A DNA stretch of 64,000 nucleotides from Kineosporia sp. NBRC 101731 (GTDB lineage: Bacteria > Actinomycetota > Actinomycetes > Actinomycetales > Kineosporiaceae). This document shows positions 1-64,000 of the stretch, piece by piece. The stretch is from contig NZ_BSTC01000004.1 in NCBI RefSeq assembly GCF_030269305.1, positions 375,963 through 439,962 on the forward strand, given 5' to 3'. The stretch's first letter is position 1; each line of letters starts with the position of its first letter. The position numbers were made by a program, and so were the translations under genes. The notes beneath the pieces were generated by a model. That model was not told where the DNA came from. It did no database searches and was given only the letters and a program-made list of their open reading frames with translations.

Positions 1-957
1 GGATACCCGGACTTCGTCCGCGAACTCGAGCTGGTCAGCGGCCTGGTCACCGGGTACCGCCGGTGCGGCACCCTGGCCGTGGCCCTGACCGCCGACGACC
101 GAGCCCGCCTGGCCGAGACCCGGCGCCTGCAGGCCGGTCTCGGGTTGACGGTCGAGGCCCTCACCGGTCGGCGCTGCCGCGCACTGGAACCGACGCTGGA
201 TCCGGGGGTCAGCGCGGGCACACTGATCCCCGACGACCACCAGATCGACCCGCGCCGGCTGCTGGAGGCTCTGCGGATCGCGGCCACGACCGCCGGGGTG
301 GTCACCGTTCAGGATTCAGGCACCCCCGAACGGGTGGACGAGGTGCTCGCCGGCGTCCGTCTGGCCTCCGGGGCACTGGTGCGGGCCCTCCGGGTGGTGC
401 TGGCCACCGGCGCGTGGGCCCGGTCGGTCGTGCCGTCGGTACGGCCGGTCAAGGGGCAGATCCTGCGGCTGCGGATGCCCGCGGGTGATCACATCCTGCG
501 GCGCACCGTCCGCGCGGTGGTGCACGGCCGGGACGTGTACCTGGTGCCGCGCGAGAACGGTGAACTGGTGGTCGGGGCGACCAGCGAGGACGTCGGCCTG
601 GACCAGCGGGTCACCGCCGGCGCCGTGCACGATCTCCTGCAGGACGCCCGGGCCCTGGTGCCCGGGGTATCGGAACTGGAGTTCACCGAAACCGCGGCGC
701 GATGCCGTCCGGGCACTCCCGACAACCTGCCCCTGATCGGGCCTTCCGCGGTCCCGGGCCTGATCCTGGCGACCGGCCACCACCGCAACGGTGTGCTGCT
801 GTGCGGGGTCACTGCCGACGCTGTGACTGCTGCCCTGGCCGACGGGGACGTGCCCGCCGGCCCGGTGCGGGTGTGCGATCCCCGGCGGCTCGAACAGCCC
901 GGTACATCGACGACAGGCCGTGACACCACCACGGTGGCCACGGCCGGACGGAGGTAG
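1..957 (+). CDS. thiO: Glycine oxidase ThiO, 3' part (5' end outside window)
   Basis: The reading frame is open from base 1, so the FAD-binding N-terminus lies upstream of the window. ThiO is a DAO-family flavoenzyme that oxidises glycine to iminoacetate (dehydroglycine), which ThiG uses for the thiazole ring of thiamine. Visible here are the substrate domain and the C-terminal flavin-contacting segment, with the typical R-P-G-T-P-D-N-L-P-L-I-G run (about residues 236-247 of the visible part) followed by ATGHHRNGVLL, the hallmark end of glycine/D-amino-acid oxidases. Only 6 bases separate it from thiS, and the thiO-thiS-thiG-thiF order is the standard actinobacterial thiazole operon. A TPP riboswitch, if present, would be upstream of the window. 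Confidence 0.93.
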   Translation, partial: GYPDFVRELELVSGLVTGYRRCGTLAVALTADDRARLAETRRLQAGLGLTVEALTGRRCRALEPTLDPGVSAGTLIPDDHQIDPRRLLEALRIAATTAGVVTVQDSGTPERVDEVLAGVRLASGALVRALRVVLATGAWARSVVPSVRPVKGQILRLRMPAGDHILRRTVRAVVHGRDVYLVPRENGELVVGATSEDVGLDQRVTAGAVHDLLQDARALVPGVSELEFTETAARCRPGTPDNLPLIGPSAVPGLILATGHHRNGVLLCGVTADAVTAALADGDVPAGPVRVCDPRRLEQPGTSTTGRDTTTVATAGRR

Positions 958-963
958 AACACG

Positions 964-3166
<2,203 letters not shown>

Positions 3167-3287
3167 CGAAAATGTCGAGCGCGTAAGTACTATCGATGCT
3201 GACAATGTGAGCGGGAGGGTGCGCGATCCCTCGACGGTGGGCGTCTGCATCGGCGTCGTCCCGATGCGCGGGCCGACCCCGAACGTG

Positions 3288-3321
3288 AACAGGGCCGGCC
3301 CGTTGCCGGACCGGCCCTGTT
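3288..3321. terminator. Bidirectional terminator hairpin between thiF and hsp20
   Basis: A perfect 11-bp inverted repeat, AACAGGGCCGG (3288-3298) and CCGGCCCTGTT (3311-3321), with a 12-nt loop, lies between two convergent genes. There is no long T-run, as is common in high-GC actinomycetes. Its place at a convergent junction supports termination from both sides. Confidence 0.7.
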
Positions 3322-3336
3322 ATCCGTCGGTGTGAA

Positions 3337-3795
3337 TCAGCCTTCGGTGATCTCGATCCGGCGCGGCTGCGTCTCACCGGACTTGGGCACGGACACCCGC
3401 AGTACGCCGTCGGCCAGGGAGGCGCTGACCTGGTCGGCCGCCACACCCTTGGGCAGCAGGGTGCTGTACTGGAACCGGCCGGCCCGGCGCGCGTGGCGCT
3501 GTTCCCCGTCTTCGGACAGGGCGTACTCGCCGCCCACCGTGAGGGTGTCCCCCTCGACGCTCAGCTCGATCTCGTTCTTCCGGAAGCCGGGAACCTCGAG
3601 GCTGATGACGTAACCAGAGTCGGACTCGGTGACGTCTGCCAACGGACGCCAGGTACGGCGGGCTGCGGCCTGGTCACGCTCGACCGGGCCGAACACCGAC
3701 TGCACGACCTGGTCGAACTGACGCTGGATGTCGCCGAACTCGCGGAAAGGATCCCAGCGGACGACCGCGTCACCCGAACGCACAGGAAGAGCCAT
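3337..3795 (-). CDS. hsp20: Hsp20/alpha-crystallin small heat-shock protein
   Basis: This 152-residue ATP-independent holdase chaperone binds unfolding proteins under heat or other stress. It opens with a WDPFREFGDIQRQFDQV amphipathic N-terminus, has the alpha-crystallin domain from about residue 48 (ADVTESDSGYVISLEVPGF, IELSVEGDTLTVGGEY) and carries A-S-L-A-D-G-V-L-R-V-S-V-P (the conserved A-x-x-x-n-G-v-L form) near the end. Length is typical of the family (140-160). It stands alone, and its upstream region carries a promoter and an HspR-type inverted repeat, annotated separately, which point to heat-shock regulation. Confidence 0.93.
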   Translation of the reverse strand: MALPVRSGDAVVRWDPFREFGDIQRQFDQVVQSVFGPVERDQAAARRTWRPLADVTESDSGYVISLEVPGFRKNEIELSVEGDTLTVGGEYALSEDGEQRHARRAGRFQYSTLLPKGVAADQVSASLADGVLRVSVPKSGETQPRRIEITEG

Positions 3796-3856
3796 CTCAG
3801 CTCACACTCCTTCGTCAATCTCGTCTTTCGGCGGCCCCTCATCCGGCCGCAGGAAA

Positions 3857-3885
3857 ACGATAAACCGACGGGCGAACGTGCGCAA
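3857..3885 (-). promoter_or_regulatory. Putative sigma-70-type promoter of hsp20
   Basis: On the minus strand a TTGCGC -35 hexamer (3880-3885) and a TATCGT -10 hexamer (3857-3862) are separated by exactly 17 bases. The -10 is about 62 bases upstream of the hsp20 ATG. The HAIR-like repeat ends 4 bases upstream of the -35, a position suited to repression. Confidence 0.5.
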
Positions 3886-3889
3886 GGCT

Positions 3890-3912
3890 AGTTGAGCCAC
3901 TTCCACTCAACT
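3890..3912. promoter_or_regulatory. HAIR-like HspR operator upstream of hsp20
   Basis: The perfect inverted repeat AGTTGAG (3890-3896) and CTCAACT (3906-3912) has a 9-base spacer. The core TTGAG-N9-CTCAA has the arms and spacing of the HAIR element (CTTGAGT-N7-ACTCAAG) bound by the heat-shock repressor HspR in actinobacteria, where it controls dnaK, clpB and, in mycobacteria, an hsp20 gene (acr2). It abuts the predicted hsp20 promoter. Confidence 0.68.
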
Positions 3913-4039
3913 TCTTGGACGATCAGCCAGGCAACAACAAACACGCAGGTCAGAGGCGCGGCCCGAGGCATGACGCAGCATCGGAGCCGTTCGGTCCGGC
4001 TCGGCCGGCCATCACTTGGAGCCGTCGGCCCCGTACCAG

Positions 4040-4561
4040 TCAGGCGCTCTGGGCCGGAGGGGTGGGGTTGTTCCGCGGCCGGGGACCGGAACCCGACCGG
4101 GTGCCGGCGTGCAGGTGGGTGACCGGGCGGGGCCGGTGCCGGCCCACCATGAACCGGCCCAGCAGCGCAGCGAGCGCGGTGCGCTCACTCGTCGAGAGCC
4201 CGTAGGTGAGGGCGTCGATCCGGGCGCAGGTCTCGTCGTAGAACTCCTGGGCGATGGACGCACCGATGGAGGTCAGGGTCAGGACGACGGGGTAGGTGCC
4301 GGCCGGGTCGGGGCCGCGGGTGACGTGGCGGCTGGTCTCGGCCGCCTGGACCAGGCCGGTCAGGGTCGGCTCGGCCACCCGCAGCACGGCACCCAGCCGG
4401 GACAACTCCACCGGTCCGGGCGTCAGCACGCACAGCAGCACCCCCTGCTGCGGGGGAATCCCCAGGTCACGGGCCGAGTCCGCGTACACCCGCTCGAGCA
4501 GGAACGACCCGCGGACCGGGGCCGGGGCCCTACCTGTGTCACTCCCGGGCCACTCATCCAT
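4040..4561 (-). CDS. MarR-family transcriptional regulator
   Basis: This 173-residue protein has the MarR winged-helix layout: an N-terminal helix, a central HTH around residues 55-85 (VELSRLGAVLRVAEPTLTGLVQ) and a wing (RHVTRGPDPAGTYPVVLTLTSIGASIAQEF), followed by the dimerising helix with a T-x-x-E-R-x-x-L-A-x-L-L-G-R-F run. MarR proteins are dimeric DNA-binding repressors or activators that often respond to small phenolic ligands. It is divergent from the following methyltransferase gene (211 bases apart) and may control it or itself. The Pro/Arg-rich C-terminal ~25 residues are probably disordered. Confidence 0.8.
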   Translation of the reverse strand: MDEWPGSDTGRAPAPVRGSFLLERVYADSARDLGIPPQQGVLLCVLTPGPVELSRLGAVLRVAEPTLTGLVQAAETSRHVTRGPDPAGTYPVVLTLTSIGASIAQEFYDETCARIDALTYGLSTSERTALAALLGRFMVGRHRPRPVTHLHAGTRSGSGPRPRNNPTPPAQSA

Positions 4562-4772
4562 CCCTTGAGACTACGCAGTGACCCGGAGCTCACCGGGGAA
4601 CGGCCCGCCATGGTTGTTCAGCGACGGGCCGGCAGTCGCCGATGCGGGTCACCGGTCCGGGGCGGCTGCGCTCCGCCGGGTAAGGGTGTGGGCGCCTGTC
4701 GAGGTGGGATATGCCCGTTTCGCGCGGCTAGGCTGACGGCGTGCTGCTACCCCGCGCGGAAGGCCCGACGTC

Positions 4773-5573
4773 ATGACGACTCCCGACTGGGCACCTCCCG
4801 GTATCGACCTCACTGTTCCATCGCCGGCCCGGGTGTACGACTACCTGCTGGGCGGGGCTCACAACTTCGCCGTGGACCGGGAGTTCGCCGAGAAGGTGCT
4901 CGCCGTGATCCCGACGATCGCGACCGCGGCGCAGACGAACCGGGCCTTCGTGCAGCGGGCCGTGACCTTCATGGCGCAGCAGGGCATCGACCAGTTCCTC
5001 GACCTCGGCTCGGGCATACCCACCATGAGCAACGTGCACGAGATCGTCCAGCCCGTGCTGCCCGGGGCCCGGGTGCTCTACGTCGATCACGACCCGATCG
5101 CGGTGGCCCACAGCGAGCTGATCCTGCGCGACAACCCCTCGACCGCCATCCTGATGGGCGATCTGCGGCGGCCCCACGACATTCTCACCTCACCGCAGTT
5201 GCTGGACCTGCTCGACCTGTCCCGCCCGATCGGGCTGCTGCTGGCCTCGGTGCTGCCGTTCGTGCCGGACGCCGACGATCCCTACCAGGCCGTGGCCGCA
5301 CTGCGGAACGCGGCCGCACCGGGGAGTTTCGTCGCGATCACCCATGTCATCGACGAGGGGCGAACCGCCGACACCCGCAAGGCGGCCGGGCTCTACCGCA
5401 ACGCTGCCGACTCCATGCAGGTGCGCACCCGCGAGCAGGTCACCTCCTTCTTCGGCGACTGGGACCTCGTCGAGCCCGGCCTGGTCTGGACCCCCCAGTG
5501 GCGTCCGGCGTGGCCGGACGAGGCCGCACGCGACCAGAACAACATCGCTGTGGCCGGGGTGGCCCGGCGCTGA
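4773..5573 (+). CDS. SAM-dependent methyltransferase, DUF574/Methyltransf_19 family
   Basis: This 266-residue protein matches the actinomycete-expanded DUF574 family: D-L-T-V-P-S-P-A-R-V-Y-D-Y-L-L-G-G-A-H-N-F near the N-terminus is the family signature, followed by the SAM-binding FLDLGSGIPT (about residues 75-84), VLYVDHDPIAVAHS and ITHVIDEG. Members are class I methyltransferase folds mostly of unknown substrate. Length is normal (260-280). It is flanked by a divergent MarR gene and by the xdhC gene 215 bases downstream, so it appears to be monocistronic. Confidence 0.88.
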   Translation: MTTPDWAPPGIDLTVPSPARVYDYLLGGAHNFAVDREFAEKVLAVIPTIATAAQTNRAFVQRAVTFMAQQGIDQFLDLGSGIPTMSNVHEIVQPVLPGARVLYVDHDPIAVAHSELILRDNPSTAILMGDLRRPHDILTSPQLLDLLDLSRPIGLLLASVLPFVPDADDPYQAVAALRNAAAPGSFVAITHVIDEGRTADTRKAAGLYRNAADSMQVRTREQVTSFFGDWDLVEPGLVWTPQWRPAWPDEAARDQNNIAVAGVARR

Positions 5574-5788
5574 CCTCTCGCTCGCCAGGAAACCTAGGTT
5601 GCGTGCATCTCCACCCACCCAGGAGAACCACGGCGATCACCGCCCTGACGGTGGCCGCCGCGCTGTTCACGGCCACCGCACCCGGTGCCCAAGACCCCGG
5701 ACGGAAACAACTGCGGGTTAGGGTCCTGAGAAGAGTTCCGGACGAGTATCTCGACCTCACAACAGATGTCGGGGCAGGGCGGTAGCAC

Positions 5789-6892
5789 GTGCGCGATCTG
5801 ATCGACGAGTTGAGCGCCTGGTGGGAAACCGGGGAGAACGTCGCTGTAGCCACCGTGGTGGCCACCTGGAACTCCGCCCCCCGGCAACCCGGCTCGGCCC
5901 TGGTCGTCGGCCCGGAAGACAGTGTGGTCGGCAGCGTTTCCGGCGGTTGCGTGGAGGGGGACGTCTACTCCCGGGCGATCGCGGTCCGCGATGGCGGTGT
6001 GCCGGTCCTGCAACGCTACGGCGTCAGCGACGACGACGCCTTCTCGGTCGGCCTGACGTGCGGTGGCACCATCGAGATCTTCGTCGAACAGGTCGGGCGG
6101 GAAACGTTCCCCGAACTGGGGGAGGTCCTGGCCGATGTCCGGTGCGGGCGTCCGGTCGCCGTCGCGACCGTCATTGCCGCTGAGAGCCACCGACCGGGGC
6201 GGCGATTGATCGTGCGACCGGAGAGCGTGACCGGATCCCTCGGCGATGCCGATCTCGATGCGGCCGTGCTCCACGAGGCGCGCGGCCTCCTGGCCCAGGG
6301 ATCCAGCGGCGTGCACCGCCATGCGGGCGACGGCGGGACCACCGTCTTCATCAGTTCCTACGCGCCGCGCCCGCGCCTGATCATTTTTGGTGCCCAGGAC
6401 TTCGCCGCCGCGTTGTCACGCGTCGGTCGCGAGCTGGACTACCACGTCACCGTGTGCGACGCCCGGGCGACGTTCGCCACGGCGAAGCGTTTCCCGGCCG
6501 CCGACGAGGTCGTCGTGGAGTGGCCGCACCGCTACCTGGCGCGGACCTCTGTGGACGAGCGCACGGCACTGTGCGTGCTGACCCATGATGCGAAGTTCGA
6601 TGTCCCCCTCCTGGACCTGGCCCTGCGACTGCCCGTCGGGTATGTGGGGGCCCTGGGCTCACGGCAGACCGTCGCCGACCGGCTCGAGCAGCTGAGGACA
6701 CGCGGGGTACCGGCAGCTGCACTGGCCGGGTTACGCGCACCGATCGGCCTCGACCTGGGGGCCAGAACCCCCTCCGAGACCGCCATCTCGATCGTGGCGG
6801 AGATCGTGGCCGCGGGCCGGGGTGGTAGTGGCCGGCCGTTGTCGGTCCTGACCGGGCCGATCCACCGGCCGGTGGGGGTGTCGCAGCGCTGA
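5789..6892 (+). CDS. xdhC: XdhC/CoxI-family molybdenum hydroxylase maturation factor
   Basis: XdhC-type chaperones bind molybdenum cofactor, promote its sulfuration and insert it into xanthine-dehydrogenase-family enzymes. The 367-residue protein has the N-terminal XdhC_CoxI domain (NSAPRQPGSALVV, GSVSGGCVEGDV, LTCGGTIEIFVE) and a C-terminal Rossmann-like XdhC_C domain (RLIIFGAQDFAAAL, VCDAR, VLTHDAKFD, GALGSRQT). The GTG at 5789 is the start. It faces the molybdenum hydroxylase operon tail to tail with 32 bases between, so the chaperone and its client sit together although on opposite strands. In PaoABC systems the equivalent protein is PaoD. Confidence 0.92.
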   Translation: MRDLIDELSAWWETGENVAVATVVATWNSAPRQPGSALVVGPEDSVVGSVSGGCVEGDVYSRAIAVRDGGVPVLQRYGVSDDDAFSVGLTCGGTIEIFVEQVGRETFPELGEVLADVRCGRPVAVATVIAAESHRPGRRLIVRPESVTGSLGDADLDAAVLHEARGLLAQGSSGVHRHAGDGGTTVFISSYAPRPRLIIFGAQDFAAALSRVGRELDYHVTVCDARATFATAKRFPAADEVVVEWPHRYLARTSVDERTALCVLTHDAKFDVPLLDLALRLPVGYVGALGSRQTVADRLEQLRTRGVPAAALAGLRAPIGLDLGARTPSETAISIVAEIVAAGRGGSGRPLSVLTGPIHRPVGVSQR

Positions 6893-6903
6893 AGGGCGCT
6901 GCG
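6882..6903. terminator. Hairpin at the xdhC / Mo-subunit convergent junction
   Basis: Perfect 8-bp inverted repeat CGCAGCGC (6882-6889) and GCGCTGCG (6896-6903), 6-nt loop, overlapping the xdhC stop. It lies between convergent genes and probably terminates both transcripts; there is no T-run, so the call is moderate. Confidence 0.5.
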
Positions 6904-6924
6904 GGGCGGGGACGATGAGGGCGG

Positions 6925-9066
6925 TCAAACGTCTGCCATCGTCACCGGCAGGCGGCGCGCCCGGTACCCCGTCGCGTGAAAAACGGCATTGGTCACGGCC
7001 GCCGCCACCCCGACCATGGCCACCTCGCCCAGGCCTTTCACCCCGGACGCGTTCAGGAGAGGGTCCGGACGGTCCACGAAGTCCACGTCGATGTGCCCGA
7101 TGTCGGCGTTCACCGAGATCGGGTACTCCTCCAGGGTGGCATTCAGGAACCCGCCCAGCCGGGGGTCGACCACCAGATGCTCGCGCAGCGCGGCACCCAG
7201 CCCCCAGACCACTCCTCCGCGCACCTGCCCGGCGGCCGTCACCCGGTTGGCCACCCGGCCGCAGTCGGCCACGCTGAGCACCCGGGGCACCCGGATCCGG
7301 CCGGTGTGGCGTTCCACCCTCACCTCGACGAAGTGGGCGATGAAACTGAACGCGGCGAAGTCACCGTAGACCGGACCCGCGGCCGCGACCAGGCCCTGGG
7401 CGGCGCGGTCGGCCAGCGCCGCCGGAAGACCGTTGTCCGCCTCGGCGCTCAGGCCCTCGGCCGATGCCAGGTCCCGTCCACCGAGCACGCGGCGCAGTTC
7501 TGTCAGGGCCGCCTCCACCGCCGGAAGGGTGGACGCGGTCCCCCAGGAGCCGGCGGTCAGCGGCTGCGCACCGACCCGTGTGTCCCCCAGTTCCACCCGA
7601 ATCCTCGAGGCCGGGATGCTCAGCTGCGAGGACACCAGGGCGGCCACCGCCGAGCTCATGCCCTGCCCCATCTCGTGCCCGTCGGTTCGCACCACCACTG
7701 AGCCGCCGCCGGCCACGGTGATCCGGGCCCGGGCCGGCGTGACGTTGGCCGGGTAGGCACCCACCGCGACACCCCAGCCGATCCGGTGGCCGTCGGCGTC
7801 CGTCCAGGTTCCGGGATCCAGGGGCCGCCGCTCCCAGCCGAATCGCTCGGCGCCCCGGCGCAGGCACTCCCCCAGGTGGCGGGACGAGAACGGCAGGCCA
7901 CTGACCGGGTCATGGGTGGTGTCGTTGGCCAGCCGCAGTGCCAGGGGATCCAGGCGCAGCTCCGTGGCGAGTTCGTCCACCGCTGATTCGAAAGCCCATA
8001 CGCCCGGCTGCTCGAACGGTGCCCGCATGTACCCGGGTGTCTGGACGTCGTTGCGCACCAGCCGCTGTCGGCTGCGGAAGGCCGGGATGCCGTAGAGCCG
8101 CGACGTCACCTTGGCATAGCCGGCGGGGAACAGATCGTGTCGTGAGGTCTGCTGGTCCACCTCGTGCACGGCAGCGGTCATCCGGCCGGATGCGTCGGCC
8201 CCCAGTATCACCCGGTGCCGGGTCTGTGGTCGAAAGCTGGCCTGGTGAAAAGTCTGTGTCCGGGTCAGCACCAGTTTCACCGGTCGCCCGGCGCGTCGGG
8301 CGGCCAGGGCCAGCGGTGCCAGATACGGCTGCTGGGCATTGCGCTGGCCGAACCCCCCGCCCAGGTAGGGCGAGCGGACTTCGACCTGAGCCGGGTCCAG
8401 ACCCAGCTGGCGGGCCAGACCGTGCCGGAGGGCACCGGCGTTCTGGGTGCCCTCGTGGACCACGAGCCGGTCGCCGTGCCATTGCACCACGGCCGAGAGC
8501 AGTTCGAGCGGTGTCGCGTTCTGGGACGGGTGCTCGTAGACCGCGTCGACCCTCACCGCGGACGAGGCCAGGGCGTCGTCGGCGTCGCCGACCACCACGT
8601 CGTCGGCGAACGGGATCGGGATGGCCTCGCGCTGCAGGAGGGTCTGCGCGCCCGGTGCGTCCACGTCGCACGCGAAGGGCTCCTCCTCGTAGGTGGCGGT
8701 GATCAGTTCCGCAGCGTGGGCCGCCGCCACCGGGGTCTCGGCCAGCACGAGCGCGATCGGCTGTCCACGGTGGGCGATCCGGTCGTGGCTCAGCGGCTGC
8801 AGTCCCTGAGTCCCGTAGCCGCCGCCCATCACGAACGACGCCGGGCCCAGTTCGTCCTCGCCGAAACGGGTCACGGCGAACAGGACGCCGGGTACGGCCT
8901 CGGCCCCGGAGACATCGATCGTGACGATCCGGCCGCGGGCGATGGTCGCTGTGGCGAAGGCCGCGTGCACCAGACCGGGCGGCACCCGGTCGGCCCCGTA
9001 AAGAGCTGCGCCGGTCACCTTCTCACGAGCATCCAGCCGGACCTGAGCACCACCGGTATCAGTCAC
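6925..9066 (-). CDS. Molybdenum-binding subunit of a PaoC/YagR-type aldehyde/xanthine oxidoreductase
   Basis: This 713-residue large subunit of a three-subunit xanthine-oxidase-family hydroxylase has the N-terminal aldehyde-oxidase a/b hammerhead domain (residues ~8-120) and the molybdopterin-binding domain after it. Moco-contacting runs are visible (GGGFGQRN, YMRAPFEQPGVWAFESAVDELA, GHEMGQGM) and the catalytic glutamate is in KGLGEVAM (Glu681). These enzymes hydroxylate aldehydes or N-heteroaromatic carbons using water. The MRAPFEQPG loop and the iron-sulfur-rich FAD subunit next door place it nearer to PaoABC (YagTSR) than to purine dehydrogenases. It starts with GTG, overlapping the FAD subunit by 8 bases, and is the last gene of the leftward island operon. 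Confidence 0.92.
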   Translation of the reverse strand: MTDTGGAQVRLDAREKVTGAALYGADRVPPGLVHAAFATATIARGRIVTIDVSGAEAVPGVLFAVTRFGEDELGPASFVMGGGYGTQGLQPLSHDRIAHRGQPIALVLAETPVAAAHAAELITATYEEEPFACDVDAPGAQTLLQREAIPIPFADDVVVGDADDALASSAVRVDAVYEHPSQNATPLELLSAVVQWHGDRLVVHEGTQNAGALRHGLARQLGLDPAQVEVRSPYLGGGFGQRNAQQPYLAPLALAARRAGRPVKLVLTRTQTFHQASFRPQTRHRVILGADASGRMTAAVHEVDQQTSRHDLFPAGYAKVTSRLYGIPAFRSRQRLVRNDVQTPGYMRAPFEQPGVWAFESAVDELATELRLDPLALRLANDTTHDPVSGLPFSSRHLGECLRRGAERFGWERRPLDPGTWTDADGHRIGWGVAVGAYPANVTPARARITVAGGGSVVVRTDGHEMGQGMSSAVAALVSSQLSIPASRIRVELGDTRVGAQPLTAGSWGTASTLPAVEAALTELRRVLGGRDLASAEGLSAEADNGLPAALADRAAQGLVAAAGPVYGDFAAFSFIAHFVEVRVERHTGRIRVPRVLSVADCGRVANRVTAAGQVRGGVVWGLGAALREHLVVDPRLGGFLNATLEEYPISVNADIGHIDVDFVDRPDPLLNASGVKGLGEVAMVGVAAAVTNAVFHATGYRARRLPVTMADV

Positions 9067-10060
9067 GACGCCCCCAGGCGGTCAACAGCGCATCCGTCAC
9101 CGCGCGGGCGCCGAGTTCGATCCGGAATCCGTTGTGCCGCCCCGGGCGGGCGTCTTGCAGAGCCATCTCCCCGGCCCGACGCGCTGTGGCGGCCGGCAGA
9201 GGACGTCCGTGCAGCCAGTCCTCGACGGCCCGGGCCCGCCAGGGCCGGGTGGCGAGGCCGCCCAGGACGATACGGCACATACCGACGCGGTCGGTCCCGG
9301 GCTGGGCCTGCAGGGCCACGGCCGCCGAGGCCCAGGCGAAAGCGTAGCTCTCGCGCGGACGCAGCTTGGTGTAGGTGGATGCCCGGGCGACCGGCAGCAC
9401 CGGCACGCGAACGGCCGTGATCAGTTCTGCGGGGTGGAGAGTGGTCTCCTGATCGGGCGTCTGGCCCGGTAGCCGGTGCAGCCCGGCGACGGGCAGGCGG
9501 CGCGCGCCCTCCGGGCCGATCACGTCGATCTGGGCCTCGAGCGCGACCAGGGCCACGGCCAGGTCTCCGGGGTAGACCGCCGTGCAGTGCTCGCTGCCGC
9601 CCAGCACGGCTTGCCCCTCGTCGATCCCCTCCCGCGCGCCGCAGCCGGAGCCTGGAACTTTCTTGTTGCAGGGCTGCTGGCCCCGGAAATACGTGCACCG
9701 GGTGCGTTGCAAGAGGTTTCCGCCGATCGAGGCCATGTTGCGGATCTGCGGGGTCGCGCCCTGCCGCAGAGCCTCGGCGATGACCGGGAACTTCTCCCGG
9801 ACGACGGGTTCCGCCGCGAGAGCGGACATCCGGACGCCGGAACCGATGATCAGCTCGTCATCGGTCACGGTGAGGTGCATCAGCTCGGGGATCCGGTTCA
9901 CGTCGACCACACAGCGGGGTGTCTCGGCACCGAGCTTCATCAGGTCGTAGAGCGTGGTGCCGCCGGCCAGGAACCTGACCGGTCCCTCGCCCCGCAGCTC
10001 CGAGGCCAGGAGCACGGCCTGGTCCACCGAGCCGGCCCGGTGGTACTCGAAGGGGAACAT
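9059..10060 (-). CDS. FAD-binding subunit with extra [4Fe-4S] loop (PaoB/YagS type)
   Basis: This 333-residue middle subunit carries FAD and passes electrons from the molybdenum site. FAD-binding motifs FLAGGTTLYDLMK and ASIGGNLLQRT are clear, and the C-terminal CO_deh_flav_C domain follows. Four cysteines, Cys122, Cys131, Cys140 and Cys159, lie in a CTYFRGQQPCNKK/PGSGCGA-type insertion that in E. coli PaoB binds an additional [4Fe-4S] cluster. The start ATG at 10060 overlaps the stop of the 2Fe-2S gene (ATGA); a longer frame reaching 10243 only reads antisense of codon phase inside that gene and is rejected. Confidence 0.9.
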   Translation of the reverse strand: MFPFEYHRAGSVDQAVLLASELRGEGPVRFLAGGTTLYDLMKLGAETPRCVVDVNRIPELMHLTVTDDELIIGSGVRMSALAAEPVVREKFPVIAEALRQGATPQIRNMASIGGNLLQRTRCTYFRGQQPCNKKVPGSGCGAREGIDEGQAVLGGSEHCTAVYPGDLAVALVALEAQIDVIGPEGARRLPVAGLHRLPGQTPDQETTLHPAELITAVRVPVLPVARASTYTKLRPRESYAFAWASAAVALQAQPGTDRVGMCRIVLGGLATRPWRARAVEDWLHGRPLPAATARRAGEMALQDARPGRHNGFRIELGARAVTDALLTAWGRRD

Positions 10061-10542
10061 CAGTTCGCACCCGCCCCGGGCTCGGCCGCACAGGCGAGAA
10101 CGGCGGCCGTTATCCCTGTGTAAGCACCGCACCGGCAGAGGTTTCCGCTCATGAACTCGCGTACCTCGTCCTCGGTGCGGGCGTTTCCCTCGGCCATGCA
10201 GGCCAGCCCGGACATGATCTGCCCCGGCGTGCAGTAACCGCACTGCAAGGCGTCGTGGTCGACGAACGCCTGCTGCAACGGGTGCAGCGCACCGTCCTCA
10301 CCGTGGATCCCTTCGATCGTGGTGACCGCCGCGTCGTCCACCTGGACCGCCGGGGTCAGGCACGACAGAACGCGACGACCGTCCACATGGACCGTGCAGG
10401 CTCCGCAGTGCCCCGCGTCGCAGCCCTTCTTGGTACCGGTCAGCACCAGCCGTTCGCGGATCACGTCCAGCAGACTTTCGCGCGGGTCCACGTCCAGGCG
10501 GGTGCTCTCGCCGTTGACCGTCATCGTGACCGGCACCGTCAC
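10060..10542 (-). CDS. 2Fe-2S subunit of the molybdenum hydroxylase (PaoA/YagT type)
   Basis: This 160-residue small subunit holds two [2Fe-2S] clusters. The plant-type ferredoxin motif [16 protein letters not shown]...SC (about residues 40-61) and the C-terminal [10 protein letters not shown] and CRCGAY motifs give all eight cysteines. Unlike E. coli PaoA it has no twin-arginine signal, so the enzyme should be cytoplasmic. The GTG start overlaps the stop of the upstream hydrolase gene (GTGA at 10539-10542), and its own stop overlaps the FAD-subunit start. Confidence 0.93.
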
Positions 10543-11240
10543 AGCCAGCCCTCGACCGTGGCGAGGAACTCCGGCATGTCCGACTGGAAGAGCCCGTGAT
10601 TGCTGCCCTTCTGGGTGCGCACCTCATAGCCTCCGACCCGAAGGGCCTCGGCCATCACCGGGGGTACCAGCACGCTGGGGTCGGCCAGGACCACCAGGGA
10701 ACGTGTCGCGGCCGGGATCGCGGGCATCGTGGTGCGACGTAGCTGGAGCAGGGGGTCGTGGAAGAGTCTCCAGTCCATCGCGAGGTAGCGGGCCAGGGTC
10801 TCCTGCCTGGCCGCCTCGGACAGGCCCGGGTACAGGACCTTCAGGTCGTCCCGGTTCATCGGTGACCCGTCCGGCTTGGTCAGGGCCTGGGCGTACGGGT
10901 CGACCTCGCGGGCGGTCCAGGCCGGATCCAGGTACAGGGCGCGCTCCACCTTCAGGTCGCGCACGGCCCCGGGGAGCACCTTGCCACCGAGTGAGTGACC
11001 GATCGCGAGCTCGACCGGCTCACCGATCGTTTCCACCACATCGTCGGCGAGAGCCTGCAGTGCGTAGTGATCGCCCCGGGGGCTGTCACCGTGCCCCCGC
11101 AGGTCGGGTGCCAGCACCCGGTAGCCGCGGTCCACCAGGACCTCGGCCAACGGCGTCATCCATTCCTTGGTGGAGGTGGCCCCGTGGATCAGCAGGGCCC
11201 GGCGCGAGCCGGAGCCCCATTCCTTCACAGCCAGTTTCAT
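10539..11240 (-). CDS. Alpha/beta-fold hydrolase of the catabolic island
   Basis: This 233-residue protein has the alpha/beta hydrolase plan: oxyanion [21 protein letters not shown], nucleophile elbow GHSLGG (Ser near residue 81), an acid in the [13 protein letters not shown] segment and the catalytic His in [12 protein letters not shown]. Similar small hydrolases in N-heteroaromatic pathways cleave N-formyl, acetamido or enol-lactone intermediates (for example NicD), but specificity cannot be read from sequence. It sits between the ABC permease (6-base gap) and the molybdenum hydroxylase genes (4-base overlap), so it belongs to the same pathway. Confidence 0.82.
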
Positions 11241-11246
11241 CGTGTG

Positions 11247-12185
11247 CTACACCAGTTCCGGGTCGTGTTCGATGCGCCCGGACGAGCTCAGGGCGTCCCG
11301 CAGGCCATCGCCCGTCAGGTTGAAGGCCAGCACGATCCACAGCAGCACCACGCCCGGGCTCACCACGGCCCACCAGGCCAGTCGCAGCTGGGTCGTGGCG
11401 TCGCCGAGCATCGTGCCCAGCGAGAACGAGGGCGGCTGGGCCCCCAGACCGAGCAGGCTCAGGGAGCTCTCGACCAGGATCATCACGCCGGCCGAGGTCG
11501 TCCACAGCACCACCACCGGGCCGAGCACGTTGGGGGCCACGTGCCGCAACAACAGCCGGACGGCACCCGTGCCGTGGGTGCGCGCCGCGGTGATGTAGTC
11601 CATCCGGCAGACCTGGGCCACCGAGGAAACAATCGTGCGGGCGTACACGGTCCATCCCCAGATGGACAGGACCACAGCCAGTTTGAGGATGCCGGGGCCC
11701 ATCACCGCCGTCAGCGCCAGACCCACCACGACGAACGGCAGCGCGAACTGGATGTCAGCCACCCGCAGCAGGATCGGCCCGGCGAAACGCTGCTCGTAAC
11801 CGGCGAGCAGGCCCAGGCCCAGACCCAGCACGGCGCTGGCGGTGGCCACCCCCAGACCGAACATCAGACTCAGGCGCAGCCCGTGTACGGCCCGGCTGAG
11901 CACGTCCCGCCCGAGGGAGTCCGTGCCCAGCAGGCCACCGCCGCCCCCGAGCCAGGACGGCGGCTCGTTGGTCGCCATCAGGTTCTGGTGCGTGGGACTG
12001 GTTCCCACCAGGAACGGGCCGAAGACCGCCAGCAGTACGGTGACCGCGAGCATGATCAGCCCGACCCGGCCGGTCGGCGAGCCCCAGGTCGCACCGATCA
12101 CCTGCCGGGTCCGTGAGCTCCGGGCCGGGGGCACCGCCGCCGGGTCCGGCAGGCCGTCGACGACGGCCGAAGGGATCGCGCTCAT
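11247..12185 (-). CDS. ABC transporter permease, DppC/OppC type
   Basis: This 312-residue inner-membrane permease has the OppC_N segment (residues ~25-75), about six membrane spans and the EAA-type coupling loop (YITAARTHGTGAVRLLLRHVAPNVLGP). LGTDSLGRDVLSRAVHG is the family signature. It pairs with the DppB-type permease just upstream for import of peptides, nickel chelates or other small solutes. The ATG at 12185 overlaps the upstream stop; the long open frame extending upstream to 13223 is antisense-phase shadow of the DppB gene. Confidence 0.92.
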   Translation of the reverse strand: MSAIPSAVVDGLPDPAAVPPARSSRTRQVIGATWGSPTGRVGLIMLAVTVLLAVFGPFLVGTSPTHQNLMATNEPPSWLGGGGGLLGTDSLGRDVLSRAVHGLRLSLMFGLGVATASAVLGLGLGLLAGYEQRFAGPILLRVADIQFALPFVVVGLALTAVMGPGILKLAVVLSIWGWTVYARTIVSSVAQVCRMDYITAARTHGTGAVRLLLRHVAPNVLGPVVVLWTTSAGVMILVESSLSLLGLGAQPPSFSLGTMLGDATTQLRLAWWAVVSPGVVLLWIVLAFNLTGDGLRDALSSSGRIEHDPELV

Positions 12186-13105
12186 GCCGTTCCTTTCCGA
12201 AGACGAGGGTCGATACCGCGCACCGCCAGGTCGAGGGCGATGTTGACCGCGGTGATCAGCACGGCGAAGACCACGATGCACGCCTGCACGACCGGGAAGT
12301 CCCGGCTGTTGACGCTGCGCACCAGCAGGTTGCCGATGCCTCCGAAGTTCATGATCGGCTCGAGCACCAGCAGGGCACTGAACAGGAACGAGAACTGGAT
12401 GCCCAGCCAGGCCAGGAGCGGTGGTACGGCGATCGGCAGGGCGTGACGGAACAACACGACCGCCGGCGACAGACCGAGTGAACGAGCGGTCAGCACGGGG
12501 CCCTGGGCCAGGGCGTCGAGCATCTGCCCCCGCACCAGCCGGGAGGTGGCCGAGACCGCCGAGACGGTCAGGACGGTCACCGGGATGGCCAGGGCCGCGT
12601 AACCGACGTTGCCGGTGGCGGGCAGCCAGCCCAGCTGGAGGGCGAACACCAGGATCAGGACGAAGGCGAGCAGGAAGTAGGGCACGCCATCGGTCAGGAA
12701 GGCCGCCCCCATCACCAGCCGGCCGCCGGGCCGGGTCGGGTGCAGCGCCGCGTACAGGCCGATCACCAGCGAGATCAGCGGCCCGATCACCAGGGCCGGG
12801 ACGATGATCCACAGGCTGGTCGCCAGACGGGACCACAGCAGCGAGTTCACGGGGGCGTCCATCGCGAACGACTGTCCGAAGTCGAAGGTGAAGGTGCTGA
12901 CCAGCGTGTGCACGTACTGAAGCCACAGGGGGTCGTCCAGGCCGAGCCGGGTGCGCGTGGCCTCCAGTACCTCGGGGCCGGCATCGGGCGGGGACAGCAG
13001 GGCGGCCGGGTCGCCCGAGAGCCGGGTGAGCACGAAAAGAACCGTGGACACCCCGAACACCACCAGCAGGAGGAGACCGAGGCGGCGGACGAGAAGGGCG
13101 ATCAC
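12182..13105 (-). CDS. ABC transporter permease, DppB/OppB type
   Basis: This 307-residue permease starts with MIALLVRRLGLLLLVVFGVSTV, the standard first span of DppB proteins, and contains the SGDPA segment, five further spans and the EAA loop (VLTARSLGLSPAVVLFRHALPIAVPPLL). It forms the transmembrane channel with the DppC homologue. Its ATG overlaps the stop of small protein 1 (ATGA at 13102-13105), an unusual arrangement because a non-transporter gene separates it from its ATPases. Confidence 0.92.
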   Translation of the reverse strand: MIALLVRRLGLLLLVVFGVSTVLFVLTRLSGDPAALLSPPDAGPEVLEATRTRLGLDDPLWLQYVHTLVSTFTFDFGQSFAMDAPVNSLLWSRLATSLWIIVPALVIGPLISLVIGLYAALHPTRPGGRLVMGAAFLTDGVPYFLLAFVLILVFALQLGWLPATGNVGYAALAIPVTVLTVSAVSATSRLVRGQMLDALAQGPVLTARSLGLSPAVVLFRHALPIAVPPLLAWLGIQFSFLFSALLVLEPIMNFGGIGNLLVRSVNSRDFPVVQACIVVFAVLITAVNIALDLAVRGIDPRLRKGTA

Positions 13106-13380
13106 GGCGTCCCCAGTTCCACGCGGCCGGCACCGGCATCCAGCAGACGCCGGACGAAGCCCGCCCGTTCCCGGTCCAGCAGCTCGGCCAGGGTGCTGCC
13201 GGGCTGATACCTGTCCAGGTCACCGGCGCTGAGGGTGCCGCGCTCGGCGAGAAGGGCCTCGAGCACGGCGAACCGGTCGCGCATCACCCAGACCTCGGAA
13301 GCTACCTCCAGCAGCATCCGCATCATCCCGTCCATGTCCTCAGGGGCCTTCAGATGGATCAGATGATTCAGGTCGCTCAT
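13102..13380 (-). CDS. Small helical protein 1 of the methyltransferase-partner family
   Basis: This 92-residue, mostly helical protein is not assigned to any family I can name. It is one of three paralogues in this window (also 18110-18409 and 31411-31695). All share the core W-[VI]-[ML]-[KR]-D-R-x2-VLE-x-[LV]-L (Trp31 here), a G-x4-G-x-[LIV]-D turn, then L-x3-ER-x3-[VI]-x-R. The start is ATG 13380, which overlaps the upstream ATPase stop; the longer frame upstream is shadow. It lies between the two ABC ATPase genes and the two permease genes, translationally coupled on both sides. Each paralogue accompanies one methyltransferase-fold gene, so a subunit or scaffold role is inferred, not shown. 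Confidence 0.75.
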   Translation of the reverse strand: MSDLNHLIHLKAPEDMDGMMRMLLEVASEVWVMRDRFAVLEALLAERGTLSAGDLDRYQPGSTLAELLDRERAGFVRRLLDAGAGRVELGTP

Positions 13381-14405
13381 CGGGCGGCCTCCAGCGCAAT
13401 CGGGGGTGGCGGGGCGATGACGGTCTCCAGCCCGCCCCGTAGTTCGAGATCGCCCGGGAAGTGACAGGCCACTTCGTGGCGTGAGGCACCGGGACCGGTC
13501 GATGCGGGCAGGAGGGTCAGCTCCGGCGCCGTCGTCGCGCAGAGCGGACGGGCCACCGGGCACCGCGGGTGGAAGGAACAGCCCGGCGGCGGGTTCAGCA
13601 GGGAGGGCGGATCCCCGCCCGCGGTGATCTGCTCACCGGCCGGGCGTCGCATGGAGCTGAGCACCACCGTGTAGGGGTGCTTGGGCCGGTCGAACACCTC
13701 GTCGGCGGGGCCGATCTCGACCACGCGCCCCAGGTACATGACCGCGATCCGGTGGCTGAGATGCGAAACCAGCGCCAGGTCGTGGCTGATGAACAGATAG
13801 GCCAGGCCGAGCTCACGCTGCAGGTCCTGGAACAGGTTCACGACCTGGGCCTGGACCGACACGTCCAGGGAGGCGGTCGGCTCGTCCGCGACCACCAGTC
13901 CGGGGTTGAGCATCAGCGCGCGGGCGACACCGACGCGCTGACGCTGACCGCCGGAGAGTTCCTGCGGGTAGCGCTCGGCGGTGGTGCGGTCCAGACCGAC
14001 CCGCTCGAGCATCTCGTAGGCCTGCTGACGCCGCTGCGCCCGGGAGCCCACCTTGTGCACGGCCAACGGCTCGATCAGCGCGTCCACCAGCTTGAGGAAG
14101 GGATTCAGCGAGGTCGAGGGATTCTGGAACACCATCGCCGCCCGTCGCCGGAGAGTGCGGCGAAGCTCGGAGGTCCCGGCGTGGGTGATGTCCTGTCCTT
14201 CGAAGAACAGTTGCCCACCGGTCGGTTCGCTCAGCCGCAGGGCTGCTCGTCCGAGGGTGGTCTTGCCGCTGCCGGACTCCCCGACCAGTCCCAGTGTCTG
14301 GCCGGCCTCGACGGTGATCGAGACACCGTTGACCGCGCGGACCTGGCGGCCACCCGCACCGGGGAAGAACTGCTGAAGATCCTGGGTCTGAAGGATGACG
14401 CTCAT
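13377..14405 (-). CDS. ABC transporter ATP-binding protein, DppF/OppF type
   Basis: This 342-residue ATPase drives the island importer. Walker A GESGSGKT, signature LSGGQRQR, Walker B LVVADEPT and the switch His (FISHDLALV) are all intact. The C-terminal oligopeptide-transporter extension has the PPPGCSFHPRCPVARPLC cysteine cluster characteristic of DppD/F proteins. ATG 14405 overlaps the stop of the preceding ATPase; the longer frame to 15179 runs through that gene and is rejected. Confidence 0.92.
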   Translation of the reverse strand: MSVILQTQDLQQFFPGAGGRQVRAVNGVSITVEAGQTLGLVGESGSGKTTLGRAALRLSEPTGGQLFFEGQDITHAGTSELRRTLRRRAAMVFQNPSTSLNPFLKLVDALIEPLAVHKVGSRAQRRQQAYEMLERVGLDRTTAERYPQELSGGQRQRVGVARALMLNPGLVVADEPTASLDVSVQAQVVNLFQDLQRELGLAYLFISHDLALVSHLSHRIAVMYLGRVVEIGPADEVFDRPKHPYTVVLSSMRRPAGEQITAGGDPPSLLNPPPGCSFHPRCPVARPLCATTAPELTLLPASTGPGASRHEVACHFPGDLELRGGLETVIAPPPPIALEAAR

Positions 14406-15427
14406 CGGTGCTCTCCCTTCATCTTCTGCTGCACCGGCAGGCAGGCCGAGCGGTGACCGGTGGCCACCAGCTCCAGCCCGGGCTGTGCGGTGGTGCAGTC
14501 GTCCCGGGCTGCCGGGCACCGGGGGGCGAAGGCACAGCCGGGTAGGTTCTCGTCGGAGCGCGGCGGACGCCCCTCGATGGGACGAAGACGCGACTCGTGC
14601 TGGTGGGCCGGAGCGGCCTGCAGCAGCGACCAGGTGTAGAGATGCTGAGGTGCCGACAGCACCTGCTGGGCGGGCCCGTCCTCGACGACCCGACCGGCAT
14701 ACATCACCACCAGGCGGTCGGCGATGCCGGAGATCACGTCCAGGTCGTGCGTGGCGATCAGGACCGTGATGCCCTCGCTGCGGTTCAGGTCCCGCAGCAG
14801 GTCGAGGATCTGGGCCTGGGTCGTGACGTCCAGGGCCGTGGTCGGCTCGTCGCACAACAGCACCGAGGGTCTGGCGACCAGCGCCATCGCGATCATCACC
14901 CGCTGGAGCTGGCCGCCCGAGATCTGGTGCGGATAGGCGTCCATCCGCGCTTCCGGGTCGGGAATTCCCACCCGGTGCAGGGTTTCCATGGCCAACGCGC
15001 GGGCCGTCACCTTGGGCAGTGAGGGGTCGGCGCTGCGGGCCGACTCGACCAGCTGCTGGCCGACCGAGCGCATCGGGTGCAGCGAGGACCACGGGTCCTG
15101 GAAGATCACCCGCGCGGTGCGGGCCCGGAACTGACGCAGCTGCCGGGAGGACAGAGCCCGCACGTCCTGCCCGTCGCACTCGATCGTCCCGGTCACCCCG
15201 GCCCCCCAGGGCAGCAGGCGCACCGCGGCGAGCATGGCGGTGGACTTACCCGATCCGGACTCCCCCGCCAGCGCGACGATCTGCCCGCGGGGAACCTCGA
15301 AACTCACCCCCCGCAGGATCTGCGCCCGCCCGGAACTGCCCGACAGTTCCACCCGCACGTCGTCCAGCCGCAGCGCCGGAGGTGGTGCGGTCTCAGTCGG
15401 CGGAGGGTTGACCTCGGTCGCCGTCAT
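14402..15427 (-). CDS. ABC transporter ATP-binding protein, DppD/OppD type
   Basis: This 341-residue first ATPase of the pair has Walker A AGESGSGKS, signature ISGGQLQR, Walker B VLLCDEPT and IATHDLDVI, then the C-terminal CAFAPRCPAARDDC cluster. The N-terminal ~20 residues are Pro/Thr-rich. The start ATG at 15427 overlaps the methyltransferase 1 stop (ATGA). With DppB, DppC, DppF and the lipoprotein it makes a complete importer, indicating that the pathway substrate is taken up from outside. Confidence 0.92.
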   Translation of the reverse strand: MTATEVNPPPTETAPPPALRLDDVRVELSGSSGRAQILRGVSFEVPRGQIVALAGESGSGKSTAMLAAVRLLPWGAGVTGTIECDGQDVRALSSRQLRQFRARTARVIFQDPWSSLHPMRSVGQQLVESARSADPSLPKVTARALAMETLHRVGIPDPEARMDAYPHQISGGQLQRVMIAMALVARPSVLLCDEPTTALDVTTQAQILDLLRDLNRSEGITVLIATHDLDVISGIADRLVVMYAGRVVEDGPAQQVLSAPQHLYTWSLLQAAPAHQHESRLRPIEGRPPRSDENLPGCAFAPRCPAARDDCTTAQPGLELVATGHRSACLPVQQKMKGEHR

Positions 15428-16494
15428 GAGTTCTCCCTCGATGGTTTCCGCGCGGTGAGCACCCAGGGGTACGCATTCGGCCCGAGGCCACGCTGCTGGA
15501 TCTCGATGAAACCGGCCTCGGCGGCGAGAGCGGCCAGATCGAGCGTGGCGGCGGTGCGCCACCACGGCTCATTGCCCTGCTCGGCGTCCCAGTCGTCGGC
15601 CCAGGCCTGCTGCGGCGTCCGCTGCGCGTACGGGGTGACGTCGGAGAAGTGCACGTCCCCACCGGGTTCCAGCAGGCGGAAGGCCTCCGCCAGGATCCGC
15701 CGGGTCACTGCCGGTGGCACCTCGTGCAGCAGGATGAACGAGGTGACCAGGTCGAAGCTCCCGGCCTCCAGCCCGGTGTCCTCCGCCGCGCCCCGCACCA
15801 TCCGCCAGGCGAACCCCCGTTCCTCGCCCCGCCGTAGCGCGTAGAGCAGCTCCGAGCGCGACAGGTCCACCCCGGTGATGCCGGCGCGGGGATAGGCCTC
15901 GGCCAGCTTCACCGTGTATTGCCCCGTGCCACAGCCCAGATCGACGATGTTGCGGTAACCGGCGCGGGGCGCGGCCTCGGCCACCTTCTGGCGCTGGTCG
16001 AAGATGCCGGCACCGTAGGCGGCGATCAGCATGTACCGGTAGACCAGCTCGTGGTGCACGAAACCCATCTGCTCGTGCCCGTCCCAGCCGCCGGTCGTGG
16101 TGTGGAAGTCGTAGGACCAGTAGGCCGGCGGCTTACGCCGTCCGAGCCGGTCCTCGAACCGGTCCAGGCCGATCGGCAGAGCCAGCGGCTCCAGTTGCGG
16201 CCGGCGCCGCTCGTAGGCGGCCACCGCCCGGGGTGTGGTCTGCTCGCGCGCCCACCGCAGCACCGCGCCGGTCAGCCGGAAGCCCGGGTCTTCCCGCAGC
16301 ACCGGATCGGTGCGCTCACGCAGCTTCTCGATGGTGGTGAAATCGCCCTCGAAGGCACCGGAGCGCTCCAGCTTCTCCAGTGCGGCCGTACGCAGCGGGG
16401 CCAGCCCGCCCCGCAGGCTGCGCAGGAAGCCGAGCTCGGCCCGGCCACGCTGGTCCAGGTCCACCCGGTCGAGGGTGGGCGCGCTGCCGGTCAC
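15424..16494 (-). CDS. Methyltransferase-fold protein 1 (island family)
   Basis: This 356-residue protein has a class I SAM-methyltransferase domain from about residue 180: motif I VDLGCGTGQY, ITGVDLSRSEL, FDLVTSFILLHEVP and LLEPGGD. The N-terminal ~125 residues are helical and unrecognised. Between the two lies a conserved run with YW, then His131, His140, His148 and Glu149 (H-x8-H-x7-H-E), invariant in the paralogues at 18436-19485 and 30338-31414. GTG 16494 is the start, overlapping the binding-protein stop. Substrate is unknown; membership of a catabolic operon makes simple O/N-methylation only one possibility. Confidence 0.82.
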   Translation of the reverse strand: MTGSAPTLDRVDLDQRGRAELGFLRSLRGGLAPLRTAALEKLERSGAFEGDFTTIEKLRERTDPVLREDPGFRLTGAVLRWAREQTTPRAVAAYERRRPQLEPLALPIGLDRFEDRLGRRKPPAYWSYDFHTTTGGWDGHEQMGFVHHELVYRYMLIAAYGAGIFDQRQKVAEAAPRAGYRNIVDLGCGTGQYTVKLAEAYPRAGITGVDLSRSELLYALRRGEERGFAWRMVRGAAEDTGLEAGSFDLVTSFILLHEVPPAVTRRILAEAFRLLEPGGDVHFSDVTPYAQRTPQQAWADDWDAEQGNEPWWRTAATLDLAALAAEAGFIEIQQRGLGPNAYPWVLTARKPSRENS

Positions 16495-18044
16495 GCCTTC
16501 TTCACCAGGCCCTCCAGCGGGATCACCAGACCCTGGTTGAAGTCGGTACCGGACACCTGAGTGGTGGCGGCACTGATCGAGGGGTTGGCGTAGCTCCACA
16601 GGATGTAGGCCTGGTCGTTGAGGTACTGGCTGGCCGCGGCGATCTTCTCCAGGCGGGCCGCGGGGTCGGTCTCGGCCCGGGTCGCGGCGAACAGCGTGTC
16701 CCACTTCGCGTCCTTGACCGCCGGCTTCTTACCGAACGACACCATGGAGAAGGCCCGGTCCACGTCGAACACGCCGGTGTAGGCGACACCGCGGTAGAAG
16801 ATGTCCGCGTCCGAGCCACCGGTGAACTGCTCGACCCACTCAGAGATCTCCAGTGCCTTGATGGTCGGCTTGAACCCGGCCGCGGTCAGCTGCTCGCCGA
16901 TGGCTTCCAGCAGCTGGCGGTACAGGGTCATCCCGGTGATGGTGATCTCGGCACCGGTCGCGCCGGCCTCGGCCAGCAGCGACTTGGCCTTCTCCAGGTC
17001 GTAGGCCGGCCGGGTGATGGAGTCGGTGTACCCGTTGACCTCCTTCAGCGGCAGCTGACCGTCCTCGATCTCGGCCAGACCGTGGGTCAGTCCCTCGACC
17101 AGGGCGGCGGCATCGATCGCGGCGATCGCGGCCTGGCGTACCTTGAGGTCCTTGAACGGGCCGCTCGTGGTCTTCAGCTGCAGCATGTTCTGCGTGCCGC
17201 CGAACTTCGCGCTCAGGGCCAGGTTCTTGTCACCGTCGAGCGTGGGGTACTGCGCCGTGGTCAGCTGATGGGCCACGTCGACCTCGCCGGACTGCAGGGC
17301 CAGCGCCAGCGCCGAGGCATCACTGAAGAACTTCAGGTCGACCGTGGCGGTGGCCGGTGCACCGTCCCAGAAGTCTTCGAAAGCAGTCAGTTTGGCGCCG
17401 GTGTCGGCCGAGTACGACTCCACCTTGAACGGTCCGGAACCGATCGGGTCCTGGGCGAATTTCGTCCCGCCGCCGGTCTTCTCCCAGTGCGCCTTCGGCA
17501 CGACGAACAGCGCCGACAGACGGCTCATCAGGAGCGGGTCCGGTCCGCTGGTCACCACCTCGACCGTCGAGTCGTCGAGCGCCTTGACCGAGGTGATGCT
17601 CATCAGGGTGATGGCATTGGCGTACTGCTCGGCCATCAGGGTGTCGAAGCTGAAGGCGACGTCCTGCGCGGTGACCGTCGTGCCGTCGTGGAACTTCACA
17701 TCCGGGCGCAGGGTGAAGGTCCAGGTGTTCTTGCCGCTCTCCTCCCAGGACTTCGCGATCCGGGGCTGGGGCTCGTCGTCGTCGGCGAAGACCCGCACCA
17801 GGGAGTCGTACACGTTGAACTGGAGGGTGGAGTACTGCTCGTCCAGCGGGTTCATCGACCCGGCGGTGGCGGCGGTGCCCACGGTGATCAGATCGACGGC
17901 GGTGCCGCCCTCGGCGGACGAACTGCTGCCGCCCGGACCGCCGCAAGCGGCCAGCGTGGCGAAACCGGCTGCAATGGCACCGAACTGGAGGATACCTCGA
18001 CGGGACATCTGAATCTGGGCAGGACGGAACGAATCGGGGGACAC
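16491..18044 (-). CDS. ABC transporter solute-binding lipoprotein (SBP_bac_5), Tat-type signal
   Basis: This 517-residue extracellular binding protein delivers the substrate to the DppBCDF-like importer. The leader has a twin-arginine core (MSRRGILQF, residues 13-21), a hydrophobic stretch and the lipobox LAAC with Cys34, so it is probably exported folded by Tat and lipidated. The mature part has family features such as NVYDSLVRV, WTFTLRPDVKFHDG and GSGPFKV. The GTG at 18044 is chosen because AGGAG lies 5 bases before it, whereas the internal ATG at 18008 has no ribosome-binding site. The family binds peptides, nickel complexes, sugars and other solutes, so the ligand is undetermined. Confidence 0.92.
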   Translation of the reverse strand: MSPDSFRPAQIQMSRRGILQFGAIAAGFATLAACGGPGGSSSSAEGGTAVDLITVGTAATAGSMNPLDEQYSTLQFNVYDSLVRVFADDDEPQPRIAKSWEESGKNTWTFTLRPDVKFHDGTTVTAQDVAFSFDTLMAEQYANAITLMSITSVKALDDSTVEVVTSGPDPLLMSRLSALFVVPKAHWEKTGGGTKFAQDPIGSGPFKVESYSADTGAKLTAFEDFWDGAPATATVDLKFFSDASALALALQSGEVDVAHQLTTAQYPTLDGDKNLALSAKFGGTQNMLQLKTTSGPFKDLKVRQAAIAAIDAAALVEGLTHGLAEIEDGQLPLKEVNGYTDSITRPAYDLEKAKSLLAEAGATGAEITITGMTLYRQLLEAIGEQLTAAGFKPTIKALEISEWVEQFTGGSDADIFYRGVAYTGVFDVDRAFSMVSFGKKPAVKDAKWDTLFAATRAETDPAARLEKIAAASQYLNDQAYILWSYANPSISAATTQVSGTDFNQGLVIPLEGLVKKA

Positions 18045-18109
18045 GGGGGCTCCTGGGGCAGGGAGTGAAAAGGGTGAAGACGCGGGGCAGGGTGGGGCGA
18101 CGAGTGACT

Positions 18110-18409
18110 TCAGCGCTGAAGTGCGGCGGCGACCCGGTCGTCGGAGGGCAGCAGTGCCCCCATCACGCGGGCGACCAGAGCTTCGCGCTCACGTCGTAGG
18201 ACAGCGGCCAGCTCGGCGGCGGGCCGGACATCATCGATCTCGCCCTCCGCCAGGACGCCCTTGGTCGCGAGCAGGTTCTCCAGGACGAGGTTCCGGTCTT
18301 TCAGGATCCAGACCTCGGAGGTGAGTTCCAGGACCATCCGGGCCAGGTCGTCGATCCGGGCCTCACCGGTCAGATAGGTGGGACGGGAGGGGACTTCCGG
18401 GGCGGTCAT
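18110..18409 (-). CDS. Small helical protein 2 of the methyltransferase-partner family
   Basis: This 99-residue paralogue of the proteins at 13102-13380 and 31411-31695 carries SEVWILKDRNLVLENLL (Trp34), the G-x4-G-x-I-D turn and EREALVARVM. It follows methyltransferase 2 by 26 bases and has a GAGG ribosome-binding site six bases before its ATG. Predicted mainly alpha-helical, with no signal peptide or membrane span. No named family is recognised. The ALE-x-LL-x-x-KG-type helix faintly recalls the N-terminal helical part of nitrile hydratase beta subunits, but this is weak and should not be taken as homology. Confidence 0.77.
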   Translation of the reverse strand: MTAPEVPSRPTYLTGEARIDDLARMVLELTSEVWILKDRNLVLENLLATKGVLAEGEIDDVRPAAELAAVLRREREALVARVMGALLPSDDRVAAALQR

Positions 18410-18435
18410 GATTTTCCTCTTCCAGGCCGGTGACG

Positions 18436-19485
18436 TCAGGCCAGTGGTTTACGGGCGCGGGTGATCCACGGGTGAACTCCGTCGAGACCGTAGGACTCGA
18501 TCTGGGTGAAGCCCGCCGCACGCAGCATCGACACGGCGTCCATGGACATGGCCTCGCGGGCGAAGGGCTCGCCGCGGTTCTCGGTCTCCCAATCCAGGAC
18601 GACCGCACGGAACGCCGAATGCTGATCAGTGGGTGCGATCTCACCGATCAGGAGATCCCCTCCCGGCTCCAGCAGACGGAACGCCTCGGCGAAGATCTGC
18701 CGGCTGGCGGCCACCGGCACCTCGTGGATGAGTGTGTACATCGCCACCAGGTCGAAGGAACCGGCGGGCAGGCCGGTGTCCTCGGCCGGGGCCTGCACGA
18801 GCCGGGCCGGGACGCCCTGCTCGGTCAGGAAGGCGCGGCCGTGACGCAGCGCGCTGGCCGACAGCTCCACCGAGGTGATCTGCGCCTCGGGGTAGACCTG
18901 GTGCAGCCGGACGGTGAACCGGCCCGTGCTCGAACCCAGTTCGGCGATGTTCCGGTACGAGTCCCGGGAAGCTCCCCGGGCCGCCTTGGTCCGCTGGTCG
19001 TTCAGGTTCTGCCCGGTGCGCACGGCCCCCACCCCGCCCGGGGTCAGCACATAGGCGAAGACCAGTTCGTGGATGGCTGTGCCCATCAGATCGTGACCGT
19101 CCCAGCCACCCGGCGTGAGGTGGAACCCCTTCTCCCAGTAGGCCGGCGGCTCCAGATCGGGGTTCAGCTCCAGAACGACGGGCGAATCGGTGACCTCCAG
19201 CCACTTCTCCACCCGTGGCCGGATCTCCTCGACGGCCGGCAGGGCACGCACGTAGATCTCCTCCGCCACCCACCGGGTGACCAGCCGGTCCATCTGCCAG
19301 AGCGCGCTGTCGGCCAGAACGGACTCCACCGACTCCCGCCGGGAGTCCAGATCCGCCGGCGGCTCGGGAACCGCCTTCTCGTACACGGCGGCGGCCGCGG
19401 GCTGCAGGGTGCCACCGGCGTAGGCCTGGGCCGAACCCAGGAACTGAAGAGCAGCCCGCGAGCGCTGGCCAAGTGCGACGTCCAT
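18436..19485 (-). CDS. Methyltransferase-fold protein 2 (island family), altered motif I
   Basis: This 349-residue paralogue of the proteins at 15424-16494 and 30338-31414 has the N-terminal helical region, the H-x8-H-x7-H-E element (His122, His131, His139, Glu140), and a Rossmann domain with ITSVELSASAL, FDLVAMYTLIHEVP, LLEPGGDLLIGEI and a C-terminal HPWITRARKP. Motif I reads ELGSSTGRF: the second glycine of GxGxG is Ser186, which may weaken SAM binding. ATG 19485 with GAGAGG five bases upstream is preferred to the adjacent TTG at 19488. It is the first gene of the leftward island operon, just downstream of a promoter with two operator-like repeats. Confidence 0.83.
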   Translation of the reverse strand: MDVALGQRSRAALQFLGSAQAYAGGTLQPAAAAVYEKAVPEPPADLDSRRESVESVLADSALWQMDRLVTRWVAEEIYVRALPAVEEIRPRVEKWLEVTDSPVVLELNPDLEPPAYWEKGFHLTPGGWDGHDLMGTAIHELVFAYVLTPGGVGAVRTGQNLNDQRTKAARGASRDSYRNIAELGSSTGRFTVRLHQVYPEAQITSVELSASALRHGRAFLTEQGVPARLVQAPAEDTGLPAGSFDLVAMYTLIHEVPVAASRQIFAEAFRLLEPGGDLLIGEIAPTDQHSAFRAVVLDWETENRGEPFAREAMSMDAVSMLRAAGFTQIESYGLDGVHPWITRARKPLA

Positions 19486-19504
19486 CAATACCTCTCCCAG
19501 ACGA

Positions 19505-19521
19505 TTCCCACATTATGGGAA
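19505..19521. promoter_or_regulatory. Putative IclR operator (site A), perfect 17-bp palindrome
   Basis: TTCCCA (19505-19510) and TGGGAA (19516-19521) form a perfect inverted repeat around a 5-base centre, 20 bases upstream of the methyltransferase 2 ATG. It shares size and arms with sites at 20678-20694 and 20543-20559, giving the shared form TTCSCA-N5-TGSGAA. The only regulator gene nearby is the IclR homologue. Confidence 0.6.
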
Positions 19522-19525
19522 CGCA

Positions 19526-19542
19526 CATTCATATAATGCGAA
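19526..19542. promoter_or_regulatory. Putative IclR operator (site B), one conserved half
   Basis: CATTCATATAATGCGAA has the right half ATGCGAA identical to the site at 20678-20694, while the left half is poorly conserved. It lies immediately next to the predicted -10 of the leftward operon, between the promoter and perfect site A. Confidence 0.42.
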
Positions 19543-19570
19543 ACTAAAGAGTGCCGCCGGAGCCCGTCAA
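19542..19570 (-). promoter_or_regulatory. Putative promoter of the leftward island operon
   Basis: On the minus strand TTGACG (-35, 19565-19570) and TTAGTT (-10, 19542-19547) are 17 bases apart. The predicted start of transcription falls within operator-like site B, and site A is just downstream, an arrangement expected for repression. Confidence 0.5.
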
Positions 19571-19711
19571 GCGGGTGCGGCAATGATTAATGAACTGGAA
19601 ACACGCTCCTGCACAGGGCGTTGCCAGGGGAAACGGTCGACAGCGACCCAAGCCGGACATCTACCCGCCGGGTATTCCACAATTCCCAGATGGTGCGAAC
19701 AAACGGCCGAA

Positions 19712-20521
19712 CTATCGTGAGTACCGGCGCAGGCTCTCGGTGATCTCCTGGGCCGCCTCGACCATGCACCGGGTCACCTCGGCGCGACGATCGGGCGGAA
19801 GCCGGTGCACCGGCCCCGCGGTGCCGATGACCGCGGACACCGCGCCGGAGGGAGCGCGCACGACCGCCGCCGTGCCCCAGATGCCTTCGTCGATCTCCTC
19901 GCTGCTGACGGCGAACCCGTCCCTGGCCACCTTGGCCAGTTCCTCCTCGGTGATCTGGGCCGCCTGGGCCGGCGTGAGGGTCGGCTCGATCCGCGCGAGG
20001 TATCGCCGACGCTCGGGAGGCGGCATGTGGGACAGCAGCAATCGCGCCATCGACCCCAGGTGCAAGGCCATCGCCTCACCGCGCTGGAACTGCAGCCGCA
20101 CCGGGTGGCGCGATTCCACCCGGTCGACGCAGTATGCGTACTCCCCGCCGCGGCGGGCGATCAGGACGGTCTCGTCGATCTGGTCGCGGACCCTGAGCAT
20201 GATCGGCATGGCCACGTCGCGCAGGGCCGACGTGCCGGCGTCCAGCGCCCCCTGGAGCGAGGAGACCTTCTCGGTGACCTGGTACGAGCCCACCGGCCCG
20301 GCGGCGTCCAGCAGTCCCATCTCCCGTAGGACCCCCACGTAGCGATACGCCGTGGAGGCCGTCAGCCCGTGCTCGGCCGCCAGTTCGGGAACCGTCCAGA
20401 CCGGGCGCTCGGAATCGAACGACCAGAGCACCGCGACGAGCTTGCGCCCGCTCTCGATACCTCCGAGACGCCGGGGTGTCGCCTCGCCCACCGCCCCATT
20501 GACCACGCCACCGTCTACCAT
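19712..20521 (-). CDS. IclR-family transcriptional regulator of the island
   Basis: This ~270-residue protein has an N-terminal winged helix (LVAVLWSFDSERPVWTVPELAAEHGLTASTAYRYVGVLREMGLL) and the C-terminal IclR effector domain (LRVRDQIDETVLIARRGGEYAYC, LQFQRGEAMALHLGSMARLLLS, ISEEIDEGIWGTAA-like run). IclR proteins are dimers or tetramers that sense aromatic or organic-acid ligands. The ATG at 20521 or a GTG six bases upstream could start translation; neither has a clear ribosome-binding site, so translation may be nearly leaderless. It lies between the two divergent catabolic operons and its start overlaps a TTCCCA operator half, suggesting autoregulation. Confidence 0.9.
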   Translation of the reverse strand: MVDGGVVNGAVGEATPRRLGGIESGRKLVAVLWSFDSERPVWTVPELAAEHGLTASTAYRYVGVLREMGLLDAAGPVGSYQVTEKVSSLQGALDAGTSALRDVAMPIMLRVRDQIDETVLIARRGGEYAYCVDRVESRHPVRLQFQRGEAMALHLGSMARLLLSHMPPPERRRYLARIEPTLTPAQAAQITEEELAKVARDGFAVSSEEIDEGIWGTAAVVRAPSGAVSAVIGTAGPVHRLPPDRRAEVTRCMVEAAQEITESLRRYSR

Positions 20522-20559
20522 TCCCACATCATGGCATCAGCTTTCGCCAAGGATGCGAA
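20521..20559. promoter_or_regulatory. Putative IclR operators at the iclR start
   Basis: TTCCCACATCATGGCAT (20521-20537) has the left half of the island palindrome and a poor right half. Five bases on, TTCGC (20543-20547) and GCGAA (20555-20559) form a 17-base inverted repeat with the alternative arm seen in the other sites. Both cover the beginning of iclR, consistent with autoregulation. Confidence 0.45.
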
Positions 20560-20625
20560 TGGGTCGAGGAGATTTCGTCCACGTCAACTTTGAGGTCGGG
20601 CCCGCCTGGCCGACCGTGGCACTTC

Positions 20626-20654
20626 TTGACCGCGAGATTGAATGACCTTACGGT
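20626..20654 (+). promoter_or_regulatory. Putative promoter of the rightward island operon
   Basis: TTGACC (20626-20631) and TACGGT (20649-20654) are separated by 17 bases. A TTCGCA half-site (20656-20661) covers the expected transcription start, and the operator at 20678-20694 lies about 20 bases downstream of it. Confidence 0.52.
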
Positions 20655-20677
20655 CTTCGCATCTGGTGAGTGAGACA

Positions 20678-20694
20678 TTCCCACCATATGCGAA
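20678..20694. promoter_or_regulatory. Putative IclR operator (site D) before the nitrilase gene
   Basis: TTCCCA (20678-20683) and TGCGAA (20689-20694) around a 5-base centre; the arms match site A with one base exchanged. Position downstream of the predicted promoter suggests a roadblock repressor site. It also argues against translation starting at ATG 20688, which lies inside it. Confidence 0.58.
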
Positions 20695-20717
20695 TTCATC
20701 TCTTGCGAGGTCTTCCC

Positions 20718-22445
20718 ATGGCGCCCCAGCCCTCTTCTGCGGTCCCCGGAACCATCCGGGTCGCCGCAGCGCAGTTCTTCTCCGGTACCGATGTGCGGGC
20801 CAATCTGGAGCTGTGCGCCGGCTACCTGCGCGAGGCCGCGGCAGCCGGTGCCCAGATCCTGGTCACCCCCGAGAACTCCAACCGGGTGCGGGACTTCACC
20901 ACGCGCGAGGGCGCCTGGGAGCATGCCGAGACCCTGGACGGCGAGTTCGTCACCGGGCTGCGGGCCGTCTGCGCCGAACTCGGGATGTACGCCGTGGTCG
21001 GTGTCGACCTGCGCGGGGAGCAGGCCCCTGACGTCCACATCGGGCAGCTCCTCGTCGGCCCCGACGGATCGATCCTGAAAGTGCACCGCAAGCACATCTT
21101 CTGGGACTACGAGTACACGCTGTTCGTACCCGGGGACGAACCGATCGAGGTGGTCGACACCGCGATCGGCCGGATCGGGCTGCTGATGTGTGCCGACGGG
21201 ATCGTTCCCGAGGTCCCCCGGCTGCTCGGGCTGGCCGGCGCGCAGATCCTCTGCAACTCGCTCAACAGCCGTGGTCCCGATGAACTGCGCACCCATGTTC
21301 CGTTGCGGGCCATGGAGAACCGGGTCTGGCACATCTCGGCCAACACCGTCGGTGGCCCGGCCGACGCCTACCCCTGGATGGGCGGTTCACAGGTCGTCTC
21401 TCCCGGTGGTGAGGTCGTGGCCGTGGCCGGTGAGGCCGGGAACATGATGATCTGGGCCGATATCCAGCCGGTGGAGGCCGACGACAAGTGGGCCTCGTTC
21501 GGCGCCGACGTGATCACCTGGCGCCGTCCGGACCTGTACGGTGACCTGGTCCGGCCCGTCGCCGACCTGCCGGTCGCCGCGATGTACGGCCCGGCCGGCG
21601 ACACACCGTCGAAGCCACTGACCGTTGCCCCGCTGCAGGTGTCCTGGTTCCACAACCAGGACTGGACCGTCACCCGGGCGCTCGGCCAGATCAGCTACGC
21701 GGCGACCCGGGGTATCCAGCTCGGCGTCCTTCCGGAACTGTTCTGCTTCGAACGCGACGAGGTGGCCGCCGACCCCGCAGCCGCGGCCAGGATCAGCCTC
21801 GATGTGCTCGCCCGCATCGTCGGCGCTGTCGCCGGCGGTTCGCTGCGGGTCGTGGTGAGCCTCGTCGAAGAGTCTGCCGGCCAGTACTTCTCGACGGCCT
21901 GGCTGGTCGGGCCGGAGGGGGTCGAAGGCAGTTACCGCAAGGCTCATCTGTCCGGCGCCGAGCGCCGGTGGGCCACCGCCGGTGACCACCTGAGCGTCCT
22001 GGACACCCCGATCGGGCGCATCGGGTTCATGATCGGCACCGAGGTCTGGCTGCCGGAGGTGGCCCGGGTCCTGACCGTGCGCGGGGCCGAGGTCATCGTG
22101 CACCCCACCGACGCCGACCGCGCCCAGGCCCTGACCGTCGCGGCCGTCGAACGCGCGGAGGAGAACCGCGTACACCTGATCTCCAGCAACCGCCTGGACT
22201 CGCCCTCCGGACTCGGCAGCCAGGTGGTCCAGGCCGACGAGTTCGTCCCCGGCCAGCCGATCGCGCTGATGCGGTTCCCCACCGCCTGGACCTGCCGCGG
22301 CGGGTTCGAGGAACAGATGCGGGTGGAACTGGACCTGCGCGAATCGCACAGCAAGGTGATGGGACTGCACCTCGACCCGGTGGCCACCCGTCAGCCGCAC
22401 ATCTACTCCCCCTTCGTCACCCTCACCACGGAGCTGTCCGCATGA
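20718..22445 (+). CDS. Tandem nitrilase-superfamily protein, second domain lacking the catalytic Cys
   Basis: This 575-residue protein contains two carbon-nitrogen hydrolase domains. Domain 1 (residues ~12-285) has an intact Glu-Lys-Cys triad: Glu52 in VTPEN, Lys125 in HRKH and Cys158 in LLMCADG. Domain 2 (~302-560) keeps Glu340 (LPELF) and Lys408 (YRKAHL) but has Gly440 where Cys is required (GFMIGTEVWLPE), so it is probably structural or regulatory. The family hydrolyses amides, nitriles or carbamoyl groups. ATG 20718 with GAGG seven bases upstream is chosen; earlier starts overlap the operator. First gene of the rightward operon; its stop overlaps the next start. Confidence 0.87.
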   Translation: MAPQPSSAVPGTIRVAAAQFFSGTDVRANLELCAGYLREAAAAGAQILVTPENSNRVRDFTTREGAWEHAETLDGEFVTGLRAVCAELGMYAVVGVDLRGEQAPDVHIGQLLVGPDGSILKVHRKHIFWDYEYTLFVPGDEPIEVVDTAIGRIGLLMCADGIVPEVPRLLGLAGAQILCNSLNSRGPDELRTHVPLRAMENRVWHISANTVGGPADAYPWMGGSQVVSPGGEVVAVAGEAGNMMIWADIQPVEADDKWASFGADVITWRRPDLYGDLVRPVADLPVAAMYGPAGDTPSKPLTVAPLQVSWFHNQDWTVTRALGQISYAATRGIQLGVLPELFCFERDEVAADPAAAARISLDVLARIVGAVAGGSLRVVVSLVEESAGQYFSTAWLVGPEGVEGSYRKAHLSGAERRWATAGDHLSVLDTPIGRIGFMIGTEVWLPEVARVLTVRGAEVIVHPTDADRAQALTVAAVERAEENRVHLISSNRLDSPSGLGSQVVQADEFVPGQPIALMRFPTAWTCRGGFEEQMRVELDLRESHSKVMGLHLDPVATRQPHIYSPFVTLTTELSA

Positions 22446-24571
22446 ACGCCCCACTCCCCCATACCGTCACCTCCGAGGTGATCGTGGTCGGTGCCGGTCC
22501 GGTCGGCATGGTGGCCGCGCTCGCCCTGGCCCAGCAGGGCGTACAGGTCCTGGTCCTGGAGGCCGGCGAGGATCTGGCGGCCGAGTCCCGGGCCTCCACC
22601 TTCCACCCGCCGACGCTGGAGATCCTGCACCGCCTGGGGGTCGGGAAGGAGCTGCACGAGCTCGGGCTGGTGGCCCCGAACTTCCAGTACCGCGACCGGC
22701 ACGGAACGGTTTTCGCCGACCTTGACCTGGGGTTGCTCTCGGACGACACACCGTTCTCCTACCGCCTGCAGTGCGAGCAGAACAAGCTCACCGAGTTGAT
22801 CGCCGCGAAGCTTCCCTCCCAGCCCACCGCGACCTTGCGTTTCGGGGCCCGGGTCGAGCGGGTGGAACGTAACGCCGACTCGGTGTCGGTCTACCTGCCC
22901 GGCGACGGACGGGATCCCTCCTACCGCGCCGACTGGGTGATCGCCACCGACGGTGCCTCCTCGACCGTGCGCAAGAGCCTGGGTGTGGCCTTCGAGGGGT
23001 TCACCCTGCCCGAGCGTTTCCTGGTCGCCTCCACCACGTTCGACCTGACCGAGGCCTTCCCCGGTCTGGCCCTGGTCTCGTACGTCTCCGACCCGGACGA
23101 GTGGGGTGTGCTGCTGCGCACCCCCCGGCACTGGCGGGTTCTCATGCCGGTGTCACCGGAAACCCCCGACGACGAAGCCCTCTCGCCCGAGGTGATCGAG
23201 AGCCGCCTGCAGAGGCTGTCGGCCCGGCCCGAGCCCTACCCGCTGGACCACGCGTCGATCTACGCCGTGCACCAGCGTGTGGCCGCCACCTTCGCCTCCG
23301 GTCGCGTCCTCATCGCCGGTGACGCCGCGCACGCGAACAACCCGCTCGGCGGGATGGGCATGAACTCCGGCATCCACGACGCCGAGGCCGCCGTCGAGGC
23401 GATCCTCGCCGCCCGCGCCGGAGCCGACCCCGATGCCTGCGCCGCGGCCTACAGCGACGCCCGGCGCACCGCCACGATCGCTCATGTCCAGGCCACCACG
23501 AAGAAGAACTACGCCGACCTGAGCGAGACCGACAGCGCAGCCCGGCACCGGCGCACCGAGGCCCTGGCCGCGCTGGCCGAGGACCCGGTCAAGGCCCGCG
23601 CCTACCTGCTCGGCAGCTCGATGATCAGGTCACTGGCCGAGAGCCGGGACCGTCTGCGCGCCGGTCTGCGGGCGGCCCGGGCGGTGCGTCCCGCCTCGGG
23701 CCGCCGCCTGGCCGACCTTCTCGGCGCCACCCCCGTGATCGCCCCGGGATGCCATGACGCGATCTCCGCCCGGCTGCTGGAGCAGGCCGGGTTCCGGGCC
23801 GGCTATCTCTCCGGGGCCGCGAGTTCCGCGACCGTCCTGGGGGCACCCGACCTCGGCTTCGTCGGGCTGGCGGAGATGACGGAGCAGATTCGCCGCACGG
23901 CGGACAACGGGTTTCCCCTGATCGCCGACGGGGACGGCGGCTACGGCGGACCGTTACAGGTGGCACGCACCGTGCGAGCCTACGAGCGGGCCGGGGCCGC
24001 CGCCATCCAGCTGGAGGACCAGGAGCACCCCAAACGCACCGCCGGCCAGGCCGGGGTCCGGCTGGTCCCGGTGGAGGACATGGTCGCCAAGGTGCGCGCC
24101 GCGGTGGACGCCCGGGAGCAGATGCTGGTGATCGCCCGCACGGACGCGCTGCGGGCGCAGGGCCAGGACGCCGCCCTGGAGCGTGCCCAGGCCTATGCCG
24201 AGGCCGGAGCCGACCTGCTGATGGTGGAAAACCTCACCGACCCCAAACTGCTCACCCACCTCAACCGGGGAACCGGGAAGCGTCTGGTGCTGAACCTCTC
24301 GGAGGCTCACGGCCAGATCATGGCACCCGACCTGGCCCTGCTCGGCGACTGTGGTGTCGCACTGATCATCTACCCGGTGTCCGGGCTGCTCGCCGCCTCC
24401 GGCGCGATGCGTGACATCTACGCGGCGATCGCCGCCGGCCAGATCCCGGCCGGTTCCGGCCCGGCCGTCACCTGGAACGACCTCACTGACCTGCTCGACC
24501 TGCCTGCCCAGCTCGCCCTGCTCGGGCAGGAGCAGCACACCACCCCCGCTGAGTCCCGGAGGACCGCATGA
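22442..24571 (+). CDS. FAD monooxygenase fused to a PEP mutase/isocitrate lyase-type domain
   Basis: This is a 709-residue two-enzyme fusion. Residues ~10-400 form a class A flavoprotein hydroxylase: GAGPVG at 17-22, the DG segment ATDGASSTVR, and GDAAHANNPLGGMGMNSGIHDA with Asp294. Such enzymes hydroxylate, and in some cases open, aromatic and pyridine rings. Residues ~415-690 are a PEP mutase/isocitrate lyase barrel (GCHDAISARLLEQAGF, LIADGDGGYGG, IQLEDQ, VIARTDA). The usual catalytic loop K-[KR]-C-G-H reads K531-R-T533-A-G535, so the catalytic Cys and the His are missing. ATGA overlaps link it to both neighbours. The frame is uninterrupted, which favours a true fusion over a frameshift. 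Confidence 0.88.
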   Translation: MNAPLPHTVTSEVIVVGAGPVGMVAALALAQQGVQVLVLEAGEDLAAESRASTFHPPTLEILHRLGVGKELHELGLVAPNFQYRDRHGTVFADLDLGLLSDDTPFSYRLQCEQNKLTELIAAKLPSQPTATLRFGARVERVERNADSVSVYLPGDGRDPSYRADWVIATDGASSTVRKSLGVAFEGFTLPERFLVASTTFDLTEAFPGLALVSYVSDPDEWGVLLRTPRHWRVLMPVSPETPDDEALSPEVIESRLQRLSARPEPYPLDHASIYAVHQRVAATFASGRVLIAGDAAHANNPLGGMGMNSGIHDAEAAVEAILAARAGADPDACAAAYSDARRTATIAHVQATTKKNYADLSETDSAARHRRTEALAALAEDPVKARAYLLGSSMIRSLAESRDRLRAGLRAARAVRPASGRRLADLLGATPVIAPGCHDAISARLLEQAGFRAGYLSGAASSATVLGAPDLGFVGLAEMTEQIRRTADNGFPLIADGDGGYGGPLQVARTVRAYERAGAAAIQLEDQEHPKRTAGQAGVRLVPVEDMVAKVRAAVDAREQMLVIARTDALRAQGQDAALERAQAYAEAGADLLMVENLTDPKLLTHLNRGTGKRLVLNLSEAHGQIMAPDLALLGDCGVALIIYPVSGLLAASGAMRDIYAAIAAGQIPAGSGPAVTWNDLTDLLDLPAQLALLGQEQHTTPAESRRTA

Positions 24572-25311
24572 CCACCGTCACCTCACCGCGCGCCGTGCTG
24601 GGCGTCGTCCTCCCCTCGACCAACACCGTGGTCGAGGCCGAGTACAACGACATGCGCCCGCCCGGGGTCTCCTTCCACACCGGCCGGATCTACATCGCCG
24701 ACGAGAACCTCGGCTCCGACGGGAAGATGGAGTCCTTCCTCGAAGACCTGCGCACCCAGATCGGCACCGCCGTGCGCGATGTCGTCACCTGCAAGCCCGA
24801 CCGGATCGTGATGGGCATGTCCGCCGAGACGTTCTGGGGCGGCGCGCAGGGCGCGGCCCAGTTCGAGAGCTGGGTGGGCGAGCAGTCCGGGCTGCGCGTC
24901 TCCACCGGCGCCGCCGCGTGCAAGGCCGCCCTGGAGGCGTTCGGCGCCCGGCGCATCGGTGTGATCACTCCTTACCAGCCGGTGGGCGACGAGCAGGTGC
25001 GGGCCTTCTTCACCGAGATGGGCTTCGAGGTCGCGGCGGTCCGGGGTCTGGCCGTGGACAGCGCCACCGGAATCGCCGACGTCACCCCCGAGCAGATCCG
25101 CCAGGCGTTCCTGGCCGTCGACGGCCCGGACGTGGACGCGCTGGTCCAGGCCGGCACCAACCTCGCCGCCGTGGCCACCGCCGCCCAGCTCGAGGCCGAA
25201 CTCGGCAAGCCCGTGATCGCGATCAACGCGGCCACGGTCTGGCACGCCCTGCGCGCCGAGGGCATCACCGACCGGATGACCGGGTACGGCCGCCTGCTCG
25301 CCGAGCACTGA
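24568..25311 (+). CDS. Maleate isomerase / arylmalonate decarboxylase-like (Asp/Glu racemase superfamily)
   Basis: This 247-residue protein is related to maleate cis-trans isomerases and arylmalonate decarboxylases: VVLPSTNTVVEAEYNDM at the N-terminus, IGVITPYQPVGDEQV in the middle and QAGTNLAA near residue 195. In true maleate isomerases two cysteines act; here the equivalents appear to be Ser85 (MGMSAETFWGG) and Gly196 (QAGTNL), so ordinary isomerase chemistry is doubtful. It follows the fusion enzyme with an ATGA overlap and precedes amidohydrolases of the maleamate-amidase type, which would suit a C4-dicarboxylate end product. Confidence 0.83.
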   Translation: MTTVTSPRAVLGVVLPSTNTVVEAEYNDMRPPGVSFHTGRIYIADENLGSDGKMESFLEDLRTQIGTAVRDVVTCKPDRIVMGMSAETFWGGAQGAAQFESWVGEQSGLRVSTGAAACKAALEAFGARRIGVITPYQPVGDEQVRAFFTEMGFEVAAVRGLAVDSATGIADVTPEQIRQAFLAVDGPDVDALVQAGTNLAAVATAAQLEAELGKPVIAINAATVWHALRAEGITDRMTGYGRLLAEH

Positions 25312-25391
25312 TCCCCGCACCGGTGGTCGCGGACCCCTCCCCCGGCCGCGACCACGCTTTCCGAGAACCCAGAAAAGGCAGGCAAAGCACC

Positions 25392-25691
25392 GTGTTCGAG
25401 CACTTCGGCATGCTCCGGCTCAAGCCCGAGGCGACCACCGCCCAGCGCACCGCCATCGTGGACGGGCTGAATGCCCTCACCGACGTCGTCCCGGGCCTGC
25501 TGGAGGCCCACGCCGCCCAGGATGCCGGGCTGCGCGACGGCACCGCGGACATCATCTTCCGCATGGTCTTCGCCGACCGCGAGGCCTGGACGGCCTACGG
25601 CACGCACCCCGCCCACGTCGCGGTCATCCAGGACCGGATCGCCCCGGTCCTGGCCTCGAAACTGTTCGGCCAGGTCGAGAAGTCCGCCTGA
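25392..25691 (+). CDS. Dabb-type stress-responsive alpha/beta-barrel protein
   Basis: This 99-residue protein starts with GTG at 25392, preceded by AAGGCAGG. The sequence MFEHFGMLRLKPEA...LTDVVPGLLEAHAAQDAGL...DIIFRMVFADREAWTAYGTHPAHVAVIQDRIAPVL is the standard dimeric ferredoxin-like barrel of the Dabb family (PF07876), with the conserved TYGTHPAH-type run. Members are dimeric and include small cyclases and decarboxylases as well as proteins of unknown role. The stop is fused to the next start (TGATG). Confidence 0.85.
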   Translation: MFEHFGMLRLKPEATTAQRTAIVDGLNALTDVVPGLLEAHAAQDAGLRDGTADIIFRMVFADREAWTAYGTHPAHVAVIQDRIAPVLASKLFGQVEKSA

Positions 25692-26344
25692 TGCACGGGC
25701 TGCACCACCACCTGTCCGACGATTTCGCCGCGGCCGGCCTGGCCGGGCAGCTGACCCCCGGCCGGCGCGCGGCCTTCCTGCTGATCGACCCCGCCCGCGC
25801 CTACACCGACCCGGCCTCGCCGCTCTACGCCGGGGTCGAGGCCGCCGCCGAGGTCATGCGAACCCTGCTGGGTGCGGCCCGCCGGGCCGCGACACCCGTC
25901 GTCGTGACCCGCGTCCTTCATGAATTTCCCACCGACGGCGGCCTGTTCGCCCGCAAGGTGCCGGCCACGGGCCGCTGCTTCACCCCCGGCAATCCCTGGG
26001 CCGACTACATCGAGGGCCTCGAACCCGTCTCCGGCGAGTGCGTGGTGACCAAGCAGTACCCCAGTGCCTTCTTCGGCACCGCCCTGGCCGCCACCCTCAC
26101 GGCCACCGGTGTGGACACCCTGGTGATCGCCGGCCTCAGTACCAGCGGCTGCGTGCGCGCGAGCGCACTCGACGCCCTCCAGCACGGTTTCGCGCCCTTC
26201 GTCGTCGCCGATGCCGTCGGCGACCGCGACCACGACGTGCACACCTCGAACCTGCGGGACATCGACGCGAAGATCGGGCAGGTCATCGACGCCACCACCG
26301 CCCTGACGCTGATCGAATCCGCCGGCGCCACCACGGACATCTGA
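25691..26344 (+). CDS. Isochorismatase-family amidohydrolase A
   Basis: This 217-residue cysteine hydrolase has the complete catalytic triad: Asp33 (LLIDPARAY), Lys121 (VTKQYPSAFFGT) and Cys154 (LSTSGCVRAS). The TSGCVRA loop and the length resemble N-carbamoylsarcosine amidase and maleamate amidohydrolase (NicF), which release ammonia from half-amides. It is translationally coupled to the Dabb gene and followed 11 bases later by a second, divergent member of the same family, so the two probably act on successive or alternative amides. Confidence 0.9.
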   Translation: MHGLHHHLSDDFAAAGLAGQLTPGRRAAFLLIDPARAYTDPASPLYAGVEAAAEVMRTLLGAARRAATPVVVTRVLHEFPTDGGLFARKVPATGRCFTPGNPWADYIEGLEPVSGECVVTKQYPSAFFGTALAATLTATGVDTLVIAGLSTSGCVRASALDALQHGFAPFVVADAVGDRDHDVHTSNLRDIDAKIGQVIDATTALTLIESAGATTDI

Positions 26345-26355
26345 AAGAGGCCGCT

Positions 26356-27003
26356 ATGACCGACACCCCCGACTGGAACGCCGAAGTCGCCCGGATCCGC
26401 CAGTTGCGCCGCGACCGCACCAAGGTCGGGCCCGGGAGCCGCCCCGCCGTCGTCATCGTCGACTTCCAGAAGGCCTTCACCGAGCACGAGCACGTCGGCC
26501 CGTCCACGGCCGTGGCCCTGAAGCACTCCCAGACCCTGCTGGAGGCCGCCCGGGCGGCCGGCGTCCCGGTGATCTACCTGGTCATGATCCTCGACCGTCT
26601 CGACGACCGGATGCTGGCCCAGCGGGTGCGCTCCTCGCTCACCGAACGCTGCGAACGCGGCAACCCCTGGACCGAGATCTCCTCCGCGGTACCGGCTCAG
26701 CCGGGAGACCACATCGTGGAGAAGACCGTCGCCTCCGGCTTCTACAACACCCGCCTTCACGATCTCCTCCAGGACCTCGGTGTCGACGAGGTCGTGGTGA
26801 TCGGCACGTCCACCAGCGGCTGTGTGCGGGCCACGGTGACCGACGCCGCCTACCGCAACTACCGGATCAGCATCGTCGAGGAGTGCTGCGACGACTTCCG
26901 CACCCTCTCGGGCGAGGTGTCGCTGTGGGACATGCAGGACCGCTTCGGTGACGTCGTCTCCCTCGACTGGATGCTCGGGCGGTTCGGGGCGCCGACATCA
27001 TGA
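26356..27003 (+). CDS. Isochorismatase-family amidohydrolase B
   Basis: This 215-residue protein has triad Asp36 (VVIVDFQKAF), Lys123 (VEKTVASGFYNT) and Cys156 (TSTSGCVRAT). The ATG at 26356 has AAAGAGG five bases upstream. It differs substantially from copy A outside the motifs but shares the STSGCVRA loop, placing both in the N-carbamoylsarcosine/maleamate amidase branch. The stop overlaps the next start (ATGA at 27000-27003). Confidence 0.9.
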   Translation: MTDTPDWNAEVARIRQLRRDRTKVGPGSRPAVVIVDFQKAFTEHEHVGPSTAVALKHSQTLLEAARAAGVPVIYLVMILDRLDDRMLAQRVRSSLTERCERGNPWTEISSAVPAQPGDHIVEKTVASGFYNTRLHDLLQDLGVDEVVVIGTSTSGCVRATVTDAAYRNYRISIVEECCDDFRTLSGEVSLWDMQDRFGDVVSLDWMLGRFGAPTS

Positions 27004-27935
27004 CCGTTCTCAACAACCAGCGCCTGGTCTACCAGCCCTTGCCCCTGCGCCCGCGGGTCACCCTGCCCGGCGACGCGCGGGTGGCCGTCTGGCACGCCCC
27101 GAACGTCGAGCACTACGACTACGTACCGCCGGGCCAGGGATCGCCCCAGGGCCGGGTTCCCGCCCCCGACGTGCAGCACTACATGCACCGCGACGCCGGT
27201 AACCGCACGGCGTTCTGGCGTCTGCTGCGGGTGGTGGACGAGTTCGAGATCCCCTCCACGGTGAGCCTGAGCCTGTCCGTGCTCGAGGAGATCCCCGAGG
27301 TCCGCGATGCGATGAAGGAGCGCGGCTGGGAGGTGATGAGCCACGGAATCTCCAACCTGCGGCCGCTGTACGGCTACGAGGCGCAGGCCGAGCGTGAGTT
27401 CTACGCCCAGAACCAGGCCCTGGCGCTGCGCTACTGGGGCAAGGCGATCAAGGGCATGCTCGGGCCCAAGGTCTCGGGGACCGACAACACCTGTGACCTG
27501 ATGGCCGAGGCCGGCATGACCTACCACGCCGACTGGATCCACGACGAACAACCACGCCCTCTGAGGACGTCCACGGGCGCGCGTCTGGTGTCGGTCCCCT
27601 ACAGCTACATGCTTAACGACGTGCCGCTGCTGCACGCCAAGCACTACGACGGCGACTATTTCGTGGCCATGGTCAAGGCCCAGGTGACGCGGTTGCTGCG
27701 CGACGCCGACCGGGACGGTCAGGCGCGGGTCACCTGTGTGGCCACCCACCCGTTCGTGACCGGTCAGCCCTGGTTCACCCAGTACCTGCGGGAGATCTTC
27801 GGCTGGCTGCGCGAACAGGACGGTGTCTGGCTGAGCACGGCCGGCGAGATCACCGACCACTACCTCGAGCACCACTACGACGAGCAGCTGCGCTCCGCTC
27901 TCGCGAGCCAGGACCCGACGGCGGCGAGGGCATGA
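27000..27935 (+). CDS. Polysaccharide-deacetylase-fold amidohydrolase, PuuE/cyclic-imide-hydrolase-like (A)
   Basis: This 311-residue protein belongs to the NodB-fold group that includes PuuE allantoinase and bacterial cyclic-imide hydrolases rather than sugar deacetylases. Visible features are VAVWHAPNVEHYD, RDAGNRTAFWRLLRVVDEFEIPSTVSLS, the EVMSHGISN motif, SGTDNTCDLMAEAGMTYHADWIHDEQP and a late THPFVTGQPWF. The acid residues and histidines expected for the active site are largely present. In this cluster a ring-opening amide/imide hydrolysis is the most natural role. It is coupled to a second, degenerate copy downstream. Confidence 0.82.
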   Translation: MTVLNNQRLVYQPLPLRPRVTLPGDARVAVWHAPNVEHYDYVPPGQGSPQGRVPAPDVQHYMHRDAGNRTAFWRLLRVVDEFEIPSTVSLSLSVLEEIPEVRDAMKERGWEVMSHGISNLRPLYGYEAQAEREFYAQNQALALRYWGKAIKGMLGPKVSGTDNTCDLMAEAGMTYHADWIHDEQPRPLRTSTGARLVSVPYSYMLNDVPLLHAKHYDGDYFVAMVKAQVTRLLRDADRDGQARVTCVATHPFVTGQPWFTQYLREIFGWLREQDGVWLSTAGEITDHYLEHHYDEQLRSALASQDPTAARA

Positions 27936-28897
27936 ACAGCATCGGCACCGAAACGACGTTCGACGCCCCGATCATCGTCAACCCTGACGACGCAACCGTT
28001 TTCGCCCCGGATCTGGCGCGCACCTACGACCCCCACCGGGAACCCTGGACCCTTCCGGCCGGCAAGAAGCTGGTGGTGTCGCTGTTGCTGCACGCGCCGG
28101 CCTACCTGGACGACGTGCCGGCGGGCCTGCTCAAGCCGGCCGCGATGCAGGGCGGGGTCGGCCGGGAGACGTCCGAGCCGCGGCACGGGCAGGTGGCCAG
28201 GCTCTCACAATGGGACTTCGGCCTGACGGCCGGCATCTGGAGACTGCTCGACATCGCCCAAGCCGCCGGCGTTCCCACCGCAGTAGCACTGGACTCCCAG
28301 GGCGTGCGCACCATGCCCGGCCTGGCCGAGCTGGTCGCCCAGCAGGCCGACGAGATCGTGGTGCGCGGGCGGGCCGCCAACGTCATCCTCGGCACGGGCC
28401 CGGACGAGGAGGCCGAGCGGGCCTACATCGCCGAGGCCACCGCCGCCGTGCAGGACGCCACCGGACGCACCGCGACCGGCTGGTTCGGGCCCGAGCGCAG
28501 CCAGTCCGCCCGCACCACCCGGCTGTTGCGCGAGGCCGGGTACGGCTGGTTCGGCGAGTGGCCGGTCGACGAGCGCCCGGTCGAACTGACCGGTGCATCG
28601 GCCGGCCTGGTCGCCGTGCCGCATCCGCTGGAGACCGAGGACATGTTCAGCCTCTACACCCGCGGACTGCCGTTCGCCGCCTACGAGAGGCTTCTGGACG
28701 CCACGGTCGACACCCTGATCGAGGACGCCGCTGTCGTGGGTGGCCGGCACCTGGGGCTGAGCTGGTTCGGCTGGGTGCTGGGACAGGCCTGCTTCGCCGA
28801 CGTGGCCGAGAGCTTCCTGCACCGTCTGGCCGCCCGCCCCGAAGTACTCCTGGCCACCCCGGGAACCGTTGCCGATCGCGTCCGTTCGTGGACGTGA
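27932..28897 (+). CDS. PuuE-like polysaccharide-deacetylase-fold protein (B), active-site residues not conserved
   Basis: This 321-residue paralogue of the preceding protein shares the fold pattern (WDFGLTAGIWRLLDIAQAAGVPTAVAL, GWFGPERSQSARTTRLLREAGYGWFGEW, VPHPLETEDM). The SHG/HGxxN segment is replaced by V-R-G-R-A-A-N-V and the THPFVTGQP segment by SWFGWVLGQ, so the usual histidines are missing at both positions. It may be a non-catalytic partner of copy A or have a different mechanism. ATGA overlap with copy A and GTGA overlap with the MFS gene support equal expression with its neighbours. Confidence 0.78.
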   Translation: MNSIGTETTFDAPIIVNPDDATVFAPDLARTYDPHREPWTLPAGKKLVVSLLLHAPAYLDDVPAGLLKPAAMQGGVGRETSEPRHGQVARLSQWDFGLTAGIWRLLDIAQAAGVPTAVALDSQGVRTMPGLAELVAQQADEIVVRGRAANVILGTGPDEEAERAYIAEATAAVQDATGRTATGWFGPERSQSARTTRLLREAGYGWFGEWPVDERPVELTGASAGLVAVPHPLETEDMFSLYTRGLPFAAYERLLDATVDTLIEDAAVVGGRHLGLSWFGWVLGQACFADVAESFLHRLAARPEVLLATPGTVADRVRSWT

Positions 28898-30354
28898 CCC
28901 TCACCGGCGCACCCGCCCGAACCACCCTCCCGCGGGCCCTGGCCTGGGCCCTGGGCAGCGGCACGGTGCTGCAGGGCCTGAACTCCGCGGTGATCGCCGT
29001 GGCGCTGGTACCGATCGCCGACCACTACGGCACCTCCGCGGCGATCCCGTGGCTGATCAGCGGCCTGTACATCGCCTCGGCCGTCGGGTCGCCCACCGGC
29101 GGCCGGCTCGCCGACCTGTTCGGGGCCCGGCGGATCTACCTGGCCGGCCTGGTCCTGGTCGTTCTTGCCTCGGTGCTGGGGCCTTTCGCTCCCTCGGCGG
29201 GCTGGCTCGTGGCCGACCGGGTGCTGCTGGGGCTCGGGACCTCGGTGCAGTTCCCCGCCGCGATGGCGATCATCCGCCGGGAGGCGGACCGGCGCGCGGC
29301 CGAGGTCTCCGGGGCGATCGGCGTCGTGGCGCTGTGCGGGCAGAGCACGGCCGCCCTCGCACCGACGGTCGGCGGGCTGATCGTGGTGGTGTCCGGCTGG
29401 CCGGGTATCTTCTGGATCAACCTGCCCCTGGTGGCCAACTGCCTGTTCTGGGTGTGGCGTTGTGTTCCGGCCGACCCGCCCCGCGAGAAACGGGGCGCCC
29501 GGGCCGCCCTGCGGGTCATGGACGTGCCGGGTGCGCTGCTGTTCGTGGCCACGCTGTCACTGACCATGACGGTGCTCCTGTCGCTCGAGAACGGCACACA
29601 AGGGCGGGACCTCGCCCTGGGTGCGGCCGCCGGTCTGCTGGCCGCACTCCTGGTGCTACGGGAGCGACGGTGTGCCACGCCGTTCCTGGACCTGCGACTG
29701 CTGGCCGCCCACCCGGCGATCCTGATGACCTGCGTGCGGGGGACGGTCACGTTCGTGGCCTTCTACACGGTGTTCTACGGAATGCCGCAGTGGCTGGAGG
29801 TGGGCCGGGGCCTCGGCCCGGCCGCCGCCGGCCTGCTGATGCTTCCGGTCTTCGGGGTGGGTGTGGTGTCCACCCTGGTCGCCACCCGATGGGCGGCCCG
29901 GCTGGGACCGGGCCGGCTGCTGCTGGTGGGTAACGCGGCGTTCGTCGTCTCGGGCCTGGTCCTGGCGCTGACCGCCGGCGTGGAGAGCCCGCTCGCGCTC
30001 CTGGTTCTCGTCAATGTTCTCCTCGGCATCCCGACCGGGTTCAACAACCTGGGCAACCAGCTGACGCTGCACCACGCCAGCCCGGCCCGGGCCAGCGGCA
30101 GTGCCAGCGGCCTGTACCGCACGGCCCAGTACATCGGTGCGGCGATCTCCGCCGTGCTGCTGACCCACCTGGTCCCGACCGACCGCGCGGCGGGGGCCGC
30201 CGCCCTGGACACCGCCGTCCGCGACATCGGGCTCTGCCTGGTGATCATCGGTTTCCTGCTCCTGGCCACCGGACTCACCACACATCGACGACACCACCTA
30301 TCTGGACAGGCGTCCTCCATCGGAAGGAACACCAAGAATGGCAACAGGTCTTAA
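28894..30354 (+). CDS. MFS transporter, DHA2 (14-span) type
   Basis: This 486-residue integral membrane protein has a start at GTG 28894 overlapping the upstream stop. WLISGLYIASAVGSPTGGRLADLFGARRIYLAG holds the A-motif, and GQSTAALAPTVGGLI resembles motif C. About 12-14 hydrophobic spans are visible, consistent with DHA2 drug/proton antiporters. In this operon it may export a toxic intermediate or product or import a second substrate. Its end overlaps the methyltransferase 3 start by 17 bases. Confidence 0.88.
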   Translation: MTLTGAPARTTLPRALAWALGSGTVLQGLNSAVIAVALVPIADHYGTSAAIPWLISGLYIASAVGSPTGGRLADLFGARRIYLAGLVLVVLASVLGPFAPSAGWLVADRVLLGLGTSVQFPAAMAIIRREADRRAAEVSGAIGVVALCGQSTAALAPTVGGLIVVVSGWPGIFWINLPLVANCLFWVWRCVPADPPREKRGARAALRVMDVPGALLFVATLSLTMTVLLSLENGTQGRDLALGAAAGLLAALLVLRERRCATPFLDLRLLAAHPAILMTCVRGTVTFVAFYTVFYGMPQWLEVGRGLGPAAAGLLMLPVFGVGVVSTLVATRWAARLGPGRLLLVGNAAFVVSGLVLALTAGVESPLALLVLVNVLLGIPTGFNNLGNQLTLHHASPARASGSASGLYRTAQYIGAAISAVLLTHLVPTDRAAGAAALDTAVRDIGLCLVIIGFLLLATGLTTHRRHHLSGQASSIGRNTKNGNRS

Positions 30355-31414
30355 ACAACGCGGCCGGGCCGACTTCAACTTCCTGGCCGACCTGGCCCGC
30401 TGGAGCGGACTGGAACTGCAGGCAGCGGCGGAGAAGGATTTCGGTGACCTGTGCCCGGGCCAGTCCCTGCCGGGCGAGGTCCACGAGCAGATCCGGCACG
30501 CCACCCGGCTGCTGGAGGAAGGGTCCCGGGCCTACGGCTGGGACCGTTTCTACACCCGCCTCGTGGCCGAGCACCAGTTCGAAGCCGCCCGCTACGCATA
30601 CGAGGACGGCAAGGAAGCTGTCACCACCGAGTACGCCGACAACGCGCAGCAGGGCGGCACCATCATCGTGGACGCCTCGCTCCAGACCCCGGACTACTGG
30701 TCACAGACCGACTTCCACCTCGCGCCCGGCGGATGGGAGGGGCACGAGCGGATGGGTTTCATGATCCATGACTACGTCTACGACCTGATCTTCTCCACCG
30801 GCGGCATCGGAGCGGTCCGGCCGGACCAGAAGTTCACCGATGCCCGGGTCCAGACCGCGCAGGCCGGACTGCGCGATCACTACGACACGATTCTCGAGCT
30901 GGGCGTCGGCACCGGCCGGTACGCGGTCTCGCTGCAGACCGTCTACCCCGGGGCCCGGATCACCGGTGTCGATCTGGGCCGGACCGAACTGGAGCACGCC
31001 CAGCTGGTGGCGGCCCGCCACGGGTTCGCCTGGGACCTGCACCAGGCCGCTTGCGAACGGCTGCCTTTCGAGGACAACTCCTTCGACCTGGTCACTGCTT
31101 TCATCCTGCTGCACGAGGTCCCTCAGCCCTCGGCCCGGCAGATCCTGGCCGAGGCCTACCGGGTGTGCAAGCCCGGTGGGGAGGTCCTCATCGGTGACGT
31201 GGCCCCCTACAAGGATCAGGAGTCCTTGTTCCGTTGCGTGATCCTGGACTGGGAGACGGAGAACCGGGCCGAGCCGTTCTGGCGGGGGGCCCTGCTGGCC
31301 GATCGCCCGGGTCTGGTGCGCGCGGCCGGGTTCGCCGACGTCACCGAGTTCGGCGCTTCCTACCCCTGGATCACCCGCGGCATCAAGCCGGTTCTGGAAG
31401 GAGCCCCCGTATGA
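30338..31414 (+). CDS. Methyltransferase-fold protein 3 (island family)
   Basis: This 358-residue third paralogue (with 15424-16494 and 18436-19485) has a canonical motif I ILELGVGTGRY, ITGVDLGRTEL, FDLVTAFILLHEVP, CKPGGEVLIGDV, and the invariant His127, His136, His144, Asp145 element (H-x8-H-x7-H-D) ahead of it. The N-terminal ~115 residues are helical and unrecognised. ATG 30338 has GGAAGGA eight bases upstream. It is immediately followed by small protein 3 with a 4-base overlap, the tightest of the three pairs. Confidence 0.84.
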   Translation: MATGLKQRGRADFNFLADLARWSGLELQAAAEKDFGDLCPGQSLPGEVHEQIRHATRLLEEGSRAYGWDRFYTRLVAEHQFEAARYAYEDGKEAVTTEYADNAQQGGTIIVDASLQTPDYWSQTDFHLAPGGWEGHERMGFMIHDYVYDLIFSTGGIGAVRPDQKFTDARVQTAQAGLRDHYDTILELGVGTGRYAVSLQTVYPGARITGVDLGRTELEHAQLVAARHGFAWDLHQAACERLPFEDNSFDLVTAFILLHEVPQPSARQILAEAYRVCKPGGEVLIGDVAPYKDQESLFRCVILDWETENRAEPFWRGALLADRPGLVRAAGFADVTEFGASYPWITRGIKPVLEGAPV

Positions 31415-31695
31415 GCAGCCCGCACTACCCCACGACGAACGATCCGGCCCCCACGTACCTGGCCGGCACGAGCCCGGACGAGCTGGCGCGCATGGTGGTC
31501 GGCCTGACCGAGGAGCTCTGGATCCTTCGCGACCGGGTGATGGTGCTGGAGGAGGTACTTTCGCAGTCCGGGGCGATCAGCAGCGGCACGGTCGACGAGC
31601 ACACGCCCGGCGAGGAGCTGCACGGGCGGCTCGCACTGGAACGGCAGCGGCTGATCCGGCGGGTGCTGGGCGCCCCCCTGACCGTCGGCCCGTAG
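31411..31695 (+). CDS. Small helical protein 3 of the methyltransferase-partner family
   Basis: This 94-residue paralogue of 13102-13380 and 18110-18409 carries the core EELWILRDRVMVLEEVL (Trp37), G-x4-G-x-V-D and ERQRLIRRVLGA. The ATG overlaps the methyltransferase 3 stop and has GGAAGGAG seven bases upstream, so it is strongly translated. The Pro/Thr-rich first 18 residues, including Y-L-[AT]-G, also occur in copy 2 (TYLTG), giving those two a longer shared N-terminus than copy 1. Function unknown; complex formation with the coupled methyltransferase-fold protein is inferred. Confidence 0.78.
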   Translation: MSSPHYPTTNDPAPTYLAGTSPDELARMVVGLTEELWILRDRVMVLEEVLSQSGAISSGTVDEHTPGEELHGRLALERQRLIRRVLGAPLTVGP

Positions 31696-31734
31696 GCCGG
31701 TTCGGATGTGCGGCACTTCGGCTCGGTCCGGCCC

Positions 31735-32436
31735 ATGAGCAGCACTGCGGGGATCGTGCTGGCCGCCGGTGCCGGCACCCGGATGGGCCGGCCCAAAGGG
31801 CTGCTCACCGACGCTGACGCAGTGCCCTGGGTGCAGCGTGCGGTCAGGGCACTGCAGGACGCGGGCTGTCGTCCCGTTCTCGTGGCCACCGGTGCGCGGG
31901 CACAGGACGTCGGTCGGCTCGTCCCGGCCTCGGCGACCGTGGTGCCGGTGGCCGGCTGGGAAGAGGGGATGGGCGCTTCACTGCGGGCCGCCCTGCACGC
32001 CGTCGCCGGGCTGACGGCCACGGAAGGCGGGGGTGAAGCACCCGACGCCGTGGTCGTCACCCTGGTCGACATGCCCGACGTGACGGGCGCCGTGGTGGCC
32101 AGACTCCTGGCCGGTACCGGGTCGGCCGCAACCCCGCAACCGCCCCTGGGCTCACCGTTATCGCATTCGGCGGGGCGGCGACGTCAGGGCGCCCTGGCCC
32201 GGGCCAGTTATGACGGTGTCCCCGGTCATCCCGTCCTGCTCGGCCGCGACCACTGGCCGGGCATCCTCGCCACCACGACGGCTGATGCCGGGGCCCGGCA
32301 CTATCTGCGCGGTCGAGACGACGTCGTGCTGGTCGAGGCCGGTGACCTGGCCTCCGGCGCCGACCTGGACACGCCGGAGGATGTCCGCGTCCAGGACGGG
32401 AGAAAAGGTCAGGACGGGCGGAGCCACCCGTCCTGA
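31735..32436 (+). CDS. mocA: MocA-like molybdenum cofactor cytidylyltransferase (NTP transferase)
   Basis: This 233-residue nucleotidyltransferase has GIVLAAGAGTRMGRPKGLL at the N-terminus, VVTLVDMPDV in the middle and GVPGHPVLLGRDHW later, the MocA/NboR pattern. MocA adds CMP to molybdopterin to make the MCD cofactor used by PaoABC-type and related hydroxylases, which fits the enzyme encoded at the opposite end of this island. ATG 31735 starts directly before the Rossmann motif and is preferred to the earlier ATG-less extension at 31708. It ends in a strong hairpin terminator. Confidence 0.87.
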   Translation: MSSTAGIVLAAGAGTRMGRPKGLLTDADAVPWVQRAVRALQDAGCRPVLVATGARAQDVGRLVPASATVVPVAGWEEGMGASLRAALHAVAGLTATEGGGEAPDAVVVTLVDMPDVTGAVVARLLAGTGSAATPQPPLGSPLSHSAGRRRQGALARASYDGVPGHPVLLGRDHWPGILATTTADAGARHYLRGRDDVVLVEAGDLASGADLDTPEDVRVQDGRKGQDGRSHPS

Positions 32437-32438
32437 CC
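32407..32438. terminator. Strong bidirectional terminator closing the island
   Basis: A perfect 12-bp stem, GGTCAGGACGGG (32407-32418) and CCCGTCCTGACC (32427-32438), with an 8-nt loop and an A-run on one side. It overlaps the mocA stop and lies 11 bases from the end of the convergent cellulase gene, so it should end transcripts from both directions. Confidence 0.8.
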
Positions 32439-32448
32439 CTTCGTGGAG

Positions 32449-33507
32449 TTACTGGCCGCGCACCAGACCGACGGCGATCGCCGGGTCGAAGACTCCCGCT
32501 GCGGCGTTCGGGGCGATGCCGCAGTTGCCGTCCGACTCACCGGGGGTCTTGATCCACAACCGCGCCTCGGGCGTCCTGGCCGTGGGCGTCTTGTTCACGC
32601 GCGCGGTGACACCCAGCTTCCGGCCGGCCGGGTTGCACCAGACGCCGTTGCTGCCCAGACCGTTCCGGCTGGTGTCGACGATGTACGGCTTGGTCGCCGA
32701 GCCCCGCTTGCGCAGCTGCGCGTTCAGCTTCGTGGCGAACGCGTTCTCCTCCGCCGTGGTGTGGTAATTGGACACGTTCAGGGAGAACCCGCGGATGTTC
32801 TTCAGCCCGGACTTCAGCAGCCGGCTCGACATGGCCGTCGCCGTGGCGTAGTTCGAGTTGCCCGCATCCAGGTACACGTACGCGTTGGGGGCGCTCTTGT
32901 GGAACTGCTCGGTGGCGTAGGTGAGCAGCTTCTGCCGGGTGGCGGCCTGGGCCGTGGTCAGGCAGTTGAAGTCGGCCAGGGCGTCGGGCTCGAGGACCAC
33001 CACGGCCCGGCGTTTGCCGACACCGGCAGCGAAGTTCTTGATCCAGGTGCGGTATTCGCTCACCGCCGCGCCGCCCGCCGAGTGCCCGCCACAGGCATCG
33101 CGCCCGGGGATGTTGTAGGCCACCAGGATCGGAGCCTTCTTCTTCTTCGCGGCTGCCGTGACGTAGACGTTCACGGCCGGCTTGATGTCGTTGGACCAGC
33201 TCCCGAACCACCGGGCCATCGGCTTGGACGACAGGTTCGCCTTGATCGTGGCGGCGCGGCTGTCGCTCTTGTTCTGGGAGACCCAGGTGGCCGGGCCCGA
33301 CGTCGGGTCGACGTAGAAGGTCATGGTCTTGGGCAGACCCTTGACCGCCGCCGCCGTCACGGTGGTGTCGGCCGCCTGGGTCACCGCGGCCTGGGTCACG
33401 GTGGCGGGGGCGGCGTTCTCGGCGTGACCGACCAGGCTCTGCGTCACGGCGCCGGCAACGGCGAGCGAGGCGGCAGCGGCAATGGTCACGGTGGTGCGTC
33501 GTTTCAC
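32449..33507 (-). CDS. Secreted GH6 cellulase (endoglucanase/cellobiohydrolase)
   Basis: This 352-residue protein has a Sec signal (MKRRTTVTIAAAASLAVAGAVTQSLVGHA) and a single GH6 catalytic domain. Family motifs are visible: VAYNIPGRDACGGHSAGG, VVVLEPDAL with the general-acid Asp, YIVDTSRNG, WCNPAGRKLG and LWIKTPGESDGNCG. A short Thr/Ala/Gln linker (ATVTQAAVTQAADTTVT) separates signal and catalytic domain. No cellulose-binding module is present. The enzyme would hydrolyse beta-1,4-glucan outside the cell. Confidence 0.94.
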   Translation of the reverse strand: MKRRTTVTIAAAASLAVAGAVTQSLVGHAENAAPATVTQAAVTQAADTTVTAAAVKGLPKTMTFYVDPTSGPATWVSQNKSDSRAATIKANLSSKPMARWFGSWSNDIKPAVNVYVTAAAKKKKAPILVAYNIPGRDACGGHSAGGAAVSEYRTWIKNFAAGVGKRRAVVVLEPDALADFNCLTTAQAATRQKLLTYATEQFHKSAPNAYVYLDAGNSNYATATAMSSRLLKSGLKNIRGFSLNVSNYHTTAEENAFATKLNAQLRKRGSATKPYIVDTSRNGLGSNGVWCNPAGRKLGVTARVNKTPTARTPEARLWIKTPGESDGNCGIAPNAAAGVFDPAIAVGLVRGQ

Positions 33508-33600
33508 GGGTCCTCTTCGGTCAGGCCTGGGGAGTAGGCGACCTAACCTAGGGAATCCGATGTTATGAGTTCCTTATCCCTTTCCTCATCATCCCCTTCC

Positions 33601-34542
33601 TCATCGTGCCCGCCGGACGGTCGCGATGCCCACCCCGGCCAGGCACAGCACGCCCCCCACCAGCGCGAGCACCCCCGGCACCTCCCCCAGCAGCGCCCAC
33701 GACATCAGCACCACCAGGGGCGGTACCACGTAGGTGGAGGCGGCCAGTCGTCCCACGTTCGTCCGCGACAGTGCGTATCCCCAGGCCAGGAAGGCAATTG
33801 CGGTGGGGAAGACCCCGAGGTAGAGCAGGCTCAGGGTGGAGGAGAGCGACGCGTCGGCGGCCTGCCGGATCAGGCCGGGCGCGAACGGAAGACAGGCCAC
33901 GGTGCCGGACAGACAGCCGATCCAGGTGAGGGCCAGGGCGTCGATCCGCGTCAGCAGGCGTTTCTGCGCGGTCGCGGCGGTGGCGTAGAGCACGGCCGAG
34001 GCCAGACCGAGCAGAACCCCGACCAGGTCGCCCCGCCCGTCGGAGGTGGTGATCGCGATGAGCGCCACACCGCTGAAGGCCACCGCCATGCCGATCATCA
34101 GCCGAACCGGAAAGCCTTCTCCCAGCAGCAGACCCGCGAGCACAGCGATCAGGACCGGCGCCAGGTTGACCAGCAGGGCGGTGGTTCCGGCGTCGAGACT
34201 CTGCTCGGCCCGGTTCAGGCTCACGTTGTAGAGGCCGAACCAGGCCACACCCCACAGCATCGCGGCGAACAGGAGCGGGCGTCGGGGTAGCAGAGGACGC
34301 GTACTCGCCCCGGTCGCCCGCCTCGCCTTCGCTGCCTGGAAAAGACCGACGGCCGTCAGCGCGACGGAGCCCGCGAGCAGGCGCCCCAAAGCCAGGGGAC
34401 CGGCCGAGTAGTCATGGCCGGCGGCCCGGATGCCCACGAAGGCCGACGCCCACAGGACGACGGTGACACCAGCCGCACCGAGAGGCAGGAGCGAGGTGCG
34501 AGACGGTGCAGGAGGTGGGGCGAGGGCGGTCATGGGGTTCAT
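33601..34542 (-). CDS. EamA/DMT-family transporter
   Basis: This ~313-residue membrane protein has two EamA repeats and about ten spans (LPLGAAGVTVVLWASAFVGIRA..., GDLVGVLLGLASAVLYATAA...). DMT proteins export metabolites or amino acids. The start is uncertain: ATG 34542 is used here; a GTG at 34602 is in frame but lies nearly on the divergent LysR gene and would add a hydrophilic tail. The divergent LysR-type regulator 75 bases away probably controls it. Confidence 0.88.
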   Translation of the reverse strand: MNPMTALAPPPAPSRTSLLPLGAAGVTVVLWASAFVGIRAAGHDYSAGPLALGRLLAGSVALTAVGLFQAAKARRATGASTRPLLPRRPLLFAAMLWGVAWFGLYNVSLNRAEQSLDAGTTALLVNLAPVLIAVLAGLLLGEGFPVRLMIGMAVAFSGVALIAITTSDGRGDLVGVLLGLASAVLYATAATAQKRLLTRIDALALTWIGCLSGTVACLPFAPGLIRQAADASLSSTLSLLYLGVFPTAIAFLAWGYALSRTNVGRLAASTYVVPPLVVLMSWALLGEVPGVLALVGGVLCLAGVGIATVRRAR

Positions 34543-34616
34543 CGTCGGGGTCGTCGCCGATGAAGCACCAGCACGCGTTACTACCTGACCATTAAGCCGC
34601 ACTGTAGAGTTGTCCG

Positions 34617-35537
34617 ATGCTGGACCTGCATCGCCTGCGCGTGTTCCGTTCGGTCGTGGCCAGCGGTTCGGTCCAGGCCGCCGCCACCAACCTCGGGTAC
34701 ACGCCCTCCGCGGTCAGTCAGCACATCACGGCGCTGCAGCGGGAGACCGGGCTGCCCCTGCTGGAACGCGTGGGCCGGGGGCTGCGTCCGACCGCGGCCG
34801 GGCTGGCGCTGGCGGCCGAGGCGGACGACCTGCTGACCCGGCTCGGCGTCACCGAGGCCCTGGTGGCCGACCTACGGTCGGGGCGCACGGGGTCACTGTC
34901 GATCGCCTACTTCGCCTCGGCGGGCGCGATCTGGCTGCCGCCCCTGGTGCACCGGCTGAGTGACGAGTTCCCCGGCCTGCGCATCGATCTGCGGCTGAGC
35001 GACGTCCCGCCCGACAACCCCGACGAGCGCGCGGACCTCCATCTCGTCGTGGCCCAGAGCACGTTCACCGCGGGCACCGGCTTCGCCGTGCACCACCTGC
35101 TCGACGATCCGTACGTCGTGGTCCTGCACCGCGCCCATCCGCTGGCCGCCCGCGAGGAGATCGAACTGGCCGAACTGGCCGGTGAGCGATGGATCGACAA
35201 CGACTTCACCCAGGGCTGGTGCCGGCAGAACCTGATGGACGCCTGCGCCGCGGCCGGGATCAGCCCGCCCTTCCACGTCGAGGCTCACGACTACCGCGCC
35301 GCCATCGCCTTCGTCGCCGCCGGCATCGGGGTCACCGTGATGCCCGAACTGGGCGCCCTCGCACCGCCCGAGGAGGTGGTGGTCGTCCCGGTGGTCCGCC
35401 CCCGTCCGGTGCGCAGCATCCACGCCGTCGTCCGGGACGCGGCCGCCGCCACCCGCCCGGGCGCCCTCGCCCTGGAGCTGCTCCGCACCACGTCCCGGAC
35501 CCACCGCGCCGCACCCATGCTCAGCCCGGGCTCATGA
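34617..35537 (+). CDS. LysR-family transcriptional regulator
   Basis: This 306-residue regulator has the N-terminal winged HTH (LHRLRVFRSVVASGSVQAAATNLGYTPSAVSQHITALQRETGLPLLERVGRGLRPT) and a LysR substrate-binding domain from about residue 92. LysR regulators usually control a divergent gene, here the EamA transporter, in response to a small co-inducer. The ATG lies at the very edge of the intergenic region, so the message may be leaderless or have a very short leader. Confidence 0.93.
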   Translation: MLDLHRLRVFRSVVASGSVQAAATNLGYTPSAVSQHITALQRETGLPLLERVGRGLRPTAAGLALAAEADDLLTRLGVTEALVADLRSGRTGSLSIAYFASAGAIWLPPLVHRLSDEFPGLRIDLRLSDVPPDNPDERADLHLVVAQSTFTAGTGFAVHHLLDDPYVVVLHRAHPLAAREEIELAELAGERWIDNDFTQGWCRQNLMDACAAAGISPPFHVEAHDYRAAIAFVAAGIGVTVMPELGALAPPEEVVVVPVVRPRPVRSIHAVVRDAAAATRPGALALELLRTTSRTHRAAPMLSPGS

Positions 35538-35542
35538 TTTGC

Positions 35543-35863
35543 TCAGGACGTGCTCATCAGGTCGAGCCCCTCCAGGATCCGGACCTGCTCGTGCTCGACG
35601 ACGGCGTGCATGCGGGCGATGGCCTCCTGCTGAGCCTCCGTGAACTCCAGGGCGGCGAAAGCCCGGTCGATGTGCCCCGGGTCATCGATGCGCCAGAGGT
35701 TCCAGGTCTCGTAGAGAGGGCCGATCTTCGTGATCGCGGCCTGCTCCAGCATGATGCCCTGGCTCTCGAAAAGATCCTTCACGTGCCGCATCCCTTCCTC
35801 GTAGGCGGGCAGGTTGATCCAGCTGTAGCGCAACTGGAGCTGGGCGAGCATGAAGTACGTCAT
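35543..35863 (-). CDS. NIPSNAP-like / dimeric alpha-beta barrel protein
   Basis: This 106-residue protein begins MTYFMLAQLQLRYSW and shows the two-repeat pattern of ferredoxin-like dimeric barrels (YFMLAQLQLRY...GPLYETWNLWRIDDPGHIDRAFAALEFTEAQQEAIARMHAVVEHEQVRIL). NIPSNAP-type proteins are small and of mostly unknown role. ATG 35863 is chosen; an upstream in-frame extension to 35965 crosses the divergent AraC gene start. It may be controlled by that regulator, 92 bases away. Confidence 0.72.
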   Translation of the reverse strand: MTYFMLAQLQLRYSWINLPAYEEGMRHVKDLFESQGIMLEQAAITKIGPLYETWNLWRIDDPGHIDRAFAALEFTEAQQEAIARMHAVVEHEQVRILEGLDLMSTS

Positions 35864-35955
35864 GGCAACGACGCTAAGGACGACCCGACTGGACGTGCTA
35901 GGCAGTTGAGTCCATGATTCATGACGAATAGTCCACGGCGAGCTGGCGGTCGGGA

Positions 35956-36810
35956 ATGAATGCACTGGATTCGGTCCTTTCGACCGCGCGGACCCACGAT
36001 GCGCGCTACGAGCTGCTGGTGGGGCGGCGGACGTTTCGGGGCGACCGTCCCGGCAACCAGGCCCTGGTCGTCTGGGTGGCCGCCGGACCGGTCACCGTGG
36101 CGGGGTCCGCGCTCGGCGCGACGGCCCCGTCCGACGGGAAGCTCGTCACCGGTGACGTCCTCTTCGTCGGCCCGGACGCCTCCTTCGCCCTCGAAGCGGC
36201 CCCGGACGCCGAGGTGCACGTGCTGTCGCTGGACATCGAGCCCTTGTCCGCCGATGCGCTGGGCCGGGCCCTTCCGGAGCTGATCTCCCTGGAGTCGGGC
36301 GGTGAGGCGGCCCGATCGGCGGCGGCCGCCATGCTCCTGATCGCGCAGGAGCACGCCGGGGCGCGACCCGGCGCATCCGTGATCACCTCGCGCCTGGCGG
36401 ATGTCGTCTACGTGACCGTGGTGCGGGCGGCGGCGCTCTGCCTGGCCCAGGGCACGTGGCTGGCCCTGCTCAACGACCCGCGGCTGGCCCGTGCCGTGAG
36501 CGCCGCGCATGACGATCTCTCCCGGGGCTGGACCGTGGCGCACCTGGCCGCGGTGGCAGGGATGTCCCGTTCGGCCTTCGCCGCCGCGTTCCGCGCGACA
36601 TCCGGCCAGGGACCGATGGAGCACCTCACCTGGTGGCGCCTGTACCGGGCCAAATGCCTTCTGCGCACGACCGACCTGGACATCACGCAGATCGCCACGC
36701 AGCTGGGCTTCTCCAGCGGCACCGCCCTGAGCCGCGTGTTCCGTCAGCACACGGGGGTCTCGCCCACCCCCTGGCGCCGGGCCCTGGCGGGCGACCCGTC
36801 GTGGACCTGA
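35956..36810 (+). CDS. AraC-family transcriptional regulator (cupin_6 type)
   Basis: This 284-residue protein has an N-terminal cupin-like sensor (ARYELLVGRRTFRGDRPGNQALVVWVAAGPV...GDVLFVGPDASF) and two C-terminal AraC HTH motifs (WTVAHLAAVAGMSRSAFAAAFRATSGQGPMEHLTWWRL and DITQIATQLGFSSGTALSRVFRQHTGVSP). It is divergent from the NIPSNAP-like gene, its probable target. Confidence 0.92.
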   Translation: MNALDSVLSTARTHDARYELLVGRRTFRGDRPGNQALVVWVAAGPVTVAGSALGATAPSDGKLVTGDVLFVGPDASFALEAAPDAEVHVLSLDIEPLSADALGRALPELISLESGGEAARSAAAAMLLIAQEHAGARPGASVITSRLADVVYVTVVRAAALCLAQGTWLALLNDPRLARAVSAAHDDLSRGWTVAHLAAVAGMSRSAFAAAFRATSGQGPMEHLTWWRLYRAKCLLRTTDLDITQIATQLGFSSGTALSRVFRQHTGVSPTPWRRALAGDPSWT

Positions 36811-36860
36811 TCCGCGCGAGACAAGCCGCTGACGTGACCGCCGATTCCCGGGAGTTCCCC

Positions 36861-37709
36861 GTGCCCACCGCGTTCCGCCTCGCCGTAGCCGTCCTGGCCA
36901 CCGGGCTGCTCGTGAGCGGATGCGGCGACGGCGCTTCCCCGGCCACCGCATCGCCGACGACACCGGCGTCCTCCAGCACCCCGTCCTCCAGCACCCCGAC
37001 CCCGGTGGTGACGACGGCACCGGAGGCGACCACGACGTCCACCATTGACCAGAACCCCACCTGCACGGACTATCTGGTGATCACCGCGCGCGGCACGAGC
37101 GAACCGCTGGCCGACTCCAACCTGCTCAGCGGGGTGGCGCGGCAGATCGCGGCGGCCCACCCGGGCCGCACGCGGCACTACGACGTGCCCTACCCGGCCG
37201 ACGCCGTGTCCCTCAGCGCAACCCCCGGAGACGCGTTCTTCGGCGCGAGCGCCGACGAGGGAGTGCGCCTGATGGTCGGGGAACTCAACGTCGCGGCACG
37301 AAAGTGCCCGCAGCAGAGGTCGATCGTGATGGGCTACTCGCAGGGTGCTCTCGTGGCCGCAGACGCTCTGATCAGCGCATCGGTCCGCAACGCCGGGCGC
37401 GAGCAGGCCGAACTGACGCCCGCGGCGGCCCAGAACATCGATGCCGTGGTGCTGTACGGCGACCCGCGCTTCGTCGGTGGCGAACCGTTCAACGCGGGCG
37501 ATTACGACAGCGGCATCGACGGCATGGTGACCGACCCGCGACCGGCCGGTGCCCTGGAGGCGTTCGCCGATCGCCTGCGCGACTACTGCGTGGCCGACGA
37601 CTTCGTCTGCCAGTCCGGCGGCCGGTTCGCCCCGCACGTGGCCTACTTCACCAACGGGATGCGGGAACAGGGAGCGCAGTTCGCGCTGGCCCGGATGCGG
37701 GCCCGGTGA
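36861..37709 (+). CDS. Cutinase-family lipoprotein (serine esterase)
   Basis: This 282-residue protein has a lipoprotein signal (MPTAFRLAVAVLATGLLVSGCGDG; lipobox LVSGC), a Ser/Thr/Pro-rich linker (residues ~25-60) and a cutinase domain: ITARGTSEP, nucleophile GYSQGA, acid in YGDPRF and His in FAPHVAYF, with the paired cysteines of the family. GTG 36861 has GGGAG six bases upstream and begins directly at the signal, so the much longer upstream frame is rejected. Actinobacterial cutinase-like proteins hydrolyse lipids or polyester cuticle. Confidence 0.9.
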   Translation: MPTAFRLAVAVLATGLLVSGCGDGASPATASPTTPASSSTPSSSTPTPVVTTAPEATTTSTIDQNPTCTDYLVITARGTSEPLADSNLLSGVARQIAAAHPGRTRHYDVPYPADAVSLSATPGDAFFGASADEGVRLMVGELNVAARKCPQQRSIVMGYSQGALVAADALISASVRNAGREQAELTPAAAQNIDAVVLYGDPRFVGGEPFNAGDYDSGIDGMVTDPRPAGALEAFADRLRDYCVADDFVCQSGGRFAPHVAYFTNGMREQGAQFALARMRAR

Positions 37710-37727
37710 CCGGGAGGCCACCGGGCC
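37700..37727. terminator. Bidirectional terminator between cutinase and pyridoxal kinase genes
   Basis: Perfect 9-bp stem GGCCCGGTG (37700-37708) and CACCGGGCC (37719-37727), 10-nt loop, at a convergent junction and overlapping the cutinase stop. No T-run. Confidence 0.55.
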
Positions 37728-37733
37728 GGCCGG

Positions 37734-38585
37734 TCAGCGAACCTGGGTGGCGCTGAACTGCATGCGGGGCGTGGCGTAGAACTCCTGGGCCTGGATGAGC
37801 TGGAGCTCGCGCTCGCCGGAGCGGTAGGTCAGGTCGATCAGGTCGAAAACGCTGGAGGCCGTGCGTTCCAGCGCCACGGCCGGCTGACGCGACTGCACAT
37901 AATGGGCGGTGAACAGGGCCGCGGTGACGTCACCGGAGCCGTTCGCCTTGAAGGGCAGCTGCGGGGTGCGCACGATCCAGGCGCCGCTGTCGTCGACGAC
38001 CAGCATCTCGACGGTGTCTTGCGGGCGGTCCGGACGCTCCACGCTGGTGACCAGCACAGTCGCCGGGCCCAGCTCGCGGGCCAGGTCGGCCGCAGCCAAC
38101 GTGGACTCCAGGGACGAGGGCTCGGTGCCGGTCAGCACACCGAGCTCGAACTGGTTCGGGGTGATGATGTCGGCCACCGGCACGACCCGCTCGCGCAGCA
38201 GGTCGGGGATCTCGGGGGCGACGAAGCACCCGGACTTGGCGTTGCCCATCACCGGGTCGCAGGCGTACAGCGCCGAGGGGTTCGCGGCCTTGACCCGGCC
38301 CACGGCGTCGACGATGACGTCCGCGATGCCCACTCCGCCCTGGTAACCGGACAGCACCGCGTCGACCTGCGGGAACACACCCCGCTCCTCGACTCCGAGG
38401 AGAACCTCGGCGACGTCGGCCGGCGGGATCAGCGGGCCGCGCCAGGCCCCGTACCCGGTGTGGTTGGAGAAGTTCACGGTGAGGACGGGGACGACCTCGA
38501 CACCGATGCGCTGCAGGGGGAAAACTGCCGCGGAGTTCCCGACGTGACCGTGGGCGACCGCGGACTGGATGGAGAGGACCTTCAT
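37734..38585 (-). CDS. pdxY: Pyridoxal/pyridoxamine kinase PdxY
   Basis: This 283-residue ribokinase-fold enzyme phosphorylates pyridoxal to PLP in the B6 salvage pathway. Motifs include IQSAVAHGHVGNSAAVFPLQRIGVEV at the N-terminus, SGYQG, CDPVMG, DIITPNQFELGVLTG and the ATP/anion-hole run PFKANGSGDVTAALF with the catalytic Asp. Length matches PdxY (280-290). Confidence 0.93.
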   Translation of the reverse strand: MKVLSIQSAVAHGHVGNSAAVFPLQRIGVEVVPVLTVNFSNHTGYGAWRGPLIPPADVAEVLLGVEERGVFPQVDAVLSGYQGGVGIADVIVDAVGRVKAANPSALYACDPVMGNAKSGCFVAPEIPDLLRERVVPVADIITPNQFELGVLTGTEPSSLESTLAAADLARELGPATVLVTSVERPDRPQDTVEMLVVDDSGAWIVRTPQLPFKANGSGDVTAALFTAHYVQSRQPAVALERTASSVFDLIDLTYRSGERELQLIQAQEFYATPRMQFSATQVR

Positions 38586-38744
38586 TCCCCCACCTTAATG
38601 CGGTGACCGGTGCCGACTGCGGCCGGCCGGATCCGACCCTGGGCGGACGGATCGTAGACCGGGCAACACGCCCGGTCACCGGGCGTGCGGCGAACGCGGG
38701 CCCCTGATTGACCGCGAGCGCCCCGGCAACGCAGGGTCGAACGG

Positions 38745-39596
38745 GTGTACACCCTGTCCTCACCCACCGTCCTGGCCACGGATGCCGCCGCCCATCCTCA
38801 CGCCCTGCCGCTCCTGCGAGGGCTGAGCGGTGCGTTCCGGATCAGTGAGGACGGCGCCTACGCCCTGGCCCAGGCCTGGCACGACCGGGACGAGAGTGCC
38901 CACGGCGTGGCCTGGGTGCTGGTGGCCCTGCTGGACATGAACGTGCCCACGATGGCCGAGACGCTGAAGAGCGCCGGGGCCACGATGAGCGCCGAGTCCC
39001 TGGCCACCGGCCGGTTCGGCACCAGCTCGCAGGTGGCCGCGCTGGTCGCGACCGCGGCGGCCGACTGGCCGGACGCGGCGATCGCGCCGGTGCCGGGCAC
39101 CGGGTTCGTGCCCGCCTCCGCGGCCGTCGCCGCGGCGGCCGCGGCCGGACTCTGGGCCCGCCCGCAGCTGGAGGCCGAGCAGGTGGCGGCCCTGCGGGCC
39201 CCGTTCGAGCAGGCCGCGTCCCGGGCCCCGTTGTACGAGAGCGGCGACTCCCTCTACGGCCCGCGCAGCACCGCTGTACTGGAACTCATCGACCGGGTAC
39301 GGACCGGCCAGGTCACACCCGCCCAGCTGGCCGGCATCACCTGGCCTGCCGGGGTCTGGGCCCAGGCGATGCACGAGGCGGCCTGGGCCTGTCACCGTGA
39401 GAACCGCCTGCGCGAGCAGATGCGCGCGGTGCTCGACGTGACCCTGGAGTTCGTCCAGGCCCATCCCGACCTCTCCCCGGCCGGGATCCGCGAGTGCACG
39501 GCCGCGCTGCACGCCATGACCGTCAGCCGGCTGGTCGCCGACGTGGCGGACGAGAAGGCCGTCGGGGACCTGACTCTGGCCGAGTTCGGGATCTGA
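38745..39596 (+). CDS. Hypothetical protein
   Basis: This 283-residue, Ala-rich protein starts with GTG. It has no signal peptide or membrane span and I do not recognise a family. Repeated short helices are likely (AHGVAWVLVALLDMNVPTMAETLKSAGATM, PASAAVAAAAAAGLWARPQLEAEQVAAL). Codon bias and an open frame across the whole interval support coding. It runs towards the response regulator gene on the other strand with only 4 bases between. Confidence 0.6.
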   Translation: MYTLSSPTVLATDAAAHPHALPLLRGLSGAFRISEDGAYALAQAWHDRDESAHGVAWVLVALLDMNVPTMAETLKSAGATMSAESLATGRFGTSSQVAALVATAAADWPDAAIAPVPGTGFVPASAAVAAAAAAGLWARPQLEAEQVAALRAPFEQAASRAPLYESGDSLYGPRSTAVLELIDRVRTGQVTPAQLAGITWPAGVWAQAMHEAAWACHRENRLREQMRAVLDVTLEFVQAHPDLSPAGIRECTAALHAMTVSRLVADVADEKAVGDLTLAEFGI

Positions 39597-39600
39597 TGCC

Positions 39601-40260
39601 CTAGGGGCTGAGACCGGCGCGGAAGGTGAACGAGACGAGCTGGGCGCGGTCGCGGGCCCCGACCTTGGTCATGGCCCGCACCGCGTGGGTCTTCACGGTG
39701 AACGGCGACACGAACATCTGGGCGGCGATCTCCTCGTTGCTGAGACCTCGCGCGACCTGGACGACGACGTCCCGTTCCCGGGGGGTGAGGGCGTCGAACC
39801 GGCGCAGCAGGTCCTTGTCGACCACCGGCGGTGGGTCGGCGGTCATCTGCCCGATGAGCGCGGCCGTCGCGACCGCCGACAGCGCTCCCCCGCCCGCCAT
39901 CACCTCGGTGATCCCGGCCACCAGCTCGGCCGGGCTCACCGTATTGCCGAGGAAGCCGTTGGCCCCGGCCCGCAGCGCGGCGATGACGATGTCGTCCTGG
40001 TCGAACGTGGTCAGCACGATCACCCGGAGCCGCTGGGGCGGGTGCTCGGCACGGATGCGGCGGGTGGCCTCGACCCCGTCGATCCCCGGCATCCGGATAT
40101 CCATGAGCACCAGGTCGACCGGGTGCTCGCGCAGGAACGGCACGGCCTGGAGCCCGTCGGACAGGTCGCCGACCACCTCCAGCGAGTCGTCGAGCTGGAG
40201 CATCGCGCGGATACCGGCGCGGATGTCGTCCTGGTCGTCGACGATCAGCACCCGGGTCAT
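39601..40260 (-). CDS. NarL/LuxR-family response regulator
   Basis: This 219-residue protein has a receiver domain with Asp54 (LVLMDIRMPG) and a C-terminal LuxR HTH (LTPRERDVVVQVARGLSNEEIAAQMFVSPFTVKTHAVRAMTKVGARDRAQLV). Its ATG overlaps the stop of the cognate kinase gene, so both are made together. The target is unknown; a palindrome in the divergent promoter region upstream of the kinase is a candidate binding site. Confidence 0.94.
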   Translation of the reverse strand: MTRVLIVDDQDDIRAGIRAMLQLDDSLEVVGDLSDGLQAVPFLREHPVDLVLMDIRMPGIDGVEATRRIRAEHPPQRLRVIVLTTFDQDDIVIAALRAGANGFLGNTVSPAELVAGITEVMAGGGALSAVATAALIGQMTADPPPVVDKDLLRRFDALTPRERDVVVQVARGLSNEEIAAQMFVSPFTVKTHAVRAMTKVGARDRAQLVSFTFRAGLSP

Positions 40261-41450
40261 GCGGCCACCTCCCTCACCGGGCTGAACTCGGCCCGCACCC
40301 GGAATCTCCCACCGTGGTTGTCGATCGTCAGGCTCCCGTTCGACGACTCGACCCGTTCCCGCATCCCGACCAGGCCGAGCCCACCGCCCGGGGCGCTACC
40401 ACCTCGCGCGCCGGCGACCCGGTTCTCGACCGTGACGCGGATCCGGCCCTCCTGCTCCCGCACGGATACCTCGGCTGTCCCGGTCCCGTGCCGGTAGGCG
40501 TTCGTCAATGCTTCCTGGACCACCCGGAAGACCGTGACCTCGACTCCCGGTTCCACCGACCCCTCGGGAAGTTCCAGACCGGTGGAGACTTTCAGCCCGA
40601 TCTCCTCGAACGAGGCGACCAGTGCCGGTATCCCGGCCAGAGACGGGGTCGGTCTCAGCGCCTCGTCGCCGGGCGGGGTGTCGCCCCGGCGCAGCAGGGC
40701 GAGGATTCGCTGCGTCTCGATGATCACCGTGCGGGCGTTCGAGCGGGCGGACACCAAGGCGCGGCGGGAGTTCTCGGCCTCCGGTGGGAGCCCGATCTCG
40801 GCGACTCCCAGGTTCATGCTGAGCATCGCGACCTGGTGACCGATCACGTCGTGAAGGTCGCGGGCGATCCGCAGGCGCTCGGCGCTCACCCGCCGCAAGG
40901 CCTCGACCTCGCGGTCGGCGACGGCTTTCTCGGCGCGTTCCTCCAGCATCCACCAGCGGTCGCGGTGATGCCGGAGCGCGGCCCCGGTAGCTCCTCCGGC
41001 GATGGCTGAGAAGAGCGCCGCGACAGCGACGTCGGCACCGCCCCGGAATCCGCCCACGGTCATGAACGCCCCCAGGAAGAACACCGCGACCACCGCGATC
41101 GCGGGCACCGCGGGCTTGCCCCGGAAGGTGACCGACACCAGGACGAAGACCGCCATCATCCACACCGACAGCGGATCGGTGCCCACCGCGGTGACGGCGA
41201 ACGCGGCCGCGCTGGTCACGACCAGCCCGGCCCACGGCCTCCACCACGACAGAGCCACCCCGCTGCCGGCCAGCAGCACCGACAGCACGGTGGCCCGGTC
41301 CGAGGCGTGGATCACCACCGCCACGATCTGCCCGGTGAACGAGAGCGTGGCCGCCGCGTAGGCCAGTAGGTGCAGGACCCCGGGTCGGCGGATCCACGCC
41401 GGGGCCGTGGAGCCGTCGACCCGGTTGTGTTGCCAGACCTCCTTGACCAT
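40257..41450 (-). CDS. Sensor histidine kinase (HisKA_3 type)
   Basis: This 397-residue kinase has four or five N-terminal membrane spans without a large extracellular loop, a HisKA_3 dimerisation domain with the phosphorylated His in IARDLHDVIGHQVAM, and a HATPase domain (VVQEALTNAYRHGTG, GGGLGLVGMRERVE). It phosphorylates the coupled response regulator. ATG 41450 is chosen; the open frame continues to 41549 over the palindrome and divergent promoter. Confidence 0.92.
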   Translation of the reverse strand: MVKEVWQHNRVDGSTAPAWIRRPGVLHLLAYAAATLSFTGQIVAVVIHASDRATVLSVLLAGSGVALSWWRPWAGLVVTSAAAFAVTAVGTDPLSVWMMAVFVLVSVTFRGKPAVPAIAVVAVFFLGAFMTVGGFRGGADVAVAALFSAIAGGATGAALRHHRDRWWMLEERAEKAVADREVEALRRVSAERLRIARDLHDVIGHQVAMLSMNLGVAEIGLPPEAENSRRALVSARSNARTVIIETQRILALLRRGDTPPGDEALRPTPSLAGIPALVASFEEIGLKVSTGLELPEGSVEPGVEVTVFRVVQEALTNAYRHGTGTAEVSVREQEGRIRVTVENRVAGARGGSAPGGGLGLVGMRERVESSNGSLTIDNHGGRFRVRAEFSPVREVAA

Positions 41451-41483
41451 GCCCCGATTCTGCGGCACATGGGTCCGGCAGAT

Positions 41484-41501
41484 GTACTTCGTTCGAAGTA
41501 C
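41484..41501. promoter_or_regulatory. Palindromic candidate operator between kinase and membrane-protein genes
   Basis: Perfect 7-bp inverted repeat GTACTTC (41484-41490) and GAAGTAC (41495-41501) with a 4-base centre, in the 120-base region between divergent genes. It could be the response-regulator site, allowing autoregulation and control of the divergent membrane protein. Confidence 0.45.
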
Positions 41502-41570
41502 GCGCCCGTCCCGCAGCCCCCGCAGACTCGCTGCCGACAACCCCCACACCTCTGAGGACGGGACCGCATC

Positions 41571-42167
41571 ATGCCGACCACCACCACCGCACGGGACGCG
41601 ATCAGCGCCACCTCCCGGCTCTACCTGGCCCGCGCGGTCATCGCCCTGGCCTGGGCCGGTTTGCTGGCCGTGTCGCTGTCGTCGGCCGGCACCCTGACCG
41701 CCGACTCCGACCTGCCCCTGCTGGCCGTCGTCCTCCTGATCCTCTACCCCGTCCTCGACGTGGCCGCGTCCGTCCTCGACGCGCGGACCCAGGAAGCGGT
41801 CGGCAACCTCGGTGACCGGCGCGCCCAGCTCGTCAACGCGGGTATCAGCACGATCACCGCCGTCGCCCTGATCGTGGCCGTGATCGACGGCCCGGCAACC
41901 GTTCTGCGGGTTTTCGGGGTCTGGGCCACGCTCACCGGCCTGATCCAGCTCACCCTCGCGATCATCCGGCTGCGCGCCGGTCTGCCCGGCCAGGTGGCGA
42001 TGATCATCAGTGGCGGGCTCTCCACGCTGATCGGGCTGATGTTCTTCGCCCAGGCGGCGCGGGAGGAACTGATGCTCACCGGGGTGGCCGGTTACGCCGT
42101 CGGCGGGGCGATCCTCTACCTGGTCTCCACCGTCCGGCTGCGTCGCGCGGAAGCGAACCGGGCCTGA
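41571..42167 (+). CDS. HdeD/DUF308-like membrane protein
   Basis: This 198-residue protein has about six spans arranged as short repeats (ARAVIALAWAGLLAVSLS, LPLLAVVLLILYPVLDVAASVL, VNAGISTITAVALIVAVI, VFGVWATLTGLIQLTLAIIRL, ISGGLSTLIGLMFFAQA, AGYAVGGAILYLVSTV). This matches the HdeD/DUF308 pattern, linked to acid or membrane stress. It is divergent from the two-component system, a likely regulator. Confidence 0.75.
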   Translation: MPTTTTARDAISATSRLYLARAVIALAWAGLLAVSLSSAGTLTADSDLPLLAVVLLILYPVLDVAASVLDARTQEAVGNLGDRRAQLVNAGISTITAVALIVAVIDGPATVLRVFGVWATLTGLIQLTLAIIRLRAGLPGQVAMIISGGLSTLIGLMFFAQAAREELMLTGVAGYAVGGAILYLVSTVRLRRAEANRA

Positions 42168-42203
42168 GCCGACCCACGACGTCGTGGTCGCCGGAACGTG
42201 GGC

Positions 42204-42467
42204 TCAGTGGGCGGGGCCGGGAGTGTCCGGCACGGCGGCGGCAATGATGTCGTCACGGAACTGCGCGATGACGTCGTCGGGAATGTAACCGTCGACGGCG
42301 ACCTCGGGGGCGATGGTCAGCCACCAGTCGAGGATCTCCTGCACCTTGGCGCGCGGGATGTCGACGGTGAGACGAGGACCGCTGAGGAACGTCACCGCCA
42401 CGAAGCCGGGCCGCGGTGGCACCGGTTCGATCTGGAGAACACCGGGGATGACCGCCGGGCCACCCAC
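42204..42467 (-). CDS. Small hypothetical protein
   Basis: This 87-residue acidic protein (VLQIEPVPPRPGFVAVTFLSGPRLTVDIPRAK...EILDWWLTIAPEVAVDGYIPDDVIAQFRDDII) has a GTG start with GAGG immediately upstream, so the true start may be slightly different. No family recognised. Composition and plausible secondary structure support coding more than chance. Confidence 0.45.
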   Translation of the reverse strand: MGGPAVIPGVLQIEPVPPRPGFVAVTFLSGPRLTVDIPRAKVQEILDWWLTIAPEVAVDGYIPDDVIAQFRDDIIAAAVPDTPGPAH

Positions 42468-42667
42468 CTCAGACGGTCCGGCCGTCTTCGCGCAACCACC
42501 CGGGCCGCCAGGTCACCAGAACCGTCATGACGAGACAATAGTTCGTGATCCGGCCCGACCGCGAGTGCCACCACCCACGAGCACCGGTCGGCGCTGGAGG
42601 AACTCAGCGCCGACCGGTGCTCGTCGTGACCGCGATGGATCGTGCACTGGGCCGATCGGGTGGTCGG

Positions 42668-44410
42668 CTACTTCACCGTCACCGAGACGGTCTTGAAGTA
42701 CGAACTGACGGTCGTCTTCAGAGCGGTCTCACGGACGCTGTGTCGCTTGGCGCCCTTGGAGCTCCTCAGGTCGACCTTGCTGACCAGGACGTTGTTCGAC
42801 GGGACGCTGCGCAGCTGGGCGAGCAGGGCCGTCAGCGAGGTCGGTTCGTTCGTGCCCGGGGCGGCGGTCAGGCTGTCGGCCACGGTGAGCGAACCGGTCC
42901 AGCCCTTGCTCTTCTTCGGGACCGCCACCGTCAGCGGCACCGTGACCTTCTTCGTGGAGCGGTAGGCCAGCAGCGTGGCGCGCAGCGGAATGCTGCCGCC
43001 GGAGGTGACCTTCTGGGTGCCCTTGAGCGCCACCCACTGGCCGCTCTTCTTCGTCTCCACCTTCGTCACCCGGTAGGGCTTGTAGGTGGTGCTCACCGTT
43101 CCGGTGACCTTGACGCCGGTGATGTTGACGTTCTCGAACTCCTGCTGCACGAGCGGGCTGATCGACGCGTAGAGAGCGTCGGCCGTGGCGTAGGCGATGT
43201 CGTAGGAGTCGGTGTAGCGGTCGGTGTGGGTCAGCGAGAACTTCTTGCCGCCGGCCCGGGTGCCGGTGACGGTGTAGGTCACCGCGGCCGATCCGGCCCC
43301 CTGCGCGCCGTTGGCCTTGACGACCGCGGACTGCAGGTGGGTGGCCGCGATGTCACCGGCGTAGGGCTGGTAGACACCCACGGTCTTGCCGGTGAAGGTT
43401 TTACCGGCCGCGTTCTTCAGCGACGTGGTGATCGGGTAGGTGTGCTTCGGGGCCGTGCCCAGGGTGCTGGTCAGGCCGATCGTGCCGTCCTGGGTCACGG
43501 TGCCGACCACCCCACCGGGGTTGCCCACCTTGAACGGGCCACCGATCGGGTCGGCCTGCACGTAGACCGCGGTGGCCGGGTGCACGCTGTACTCGGCCGG
43601 GCCGACACCGAAGAACGGGTGACCGAAGGCGATCGCGGTCTTGCCGCACACGTAGGTGGTGGTGCCCAGCGCGGTGGCCGCGATGTCGCCGTAGGACAGC
43701 GCGGCGGCGTAGTTCGACCCGGCGAAGATCTCACTGGGCGATGACTTGGCGCTCGCGCTCAGTTTCGAGGCGGTCGAGGCACTGGTCCGCACCACCGGCC
43801 CACTGTTCTTCTCGATCCTGGAGAGGAAGTGCTGGGTGTTCTTCGGGGCCGCACCGGTGATCGTGACCGGCACCGGCAGCCGCTGGAAGCCCTTGGCGGC
43901 GAGCTTCGAGGAGGCCTCCCCCGTGCTGGCGATGCGGGCCGCCTTCGTCGACGAGACCGCGATCTTCGTCGCGCTCTTGGTGCCCGCCTTGAGTGCGAGC
44001 AGGTCTGCGGCCGGGGTGATACCGGCGATCTTCGAGGACGCCGCCAGCCCGTAGGAGACCGACCCGATCAGCTTGCCGCCGGAGGTGTAGACCGGGGAGC
44101 CGGACATGCCCGCCCACACGCCGCCCGCACGATCGAGAGCGGGCGAGTCGACCTCGGCCATGATCATGTCCACGCCCGGGGCAATGCCGTCGGTGACCCG
44201 GCCGAGCACCGTGGCCGTGAATTCTTCGGCTTTGGTGCCCTTCTCGACCGTGTAACCGGTACCGGTCAGGCCGTCGACCGCCTGGGCGGTGGGAAGTGCC
44301 GTCGGGCAGTCCGTCGCCGCGGCGAAGGACGACGCCCCGGGAAGGGCGACGAGCACGCCGGAGACCACCGCCGTCGTGATGAAACCAAAGGCCACGTGGG
44401 ACCTGGTCAT
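42668..44410 (-). CDS. Secreted SpoIVB/S55-like serine protease
   Basis: This 580-residue protein has a Sec signal (MTRSHVAFGFITTAVVSGVLVALPGASSFA) and a SpoIVB peptidase S55-type core: VLGRVTDGIAPGVDMIMAEV and GVWAGMSGSPVYTSGGKLIGSVSYG, with the nucleophile Ser in GMSGSP, and AFGHPFFG later. In Bacillus SpoIVB activates pro-sigma-K processing across a compartment boundary; here the enzyme is simply exported and has a long C-terminal beta-rich region (residues ~330-580) of unknown role. ATG 44410 with a GGGGGAAA leader is chosen; the ORF upstream is shadow. Confidence 0.85.
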   Translation of the reverse strand: MTRSHVAFGFITTAVVSGVLVALPGASSFAAATDCPTALPTAQAVDGLTGTGYTVEKGTKAEEFTATVLGRVTDGIAPGVDMIMAEVDSPALDRAGGVWAGMSGSPVYTSGGKLIGSVSYGLAASSKIAGITPAADLLALKAGTKSATKIAVSSTKAARIASTGEASSKLAAKGFQRLPVPVTITGAAPKNTQHFLSRIEKNSGPVVRTSASTASKLSASAKSSPSEIFAGSNYAAALSYGDIAATALGTTTYVCGKTAIAFGHPFFGVGPAEYSVHPATAVYVQADPIGGPFKVGNPGGVVGTVTQDGTIGLTSTLGTAPKHTYPITTSLKNAAGKTFTGKTVGVYQPYAGDIAATHLQSAVVKANGAQGAGSAAVTYTVTGTRAGGKKFSLTHTDRYTDSYDIAYATADALYASISPLVQQEFENVNITGVKVTGTVSTTYKPYRVTKVETKKSGQWVALKGTQKVTSGGSIPLRATLLAYRSTKKVTVPLTVAVPKKSKGWTGSLTVADSLTAAPGTNEPTSLTALLAQLRSVPSNNVLVSKVDLRSSKGAKRHSVRETALKTTVSSYFKTVSVTVK

Positions 44411-44739
44411 GTTTCCCCCTGCTGTTCGAGAACCCCAGGCGCGGCAGACGTTGCCGCGCGGCGCCGGGCCGTTCACCGACCGCCTACGTCGGACGGTGGT
44501 GGTGAACCCTCGGCGACTTCGACCATAAGCCGCTTCGGGTGCCTTGTCCGGCTTTTCGGTGGAGATGCGACTATAGGGGTAGGGCGGAGCCCATCCTGGG
44601 TCTGACGGGTGGGCGATTTTTCCTCCTGCGGGAGGTTGCTCTCCTGGCCAGTAGCCTGTACATGATCCAATCGCCCCTTCGGGCAGTGACTTTCGTCCCG
44701 GTCGAAAGGGAACCCCGGATGACCGGCGCTCCCCTCCAC

Positions 44740-44907
44740 CTACGGACCCGTGGCGCCCACTCTCCCGGTGACCGCCTCGCGCAGATGCTCGCGGAGCAGA
44801 CCGGTGATGTGGGGCGACCATTCCGGTGGGAAAATGTGACCCAGCGCGGCGATCTCGACCAGCCGGGCGGTGGGGATCGCCGCCGCCAGGGCCCGGCCGT
44901 GCTCGCC
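44740..44907 (-). pseudogene. C-terminal remnant of an alpha/beta hydrolase
   Basis: The last ~55 codons of this minus-strand frame read EHGRALAAAIPTARLVEIAALGHIFPPEW...ITGLLREHL, the characteristic end of an alpha/beta hydrolase with its catalytic His in LGH. Nothing resembling the rest of the enzyme continues upstream: homology stops at about 44907, where a second, oppositely oriented hydrolase fragment begins. The full gene has therefore been lost by deletion or rearrangement. Confidence 0.65.
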
Positions 44908-45654
44908 CGCGGTGTCCCCTCGGTCGCCGTCGACCTGAGCGGTCACGGCCTGTCCAGCCGGTCCCCGCAGGCGCGCTGGGCCAGGCCTTTCAGCGCCGGG
45001 CAGTTCGCCACCGAGCCCTCCCCCGTGTCCGGCATCACCACGGCGTCCGCGGTGGCCACGCTGATCGAGCAGATCCGCCTGATCGGCAACGGTGAACCGT
45101 GCGTCGTGGTGGCCCACAGCATGGCCGGGGTGGTGGCCACCCAGGCCGCCGAGCTCGCCCCCGAACTGTTCGCCCACCTCGTCCACGTCAGTGCCTACGC
45201 CCCGATCACCGGTTCCGTGATCGACTACGCGGCCCTGCCCGAGGCCGCCGACGCGGGCGTGACCGACCTTCTGACCGCCGACCCCGACGTGGTCGGTGCA
45301 TTGCGCTACGACACCGGTGATCCGTCCCGCCGCAGCGCCTTCCGCGAGGTCTTCTCCGCTGACGTGGACATCGAGACCGCCGACGCGGCCATCGGTCTGC
45401 TCAGCAGCGACGCCCCGCTGCTGCCGTCGCTGGACCGGGTGACGGTGACGGCGTCCCGGTACGGAAGCATCCCCCACACCTACGTGGTCTGTACGCAGGA
45501 CCGCGCGATTCCCGAAGCCCTGCAGCGCCGCTTCGTGCGGGACATCGACGAGGTCTGCGGCGCCGGGACGAACGTCGTCACGCTGGAGACCTCGCACTCG
45601 CCGTTCCTGTCGCAGCCGGCGGCACTGGCCGACGCGATCCTCACCTCCTGGTGA
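44908..45654 (+). pseudogene. Alpha/beta hydrolase lacking its N-terminal part
   Basis: From GVPSVAVDLSGHGLSSRSP the frame follows an alpha/beta hydrolase closely (VVVAHSMAGVVATQAAELAPELFAHLVHVSAYAP, RYDTGDPSRR, HTYVVCTQDRAIP, ETSHSPFLSQPAALADAI). It has the nucleophile Ser in AHSMAG and the terminal His in SHSPF. The first beta strands and the oxyanion HG loop normally present are missing; upstream codons in frame (from ATG 44719) are antisense to another hydrolase remnant. The product, if made, should be inactive, though the frame itself is not broken. Confidence 0.65.
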
Positions 45655-45660
45655 AAAGAA

Positions 45661-45693
45661 GGGGTACCCGCCGTCGGTGACGGCGGGCACCCC
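45661..45693. terminator. Bidirectional terminator
   Basis: 15-base arms 45661-45675 and 45679-45693 with one mismatch and a GGT loop, a very stable hairpin, lie between the hydrolase remnant and the convergent metallopeptidase gene. Confidence 0.72.
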
Positions 45694-45703
45694 TGCACCA
45701 CGA

Positions 45704-47941
45704 TCAGCTCTGGGCGCTACCGCCCGGCTGGAGGGTGCCGTTCACCGTCAGCGTGTACGGCGCGTACTGCTGGACCTGCTCGGTCGGCTCGTCGTAGGCC
45801 ACGACGGCCACGACCTGGTCGTACTTCCTGAGCTTCTTGAGGTCCGAGCTCTTCGAGGAGAGGTTGATGCTCGACTTCCCGTCGAAGGTGATCTGGATCG
45901 CCCGGTGCTTCTCGGCGTCCAGACCGACCAGGCGAACGTTCCAGTTGTTCACCGTGACCGGCACGATCTCGGTGGGCGAGTCGAACGGCTCCAGGCTGGA
46001 TCCGTCGCTGATCACCGTGCCACCGACCGAGAGGTCGTCGATGAGCAGGCCGCCCTCGTTGACCCCGCCGTCGCTGACGTAACGGATGCTGACCAGGACG
46101 TTCTGGCCGGCGTAGGCCGACAGGTCGTACTCCTGCGCCTCGAACCCGGCAGTGGTGCCGTTCAGGCCCGGGCCCAGCGGCGCGTCGTCCACGGTGTTGC
46201 TGCCCGGGAGCGGTGCGCTGTAGGTCTTCCCGCCGTCGGTGGAGACGCTGACGTAGCCGTAGTCGTACGTCGCCTCGGCGCCGTACTTGGCCAAGAACCG
46301 CAGCGTCGGGTCGGCGGCCGGAACCGTGACGGGCGTGACGAGCGCGGCATCGGTGTTGTTCTCGTTGCCGGAGAACAGCACCGGGTTACCCGCCCGGTCG
46401 GGGTCGTCGTTCACGATCGTCCAGGCCAGCGGGGCCGGCGGCAGGGTCTTGGCGCCGCTGAACGTCAGGGACGTCAGGTCCTTGCCCTTCAGTGCCTTGC
46501 CGTTCTTGCCCTCCAGCTCCACGTAGTCGGCACCGTTGGGGGCCGCGCCCGGCTCGGCGTACGACTGCGTGTTCTCCAGGTTGACCGAGGCCTCGAGGCT
46601 CTTGCTGGTCACCCTGGACCTCGAGATACCCGAGATCTTCGACTTCTTCGAGGCGTCGAGGAACGCGTCCAGCAGCGTGGAGGACTGGAAGTCGTGCAGT
46701 ACACGGTAGACGTCCTTGACGCCGACGGCCTTGAGTTCGGCCTCCAGGCTGGCGATGCCCTGCCGCTCGCCGTCACGGTGCAGCGCGGACATGAAGTCCA
46801 GGCCGTACCGGTCGTAGAGGAACAGCATCAGCGAGTACGCGTGGCCGTAGTCGGCCAGCACCGCGTTCGGGTTGTCGCTGTCCTCACCCCAGAGGTTGAG
46901 GGAGTTCTGCGCACCTCCGCTGTCGCGCGGGTTGGGGTTGTACGGCGAGGGCACCGTGCTGTAGCCCTGGTACGAGATGAGGTGGTTGTCGAAGCCGGGT
47001 TCGAAGACGGTCGCCGTGGAGTTGGAGTACCCGGTCAGCGAGATCGCGAAGTCGGACAGGCCTTCGTTGATCCACGTCCCCTCGTTCGGGTCGGCGTAGT
47101 ACTGCAGCAGGTGCTGCCACTCGTGCCCGAAAACGCCCTCGTACAGCCACGGGCGGGCCGGGCGGCTGGTGCAGGGGTCGCTGGTCGACGCGTCCACCGG
47201 GTTCGCGGTGGTGCGGTGCGTCCAGTCGAAGGCGTCGATCGTCATCGTGTTCCGGTCGAACAACTCGTTCAGGTAAGACGAGAAGAAGCCCGCGGTGTAG
47301 GTCGGGACCGTCGGGAAGTCGTAGTAGTTGTCGTCGCGGACGTTGTCGACCAGGGTGACGGTCTTCTCGCCCCCGCCGGTGTAGACGCCACCGTTGCCGT
47401 TCGCGTCCGGCCCCAGCAGGGCGTTCGAGCCGTCCCGGTCCGGAGGCGTGCTGAAGGCCGCGGTCTCCTTCGGATACATGTTGTCGTCGAACTCGTCGAC
47501 CAGGCCCTGCACCTGCGCGTCGGTGATCGTGGTGCTGCCCGCGACCGCGTTGCGGCAGTCGCCCTCGGGGAACGCCAGGTCGTTGGCGACCCACACCTCG
47601 ATGTGGTCACCCACGCCGCGCAGGGTGAAGTCCTTGCGGTAGTAGCCCTCGACGTCGTCGGAGGCGACCCACTGGCGCACCGTCCCGACCGCCGGCGTCG
47701 GCTCGGCCGCGGCCGACGTCTTCAGCTTGGCCTTGCTCGGCGCCTGGTAGCTGGTCGGAGCCTTGACCTTCTTGCCGTTCACCAGACGCGGGGCCTTGTT
47801 GCCCATGGTGATGTCGGAAGCGGCGCCACCGGGCTTGTCCTGCGTGGTTGCTGCGACACCAGCGGCTGCGGGTAACGCCAGGGTGGTGAGCGGCACGGCG
47901 AGCGCGAGAGCGATCGTCGCCGCCAGTCGTTTCCGGACCAT
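45704..47941 (-). CDS. Secreted zinc metallopeptidase (immune-inhibitor-A-like)
   Basis: This 745-residue protein has a Sec signal (MVRKRLAATIALALAVPLTTLALPAAAG) and a zinc-peptidase core with HEWQH (HExxH) in EGVFGHEWQHLLQYYADPNEGTWINEGLSDFA, where the NEG glutamate is a likely third ligand. After it comes a beta-rich C-terminus with a MAM/CBM-like segment (LRFLAKYGAEATYDYGYVSVSTDGGKTY) typical of InhA-type proteases. ATG 47941 with AAGGAG five bases upstream is clear; the frame upstream to 48196 is shadow. Confidence 0.87.
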   Translation of the reverse strand: MVRKRLAATIALALAVPLTTLALPAAAGVAATTQDKPGGAASDITMGNKAPRLVNGKKVKAPTSYQAPSKAKLKTSAAAEPTPAVGTVRQWVASDDVEGYYRKDFTLRGVGDHIEVWVANDLAFPEGDCRNAVAGSTTITDAQVQGLVDEFDDNMYPKETAAFSTPPDRDGSNALLGPDANGNGGVYTGGGEKTVTLVDNVRDDNYYDFPTVPTYTAGFFSSYLNELFDRNTMTIDAFDWTHRTTANPVDASTSDPCTSRPARPWLYEGVFGHEWQHLLQYYADPNEGTWINEGLSDFAISLTGYSNSTATVFEPGFDNHLISYQGYSTVPSPYNPNPRDSGGAQNSLNLWGEDSDNPNAVLADYGHAYSLMLFLYDRYGLDFMSALHRDGERQGIASLEAELKAVGVKDVYRVLHDFQSSTLLDAFLDASKKSKISGISRSRVTSKSLEASVNLENTQSYAEPGAAPNGADYVELEGKNGKALKGKDLTSLTFSGAKTLPPAPLAWTIVNDDPDRAGNPVLFSGNENNTDAALVTPVTVPAADPTLRFLAKYGAEATYDYGYVSVSTDGGKTYSAPLPGSNTVDDAPLGPGLNGTTAGFEAQEYDLSAYAGQNVLVSIRYVSDGGVNEGGLLIDDLSVGGTVISDGSSLEPFDSPTEIVPVTVNNWNVRLVGLDAEKHRAIQITFDGKSSINLSSKSSDLKKLRKYDQVVAVVAYDEPTEQVQQYAPYTLTVNGTLQPGGSAQS

Positions 47942-48566
47942 CAAATCTCCTTGAAGATGTGGACGGAGGTCACTGCGCGGTGGGCGGCCGGCACGAACGG
48001 GGTACGCCCGCGCAGTCACCCACCCGAACCGGAACTCGTGTCCGGGCCGGGTCGTGATGAAAGGTAGTCGAACTTGGCAATAAAAGTCAGGACTTGTCGG
48101 ACGTCGCGTTATGTCGTCATGCTCGTGGAGGCCGCTCGCCGCCCGACGGGATCGTCGGCCCAGCCGATGTCGATCACCCATTTCCCGGCCCGTCACCCGG
48201 GTGCTGCGAACGGCTGGGCCGGTTTCTCGACACGGTTCCAGCTAGGCCGCAGGAGGCCCGTCCGAGCACGGGAACCCCCGCGAGAGGCGGACCGGCCTGC
48301 GGTGGAGAGTAAAGCAATTCCCCAAGAGCGTGAGCGCTTTTTGCTGCCCCTGCGGCGGATGTGATTCACACGGGAAAAGAATTTCTCCTGGGGCATTCAT
48401 GCCGGCCCACGAGCACGTCCTCTCTCGCCGGCCGGGCTCGGCATCATCTATCCCGCAGGCCACAGAATTCCCTGTTCATGGTGTGGTGGGTCACGAACGT
48501 CCCCCGCCCATCCAGGATCCTCGCCGCCGAAGGCGCCGACCTTGTCCGACCGTGAAGAAAACCGCT
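47942..48566. other. 625-base intergenic region without a supported gene
   Basis: No reading frame with convincing codon use or homology was found. The part nearest the metallopeptidase gene (about 47945-48100) is AT-richer than the neighbourhood and probably holds its promoter. A CCGCAGG/CCTGCGG repeat (48247-48253, 48296-48302) could fold. A regulatory RNA was considered but no known riboswitch pattern is matched. Confidence 0.4.
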
Positions 48567-50048
48567 TCAGCGTCCGTGCCGGGCCAGGAGTGCGGTGCCG
48601 ATCCCACGGTAGGCCGACGGGTCGACCGGCAGCAGCCACTGCCGGGCCTTGGTGAGCGGCCCGACGTCCAGCCGGAGGTCGGTCAGGAGTTCGTCGATGT
48701 CGTGCATCGAGAACGGGATCACGCTGGTACCCCGGGCGTGCTTGCCGGCACTGAACTTCTCGATCCAGCGCAGTTTCTCGTCGATGTCGGCCCGCATCTG
48801 GGCCGCCGGGGGCGGACGCAGGCCGCCGAGCAGGTAGGCGGCCGTCCAGACCGCGCCGATCTCGGACCCGAGGGGGCAGAAGAACGAGGAGCGGTAGCCG
48901 GCGAAACTCAGGGCGGGCACGTCCGGCGGCAGGATCTGCCGGTGCAGCAAGAAGTTTCCGTGCTCGTCCTGCAGCCGGGCGATCACCTCGGGGGCGAGGA
49001 AGGGCACCTGCTGATCAAAACCGGTACCGCAGACGACCAGGTCGGCAGGCAGTGTCTCCCCGTCACTGAGCCGGGCGTGCGGGCGTCCTTCCTGTGCCGT
49101 CAGCTCGTCGACGGTCACGTCGCGGCGGACCCGCAGGCGACCGTCCGCGGCCCGTTCGTAGAATCCCTCGGTGACGAGACTGACCGTGCTGCGGGCAATC
49201 TCACCGAAACTGCCGGGCGGGACCAGGCCGAGCGGCCGGAGTCGGAACTGGCGCACGGCAATGGCCTGCACCCCGGCCAGCATCCCCTTCCCGACCCGGC
49301 CACCGGGGCCGGGCAGGATCTTCTCCCGCAGGGAGGGCCGGAAGTACGGGAACAGCGCCTCGCCGACCCGGGTGAGGATCAGGTACTTGTAGTTGAGCAC
49401 GCCGGCCACCTTGCGGGGCATCTTCCACAGCAGGCGCCGGGCGGCCACGGTGGTACTGCTCGCGACGTCGCTGATGGCCACCGCGAGGTCACAGGCAGAC
49501 TTGCCGTAGCCGATGACCAGCACGTCGCGACCCCGCGCGTCCTCGAGGTCGAGGAAGTCCGAGGTGGCGACGACCCGGCCCCCGGCCTCCTCGAACTGTG
49601 TCCGGCCCGCGAGGACCGGCACGGCCGGACGGGAGAACACCCCGTTGGCGACCACCAGGTGGTCGAACACCTCCTGGGTACTTTCCCCACCGCCGGCCGG
49701 ACGAAGGGTCAGCGACCAGGCCGGACCGTCGATCAGGTCCGCGGTGACCACCTCGGTGCCCAGCCGCAGCACCGGGCCGAGCCCGAAGTACTCGACGTAG
49801 CTCTCCAGGTATTGCTGCACCTGCTCACCGTCGGGCCACTGCGGATAGTGCTCCGGCATGGGTAGTTCGGAGAACGCGTAGGTGCGCTTGTCGTTCTGCG
49901 TGCGCAGACCGGGATAGCGCCGGGTCCGGCTCCACACCCCGCCGATATCCGGTGCCCGGTCGTAGACCGTCACCTCGAACCCACAGCGCAGCAGCATGCG
50001 GGCGGTACCCAGCCCGGCGTAGCCCGCCCCCACCACGGCAACCTTCAT
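48567..50048 (-). CDS. Flavin-containing monooxygenase / Baeyer-Villiger-type oxidoreductase
   Basis: This 493-residue protein has an N-terminal FAD site (VAVVGAGYAGLGTARMLL, then APDIGGVW), a NADPH site (VLVIGYGKSACDLAVAISD) and LPADLVVCGTGF. The overall pattern fits FMO-like monooxygenases, which oxygenate S, N or ketone substrates. The strict FxGxxxHxxxW fingerprint of classical BVMOs is replaced here by DHLVVANGVFSRPAVPVLAG, so it is better called FMO-like. It is followed 129 bases upstream by the luciferase-like gene on the same strand. Confidence 0.86.
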   Translation of the reverse strand: MKVAVVGAGYAGLGTARMLLRCGFEVTVYDRAPDIGGVWSRTRRYPGLRTQNDKRTYAFSELPMPEHYPQWPDGEQVQQYLESYVEYFGLGPVLRLGTEVVTADLIDGPAWSLTLRPAGGGESTQEVFDHLVVANGVFSRPAVPVLAGRTQFEEAGGRVVATSDFLDLEDARGRDVLVIGYGKSACDLAVAISDVASSTTVAARRLLWKMPRKVAGVLNYKYLILTRVGEALFPYFRPSLREKILPGPGGRVGKGMLAGVQAIAVRQFRLRPLGLVPPGSFGEIARSTVSLVTEGFYERAADGRLRVRRDVTVDELTAQEGRPHARLSDGETLPADLVVCGTGFDQQVPFLAPEVIARLQDEHGNFLLHRQILPPDVPALSFAGYRSSFFCPLGSEIGAVWTAAYLLGGLRPPPAAQMRADIDEKLRWIEKFSAGKHARGTSVIPFSMHDIDELLTDLRLDVGPLTKARQWLLPVDPSAYRGIGTALLARHGR

Positions 50049-50176
50049 CAGTGACCCCCGGTCGTTCCTGAGCCGCTCCCCACCTTCACCGTAGAACGAG
50101 CTCGTTCACGCCGGGCAGATACACCGCACCCGCATCCGGGTGTCCCCCGCCAGGACGGGAGACACCCGGCCGATGC

Positions 50177-51193
50177 TCAGCGCCAGCCCAGTTCCGGGGC
50201 CAGATGCTTCATCACGCTCTCCAGCAGGTGCGCGTTGTACTCGACCCCGAGCTGGTTCGGGATCGTCAGCAGCAGGGTGTCGGCCGCCGCGATCGCCTCG
50301 TCGTCGGCCAGCTCCTTGACCAGCTGCTCCGGCTCCCCCGCGTAGGTCTTGCCGAACCGGGCCGCGCCACCGTCGAGATAGCCGACCTGGTCCTGGCCGC
50401 CGCGCGCCGAGCCGAAGTACATCCGGTCCAGGTCGCTGACGATCGGGAAGATGCTGCGGCTGACCGAGACCCGAGGCTCACGCGAGTGCCCGGCGGCCTT
50501 CCAGGCGTCGCGGAAGCGCTGGATCTGCTCGGCCTGGAGCTGGTGGAACGGAACTCCGGTGTCCTCGCTCAGCAGCGTCGAACTCATCAGGTTCATGCCC
50601 TGCTGCGCGGTCCACTCGGCCGTGGCCCGTGTGCCGGCGCCCCACCAGATGCGGTCGGCCAGGCCCGGGGCGTGCGGCTCGACCCGCAGCAGTCCGGGCG
50701 GGTTCGGGAACATCGGGCGGGGATTGGGCTGGGCGAAGCCCTCACCCTTGATCACCTCGAGGAACCGCCGGGTGTGCTCCCGGGCCATCTCCGCGTGGTC
50801 GGCGTCTTTCGGCTCGTACCCGAAGTAGCTGTACCCGTCGATCACCTGCTCGGGTGATCCCCGGCTGATGCCGAGCTGCAGTCGGCCCCCGGAGATCAGG
50901 TCGGCCGCGCCGGCGTCCTCCGCCATGTACAGCGGGTTCTCGTAGCGCATGTCGATGACGCCGGTGCCCAGCTCGATCCGGCTGGTGCGGGCCCCGGCGG
51001 CGGCCAGCAACGGGAACGGTGAGGCCAGTTGCTGGGCGAAGTGGTGCACCCGGAAGTACGCGCCGTCGGCGCCGACCTCCTCGGCCGCCACGGCGAGCTC
51101 GATCGACTGAAGAAGGGTGTCAGCGGCCGTGCGGGTCTGTGAGTGGGGCGTGTCCGACCAATGGCCGAACGAGAGGAATCCGATCTTCTTCAT
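50177..51193 (-). CDS. LLM-class flavin-dependent oxidoreductase
   Basis: This 338-residue luciferase-like TIM-barrel protein has KKIGFLSFGHWSD at the N-terminus, GADGAYFRVHHFAQQLASPFPLLAAAGARTSRIELGTGVIDMRYENP, the LISGGRLQLGISRGSP phosphate-binding run and GGAARFGKTYAGEPEQLVKELADDE near the end. Enzymes of this group use FMNH2 or F420. ATG 51193 is favoured over an in-frame codon five residues upstream. Monocistronic or co-transcribed with the FMO-like gene. Confidence 0.9.
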   Translation of the reverse strand: MKKIGFLSFGHWSDTPHSQTRTAADTLLQSIELAVAAEEVGADGAYFRVHHFAQQLASPFPLLAAAGARTSRIELGTGVIDMRYENPLYMAEDAGAADLISGGRLQLGISRGSPEQVIDGYSYFGYEPKDADHAEMAREHTRRFLEVIKGEGFAQPNPRPMFPNPPGLLRVEPHAPGLADRIWWGAGTRATAEWTAQQGMNLMSSTLLSEDTGVPFHQLQAEQIQRFRDAWKAAGHSREPRVSVSRSIFPIVSDLDRMYFGSARGGQDQVGYLDGGAARFGKTYAGEPEQLVKELADDEAIAAADTLLLTIPNQLGVEYNAHLLESVMKHLAPELGWR

Positions 51194-51243
51194 ACCCGGA
51201 TCCAACACCGGCGGCCGCTCCTTCTTCCCGCCGGGCTGGCGGT

Positions 51244-52272
51244 TCAGCCCTCGTACAGGGCGAAGTAGAGGTTTCCGACCTCGGTGGCGTGGCTGCCGAG
51301 CGCGGACGGGTTGACGATGTTGTGACCAAGATCAAACTCTGCGGGGAACTCGTGGACGGCGGCCTTCAGATCGTTGGCCTGCGCGACGTCGGCCGGGATC
51401 GCCGTCGCGGCGTCCAGGTCGATGTACGGGTCCTTCGCCGAGACGGCCACCGCCACGCTGCGCAGCCGGGCATTGACGGGGTCGTCGCGCAGATTGCTCT
51501 TGACCCGCAGGTACTGCCCCAGTCCACTCAGGGTGAAATTGGTGTCCCCGACGCGGCGGTCGGGCAGGATCCGGAATCCGTACAGCACCGTCAGCGGACG
51601 CAGCACGTACGAGGGCGCCTGGGACGCGGCGGGCTGGTAGAAGGGCGACAGGGCCAGCAGGTGGGTCACGGTGTCGGTGCGGTACTCGGCCAGCCAGGTC
51701 GCCAGTACCCCGCCGCCCGACATCCCGATCACGCCGGTCTCGGTGCCCAGTCCGGCCACGACGTTCATCGCATCGTTCGCGTAATCCGCCAGCTCGTCGG
51801 TCTTCACCTGGCTCGCCTCGTCGATGTCGGTCAGGCCGTGATGCGGTTCCCGGGGCACGTAGACGTTGTAACCGCGGTCGTAGAACAGCTGGGCCAGGGC
51901 CACGTAGTCCTTCGGGCAGCTGGTGTAACCGTGAAGCATGAGAACGGATTTCGCGGTCTTCTCCGGATGTACCCGCAGGATGCTGCGGCACTCGGCCCGC
52001 ACCTGGCCGTCACCGGTGTCACGCTGCACCGCGGCCGCCCCCACCGCCGAGGCCTCGGCGAACGACAAGGTCTTCACCTCGGGGTGCTGCAGCCGGTCGC
52101 TGCCCAGCGGATAGAGGTACAACACACCGACCAGCAGCACCAGCACAGCGAGCAGCACCCCGACGACCAGACCGATCCGGCGCCACACGCTGCGCTTCCC
52201 GGCCGGCCGTACGGTCTCTTCCACCCTGGATTCAGCCCCCGACACAACTTCCCCCACCTTGACCCGCTCCAC
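51244..52272 (-). CDS. Membrane-anchored alpha/beta hydrolase
   Basis: This 342-residue protein starts with GTG, has one N-terminal membrane span (residues ~33-56: IGLVVGVLLAVLVLLVGVLYLYPL) and an extracellular hydrolase domain. The oxyanion LMLHGYTSCPKDYVALAQLF, YVPREPHHG, nucleophile elbow GMSGGG and the terminal FDLGHNIVNP with catalytic His are present. Similar proteins act as lipases or carboxylesterases. Start position may be a few codons further in. Confidence 0.82.
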   Translation of the reverse strand: MERVKVGEVVSGAESRVEETVRPAGKRSVWRRIGLVVGVLLAVLVLLVGVLYLYPLGSDRLQHPEVKTLSFAEASAVGAAAVQRDTGDGQVRAECRSILRVHPEKTAKSVLMLHGYTSCPKDYVALAQLFYDRGYNVYVPREPHHGLTDIDEASQVKTDELADYANDAMNVVAGLGTETGVIGMSGGGVLATWLAEYRTDTVTHLLALSPFYQPAASQAPSYVLRPLTVLYGFRILPDRRVGDTNFTLSGLGQYLRVKSNLRDDPVNARLRSVAVAVSAKDPYIDLDAATAIPADVAQANDLKAAVHEFPAEFDLGHNIVNPSALGSHATEVGNLYFALYEG

Positions 52273-52330
52273 CCCAATGGATCAGGTCATTGTGGGGCTT
52301 TTGCCAGCGCTCGTCCCGAGAATAAAAAGA

Positions 52331-53167
52331 TCAGTTCTCGTGCTGGAGATCGAGGCTGCCGATCCCGGAGTCGAGCGCCACCTCGATGCGGTCAGTGGAG
52401 TCGGTGGAGTCAGTGGAGTCGGTGGAGTCACCGGACGCCGGTGCCTCCAGAACGGTGCCGGCGCCGAGCCCACCGTGGTGCTCACCGTCCAGGTCCGCCT
52501 GACCCGCACCCGCGGAGAACCTCACCTGGGCCGGAACATCCGCGGGGACCAGGAAGCGCACCGCATTGGCCCCGCCGCCGATCCGCGCGCGCAGGGTCCC
52601 GTCCGGACGGGGCAGACGCACATCCACGCTCGCCACACCCTGCGTCACGTCCAGGCTGTGCACACGAGCCTGCCCCAGGTCCAGGGCGAGCACGGAGGAG
52701 CCGCCGGCGATCTCGATGTCCCAGCGCACGTCGCTCGAGAGCCGGACGGCCAGGTCGACCCCACCGCCCCCGGTCTCGTCCGCTCCCTCGGTCGACAGCC
52801 GCACCACACCCGACTCCGGTGCCCGCAGGACCGGGACGGCGCGTTGCCCCTCCGGCGTGCGGGCCCGCACCAGGTCGCCGCCGAGGTCGTCCGCGGTCAC
52901 CGTCAGCCGGTCCATGCCTCCGGTGACCACCAGCCGCGCCTCGGCCTGCCCCTCGGCGGCCAGGGTCGGGGTGTGATCCACGCGGTCGGTACCCGACCGA
53001 TCGTCCCCGCGCCGCTCGCCGGTGTAGTGGACCACCAGGAGCACCACCAGGACGGCGACGGCGACCACGGCCACCACCCACCCGCCGGGCCACCCGGCCG
53101 CGGGAGAAGATGGCGGCGACTGCTGGGGGGACGACGGCGACGACGTTTGCGGAACGTTGGAGGACAC
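52331..53167 (-). CDS. Membrane-anchored toast-rack/DUF4097-like protein
   Basis: This 278-residue protein has a Ser/Pro/Gln-rich cytoplasmic start, one membrane span (GGWVVAVVAVAVLVVLLVVHY) and a repetitive beta-strand domain (RLVVTGGMDRLTVTADDLGGDLVRA, VRWDIEIAGGSSVLALDLGQ, AIGSLDLQHEN-type end). This suits the right-handed beta architecture seen in LiaF/PspC-associated proteins. A DST repeat lies close to the C-terminus. The GTG at 53167 is chosen. It is divergent from a kinase/regulator pair, as in LiaFSR-like envelope stress modules. Confidence 0.7.
   Translation of the reverse strand: MSSNVPQTSSPSSPQQSPPSSPAAGWPGGWVVAVVAVAVLVVLLVVHYTGERRGDDRSGTDRVDHTPTLAAEGQAEARLVVTGGMDRLTVTADDLGGDLVRARTPEGQRAVPVLRAPESGVVRLSTEGADETGGGGVDLAVRLSSDVRWDIEIAGGSSVLALDLGQARVHSLDVTQGVASVDVRLPRPDGTLRARIGGGANAVRFLVPADVPAQVRFSAGAGQADLDGEHHGGLGAGTVLEAPASGDSTDSTDSTDSTDRIEVALDSGIGSLDLQHEN
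52391..52426. repeat. 9-base tandem repeat, four copies, in the toast-rack gene
   Basis: Four consecutive GTCRGTGGA units encode Asp-Ser-Thr repeats near the C-terminus of the membrane protein. A unit of three codons means copy-number change would keep the frame. Confidence 0.85.
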
Positions 53168-53377
53168 GCCCCGATACTTCAAGGAGCCAGGTCCGGCGGC
53201 CACCCGAGATGCCCGCTTTCGCCCCGGACGACGGAACCGGCTCTGCTGTGCCCGGACGGCACGCCAGGGCCCCGCGCGACCGCATCGTGACCCGGTACCG
53301 CGGTACCGCTCGAGCGGCCCGCAACCGGCACCGGCAGAGGACGACACAGCGGTGCGGCTTCCGCCAGGCTCGAACCC

Positions 53378-54616
53378 ATGCCGCTCCCCGCCGCCCGGGC
53401 CATCGAGCCTCCGGGTCCCCCCGAACACCCGGGCCCCCTGTCCGGGACGTCCGGGACGCTGACCCGCCGATGGCCAGTTCTCGCGTCCCTCATCCCCCAC
53501 CGTCTCCTCGATCTACCCGATCTACCCGATCTACCCGGTCCCGGGGACGTGGTGACCGCCCTGCTGGTCGCCGGATGCGGATTCTGGCTCGACGACCGGT
53601 TCACCGGGCAGTTCCTCCTGCTCTGCTGCTTCCTGCCGCTGGTCAGGCTCGGGCCGGGGTTGCTGGCACCGGTCGTGGCCCTGGCCGGGGGGATCGGCTA
53701 CTGGTGGTGGCTGGATCGACTGGCCGATCCCTTCGGTCAGTCCGTGATGTGGTGCCTTCCGGTGGCGGTCGCGGGCTGGTACGCGGGACGTCGCCGGGTC
53801 GGGGCATGGACCCTGCTGGTCCTGGCCGTCGCGGCGCTGATCGGGACGACCCCGGCCGTGATCGCCCCGGTGCCGACCCTGGCCGTGGCTGCGGGATACG
53901 TGGCGGGGCGGATCTGGACGTCCCAGGACCGGATCGGGGCGCTCACCCTGCAACTGGGGCGGGCCCGCGCGGAAGTCACCGCCGTCCGCGACGAGAACCG
54001 CACGCTGGAAGAGCGTTCCGCCCTCGCCCGCGAGCTGCACGACGTGGTCGGCCACCACCTCTCCGTCATCTCCCTGGCGGCCGAGGCCGCCACGCTCCGG
54101 CCCGAGAGCACCCCCGAGTCGCTGGAACGGATCCGGGCCGCGTCCCACGACGCGATGAGTGAGCTCGACGTGATCCTGCGCTCGCTGCACCGCGACGGTG
54201 AGAGCGCGCCGCTGGAGCCGAACAAGGGGCTGGGCGACATCGACGAACTGCTGGAGGCCCTGCGGCAGGCCGGTCTTCACGTCGACTCCTCGATCCTGGT
54301 GACCGCGCCGGTGCCCTCGGGCCTGCAGCTGACGGTCTACCGGATCGTCCAGGAGGGGATGACCAACATTCTGCGGCACGCCGGGGCCACCCGCGCGTCC
54401 CTCACCGTCGTCGCCCAGGACTCCCTGCTGTCCGTACGCGTCGGCGACGACGGAACCGGCGTCCAGGACGCGGACCTCGGCACCGGCCGGGGCCTGACCG
54501 GGATCGCCGAACGCGTGCGCGGTTTCGGCGGCGACTGGTCGGTCGGGGTGTCCCCGTGGGGCGGCACCCAGCTGGACGTGGTGCTGCCGCTGACACCTGA
54601 CATGCTTCCCGGGTGA
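53378..54616 (+). CDS. Sensor histidine kinase (HisKA_3, LiaS-like)
   Basis: This 412-residue kinase has about five membrane spans (residues ~60-170), a coiled-coil linker, ARELHDVVGHHLSVISL with the phosphorylated His, and HATPase features (VYRIVQEGMTNILRHAGA, GTGRGLTGIAERVRGFGG). Its overlap with the following response regulator (GTGA) pairs them. Divergent orientation to a toast-rack membrane protein suggests an envelope-stress sensor. The N-terminal ~45 residues are Pro-rich and the start could be further in. Confidence 0.9.
   Translation: MPLPAARAIEPPGPPEHPGPLSGTSGTLTRRWPVLASLIPHRLLDLPDLPDLPGPGDVVTALLVAGCGFWLDDRFTGQFLLLCCFLPLVRLGPGLLAPVVALAGGIGYWWWLDRLADPFGQSVMWCLPVAVAGWYAGRRRVGAWTLLVLAVAALIGTTPAVIAPVPTLAVAAGYVAGRIWTSQDRIGALTLQLGRARAEVTAVRDENRTLEERSALARELHDVVGHHLSVISLAAEAATLRPESTPESLERIRAASHDAMSELDVILRSLHRDGESAPLEPNKGLGDIDELLEALRQAGLHVDSSILVTAPVPSGLQLTVYRIVQEGMTNILRHAGATRASLTVVAQDSLLSVRVGDDGTGVQDADLGTGRGLTGIAERVRGFGGDWSVGVSPWGGTQLDVVLPLTPDMLPG
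53510..53536. repeat. 9-base tandem repeat, three copies, in the kinase gene
   Basis: Three GATCTACCC units in a row encode Leu-Pro-Asp repeats just before the first membrane span. Like the repeat in the divergent partner gene, it is in frame. Confidence 0.85.
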
Positions 54617-55266
54617 GTCACGACATCAAGGTTGCCGTCATCGACGACCAGGAACTCGTGCGCGCCGGGCTGCGAACCGTCCTGGCCTCCGCGCCCGACC
54701 TGCACGTGGTCGCGGAGGCCGCGAACGGCCACCAGGCCGTGGCTGTGGCCCGGCAACGCCCGGAACTGGACCTGATGCTGCTGGACATCCGCATGCCCGG
54801 CCTGGACGGCCTCACCGCCCTGCCGCAGATCCTGCGCGAGCGCCCGGACCTGCCGGTGCTGATGCTGACCACGTTCCCGGACGACGAGTACGTCACCGCG
54901 GCACTCGCCGCCGGGGCCTCGGGGTTCCTGCTCAAGCGCTCGTCCGGCGCCGATCTGATCTCGGCCGTGCGAGCCGGCGCCGCGGGTGAGGCCGTGCTCT
55001 CGCCCGGTGTCACGCGGGCGGTGATCCGGCGCAGCACCCGGCCCGGACCGGCCGGTGCCGAGCTCCCGGCCGGGGTCACCGCCCGGGAGCTGGACGTACT
55101 GCGCAAGGTCACCGCCGGGGCCAACAACGGGGAGATCGCCCAGCAGCTGCACCTGAGCGAGAGCACGGTGAAGTCGCACGTGTCCCGGGTGATGCAGAAA
55201 CTTGGCTGCCGCGACCGGGTCCAGCTGGCGCTGCTCGGCCTGCGTCTGGGGCTCGACCAGCACTGA
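54613..55266 (+). CDS. NarL/LuxR-family response regulator (LiaR-like)
   Basis: This 217-residue protein has a receiver domain with Asp58 (LMLLDIRMPG) and a LuxR HTH (VTARELDVLRKVTAGANNGEIAQQLHLSESTVKSHVSRVMQKLGCRDRVQL). The GTG start overlaps the kinase stop. Its stop runs directly into a strong hairpin terminator. Confidence 0.94.
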   Translation: MSHDIKVAVIDDQELVRAGLRTVLASAPDLHVVAEAANGHQAVAVARQRPELDLMLLDIRMPGLDGLTALPQILRERPDLPVLMLTTFPDDEYVTAALAAGASGFLLKRSSGADLISAVRAGAAGEAVLSPGVTRAVIRRSTRPGPAGAELPAGVTARELDVLRKVTAGANNGEIAQQLHLSESTVKSHVSRVMQKLGCRDRVQLALLGLRLGLDQH

Positions 55267-55298
55267 CGGGTCCTTCCCGGGGAGGGGAAGGACCCGTC
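55265..55298. terminator. Strong bidirectional terminator
   Basis: A perfect 14-bp stem, GACGGGTCCTTCCC (55265-55278) and its complement (55285-55298), 6-nt loop, overlaps the regulator stop and lies 8 bases from the end of the convergent amylase gene. Confidence 0.8.
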
Positions 55299-55305
55299 GG
55301 GTCGA

Positions 55306-56964
55306 TCAGGCGGTGATCGCCACGGCGCCCTTGGCCGGCACGGTCACCGTGGCCTTGCCGTCGGAGCCGACGGTGATCGTGGTGCCCGAGCACGTGCCGG
55401 TGGTGGTGCCGCCGGTGATCAGGTCGCAGTACTTCCCGGCGGCCAGACCGGTCTGGATCGTCTGGGTCTTGGCCGAGGAGCCGTTGTTCAGGGCGGTCCA
55501 GCCCTTGGCGCCGCGGGAGAAGGCGATCAGGCTGGCGCCGTCGTCGTACCAGTTGGCCTGCTTGGCGGTGCCGACCGCGTTGCGGAAGGCGATCATGCCC
55601 TTCACGCCCTTGTCCCGGTCCAGGCAGTTCCACCGGCCGTCGGAGCAGTTGGTGTTGCTGATCTTCCCGGCCGCGTCGGACGGCGGGGAGTCGCCGCTCT
55701 GGCTGTAGGTGAACGACGCGTACACCTGGGCCCGGCCGTAGCCGCCGGCCAGCAGGTACTGGGTGGCGAGCCGGTCGGTGTCGCCGTCCTTGTAGGTCAG
55801 CGAGCTGGCGTCGCGCTCGGTGTCGTGGTTCTGCACGAAGGTCAGCGACTTGGCCGAGGCCGGCAGGCCGCTGCTCTCACCGAAGGATTTCAGGGTCGCG
55901 ATCTTGCCGTTGAAGGCCTTCTTCAGCTGCGCGGGCGGGCCCCAGGTGAGCACGTTCGCGACCTCGGTGAAGGCCGCCGGTGACAGGTCACCGCTACCAC
56001 CGGTCACTTCCAGCGCCACGTAGGGCTTCTCACCGTCGGCGGTGGTGTTCAGGCCGGCGATGATCGCCAACAGGTCGGCCTTGGCGATGTGCTTGCCGGC
56101 GTCCACCCGGAATCCCGAGACGCCGAAACCGATCAGCCGGTTCAGATAGCCGTCGATCGCGCCCCGCACGTAGGTGCTTTCGGTCTTCAGGTCGGACAGC
56201 CCGACCAGCTCGCAGAAGTTGACCTGGGTGGCGTTCTCGTAGTCGTTGATCTTGCCGTCGGAGGTGTTGCACTCGGTGCCCTGGTGGTGGAAGTCGTCCT
56301 TGGTGTACAGACCCGCGTAGGTGTACTTGTCGAACGTGCCACCACCGTAGGAGGTCCCGCCGCTGCCGGCCATGTGGTTGATCACCGCGTCGACGTAGAC
56401 CTTCACACCGGCCTTGCGGCAGGCCGTCACCATCGCCTTGAACTGGGCCTCACTGCCCATCCGGCTCTCCAGGCCGTACCCGGCGGGCTGGTACACCTCG
56501 TACCACGGGTGGCTGCCGCTGAGCTTGATCGACGTCTGCGGCGGCGCCACCTGCACGCCGCCGTACCCGGCCGGGCCGAGCACGTCGGTGCACTCGCTCG
56601 AGACCGACGTCCAGTTCCACTCGAACAGGTTCGCGATCACGTCGCCCCGGGTGGCCGTGCCACCGCCGGTCGCTGCGGTGCCCGCGGAGGACGAGGCGGT
56701 CGGGGCCGCCGTCGTCGTCGCTGGGGTGGCGGTGGTGGTCGCCGTCGTCTGAGCAGGGGACGCCGATGTCGTCGACGTGGGGGTGGCGGTGGGTGTGGCG
56801 GTGGGGGTGGTGGTCGCCGACACACCCCGTCCCCGGTGGTGGCCCTCGGCCGAGCGGGGCCAGGCCTGCACGGCGGTGGCGGACACACCCACCACCAGAA
56901 CGGCAGTGGCTCCGGCGATCGTCACGGTGCGGCCCCGGCCGGGCCGCCGTCCTCTGGAAGTCAT
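55306..56964 (-). CDS. Secreted GH13 alpha-amylase with Thr-rich linker
   Basis: This 552-residue enzyme has an N-terminal signal/anchor (RTVTIAGATAVLVVGVSATAVQA), a ~50-residue Thr/Pro/Ala-rich linker and a GH13 alpha-amylase domain. Motifs are VYVDAVINHMAG, GFRVDAGKHI with the nucleophile Asp, ALEVTG with the acid Glu and FVQNHDTERD with the third Asp. The C-terminal beta domain follows; no starch-binding module was recognised. It is the divergently placed paralogue of the amylase at 58548-59975, sharing most motifs but with the linker instead of a direct signal-domain join. Confidence 0.93.
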   Translation of the reverse strand: MTSRGRRPGRGRTVTIAGATAVLVVGVSATAVQAWPRSAEGHHRGRGVSATTTPTATPTATPTSTTSASPAQTTATTTATPATTTAAPTASSSAGTAATGGGTATRGDVIANLFEWNWTSVSSECTDVLGPAGYGGVQVAPPQTSIKLSGSHPWYEVYQPAGYGLESRMGSEAQFKAMVTACRKAGVKVYVDAVINHMAGSGGTSYGGGTFDKYTYAGLYTKDDFHHQGTECNTSDGKINDYENATQVNFCELVGLSDLKTESTYVRGAIDGYLNRLIGFGVSGFRVDAGKHIAKADLLAIIAGLNTTADGEKPYVALEVTGGSGDLSPAAFTEVANVLTWGPPAQLKKAFNGKIATLKSFGESSGLPASAKSLTFVQNHDTERDASSLTYKDGDTDRLATQYLLAGGYGRAQVYASFTYSQSGDSPPSDAAGKISNTNCSDGRWNCLDRDKGVKGMIAFRNAVGTAKQANWYDDGASLIAFSRGAKGWTALNNGSSAKTQTIQTGLAAGKYCDLITGGTTTGTCSGTTITVGSDGKATVTVPAKGAVAITA

Positions 56965-57333
56965 GGTCGGGGAACATAACAGCGAAGAAGACGCGCAGGA
57001 ACGGCGAAACCTGCACCATCAAAAGGCTTAACGCATCCGGTCTATCGAATTGACCGGGGACACAGTGAGAACGGCCCACCCATCGCCCGGTCACGTCGAT
57101 GAGACTTAGGGATGGCTTGGCTTTACGGACGAACGCCGACCGGACCGTACGTGAGCATCGGAACGCCGAGCGTCACCTGGTTCCTTCTCCCGCCTCCACG
57201 GCCGCCACGAAAGGCAATGGCCCACCCGAATTCCGGCGACCATCCCTCTGCGATTCCCTCCCTGGGAACCTTTAAGGTTTACCGGTATACTTCGTTCCCA
57301 CCTTGCCGCCCGCCTACCCAAGGGGTCTGAGGG
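56965..57333. other. 369-base divergent promoter region between amylase 1 and lacI
   Basis: The stretch has no supported gene. Near its right end lies a TATACT -10 candidate (57286-57291) for lacI overlapped by a LacI-type operator. No palindrome of the same type was found near the amylase 1 start, so that gene may be regulated differently. Confidence 0.45.
57278..57289. promoter_or_regulatory. Candidate LacI operator upstream of lacI
   Basis: TTTACCGGTATA differs at one base from the perfect 12-base palindrome at 58376-58387. It has the central CCGG typical of LacI-family sites and overlaps a TATACT -10 element (57286-57291), suggesting negative autoregulation. Confidence 0.62.
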
Positions 57334-58386
57334 ATGCCGACACTGGACGAGGTGGCCCGCGCGGCGGGCGTCTCGAAGATGACCGTGTCCAACGTGCTGA
57401 ACGGGCGCCGCGGGCGGGTCTCCCCCACCACCGCGGCCCGGGTGCTGGAGGTCGTCGAGCGGCTCGGGTACGTCCGCAGTGCCACCGCCCGGTCGCTGAG
57501 CGCCCAGCGCTCGAACATCGTGGCCCTGGCCTTCCCGGGGCGGGGCGGGCGCGAGGCCGGCGACGTCGTGCCGCTCACCAACCCGCACGACTCGCTGTTC
57601 CTCAGCGAGGTCGAGGCGCACATCACCCGGGCCGGGCTCTACCTCATGGTGCACTCGGTCAACAGCGTCGAGGCCACCGCCCAGAACCTGCGCTCGTGGA
57701 ACGTCGACGGCGCGATCTTCCTGGGCACCCGGGCCGACGAGGTCGCGGCCCTGCACGCCGCCTACCCGGCGCCGATGGTCTTCGTCGACAACCACGGCGC
57801 ATCGCCCCGCATCAACAATGTCGGCATCGAGGACCGGCTGGGCGGGCAGCTCGCCGGCCGCCGCCTGCTGGTGGCCGGGCACCGGCGCATCGGCTTCGTC
57901 GGGCCCCGGTTCGACCGGCCCGGCGTGGTGCGCGAGCGCTACGCGGGCTTCGTCCAGGCCCTGGCCGAGGCCGGGCTGAGTCCCCGGCCCGAGCACGTGG
58001 TGCGCTGCGACGCCGGTTTCGATGCGGCCGTCGCCGCGGCGCAGCGGGTGCTGGCGGCGCCGGAGCGGCCCACGGCGGTCTTCGCCACCGCCGACGTCAT
58101 CGCGGCGGGCCTGCTCAAGGGCTTCGCCCGGGCCGGGGTGAGCGTGCCGGCCCAGATGTCGATCATCGGGTTCGACGGTCTGGAGATCGGCCGTCATGTG
58201 ACCCCCGAGATCACCACCTTGCGCCAGGACATCCCCGGCAAGGCCCGGGCGGCCGTGGAGGTGCTGCTCGCCCAGTTGTCGGGGTGGCCCACCGTGCGTT
58301 CCGAGCGCCGCGTCCTGGGGGTCACCCTGGTCGAGCGCGAGTCTGTCGGGCCCCCGCCGGGACACATCCCCGACCTTTACCGGTAA
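57334..58386 (+). CDS. LacI-family transcriptional regulator (maltose/starch type)
   Basis: This 350-residue repressor has the N-terminal HTH (PTLDEVARAAGVSKMTVSNVLNGRRGRVSPTTAARVLEVVERLGYVRS) with the hinge helix, then a periplasmic-binding-protein-like effector domain (IVALAFPG, AIFLGTRADEV, GHRRIGFVGPRFDRPGV, STVFATADVIAAGLLKG-like and IIGFDGLEIGRHVTPEITT). Its place among two alpha-amylases, an alpha-glucosidase and MalFG-like permeases suggests that it senses a maltodextrin. Matching operators lie upstream of itself and of the next amylase gene. Confidence 0.93.
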   Translation: MPTLDEVARAAGVSKMTVSNVLNGRRGRVSPTTAARVLEVVERLGYVRSATARSLSAQRSNIVALAFPGRGGREAGDVVPLTNPHDSLFLSEVEAHITRAGLYLMVHSVNSVEATAQNLRSWNVDGAIFLGTRADEVAALHAAYPAPMVFVDNHGASPRINNVGIEDRLGGQLAGRRLLVAGHRRIGFVGPRFDRPGVVRERYAGFVQALAEAGLSPRPEHVVRCDAGFDAAVAAAQRVLAAPERPTAVFATADVIAAGLLKGFARAGVSVPAQMSIIGFDGLEIGRHVTPEITTLRQDIPGKARAAVEVLLAQLSGWPTVRSERRVLGVTLVERESVGPPPGHIPDLYR

Positions 58387-58387
58387 A
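58376..58387. promoter_or_regulatory. Candidate LacI operator upstream of amylase 2
   Basis: Perfect 12-base palindrome TTTACCGGTAAA spans the lacI stop codon and lies about 160 bases before the amylase 2 ATG. The near-identical copy upstream of lacI supports a shared regulator. Confidence 0.65.
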
Positions 58388-58476
58388 TGACATTTCCCTT
58401 AGGTTTACTAATGCCGTCGCCGGGAATTCAGGGGTTTGTTTCCGGCATATTCCCGGTTATTCTGAATCCGAGGCCG

Positions 58477-58496
58477 CAATAGCGTCGGCGCTATTG
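58477..58496 (+). promoter_or_regulatory. Hairpin in the amylase 2 leader
   Basis: Perfect 8-bp inverted repeat CAATAGCG (58477-58484) and CGCTATTG (58489-58496) with a TCGG tetraloop, about 50 bases before the start codon. It may stabilise the mRNA, attenuate transcription or be a protein-binding site. Confidence 0.5.
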
Positions 58497-58547
58497 ACGC
58501 CCCCCGATCAATTCCTTCTCGAACACCTGTATGTCAATGGAGACAAC

Positions 58548-59975
58548 ATGTTTCGTAGAATTCTCGCCGCGGCGTCGGCGACCGCGCTGGCCGTGGGCCT
58601 GCTCCTGCAGACGGCGCCCGTCGCCTCCGCCGCACCCCCGGCCGGCCAGAACGACACCATCGTGCATCTCTTCGAATGGAACTGGCCCTCCGTCGGGCGT
58701 GAGTGCACGTCGAATCTCGGACCCAAAGGTTATGGTGCGGTCCAGGTCTCCCCTCCGCAGGAGCACATCGTGCTGTCCGGCAGCGGCTATCCCTGGTGGC
58801 AGGACTACCAGCCGATCAGCTATCAGCTCGTCACCCGCCGGGGTAACCGGGCCGCGTTCGCCGCGATGGTCTCGACCTGTCACGCGGCCGGGGTCAAGGT
58901 GTACGTAGACGCCGTGCTCAACCACATGCAGGGCGCCAACCAGTCCGGCACCGGCAGTGCGGGCAACACCTTCTCCAACCTGAACAACCCGGCCGTTCCG
59001 TACACCTCGTCCGACTTCCACACCCCCTGCGCGATCAACGACTACAACAGCGTCACGCAGGTGCAGACCTGTCAGCTGTCGTCGCTGACCGACCTGAGGA
59101 CCGAGTCGGCCTCGGTGCGGGCCAAGGAAGTCGCCTATCTCAACGACCTGATCTCGCTGGGGATCGACGGATTCCGGCTGGACGCCGCCAAACACATGGC
59201 GGTGGCCGACATCGCGGCGATCAAGGCCGGTCTGACCAAGCCCTCGTCGTACCTCTACCAGGAGGTGATCGAGGGTGGCGCCAACAGCCCAACCCAGTAC
59301 ACCGGCAACGGTGACGTGACCGACTTCCGCTATGGCGACGTGGTCGGGGCGGCCTTCCAGAGCGCAAGTCCGGCAAGCCTTTCCACGTTGCCCTCGCAGA
59401 TGCTCCTGGCCACCGGCAAGGCCCAGGTGTTCATCGACAACCACGACACCGAGCGCAACGGCCGCACGAAGCTCAATTACAAGAACGGCGACCGCTACTA
59501 CCTGGCCGAGGGTTTCATGCTGGCCTACCCGTTCGGCACCCCCGCGGTGATGTCCGGGTACGCCTTCAGCAGTTCCGACGCCGGTCCGCCGGCCGGCAGC
59601 AACGGCACCACCACCGACACCTCCTGCGGCAGCGGCTGGACCTGCCAGCACCGCGACCGCCGGATCGCCAACATGGTCGCCCTGCGCAATGCGGCCCGGG
59701 GCAGCGCCGTGACCAACTGGTGGAGCAACGGCAGCTCGCAGATCGGTTTCGGCCGGGGGGCGGTCGCTTACACGGCCTTCAACACCGCGGGCAGCTCGGT
59801 GACCCGCACCTTCCAGACGAGTCTGCCGGCCGGTACCTACTGCGACGTGATGAGCGGTGACTACTCGGCCGGGTCCTGTTCGGGCACCCGGTACACGGTG
59901 GCCGCCAACGGTACGTTCACCGCGACGCTGGCGGCCAACCGGTCACTGGCCCTCTACACCGGCGCCCGGATCTGA
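58548..59975 (+). CDS. Secreted GH13 alpha-amylase
   Basis: This 475-residue enzyme has a Sec signal (MFRRILAAASATALAVGLLLQTAPVASA) and a GH13 domain: VHLFEWNWPSVGRECT, VYVDAVLNHMQG, GFRLDAAKHM (nucleophile Asp), LYQEVIEGG (acid Glu) and FIDNHDTERN (Asp). A beta domain closes the protein and no starch-binding domain was recognised. ATG 58548 has GGAGA four bases upstream; the very long frame extending back to 57303 is antiphase within lacI. A LacI operator and a leader hairpin precede it. Confidence 0.94.
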   Translation: MFRRILAAASATALAVGLLLQTAPVASAAPPAGQNDTIVHLFEWNWPSVGRECTSNLGPKGYGAVQVSPPQEHIVLSGSGYPWWQDYQPISYQLVTRRGNRAAFAAMVSTCHAAGVKVYVDAVLNHMQGANQSGTGSAGNTFSNLNNPAVPYTSSDFHTPCAINDYNSVTQVQTCQLSSLTDLRTESASVRAKEVAYLNDLISLGIDGFRLDAAKHMAVADIAAIKAGLTKPSSYLYQEVIEGGANSPTQYTGNGDVTDFRYGDVVGAAFQSASPASLSTLPSQMLLATGKAQVFIDNHDTERNGRTKLNYKNGDRYYLAEGFMLAYPFGTPAVMSGYAFSSSDAGPPAGSNGTTTDTSCGSGWTCQHRDRRIANMVALRNAARGSAVTNWWSNGSSQIGFGRGAVAYTAFNTAGSSVTRTFQTSLPAGTYCDVMSGDYSAGSCSGTRYTVAANGTFTATLAANRSLALYTGARI

Positions 59976-59985
59976 TGCACGGGGC

Positions 59986-60012
59986 GGCGGGGCGGTTCGG
60001 TCACGCCCCGCC
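59986..60012. terminator. Bidirectional terminator between amylase 2 and the GH31 gene
   Basis: Perfect 9-bp stem GGCGGGGCG (59986-59994) and CGCCCCGCC (60004-60012), 9-nt loop, at a convergent junction and overlapping the GH31 stop. Confidence 0.68.
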
Positions 60013-62400
60013 GTCCGACCGGGCCAGGAGGATCTCGCCGACGGCGCGGAAGAGGCCCGGGTCCAGATCGAGGGCCTGCAGCCGCGACAGGCGCACGGAC
60101 AGCGACGGCGCGGTGGTGATGCACTCCATCACCCGGGCCTTGGTCACGTACTCGATCTGGGCCCGGTCAAGAACGGCGAAAACACGCTGGTGGACGTTGT
60201 TGTCACCCAGAAGGGGCCGGTCACCGAGGATGATCCGCACGGTGGCCGAGGAAGGAACGGCCTCGACGACGACGGACGTCCGGGTGCCCTCCCGGACGAT
60301 CCGGGCCGGCACCGGTACGTCGTCCACCGTGGCGACGGGTTCGATGCCCGGAGCCAGCGCCGGGAACGTGACGGTCCAGCTGCGCACGTCGGGCACCGTC
60401 CCGCCTGCCCCCTGCACCGGGCCGATCCTGAGGATGCCGGGGTCCTGGGCGAGGCGGATCGGGGTGCGGGCCACCGGACCCTCCACCGTCCCGTCGTCCT
60501 CGAGCAGGTCGAAGGAGCCGTCGGCCCCCACCACGACCAGCAGTTCCAGGTGCCCGGGGTTGACCGGGTCGTTGCCCGGCACCTGCGCGGCGTCCAGCGG
60601 GACGAGCGCCCCGGCCGGGGCGAGCACCGGCACGGTCTCGAGGTCACGGTGCAGGTGGATCTCGCGCTCGCCGTCGTAGACCAGGTCGGTGAACACGTCG
60701 ACCCAGGTGCCGGGCGGCAGCCAGGCCGCGACCGCGGCCAGGCCGGTGGTCCGGTCGGCCGGTTCGGTGACGGGCGCGACGATCAGCTGGGTGCCGAACT
60801 GGTACTGGTTGGGCACCTGGTAGGCCGCGTCGGCGTCGGGATGGGCGTAGTAGAGGGGCAGGACCAGCGGCAGGCCGTCGGTGGCGGCGCGGTGGTTCAT
60901 GGTGTGCAGGTAGGGCACGAGACGATGCCGCAGCCGCAGGAACCGCGTCATGATCGCCTCGATGTGGGCCGGGAAGGTCCACGGTTCCTTGGCGATGAAC
61001 GGGTTGTTGCCCGAGTGCAGCCGCATGATCGGCGAGAACACGCCGAACTGCAGCCAGCGGGTGGCCAGTTCGTCGTCGCGGGCTCCGAAGAAGTGACCGC
61101 CGATGTCGTGGCTCCACCAGCCGTAGCCGATGTTGGCGGCCGTGGCGGTGAAGTAGGGCTGGAAGGCCAGGGACGCCCAGGAGATCACGGTGTCGCCGGA
61201 GAAACCGACGGGGTAGCGGTGGTTTCCCGGGCCGGCGTAGCGGGAGAGGGTGAGGGCGCGCCGGTCTGCGCGGGCGTTGTCGAGGAAGTGGAAGTGGTTG
61301 AGCATCCACAGCGGGTCGATCCCGGCGATGCGCGAGTACGGCCCGGACTGCCAGTCCAGCCACCAGAAGTCGACGCCGTCACGTTCCAGGCCGCGGTGCA
61401 GCACCTGGAAGTAGGCGGCCAGGAAAGCCGGGTCGGTGACGTCGAAAGCGATCGGGTCGCCGTCACCGTCACCGTTTCTGACCTGGCCCAGGGCTGCGGC
61501 CATGGCCGGATAGGCGTCCTCGAAGGCCCGCACGCCGTCGGCGGGGTGCACGTTGAGGGTGACGCGCAGGCCCTTCGCGTGCAGGTGGCGCAGGAACTGC
61601 GCCGGGTCGGGGAAGAGGTCGCGGTTCCAGGAGTATCCGGTCCAGCCGCTGCCGTGGGCCGGGTCGACGTCGACCAGGTGCCAGTCCATGTCCAGCACGC
61701 TGACCGAGAACGGGATGCCCTCGGCCCGGAAGCGGTCCATCAGCTCGAGATAGGAGTCGGCGGTGTAGCGGTAGTACCGGCTCCACCAGTTGCCCAGGGC
61801 GTAGCGCGGCAGCACCGGCGTGGGGCCGGAGACGGCGTAGAAGGCCCGCAGGGCGGCGGCGTAGTCGTGACCGTAGGCGAACACGTAAAGGTCGGTGCGG
61901 TCGACGTGGTCGGCACTCACCCAGCCGTCCGGCTCGAACAGGAACGAGTGCGAGTCGTCGATCACGGCGTAGCCGTTGCGGGAGACCACGCCGTGCTCCA
62001 GGGGAACGGCGCCGTCGCGGTCGTCGAGCGTGCGGGCGGTGCCACCCAGATCGTCCGGGCTCTGCCCGTACCGCCACACCGAGTGGTAGGCGCTGACGCC
62101 GCCCAGGACCTCCAGGCTCAGCCCGCTGGTGGTGAACGGGCCCCGGTCGTAGGTCAGACGCAGGCGCTCGGTCACGATCGTCAGATGGGTGCTGGTCTCC
62201 ATCACGCGAAAGTCCGGCACCGGCAGGTTCCGGTTCACCGCGAAGGTGGAGGCGCGGTCCTCGAAGACGCCGTCGGCGGCGTACTCCAGCCGCAGCAGCC
62301 CGGCGTCGAGCACCATGATGCGGTATCGGTCGCCGGTGACCACGGCGGCCGGTGCGGCGGCCGGGCGGGACGCAAGGCGGGGCGGGAACGTCATGTTCAT
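60001..62400 (-). CDS. GH31 alpha-glucosidase / alpha-xylosidase-type glycosidase
   Basis: This 799-residue enzyme has no signal peptide and should be cytoplasmic. The N-terminal beta-sandwich is followed by the GH31 barrel: LPRYALGNWWSRYYRYT, SVLDMDWH, WWLDWQSG with the nucleophile Asp, and PVGFSGDTVISW with the acid Asp; HDIGGHFFG and RLHSGNN follow. A DUF5110-type C-terminus closes it. It would release glucose from imported maltodextrins. The ATG overlaps the upstream permease stop (ATGA), so it is in the transporter operon. Confidence 0.93.
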   Translation of the reverse strand: MNMTFPPRLASRPAAAPAAVVTGDRYRIMVLDAGLLRLEYAADGVFEDRASTFAVNRNLPVPDFRVMETSTHLTIVTERLRLTYDRGPFTTSGLSLEVLGGVSAYHSVWRYGQSPDDLGGTARTLDDRDGAVPLEHGVVSRNGYAVIDDSHSFLFEPDGWVSADHVDRTDLYVFAYGHDYAAALRAFYAVSGPTPVLPRYALGNWWSRYYRYTADSYLELMDRFRAEGIPFSVSVLDMDWHLVDVDPAHGSGWTGYSWNRDLFPDPAQFLRHLHAKGLRVTLNVHPADGVRAFEDAYPAMAAALGQVRNGDGDGDPIAFDVTDPAFLAAYFQVLHRGLERDGVDFWWLDWQSGPYSRIAGIDPLWMLNHFHFLDNARADRRALTLSRYAGPGNHRYPVGFSGDTVISWASLAFQPYFTATAANIGYGWWSHDIGGHFFGARDDELATRWLQFGVFSPIMRLHSGNNPFIAKEPWTFPAHIEAIMTRFLRLRHRLVPYLHTMNHRAATDGLPLVLPLYYAHPDADAAYQVPNQYQFGTQLIVAPVTEPADRTTGLAAVAAWLPPGTWVDVFTDLVYDGEREIHLHRDLETVPVLAPAGALVPLDAAQVPGNDPVNPGHLELLVVVGADGSFDLLEDDGTVEGPVARTPIRLAQDPGILRIGPVQGAGGTVPDVRSWTVTFPALAPGIEPVATVDDVPVPARIVREGTRTSVVVEAVPSSATVRIILGDRPLLGDNNVHQRVFAVLDRAQIEYVTKARVMECITTAPSLSVRLSRLQALDLDPGLFRAVGEILLARSDGGA

Positions 62401-63254
62401 CAGTCCTTGACCGATCCGGAGGTGAGTCCACCGACGATGTACCGCTGCAGGAACTGGAACAGCAGCACCACCGGCAGAGCGGTCAGCAGGGCGCCGGCGG
62501 CGAAGACACCCAGGTTGTTCGAGCGGTCGGCCGCGATGATGCCGTAGAGCCCGACGGCGAGGGTCTTGGCCTGGGTGTCGGTGAGGAAGATGGAGGCCAT
62601 CAGGAACTCACCGATGACGCTGACGAAGGCCAGCAGCCCGGTGACGGCCAGGACCGGGCGGGCCAGCGGCAGGATGATCCGGAAGAAGATCGTGGCGTGG
62701 CCGGCGCCGTCCACCACGGCCGCCTCGTCGAGCTGGCGCGGGATGGTGTCGAAGAAGCCCTTGATCAGCCAGACCTGGCCCAGGGATCCGCCCAGGAGCA
62801 CCAGGCTGTACCCGAGCAGCGTGTTCAGCCCGAGGGCCGGCACCACCTCGCCGATCGCGGTGAACATGCTGTAGAGCGCGATGACGGCGAGGAACTGGGG
62901 GAACATCTGGATCAGCAGCAGGCTCAGCTGGCCGCCGCGACGGCCCCGGAACCGCAGGCGGGAGAACGCGTAGGCGGCCAGGGCGCTGCAGAACACCTGC
63001 ACCCCGGTGACCACCACGCAGACCACGAGCGTGTTCAGCAGCCACCGCGCGAACGGGCGGGCCGGGTCGTCGAAGAGGGCCGCGAAGTTCTCCAGGCTCA
63101 GGTGTTTCGGGATGACGCCGGTGGAGGCGACCGTGCCCAGGGGGTTGAAGGCCGCGGAGACCACGTAGGCGACGGGGACGACGGCGAACAGCACGGCCAC
63201 CAGACCCACACCGTGACGCCACCCGACCTCGCGCCACCATCGTCCTGTGCTCAT
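62400..63254 (-). CDS. Sugar ABC transporter permease, MalG type
   Basis: This 284-residue inner-membrane permease has six spans (VGLVAVLFAVVPVAYVVSAAFNPLG...) and the EAA coupling loop (LDEAAVVDGAGHATIFFRIILPLARPVLAV). The C-terminal RYIVGGLTSGSVKD ending is typical of MalG-type proteins. It works with the MalF-type permease upstream to import maltose or maltodextrin. Neither the binding protein nor the ATPase is in the window. Confidence 0.94.
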   Translation of the reverse strand: MSTGRWWREVGWRHGVGLVAVLFAVVPVAYVVSAAFNPLGTVASTGVIPKHLSLENFAALFDDPARPFARWLLNTLVVCVVVTGVQVFCSALAAYAFSRLRFRGRRGGQLSLLLIQMFPQFLAVIALYSMFTAIGEVVPALGLNTLLGYSLVLLGGSLGQVWLIKGFFDTIPRQLDEAAVVDGAGHATIFFRIILPLARPVLAVTGLLAFVSVIGEFLMASIFLTDTQAKTLAVGLYGIIAADRSNNLGVFAAGALLTALPVVLLFQFLQRYIVGGLTSGSVKD

Positions 63255-63255
63255 C

Positions 63256-64000
63256 TCAGTTCATCTCCTCGAGCCGACGGGTGATGCGGTACTGCGCGGC
63301 GGCCATGATCGCGGTGATGGCGAACAACAGCGTGGCGATCGCGGCGGCGAAGCCCAGTTGCGCACCGTTGCCGCCGAAGGCCAGGCGCACCGTGTAGCTG
63401 ATGAGGATGTCGGTGGCGCCGGCGTCGGGGTTGCCCGGACTGAACGGACCGCCGTGGGTGAGTAGCTCGATCACGTTGTAGTTGTTGAAGTTGAACGCGA
63501 ACGACGCCACCAGCAGGGGCGTGACCGCCACCAGCAGCAGCGGGAAGGTGATGCGGCGGAAAGCGGTGAACCCACCGGCACCGTCGATGCTGGCCGCCTC
63601 CCTCAGATCGGACGGGATGGCCTGCAGGGCCCCGGTCGAGACCAGGAACATGTAGGGGAACCCGAGCCACAGGTTCGTCAGCAGCAGCGCGACCTTGGCC
63701 CACAGCGCGCTGCCCAGCCAGTTCACGTGCAGGCCGGTGATCTGGTTGATGAGGCCGAAGTCCTGATTGTAGAAGCCCGACCAGACCAGGATGCTGATGA
63801 AGCCGGGGATGGCGTACGGCAGCAGGAGCACCGAGCGGTACACCTTCTGCCCGCGCACCCGGGAGTCGTTCAGCGTCACGGCCAGGCCCAGCCCGACCAG
63901 GAAGGTCAGGGCCACCGAGGCCGTCGCGAAGACCACGTTCCAGATGAAGATCCGGGTGAAGCCACTCAGGATGTGCTGGTCGGTGAACGCGCGCCGGTAG
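63256..64000 (-). CDS. Sugar ABC transporter permease, MalF type (5' end outside window)
   Basis: The frame continues past base 64000, where the visible residues read YRRAFTDQHILSGFTRIFIWNVVFATASVALT. About 248 residues are seen, with several spans and the EAA loop (LREAASIDGAGGFTAFRRITFPLLLVAVTPLL). It ends one base before the MalG start region and forms the transporter pair with it. Confidence 0.93.
   Translation of the reverse strand, partial: YRRAFTDQHILSGFTRIFIWNVVFATASVALTFLVGLGLAVTLNDSRVRGQKVYRSVLLLPYAIPGFISILVWSGFYNQDFGLINQITGLHVNWLGSALWAKVALLLTNLWLGFPYMFLVSTGALQAIPSDLREAASIDGAGGFTAFRRITFPLLLVAVTPLLVASFAFNFNNYNVIELLTHGGPFSPGNPDAGATDILISYTVRLAFGGNGAQLGFAAAIATLLFAITAIMAAAQYRITRRLEEMN

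Follow-up and report, generated by a model that had tools for sequence, protein, structure and literature searches.

The 64,000-nucleotide stretch of Kineosporia sp. NBRC 101731 DNA analysed here (the window) raises the question of what is made by three paralogous copies of a methyltransferase-fold protein (MT1–MT3) and of a small helical protein (sm1–sm3) carried in one gene island (Table 1). The methyltransferase and the small protein probably form one heteromeric enzyme, a catabolic unit that is patchily spread and much duplicated. Within the SAM-methyltransferase superfamily, we read the pair as a so far undescribed heteromeric variant that resides in catabolic clusters.

Table 1. Genes of the island, with coordinates in the window
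Feature	Coordinates	Strand	Remarks
ABC permease (DppB-like)	12182..13105	-	named by eye; place conserved in actinobacterial island loci
sm1	13102..13380	-	small helical protein; assigned by synteny to the MT1 class, from which two ABC ATPase genes separate it
ABC ATPase (DppF-like)	13377..14402	-	between MT1 and sm1; named by eye; conserved place
ABC ATPase (DppD-like)	14402..15430	-	between MT1 and sm1; named by eye; conserved place
MT1	15424..16494	-	class I SAM-methyltransferase fold and N-terminal helical region; orthologues in actinobacterial island loci
Solute-binding protein, oligopeptide/nickel-type ABC importer	16491..18044	-	subfamily matches, all below curated cut-offs
sm2	18110..18409	-	small protein immediately 3' of MT2
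MT2	18436..19485	-	paralogue of MT1; motif I is ELGSSTG
IclR-like regulator	19712..20527	-	named by eye; homologues in actinobacterial island loci
Twin carbon-nitrogen hydrolase (nitrilase fold)	20670..22445	+	
FAD monooxygenase fused to PEP-mutase/isocitrate-lyase-type lyase	22442..24571	+	
Maleate isomerase/arylmalonate decarboxylase-like protein	24568..25311	+	
Isochorismatase-family amidohydrolase 1	25691..26344	+	
Isochorismatase-family amidohydrolase 2	26356..27003	+	
PuuE-like (polysaccharide-deacetylase fold) hydrolase 1	27000..27935	+	
PuuE-like hydrolase 2	27932..28897	+	no Pfam match
MT3	30338..31414	+	paralogue of MT1 and MT2
sm3	31411..31695	+	small protein; start overlaps MT3 stop by 4 bases

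The six genes are open reading frames at the positions reported by the first-pass annotation, and they form the two paralogous sets it described. Large proteins, each of about 355 residues, are 40–43% identical over 245–355 aligned residues in the comparisons MT1/MT2, MT2/MT3 and MT1/MT3 (BLAST E 2e-54 to 5e-79). The three small proteins, of about 95 residues each, share 39–45% identity over 66–91 residues (sm1/sm2, sm2/sm3 and sm1/sm3; E 2e-11 to 2e-19); E values of both sets refer to a database size of 1e7. The W-[VI]-[ML]-[KR]-D-R-x2-VLE motif, the G-x4-G-x-[LIV]-D turn and the L-x3-ER block quoted for the small proteins are found in sm1, sm2 and sm3. The gene order is also as described: MT2 adjoins sm2 on the minus strand, MT3 adjoins sm3 on the plus strand, and two overlapping ABC ATPase genes are placed between MT1 and sm1.

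The methyltransferase fold attributed to the large proteins is borne out by Methyltransf_25 matches of 62–81 bits in MT1–MT3, against a Pfam cut-off of 27. The domain has a Rossmann-like methyltransferase fold and is of class I, carrying SAM motif I and an acidic residue after strand 2. Motif I (E/D-x-G-x-G-x-G) is intact in MT1 and MT3, while in MT2 one Gly is changed to Ser. About 175 N-terminal residues are without a Pfam match above the cut-off. Using MT3 as a query against the whole Kineosporia genome (8.26 Mb), 10 matching places were found, and matches extending beyond the methyltransferase core were limited to the three MTs of the window. Small genes in the whole genome also number three, all in the window (133 of 134 candidates scored). 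Among 25 diverse small proteins, none exceeded the curated cut-offs, the best E values being 0.0077 (Pfam) and 0.027 (NCBIfam). A nitrile-hydratase-like small subunit was rejected, the local likeness to an alpha helix of nitrile hydratase being weak (E 1.1) and single stretches far weaker.

The pairing extends beyond the window and is not local, being found in actinobacteria, alphaproteobacteria and gammaproteobacteria. Among 240 sampled genomes of one alphaproteobacterial class set, 15 hold the small protein and every one of these has the MT as well, and in Actinomycetota, the phylum of the window, the same 3 of 296 sampled genomes hold both proteins (E <= 1e-5). Small proteins spread widely without the large partner, which the first-pass annotation had named as the observation that would count against a two-component enzyme, were thus not seen. 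The two genes are also co-localised: of 135 small genes in 28 genomes or records holding the family, 118 lie within 3.5 kb of a same-strand MT gene, against 2.6 expected, and 17 have no such neighbour. Five proteobacterial assemblies of 1.4–2.8 Mb hold 12–16 small genes each. No natural fusion of MT and small protein was present among the open frames fetched.

Pairing is less strict when viewed gene by gene. Among the matches listed, 36 of 150 MT genes in the above 28 genomes or records are without a small gene within 3.5 kb, a few of them at contig ends, and 25 of 43 small genes in the alphaproteobacterial sample are paired with an MT. After setting aside three genomes of this sample for which the MTs listed are a lower bound, paired small genes amounted to 17/22 (12 genomes) and paired MTs to 17/32 (13 genomes). 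Such lone MTs may share a small protein with other MTs, or may act alone. Heteromeric pairing, as initially proposed, is supported at the level of genomes, and these counts speak against a strict one-to-one form of it. In the same way, the triplicated pairs are real in the window, but a third copy is not typical of actinobacterial holders. It was seen in the window, Kineosporia babensis and Rhodococcus sp. IEGM 1379, while exactly two small genes are present in 12 of 16 actinobacterial genomes. The family is larger, and triplication is an extreme reached locally and does not define it.

Docking of the small protein on the MT is predicted by AlphaFold2. In Nocardiopsis, the MT2-sm2 orthologues form a natural read-through chain, which was folded as a single chain and gave pLDDT 92 and pTM 0.91, values that imply confident docking. 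The replicate, a divergent gammaproteobacterial chain, gave pTM 0.74 on a shallow alignment of 44 rows. The structure modelling suggested at the outset thus favours the pair in one of the two chains. MT and small-protein trees are correlated, and shared descent contributes in part to this correlation. It stays the same when sm1 and sm2 are exchanged inside each genome (0.911 vs 0.909), so sm1 is assigned to MT1 by synteny. Co-occurrence at the genome level, together with docking in one of the two folds, makes the heteromeric enzyme well supported.

We infer that its chemistry is SAM-dependent, and presume the part of the small protein and the class of substrate to be as follows. The large subunit would combine a SAM-binding methyltransferase domain with an N-terminal helical domain, on which the small protein, composed of one long helix and shorter ones, would dock, perhaps replacing the dimer-partner helices of O-methyltransferase-like enzymes. 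As the first-pass annotation proposed, the pairs may act on related substrates or in successive steps, and activity may require the small protein. In the island, two to three such pairs lie together with an ABC importer of the oligopeptide type, a flavin monooxygenase and enzymes cleaving amide and carbon-carbon bonds, a set whose target is probably a nitrogen-containing ring compound. A more far-reaching version, which we hold tentatively and regard as rather less than probable, is an undescribed two-component class of catabolic enzymes in which a dedicated small subunit completes the active site, the invariant H and H-E...E bind a metal, and the step goes beyond simple methylation; in some proteobacteria with small genomes the class would have grown to roughly twelve or more paralogous units.

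Small partners are known from other enzymes. Trm112 is likewise a small protein working with class I methyltransferases, and its complex 6f5z is among the fold matches. Zinc in Trm112 is bound by cysteines of the small partner; sm1–sm3 contain no cysteine and hence no zinc site of this type. They further differ from Trm112 in having dedicated small-gene copies beside most MTs and a catabolic setting. Small helical subunits are also part of catabolic enzymes of the nitrile hydratase and AtzG/GatC type, which similarly have a short helical partner encoded in a catabolic operon, but the sm proteins show no significant sequence relation to these subunits, and the fold of the partner enzyme differs. 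Two-domain class I methyltransferases (SgvM, DsyB, Rv2258c) resemble the MTs in the SAM-binding domain, motifs, fold and helical N-terminal domain. Unlike them, the MTs have a separate small protein, an N-terminal region without a Pfam match and a catabolic setting.

The MTs may keep the methyltransferase fold without transferring methyl groups, relying on SAM or SAH, with a metal site possibly formed by the invariant H and H-E...E, for a step such as decarboxylation, hydroxylation or C-C chemistry. We consider this doubtful; as a statement about chemistry, it is compatible with the two-subunit reading. The degradative gene setting agrees with it, and so does the invariant H...E pair, spaced 52–53 residues apart (H254/E306, 52 apart, in MT2), which recalls the zinc ligands H244 and H296 of SgvM, 52 residues apart according to passages of PMC10502145; SgvM typifies zinc-dependent alpha-keto acid C-methyltransferases. 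This match is one of sequence spacing, the ligands differ (H-E...E in the MTs, two histidines in SgvM), and the metal site is putative. Among the fold matches (VIA-align) are TamK, whose title names a 10-decarboxylase, and SpnF, whose title names a [4+2]-cyclase; the alignments scarcely reach the N-terminal helices and the small protein, so that these relatives concern the MT domain. SAM motifs kept in all three MTs speak against a non-methylating role.

It is unlikely that the MTs are ordinary homodimeric small-molecule O-, N- or C-methyltransferases, with the small protein as a separate co-regulated factor such as a chaperone or a pathway regulator. Such enzymes would account for an MT domain that is ordinary class I by Methyltransf_25 and fold matches, for the roughly one quarter of listed MTs without a nearby small gene, and for the presence of two-domain DsyB, Rv2258c, SgvM and SibL among the first 20 Foldseek matches, SgvM being a homodimer in passages of PMC10502145. 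However, superpositions on these four are poor over the whole chain (query-length TM < 0.4, rmsd 12–16 A), the Nocardiopsis chain docks confidently, and co-occurrence at the genome level is near-perfect.

As regards the substrate, breakdown of a tetrapyrrole- or maleimide-type ring by an alkylmaleimide route, with the MT pairs acting upstream, appears improbable. Candidate parts of such a route would be the PuuE-like imide hydrolases, maleamate-type amidases, the maleate-isomerase-like protein and the dimethylmalate-lyase-like enzyme, and the nearest solved relatives of island enzymes do include 2,3-dimethylmalate lyase (3fa3), maleate isomerase (2xed) and PuuE-like proteins. For some of these enzymes, homologues also lie near MT pairs at hand-picked loci, on two Novosphingobium plasmids and in a sphingomonad MAG, an uncultured alphaproteobacterium and a Nevskiaceae MAG. 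On the other side, the island amidase is closest to N-carbamoylsarcosine amidohydrolase, no tetrapyrrole-specific enzyme was noticed, and maleimide-route enzymes are hardly commoner near small genes (6/20 regions, 18 alphaproteobacterial and 2 from the phylum of the window) than in controls (3/19, from 7 of 16 genomes). The hand-picked loci are not borne out by these regions, and tetrapyrrole or maleimide breakdown was rejected as the general setting of the pair.

In the literature on catabolic methyltransferases with a small partner, or on such clusters, covered mostly at the level of abstracts, no description of the pair was found. An MT-small pair is present on plasmid AP027332.1 of Sphingobium sp. 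TomTYG65, and the passages of PMC10653915 consulted do not mention it. The small protein and the N-terminal region of the MT stand outside Pfam, though the pair spans actinobacteria and alpha- and gammaproteobacteria. Routine use of methyl transfer in degradation would be unusual in itself. If the pair is degradative, a whole class of catabolic steps would be hidden under such labels as ‘class I SAM-dependent methyltransferase’ and ‘hypothetical protein’.

All six reading frames that the first-pass annotation had proposed, for three SAM-methyltransferase-fold proteins of ~355 residues (MT1-3) and three small helical proteins of ~95 residues (sm1-3), are open where it had placed them. Its claim of paralogy was borne out by pairwise identities of 40-43% among the MTs and 39-45% among the small proteins, the BLAST E-values being far too low for chance. 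A search of the complete genome (8.26 Mb in 88 contigs) hit 10 places, none of which, apart from MT1-3 themselves, matched beyond the methyltransferase core; scoring of 133 of 134 candidates revealed no fourth small gene. Among the relatives found, Kineosporia babensis is closest, its MTs being 82-91% identical to those of the window. Small genes occur in two of the six Kineosporia genomes searched, the window genome included, and the island, the cluster around the pairs with its IclR-like regulator gene, is thus patchy.

Coordinates of MT and small genes and of associated features
Feature	Record	Position	Strand	Observation
MT1	window	15424-16494	-	
MT2	window	18436-19485	-	
MT3	window	30338-31414	+	
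sm1	window	13102-13380	-	
sm2	window	18110-18409	-	
sm3	window	31411-31695	+	
Molybdenum hydroxylase genes and XdhC-type maturation protein	window	5789-10542		adjoin the island
Twin nitrilase-fold protein	window	20670-22445		second copy without the catalytic cysteine of the first (by eye)
FAD monooxygenase fused to lyase	window	22442-24571		lyase of PEP-mutase/isocitrate-lyase type
Second, different cluster on the same contig	L108 (Nocardiopsis sp. ATB16-24)	1222-15854		two more MT-small pairs, FAD monooxygenase, weak maleate-isomerase-like match, oligopeptide-type ABC importer
Tandem MT genes	L092 (uncultured alphaproteobacterium G407)	4797-7200		no small gene within stretch examined
Tandem MT genes	L093 (uncultured alphaproteobacterium G407)	3609-6035		no small gene within stretch examined
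Lone, well conserved small gene	L096	2390-2692		near cobalamin-dependent methionine synthase-like parts (by eye)

Every MT carries a SAM-methyltransferase domain (Pfam Methyltransf_25; scores of 62-81 bits, cut-off 27). No Pfam match above cut-off was obtained for the ~175-residue region N-terminal to it (8 N-terminal pieces scanned), and nothing named matched the small proteins (window copies and 25 diverse members scanned). With rows of at most 220 aligned residues set aside, P111, H120, G183, H249, E250 and R265 are invariant across 55 non-redundant MT rows, of which 54 also have E301 (family-alignment numbering). All of these are retained in MT1-3, so that none looks dead; in motif I of MT2, one Gly is replaced by Ser. 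The spacing from the invariant H to E is 52, 52 and 53 residues in MT1, MT2 and MT3, equal or nearly equal to that of the zinc ligands H244 and H296 of SgvM (PMC10502145). This match may be taken as a lead towards a possible metal site.

Foldseek and VIA-align place the MT among class I methyltransferases. The two-domain proteins DsyB, Rv2258c and SgvM rank high in the Foldseek list, but superpose poorly on the whole chain (TM by query length < 0.4, rmsd 12-16 Å).

A survey of 28 loci, two further loci and four plasmid loci provided 55 MT rows, five of which were set aside as fragments or methyltransferase core only. A same-strand small gene lies within 2.2 kb in 48 of the remaining 50 (one gene counted twice); the other two run off a locus or contig end. 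Whole-sequence searches of 28 genomes or records located a same-strand MT within 3.5 kb of 118 of 135 small matches (within 600 bases for 96 of these), compared with 2.6 expected from random placement. Among the 150 MT matches listed, a few of which sit at contig ends, a small gene is within 3.5 kb of 114 and absent near 36. For some "lone" small genes, an MT is present in the same cluster, farther off or on the opposite strand (loci L102, L105 and L094).

Co-occurrence was assessed by scoring the best candidates per genome (E <= 1e-5 for the small protein, E <= 1e-40 for MT). In 240 genomes of the Alphaproteobacteria, the class of the Sphingomonadales MAG G408, the small protein was found in 15 and MT in 16, with all 15 in common; the MT match in the 16th is without the N-terminal region. 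Among 296 genomes from the phylum to which the window belongs, the same three contain both, and relaxing the small-protein threshold to E <= 0.01 added six genomes with weak small-like matches (E 3.6e-5 to 0.0095) and no MT. The small protein thus accompanies MT at the genome level (15/15; 3/3 at E <= 1e-5), and the wide occurrence without MT that the first pass had named as refuting its idea was not seen at that level. Fisher tests gave 6e-23 and 2e-7, respectively, values that are overstated because the genomes are related and the sampling centres are known holders. At the gene level the alphaproteobacterial link is weaker: at least 25 of 43 small genes are paired with an MT among the matches listed; leaving out three genomes with incompletely listed MTs, pairing holds for 17 of 22 small genes and for 17 of 32 MTs. 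Of 20 regions around small genes, 18 include an MT that has the N-terminal region, while 19 control regions (drawn from 7 of 16 genomes) contain no small gene and an MT-like match in two. The two thus accompany each other within genomes, though not always within an operon.

Distances in the MT and small-protein trees correlate over 50 pairs (r 0.87; at most 0.29 in 2000 permutations) and likewise when restricted to the 19 non-island pairs (r 0.85; permutations at most 0.41). Swapping sm1 and sm2 within 14 genomes did not lower the correlation, and trees therefore cannot assign a small protein to its MT; synteny does.

Nocardiopsis alkaliphila encodes its MT2 and sm2 orthologues in the same frame, with one TGA and 18 codons between them. 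When this natural chain was folded on an alignment of 76 rows from window and locus sequences, pLDDT reached 92.4 and pTM 0.91; its small part starts with a helix of 34 residues, after which come shorter ones (core pLDDT 93-98). Because an undocked, floating 93-residue tail would by our estimate yield a pTM of ~0.75, the small protein is confidently predicted to dock on the MT2 orthologue in this chain. A second fold, of a Nevskiaceae MAG chain with 44 divergent rows only, reached pLDDT 79.9 and pTM 0.74, which speaks neither for nor against docking.

As far as the locus flanks reach, the actinobacterial island comprises MT2-sm2, a solute-binding protein, MT1, two ABC ATPases, sm1 and two permeases, together with an IclR-like regulator, a twin nitrilase-fold protein, an FAD monooxygenase, a PEP-mutase-type lyase, a maleate-isomerase-like protein and an isochorismatase-family amidase. 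Among solved structures, the nearest to those island enzymes that were compared belong to 2,3-dimethylmalate lyase, maleate isomerase, N-carbamoylsarcosine amidohydrolase and PuuE-like proteins, from which we infer that the island points to breakdown of a nitrogen-containing ring. Elsewhere, MT pairs are also located in degradative-looking clusters (gene names by eye). The island companion enzymes are not general, any of them being present in 6 of 20 small-gene regions versus 3 of 19 controls.

The monooxygenase-lyase fusion is shared with K. babensis, Arthrobacter citreus and Rhodococcus sp. CH91; the two are separate genes in Nocardiopsis, Thermomonospora, Actinocorallia and Actinomadura loci, and in Rhodococcus IEGM 1379 and Nocardioides the locus stops before the region is complete. 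Molybdenum hydroxylase genes adjoin the island in K. babensis too, and none were seen within the flanks of other island loci. In addition, an FAD-linked oxidase, vanillyl-alcohol-oxidase/GlcD-like by eye, is near the pair in L118, L119, L120, L125, L102 and L105.

Small-gene copy numbers (E <= 0.001, assemblies reached by the first scan) are 1-4 in each of 16 actinobacterial genomes, whereas three MAGs of sphingomonads or Alphaproteobacteria have 5-9. Four MAGs sized 2.3-2.8 Mb (two Gammaproteobacteria, one Nevskiaceae and one assigned as proteobacterium only) have 12-16, and the uncultured alphaproteobacterium AG-426-B21 has 12 in 1.4 Mb. The triplicated pairs noticed in the window are real and part of something broader, a putative two-gene enzyme family found in two or more phyla. 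The novelty lies in the MT-small pairing and in the small protein itself, the large subunit being a member of a known superfamily.
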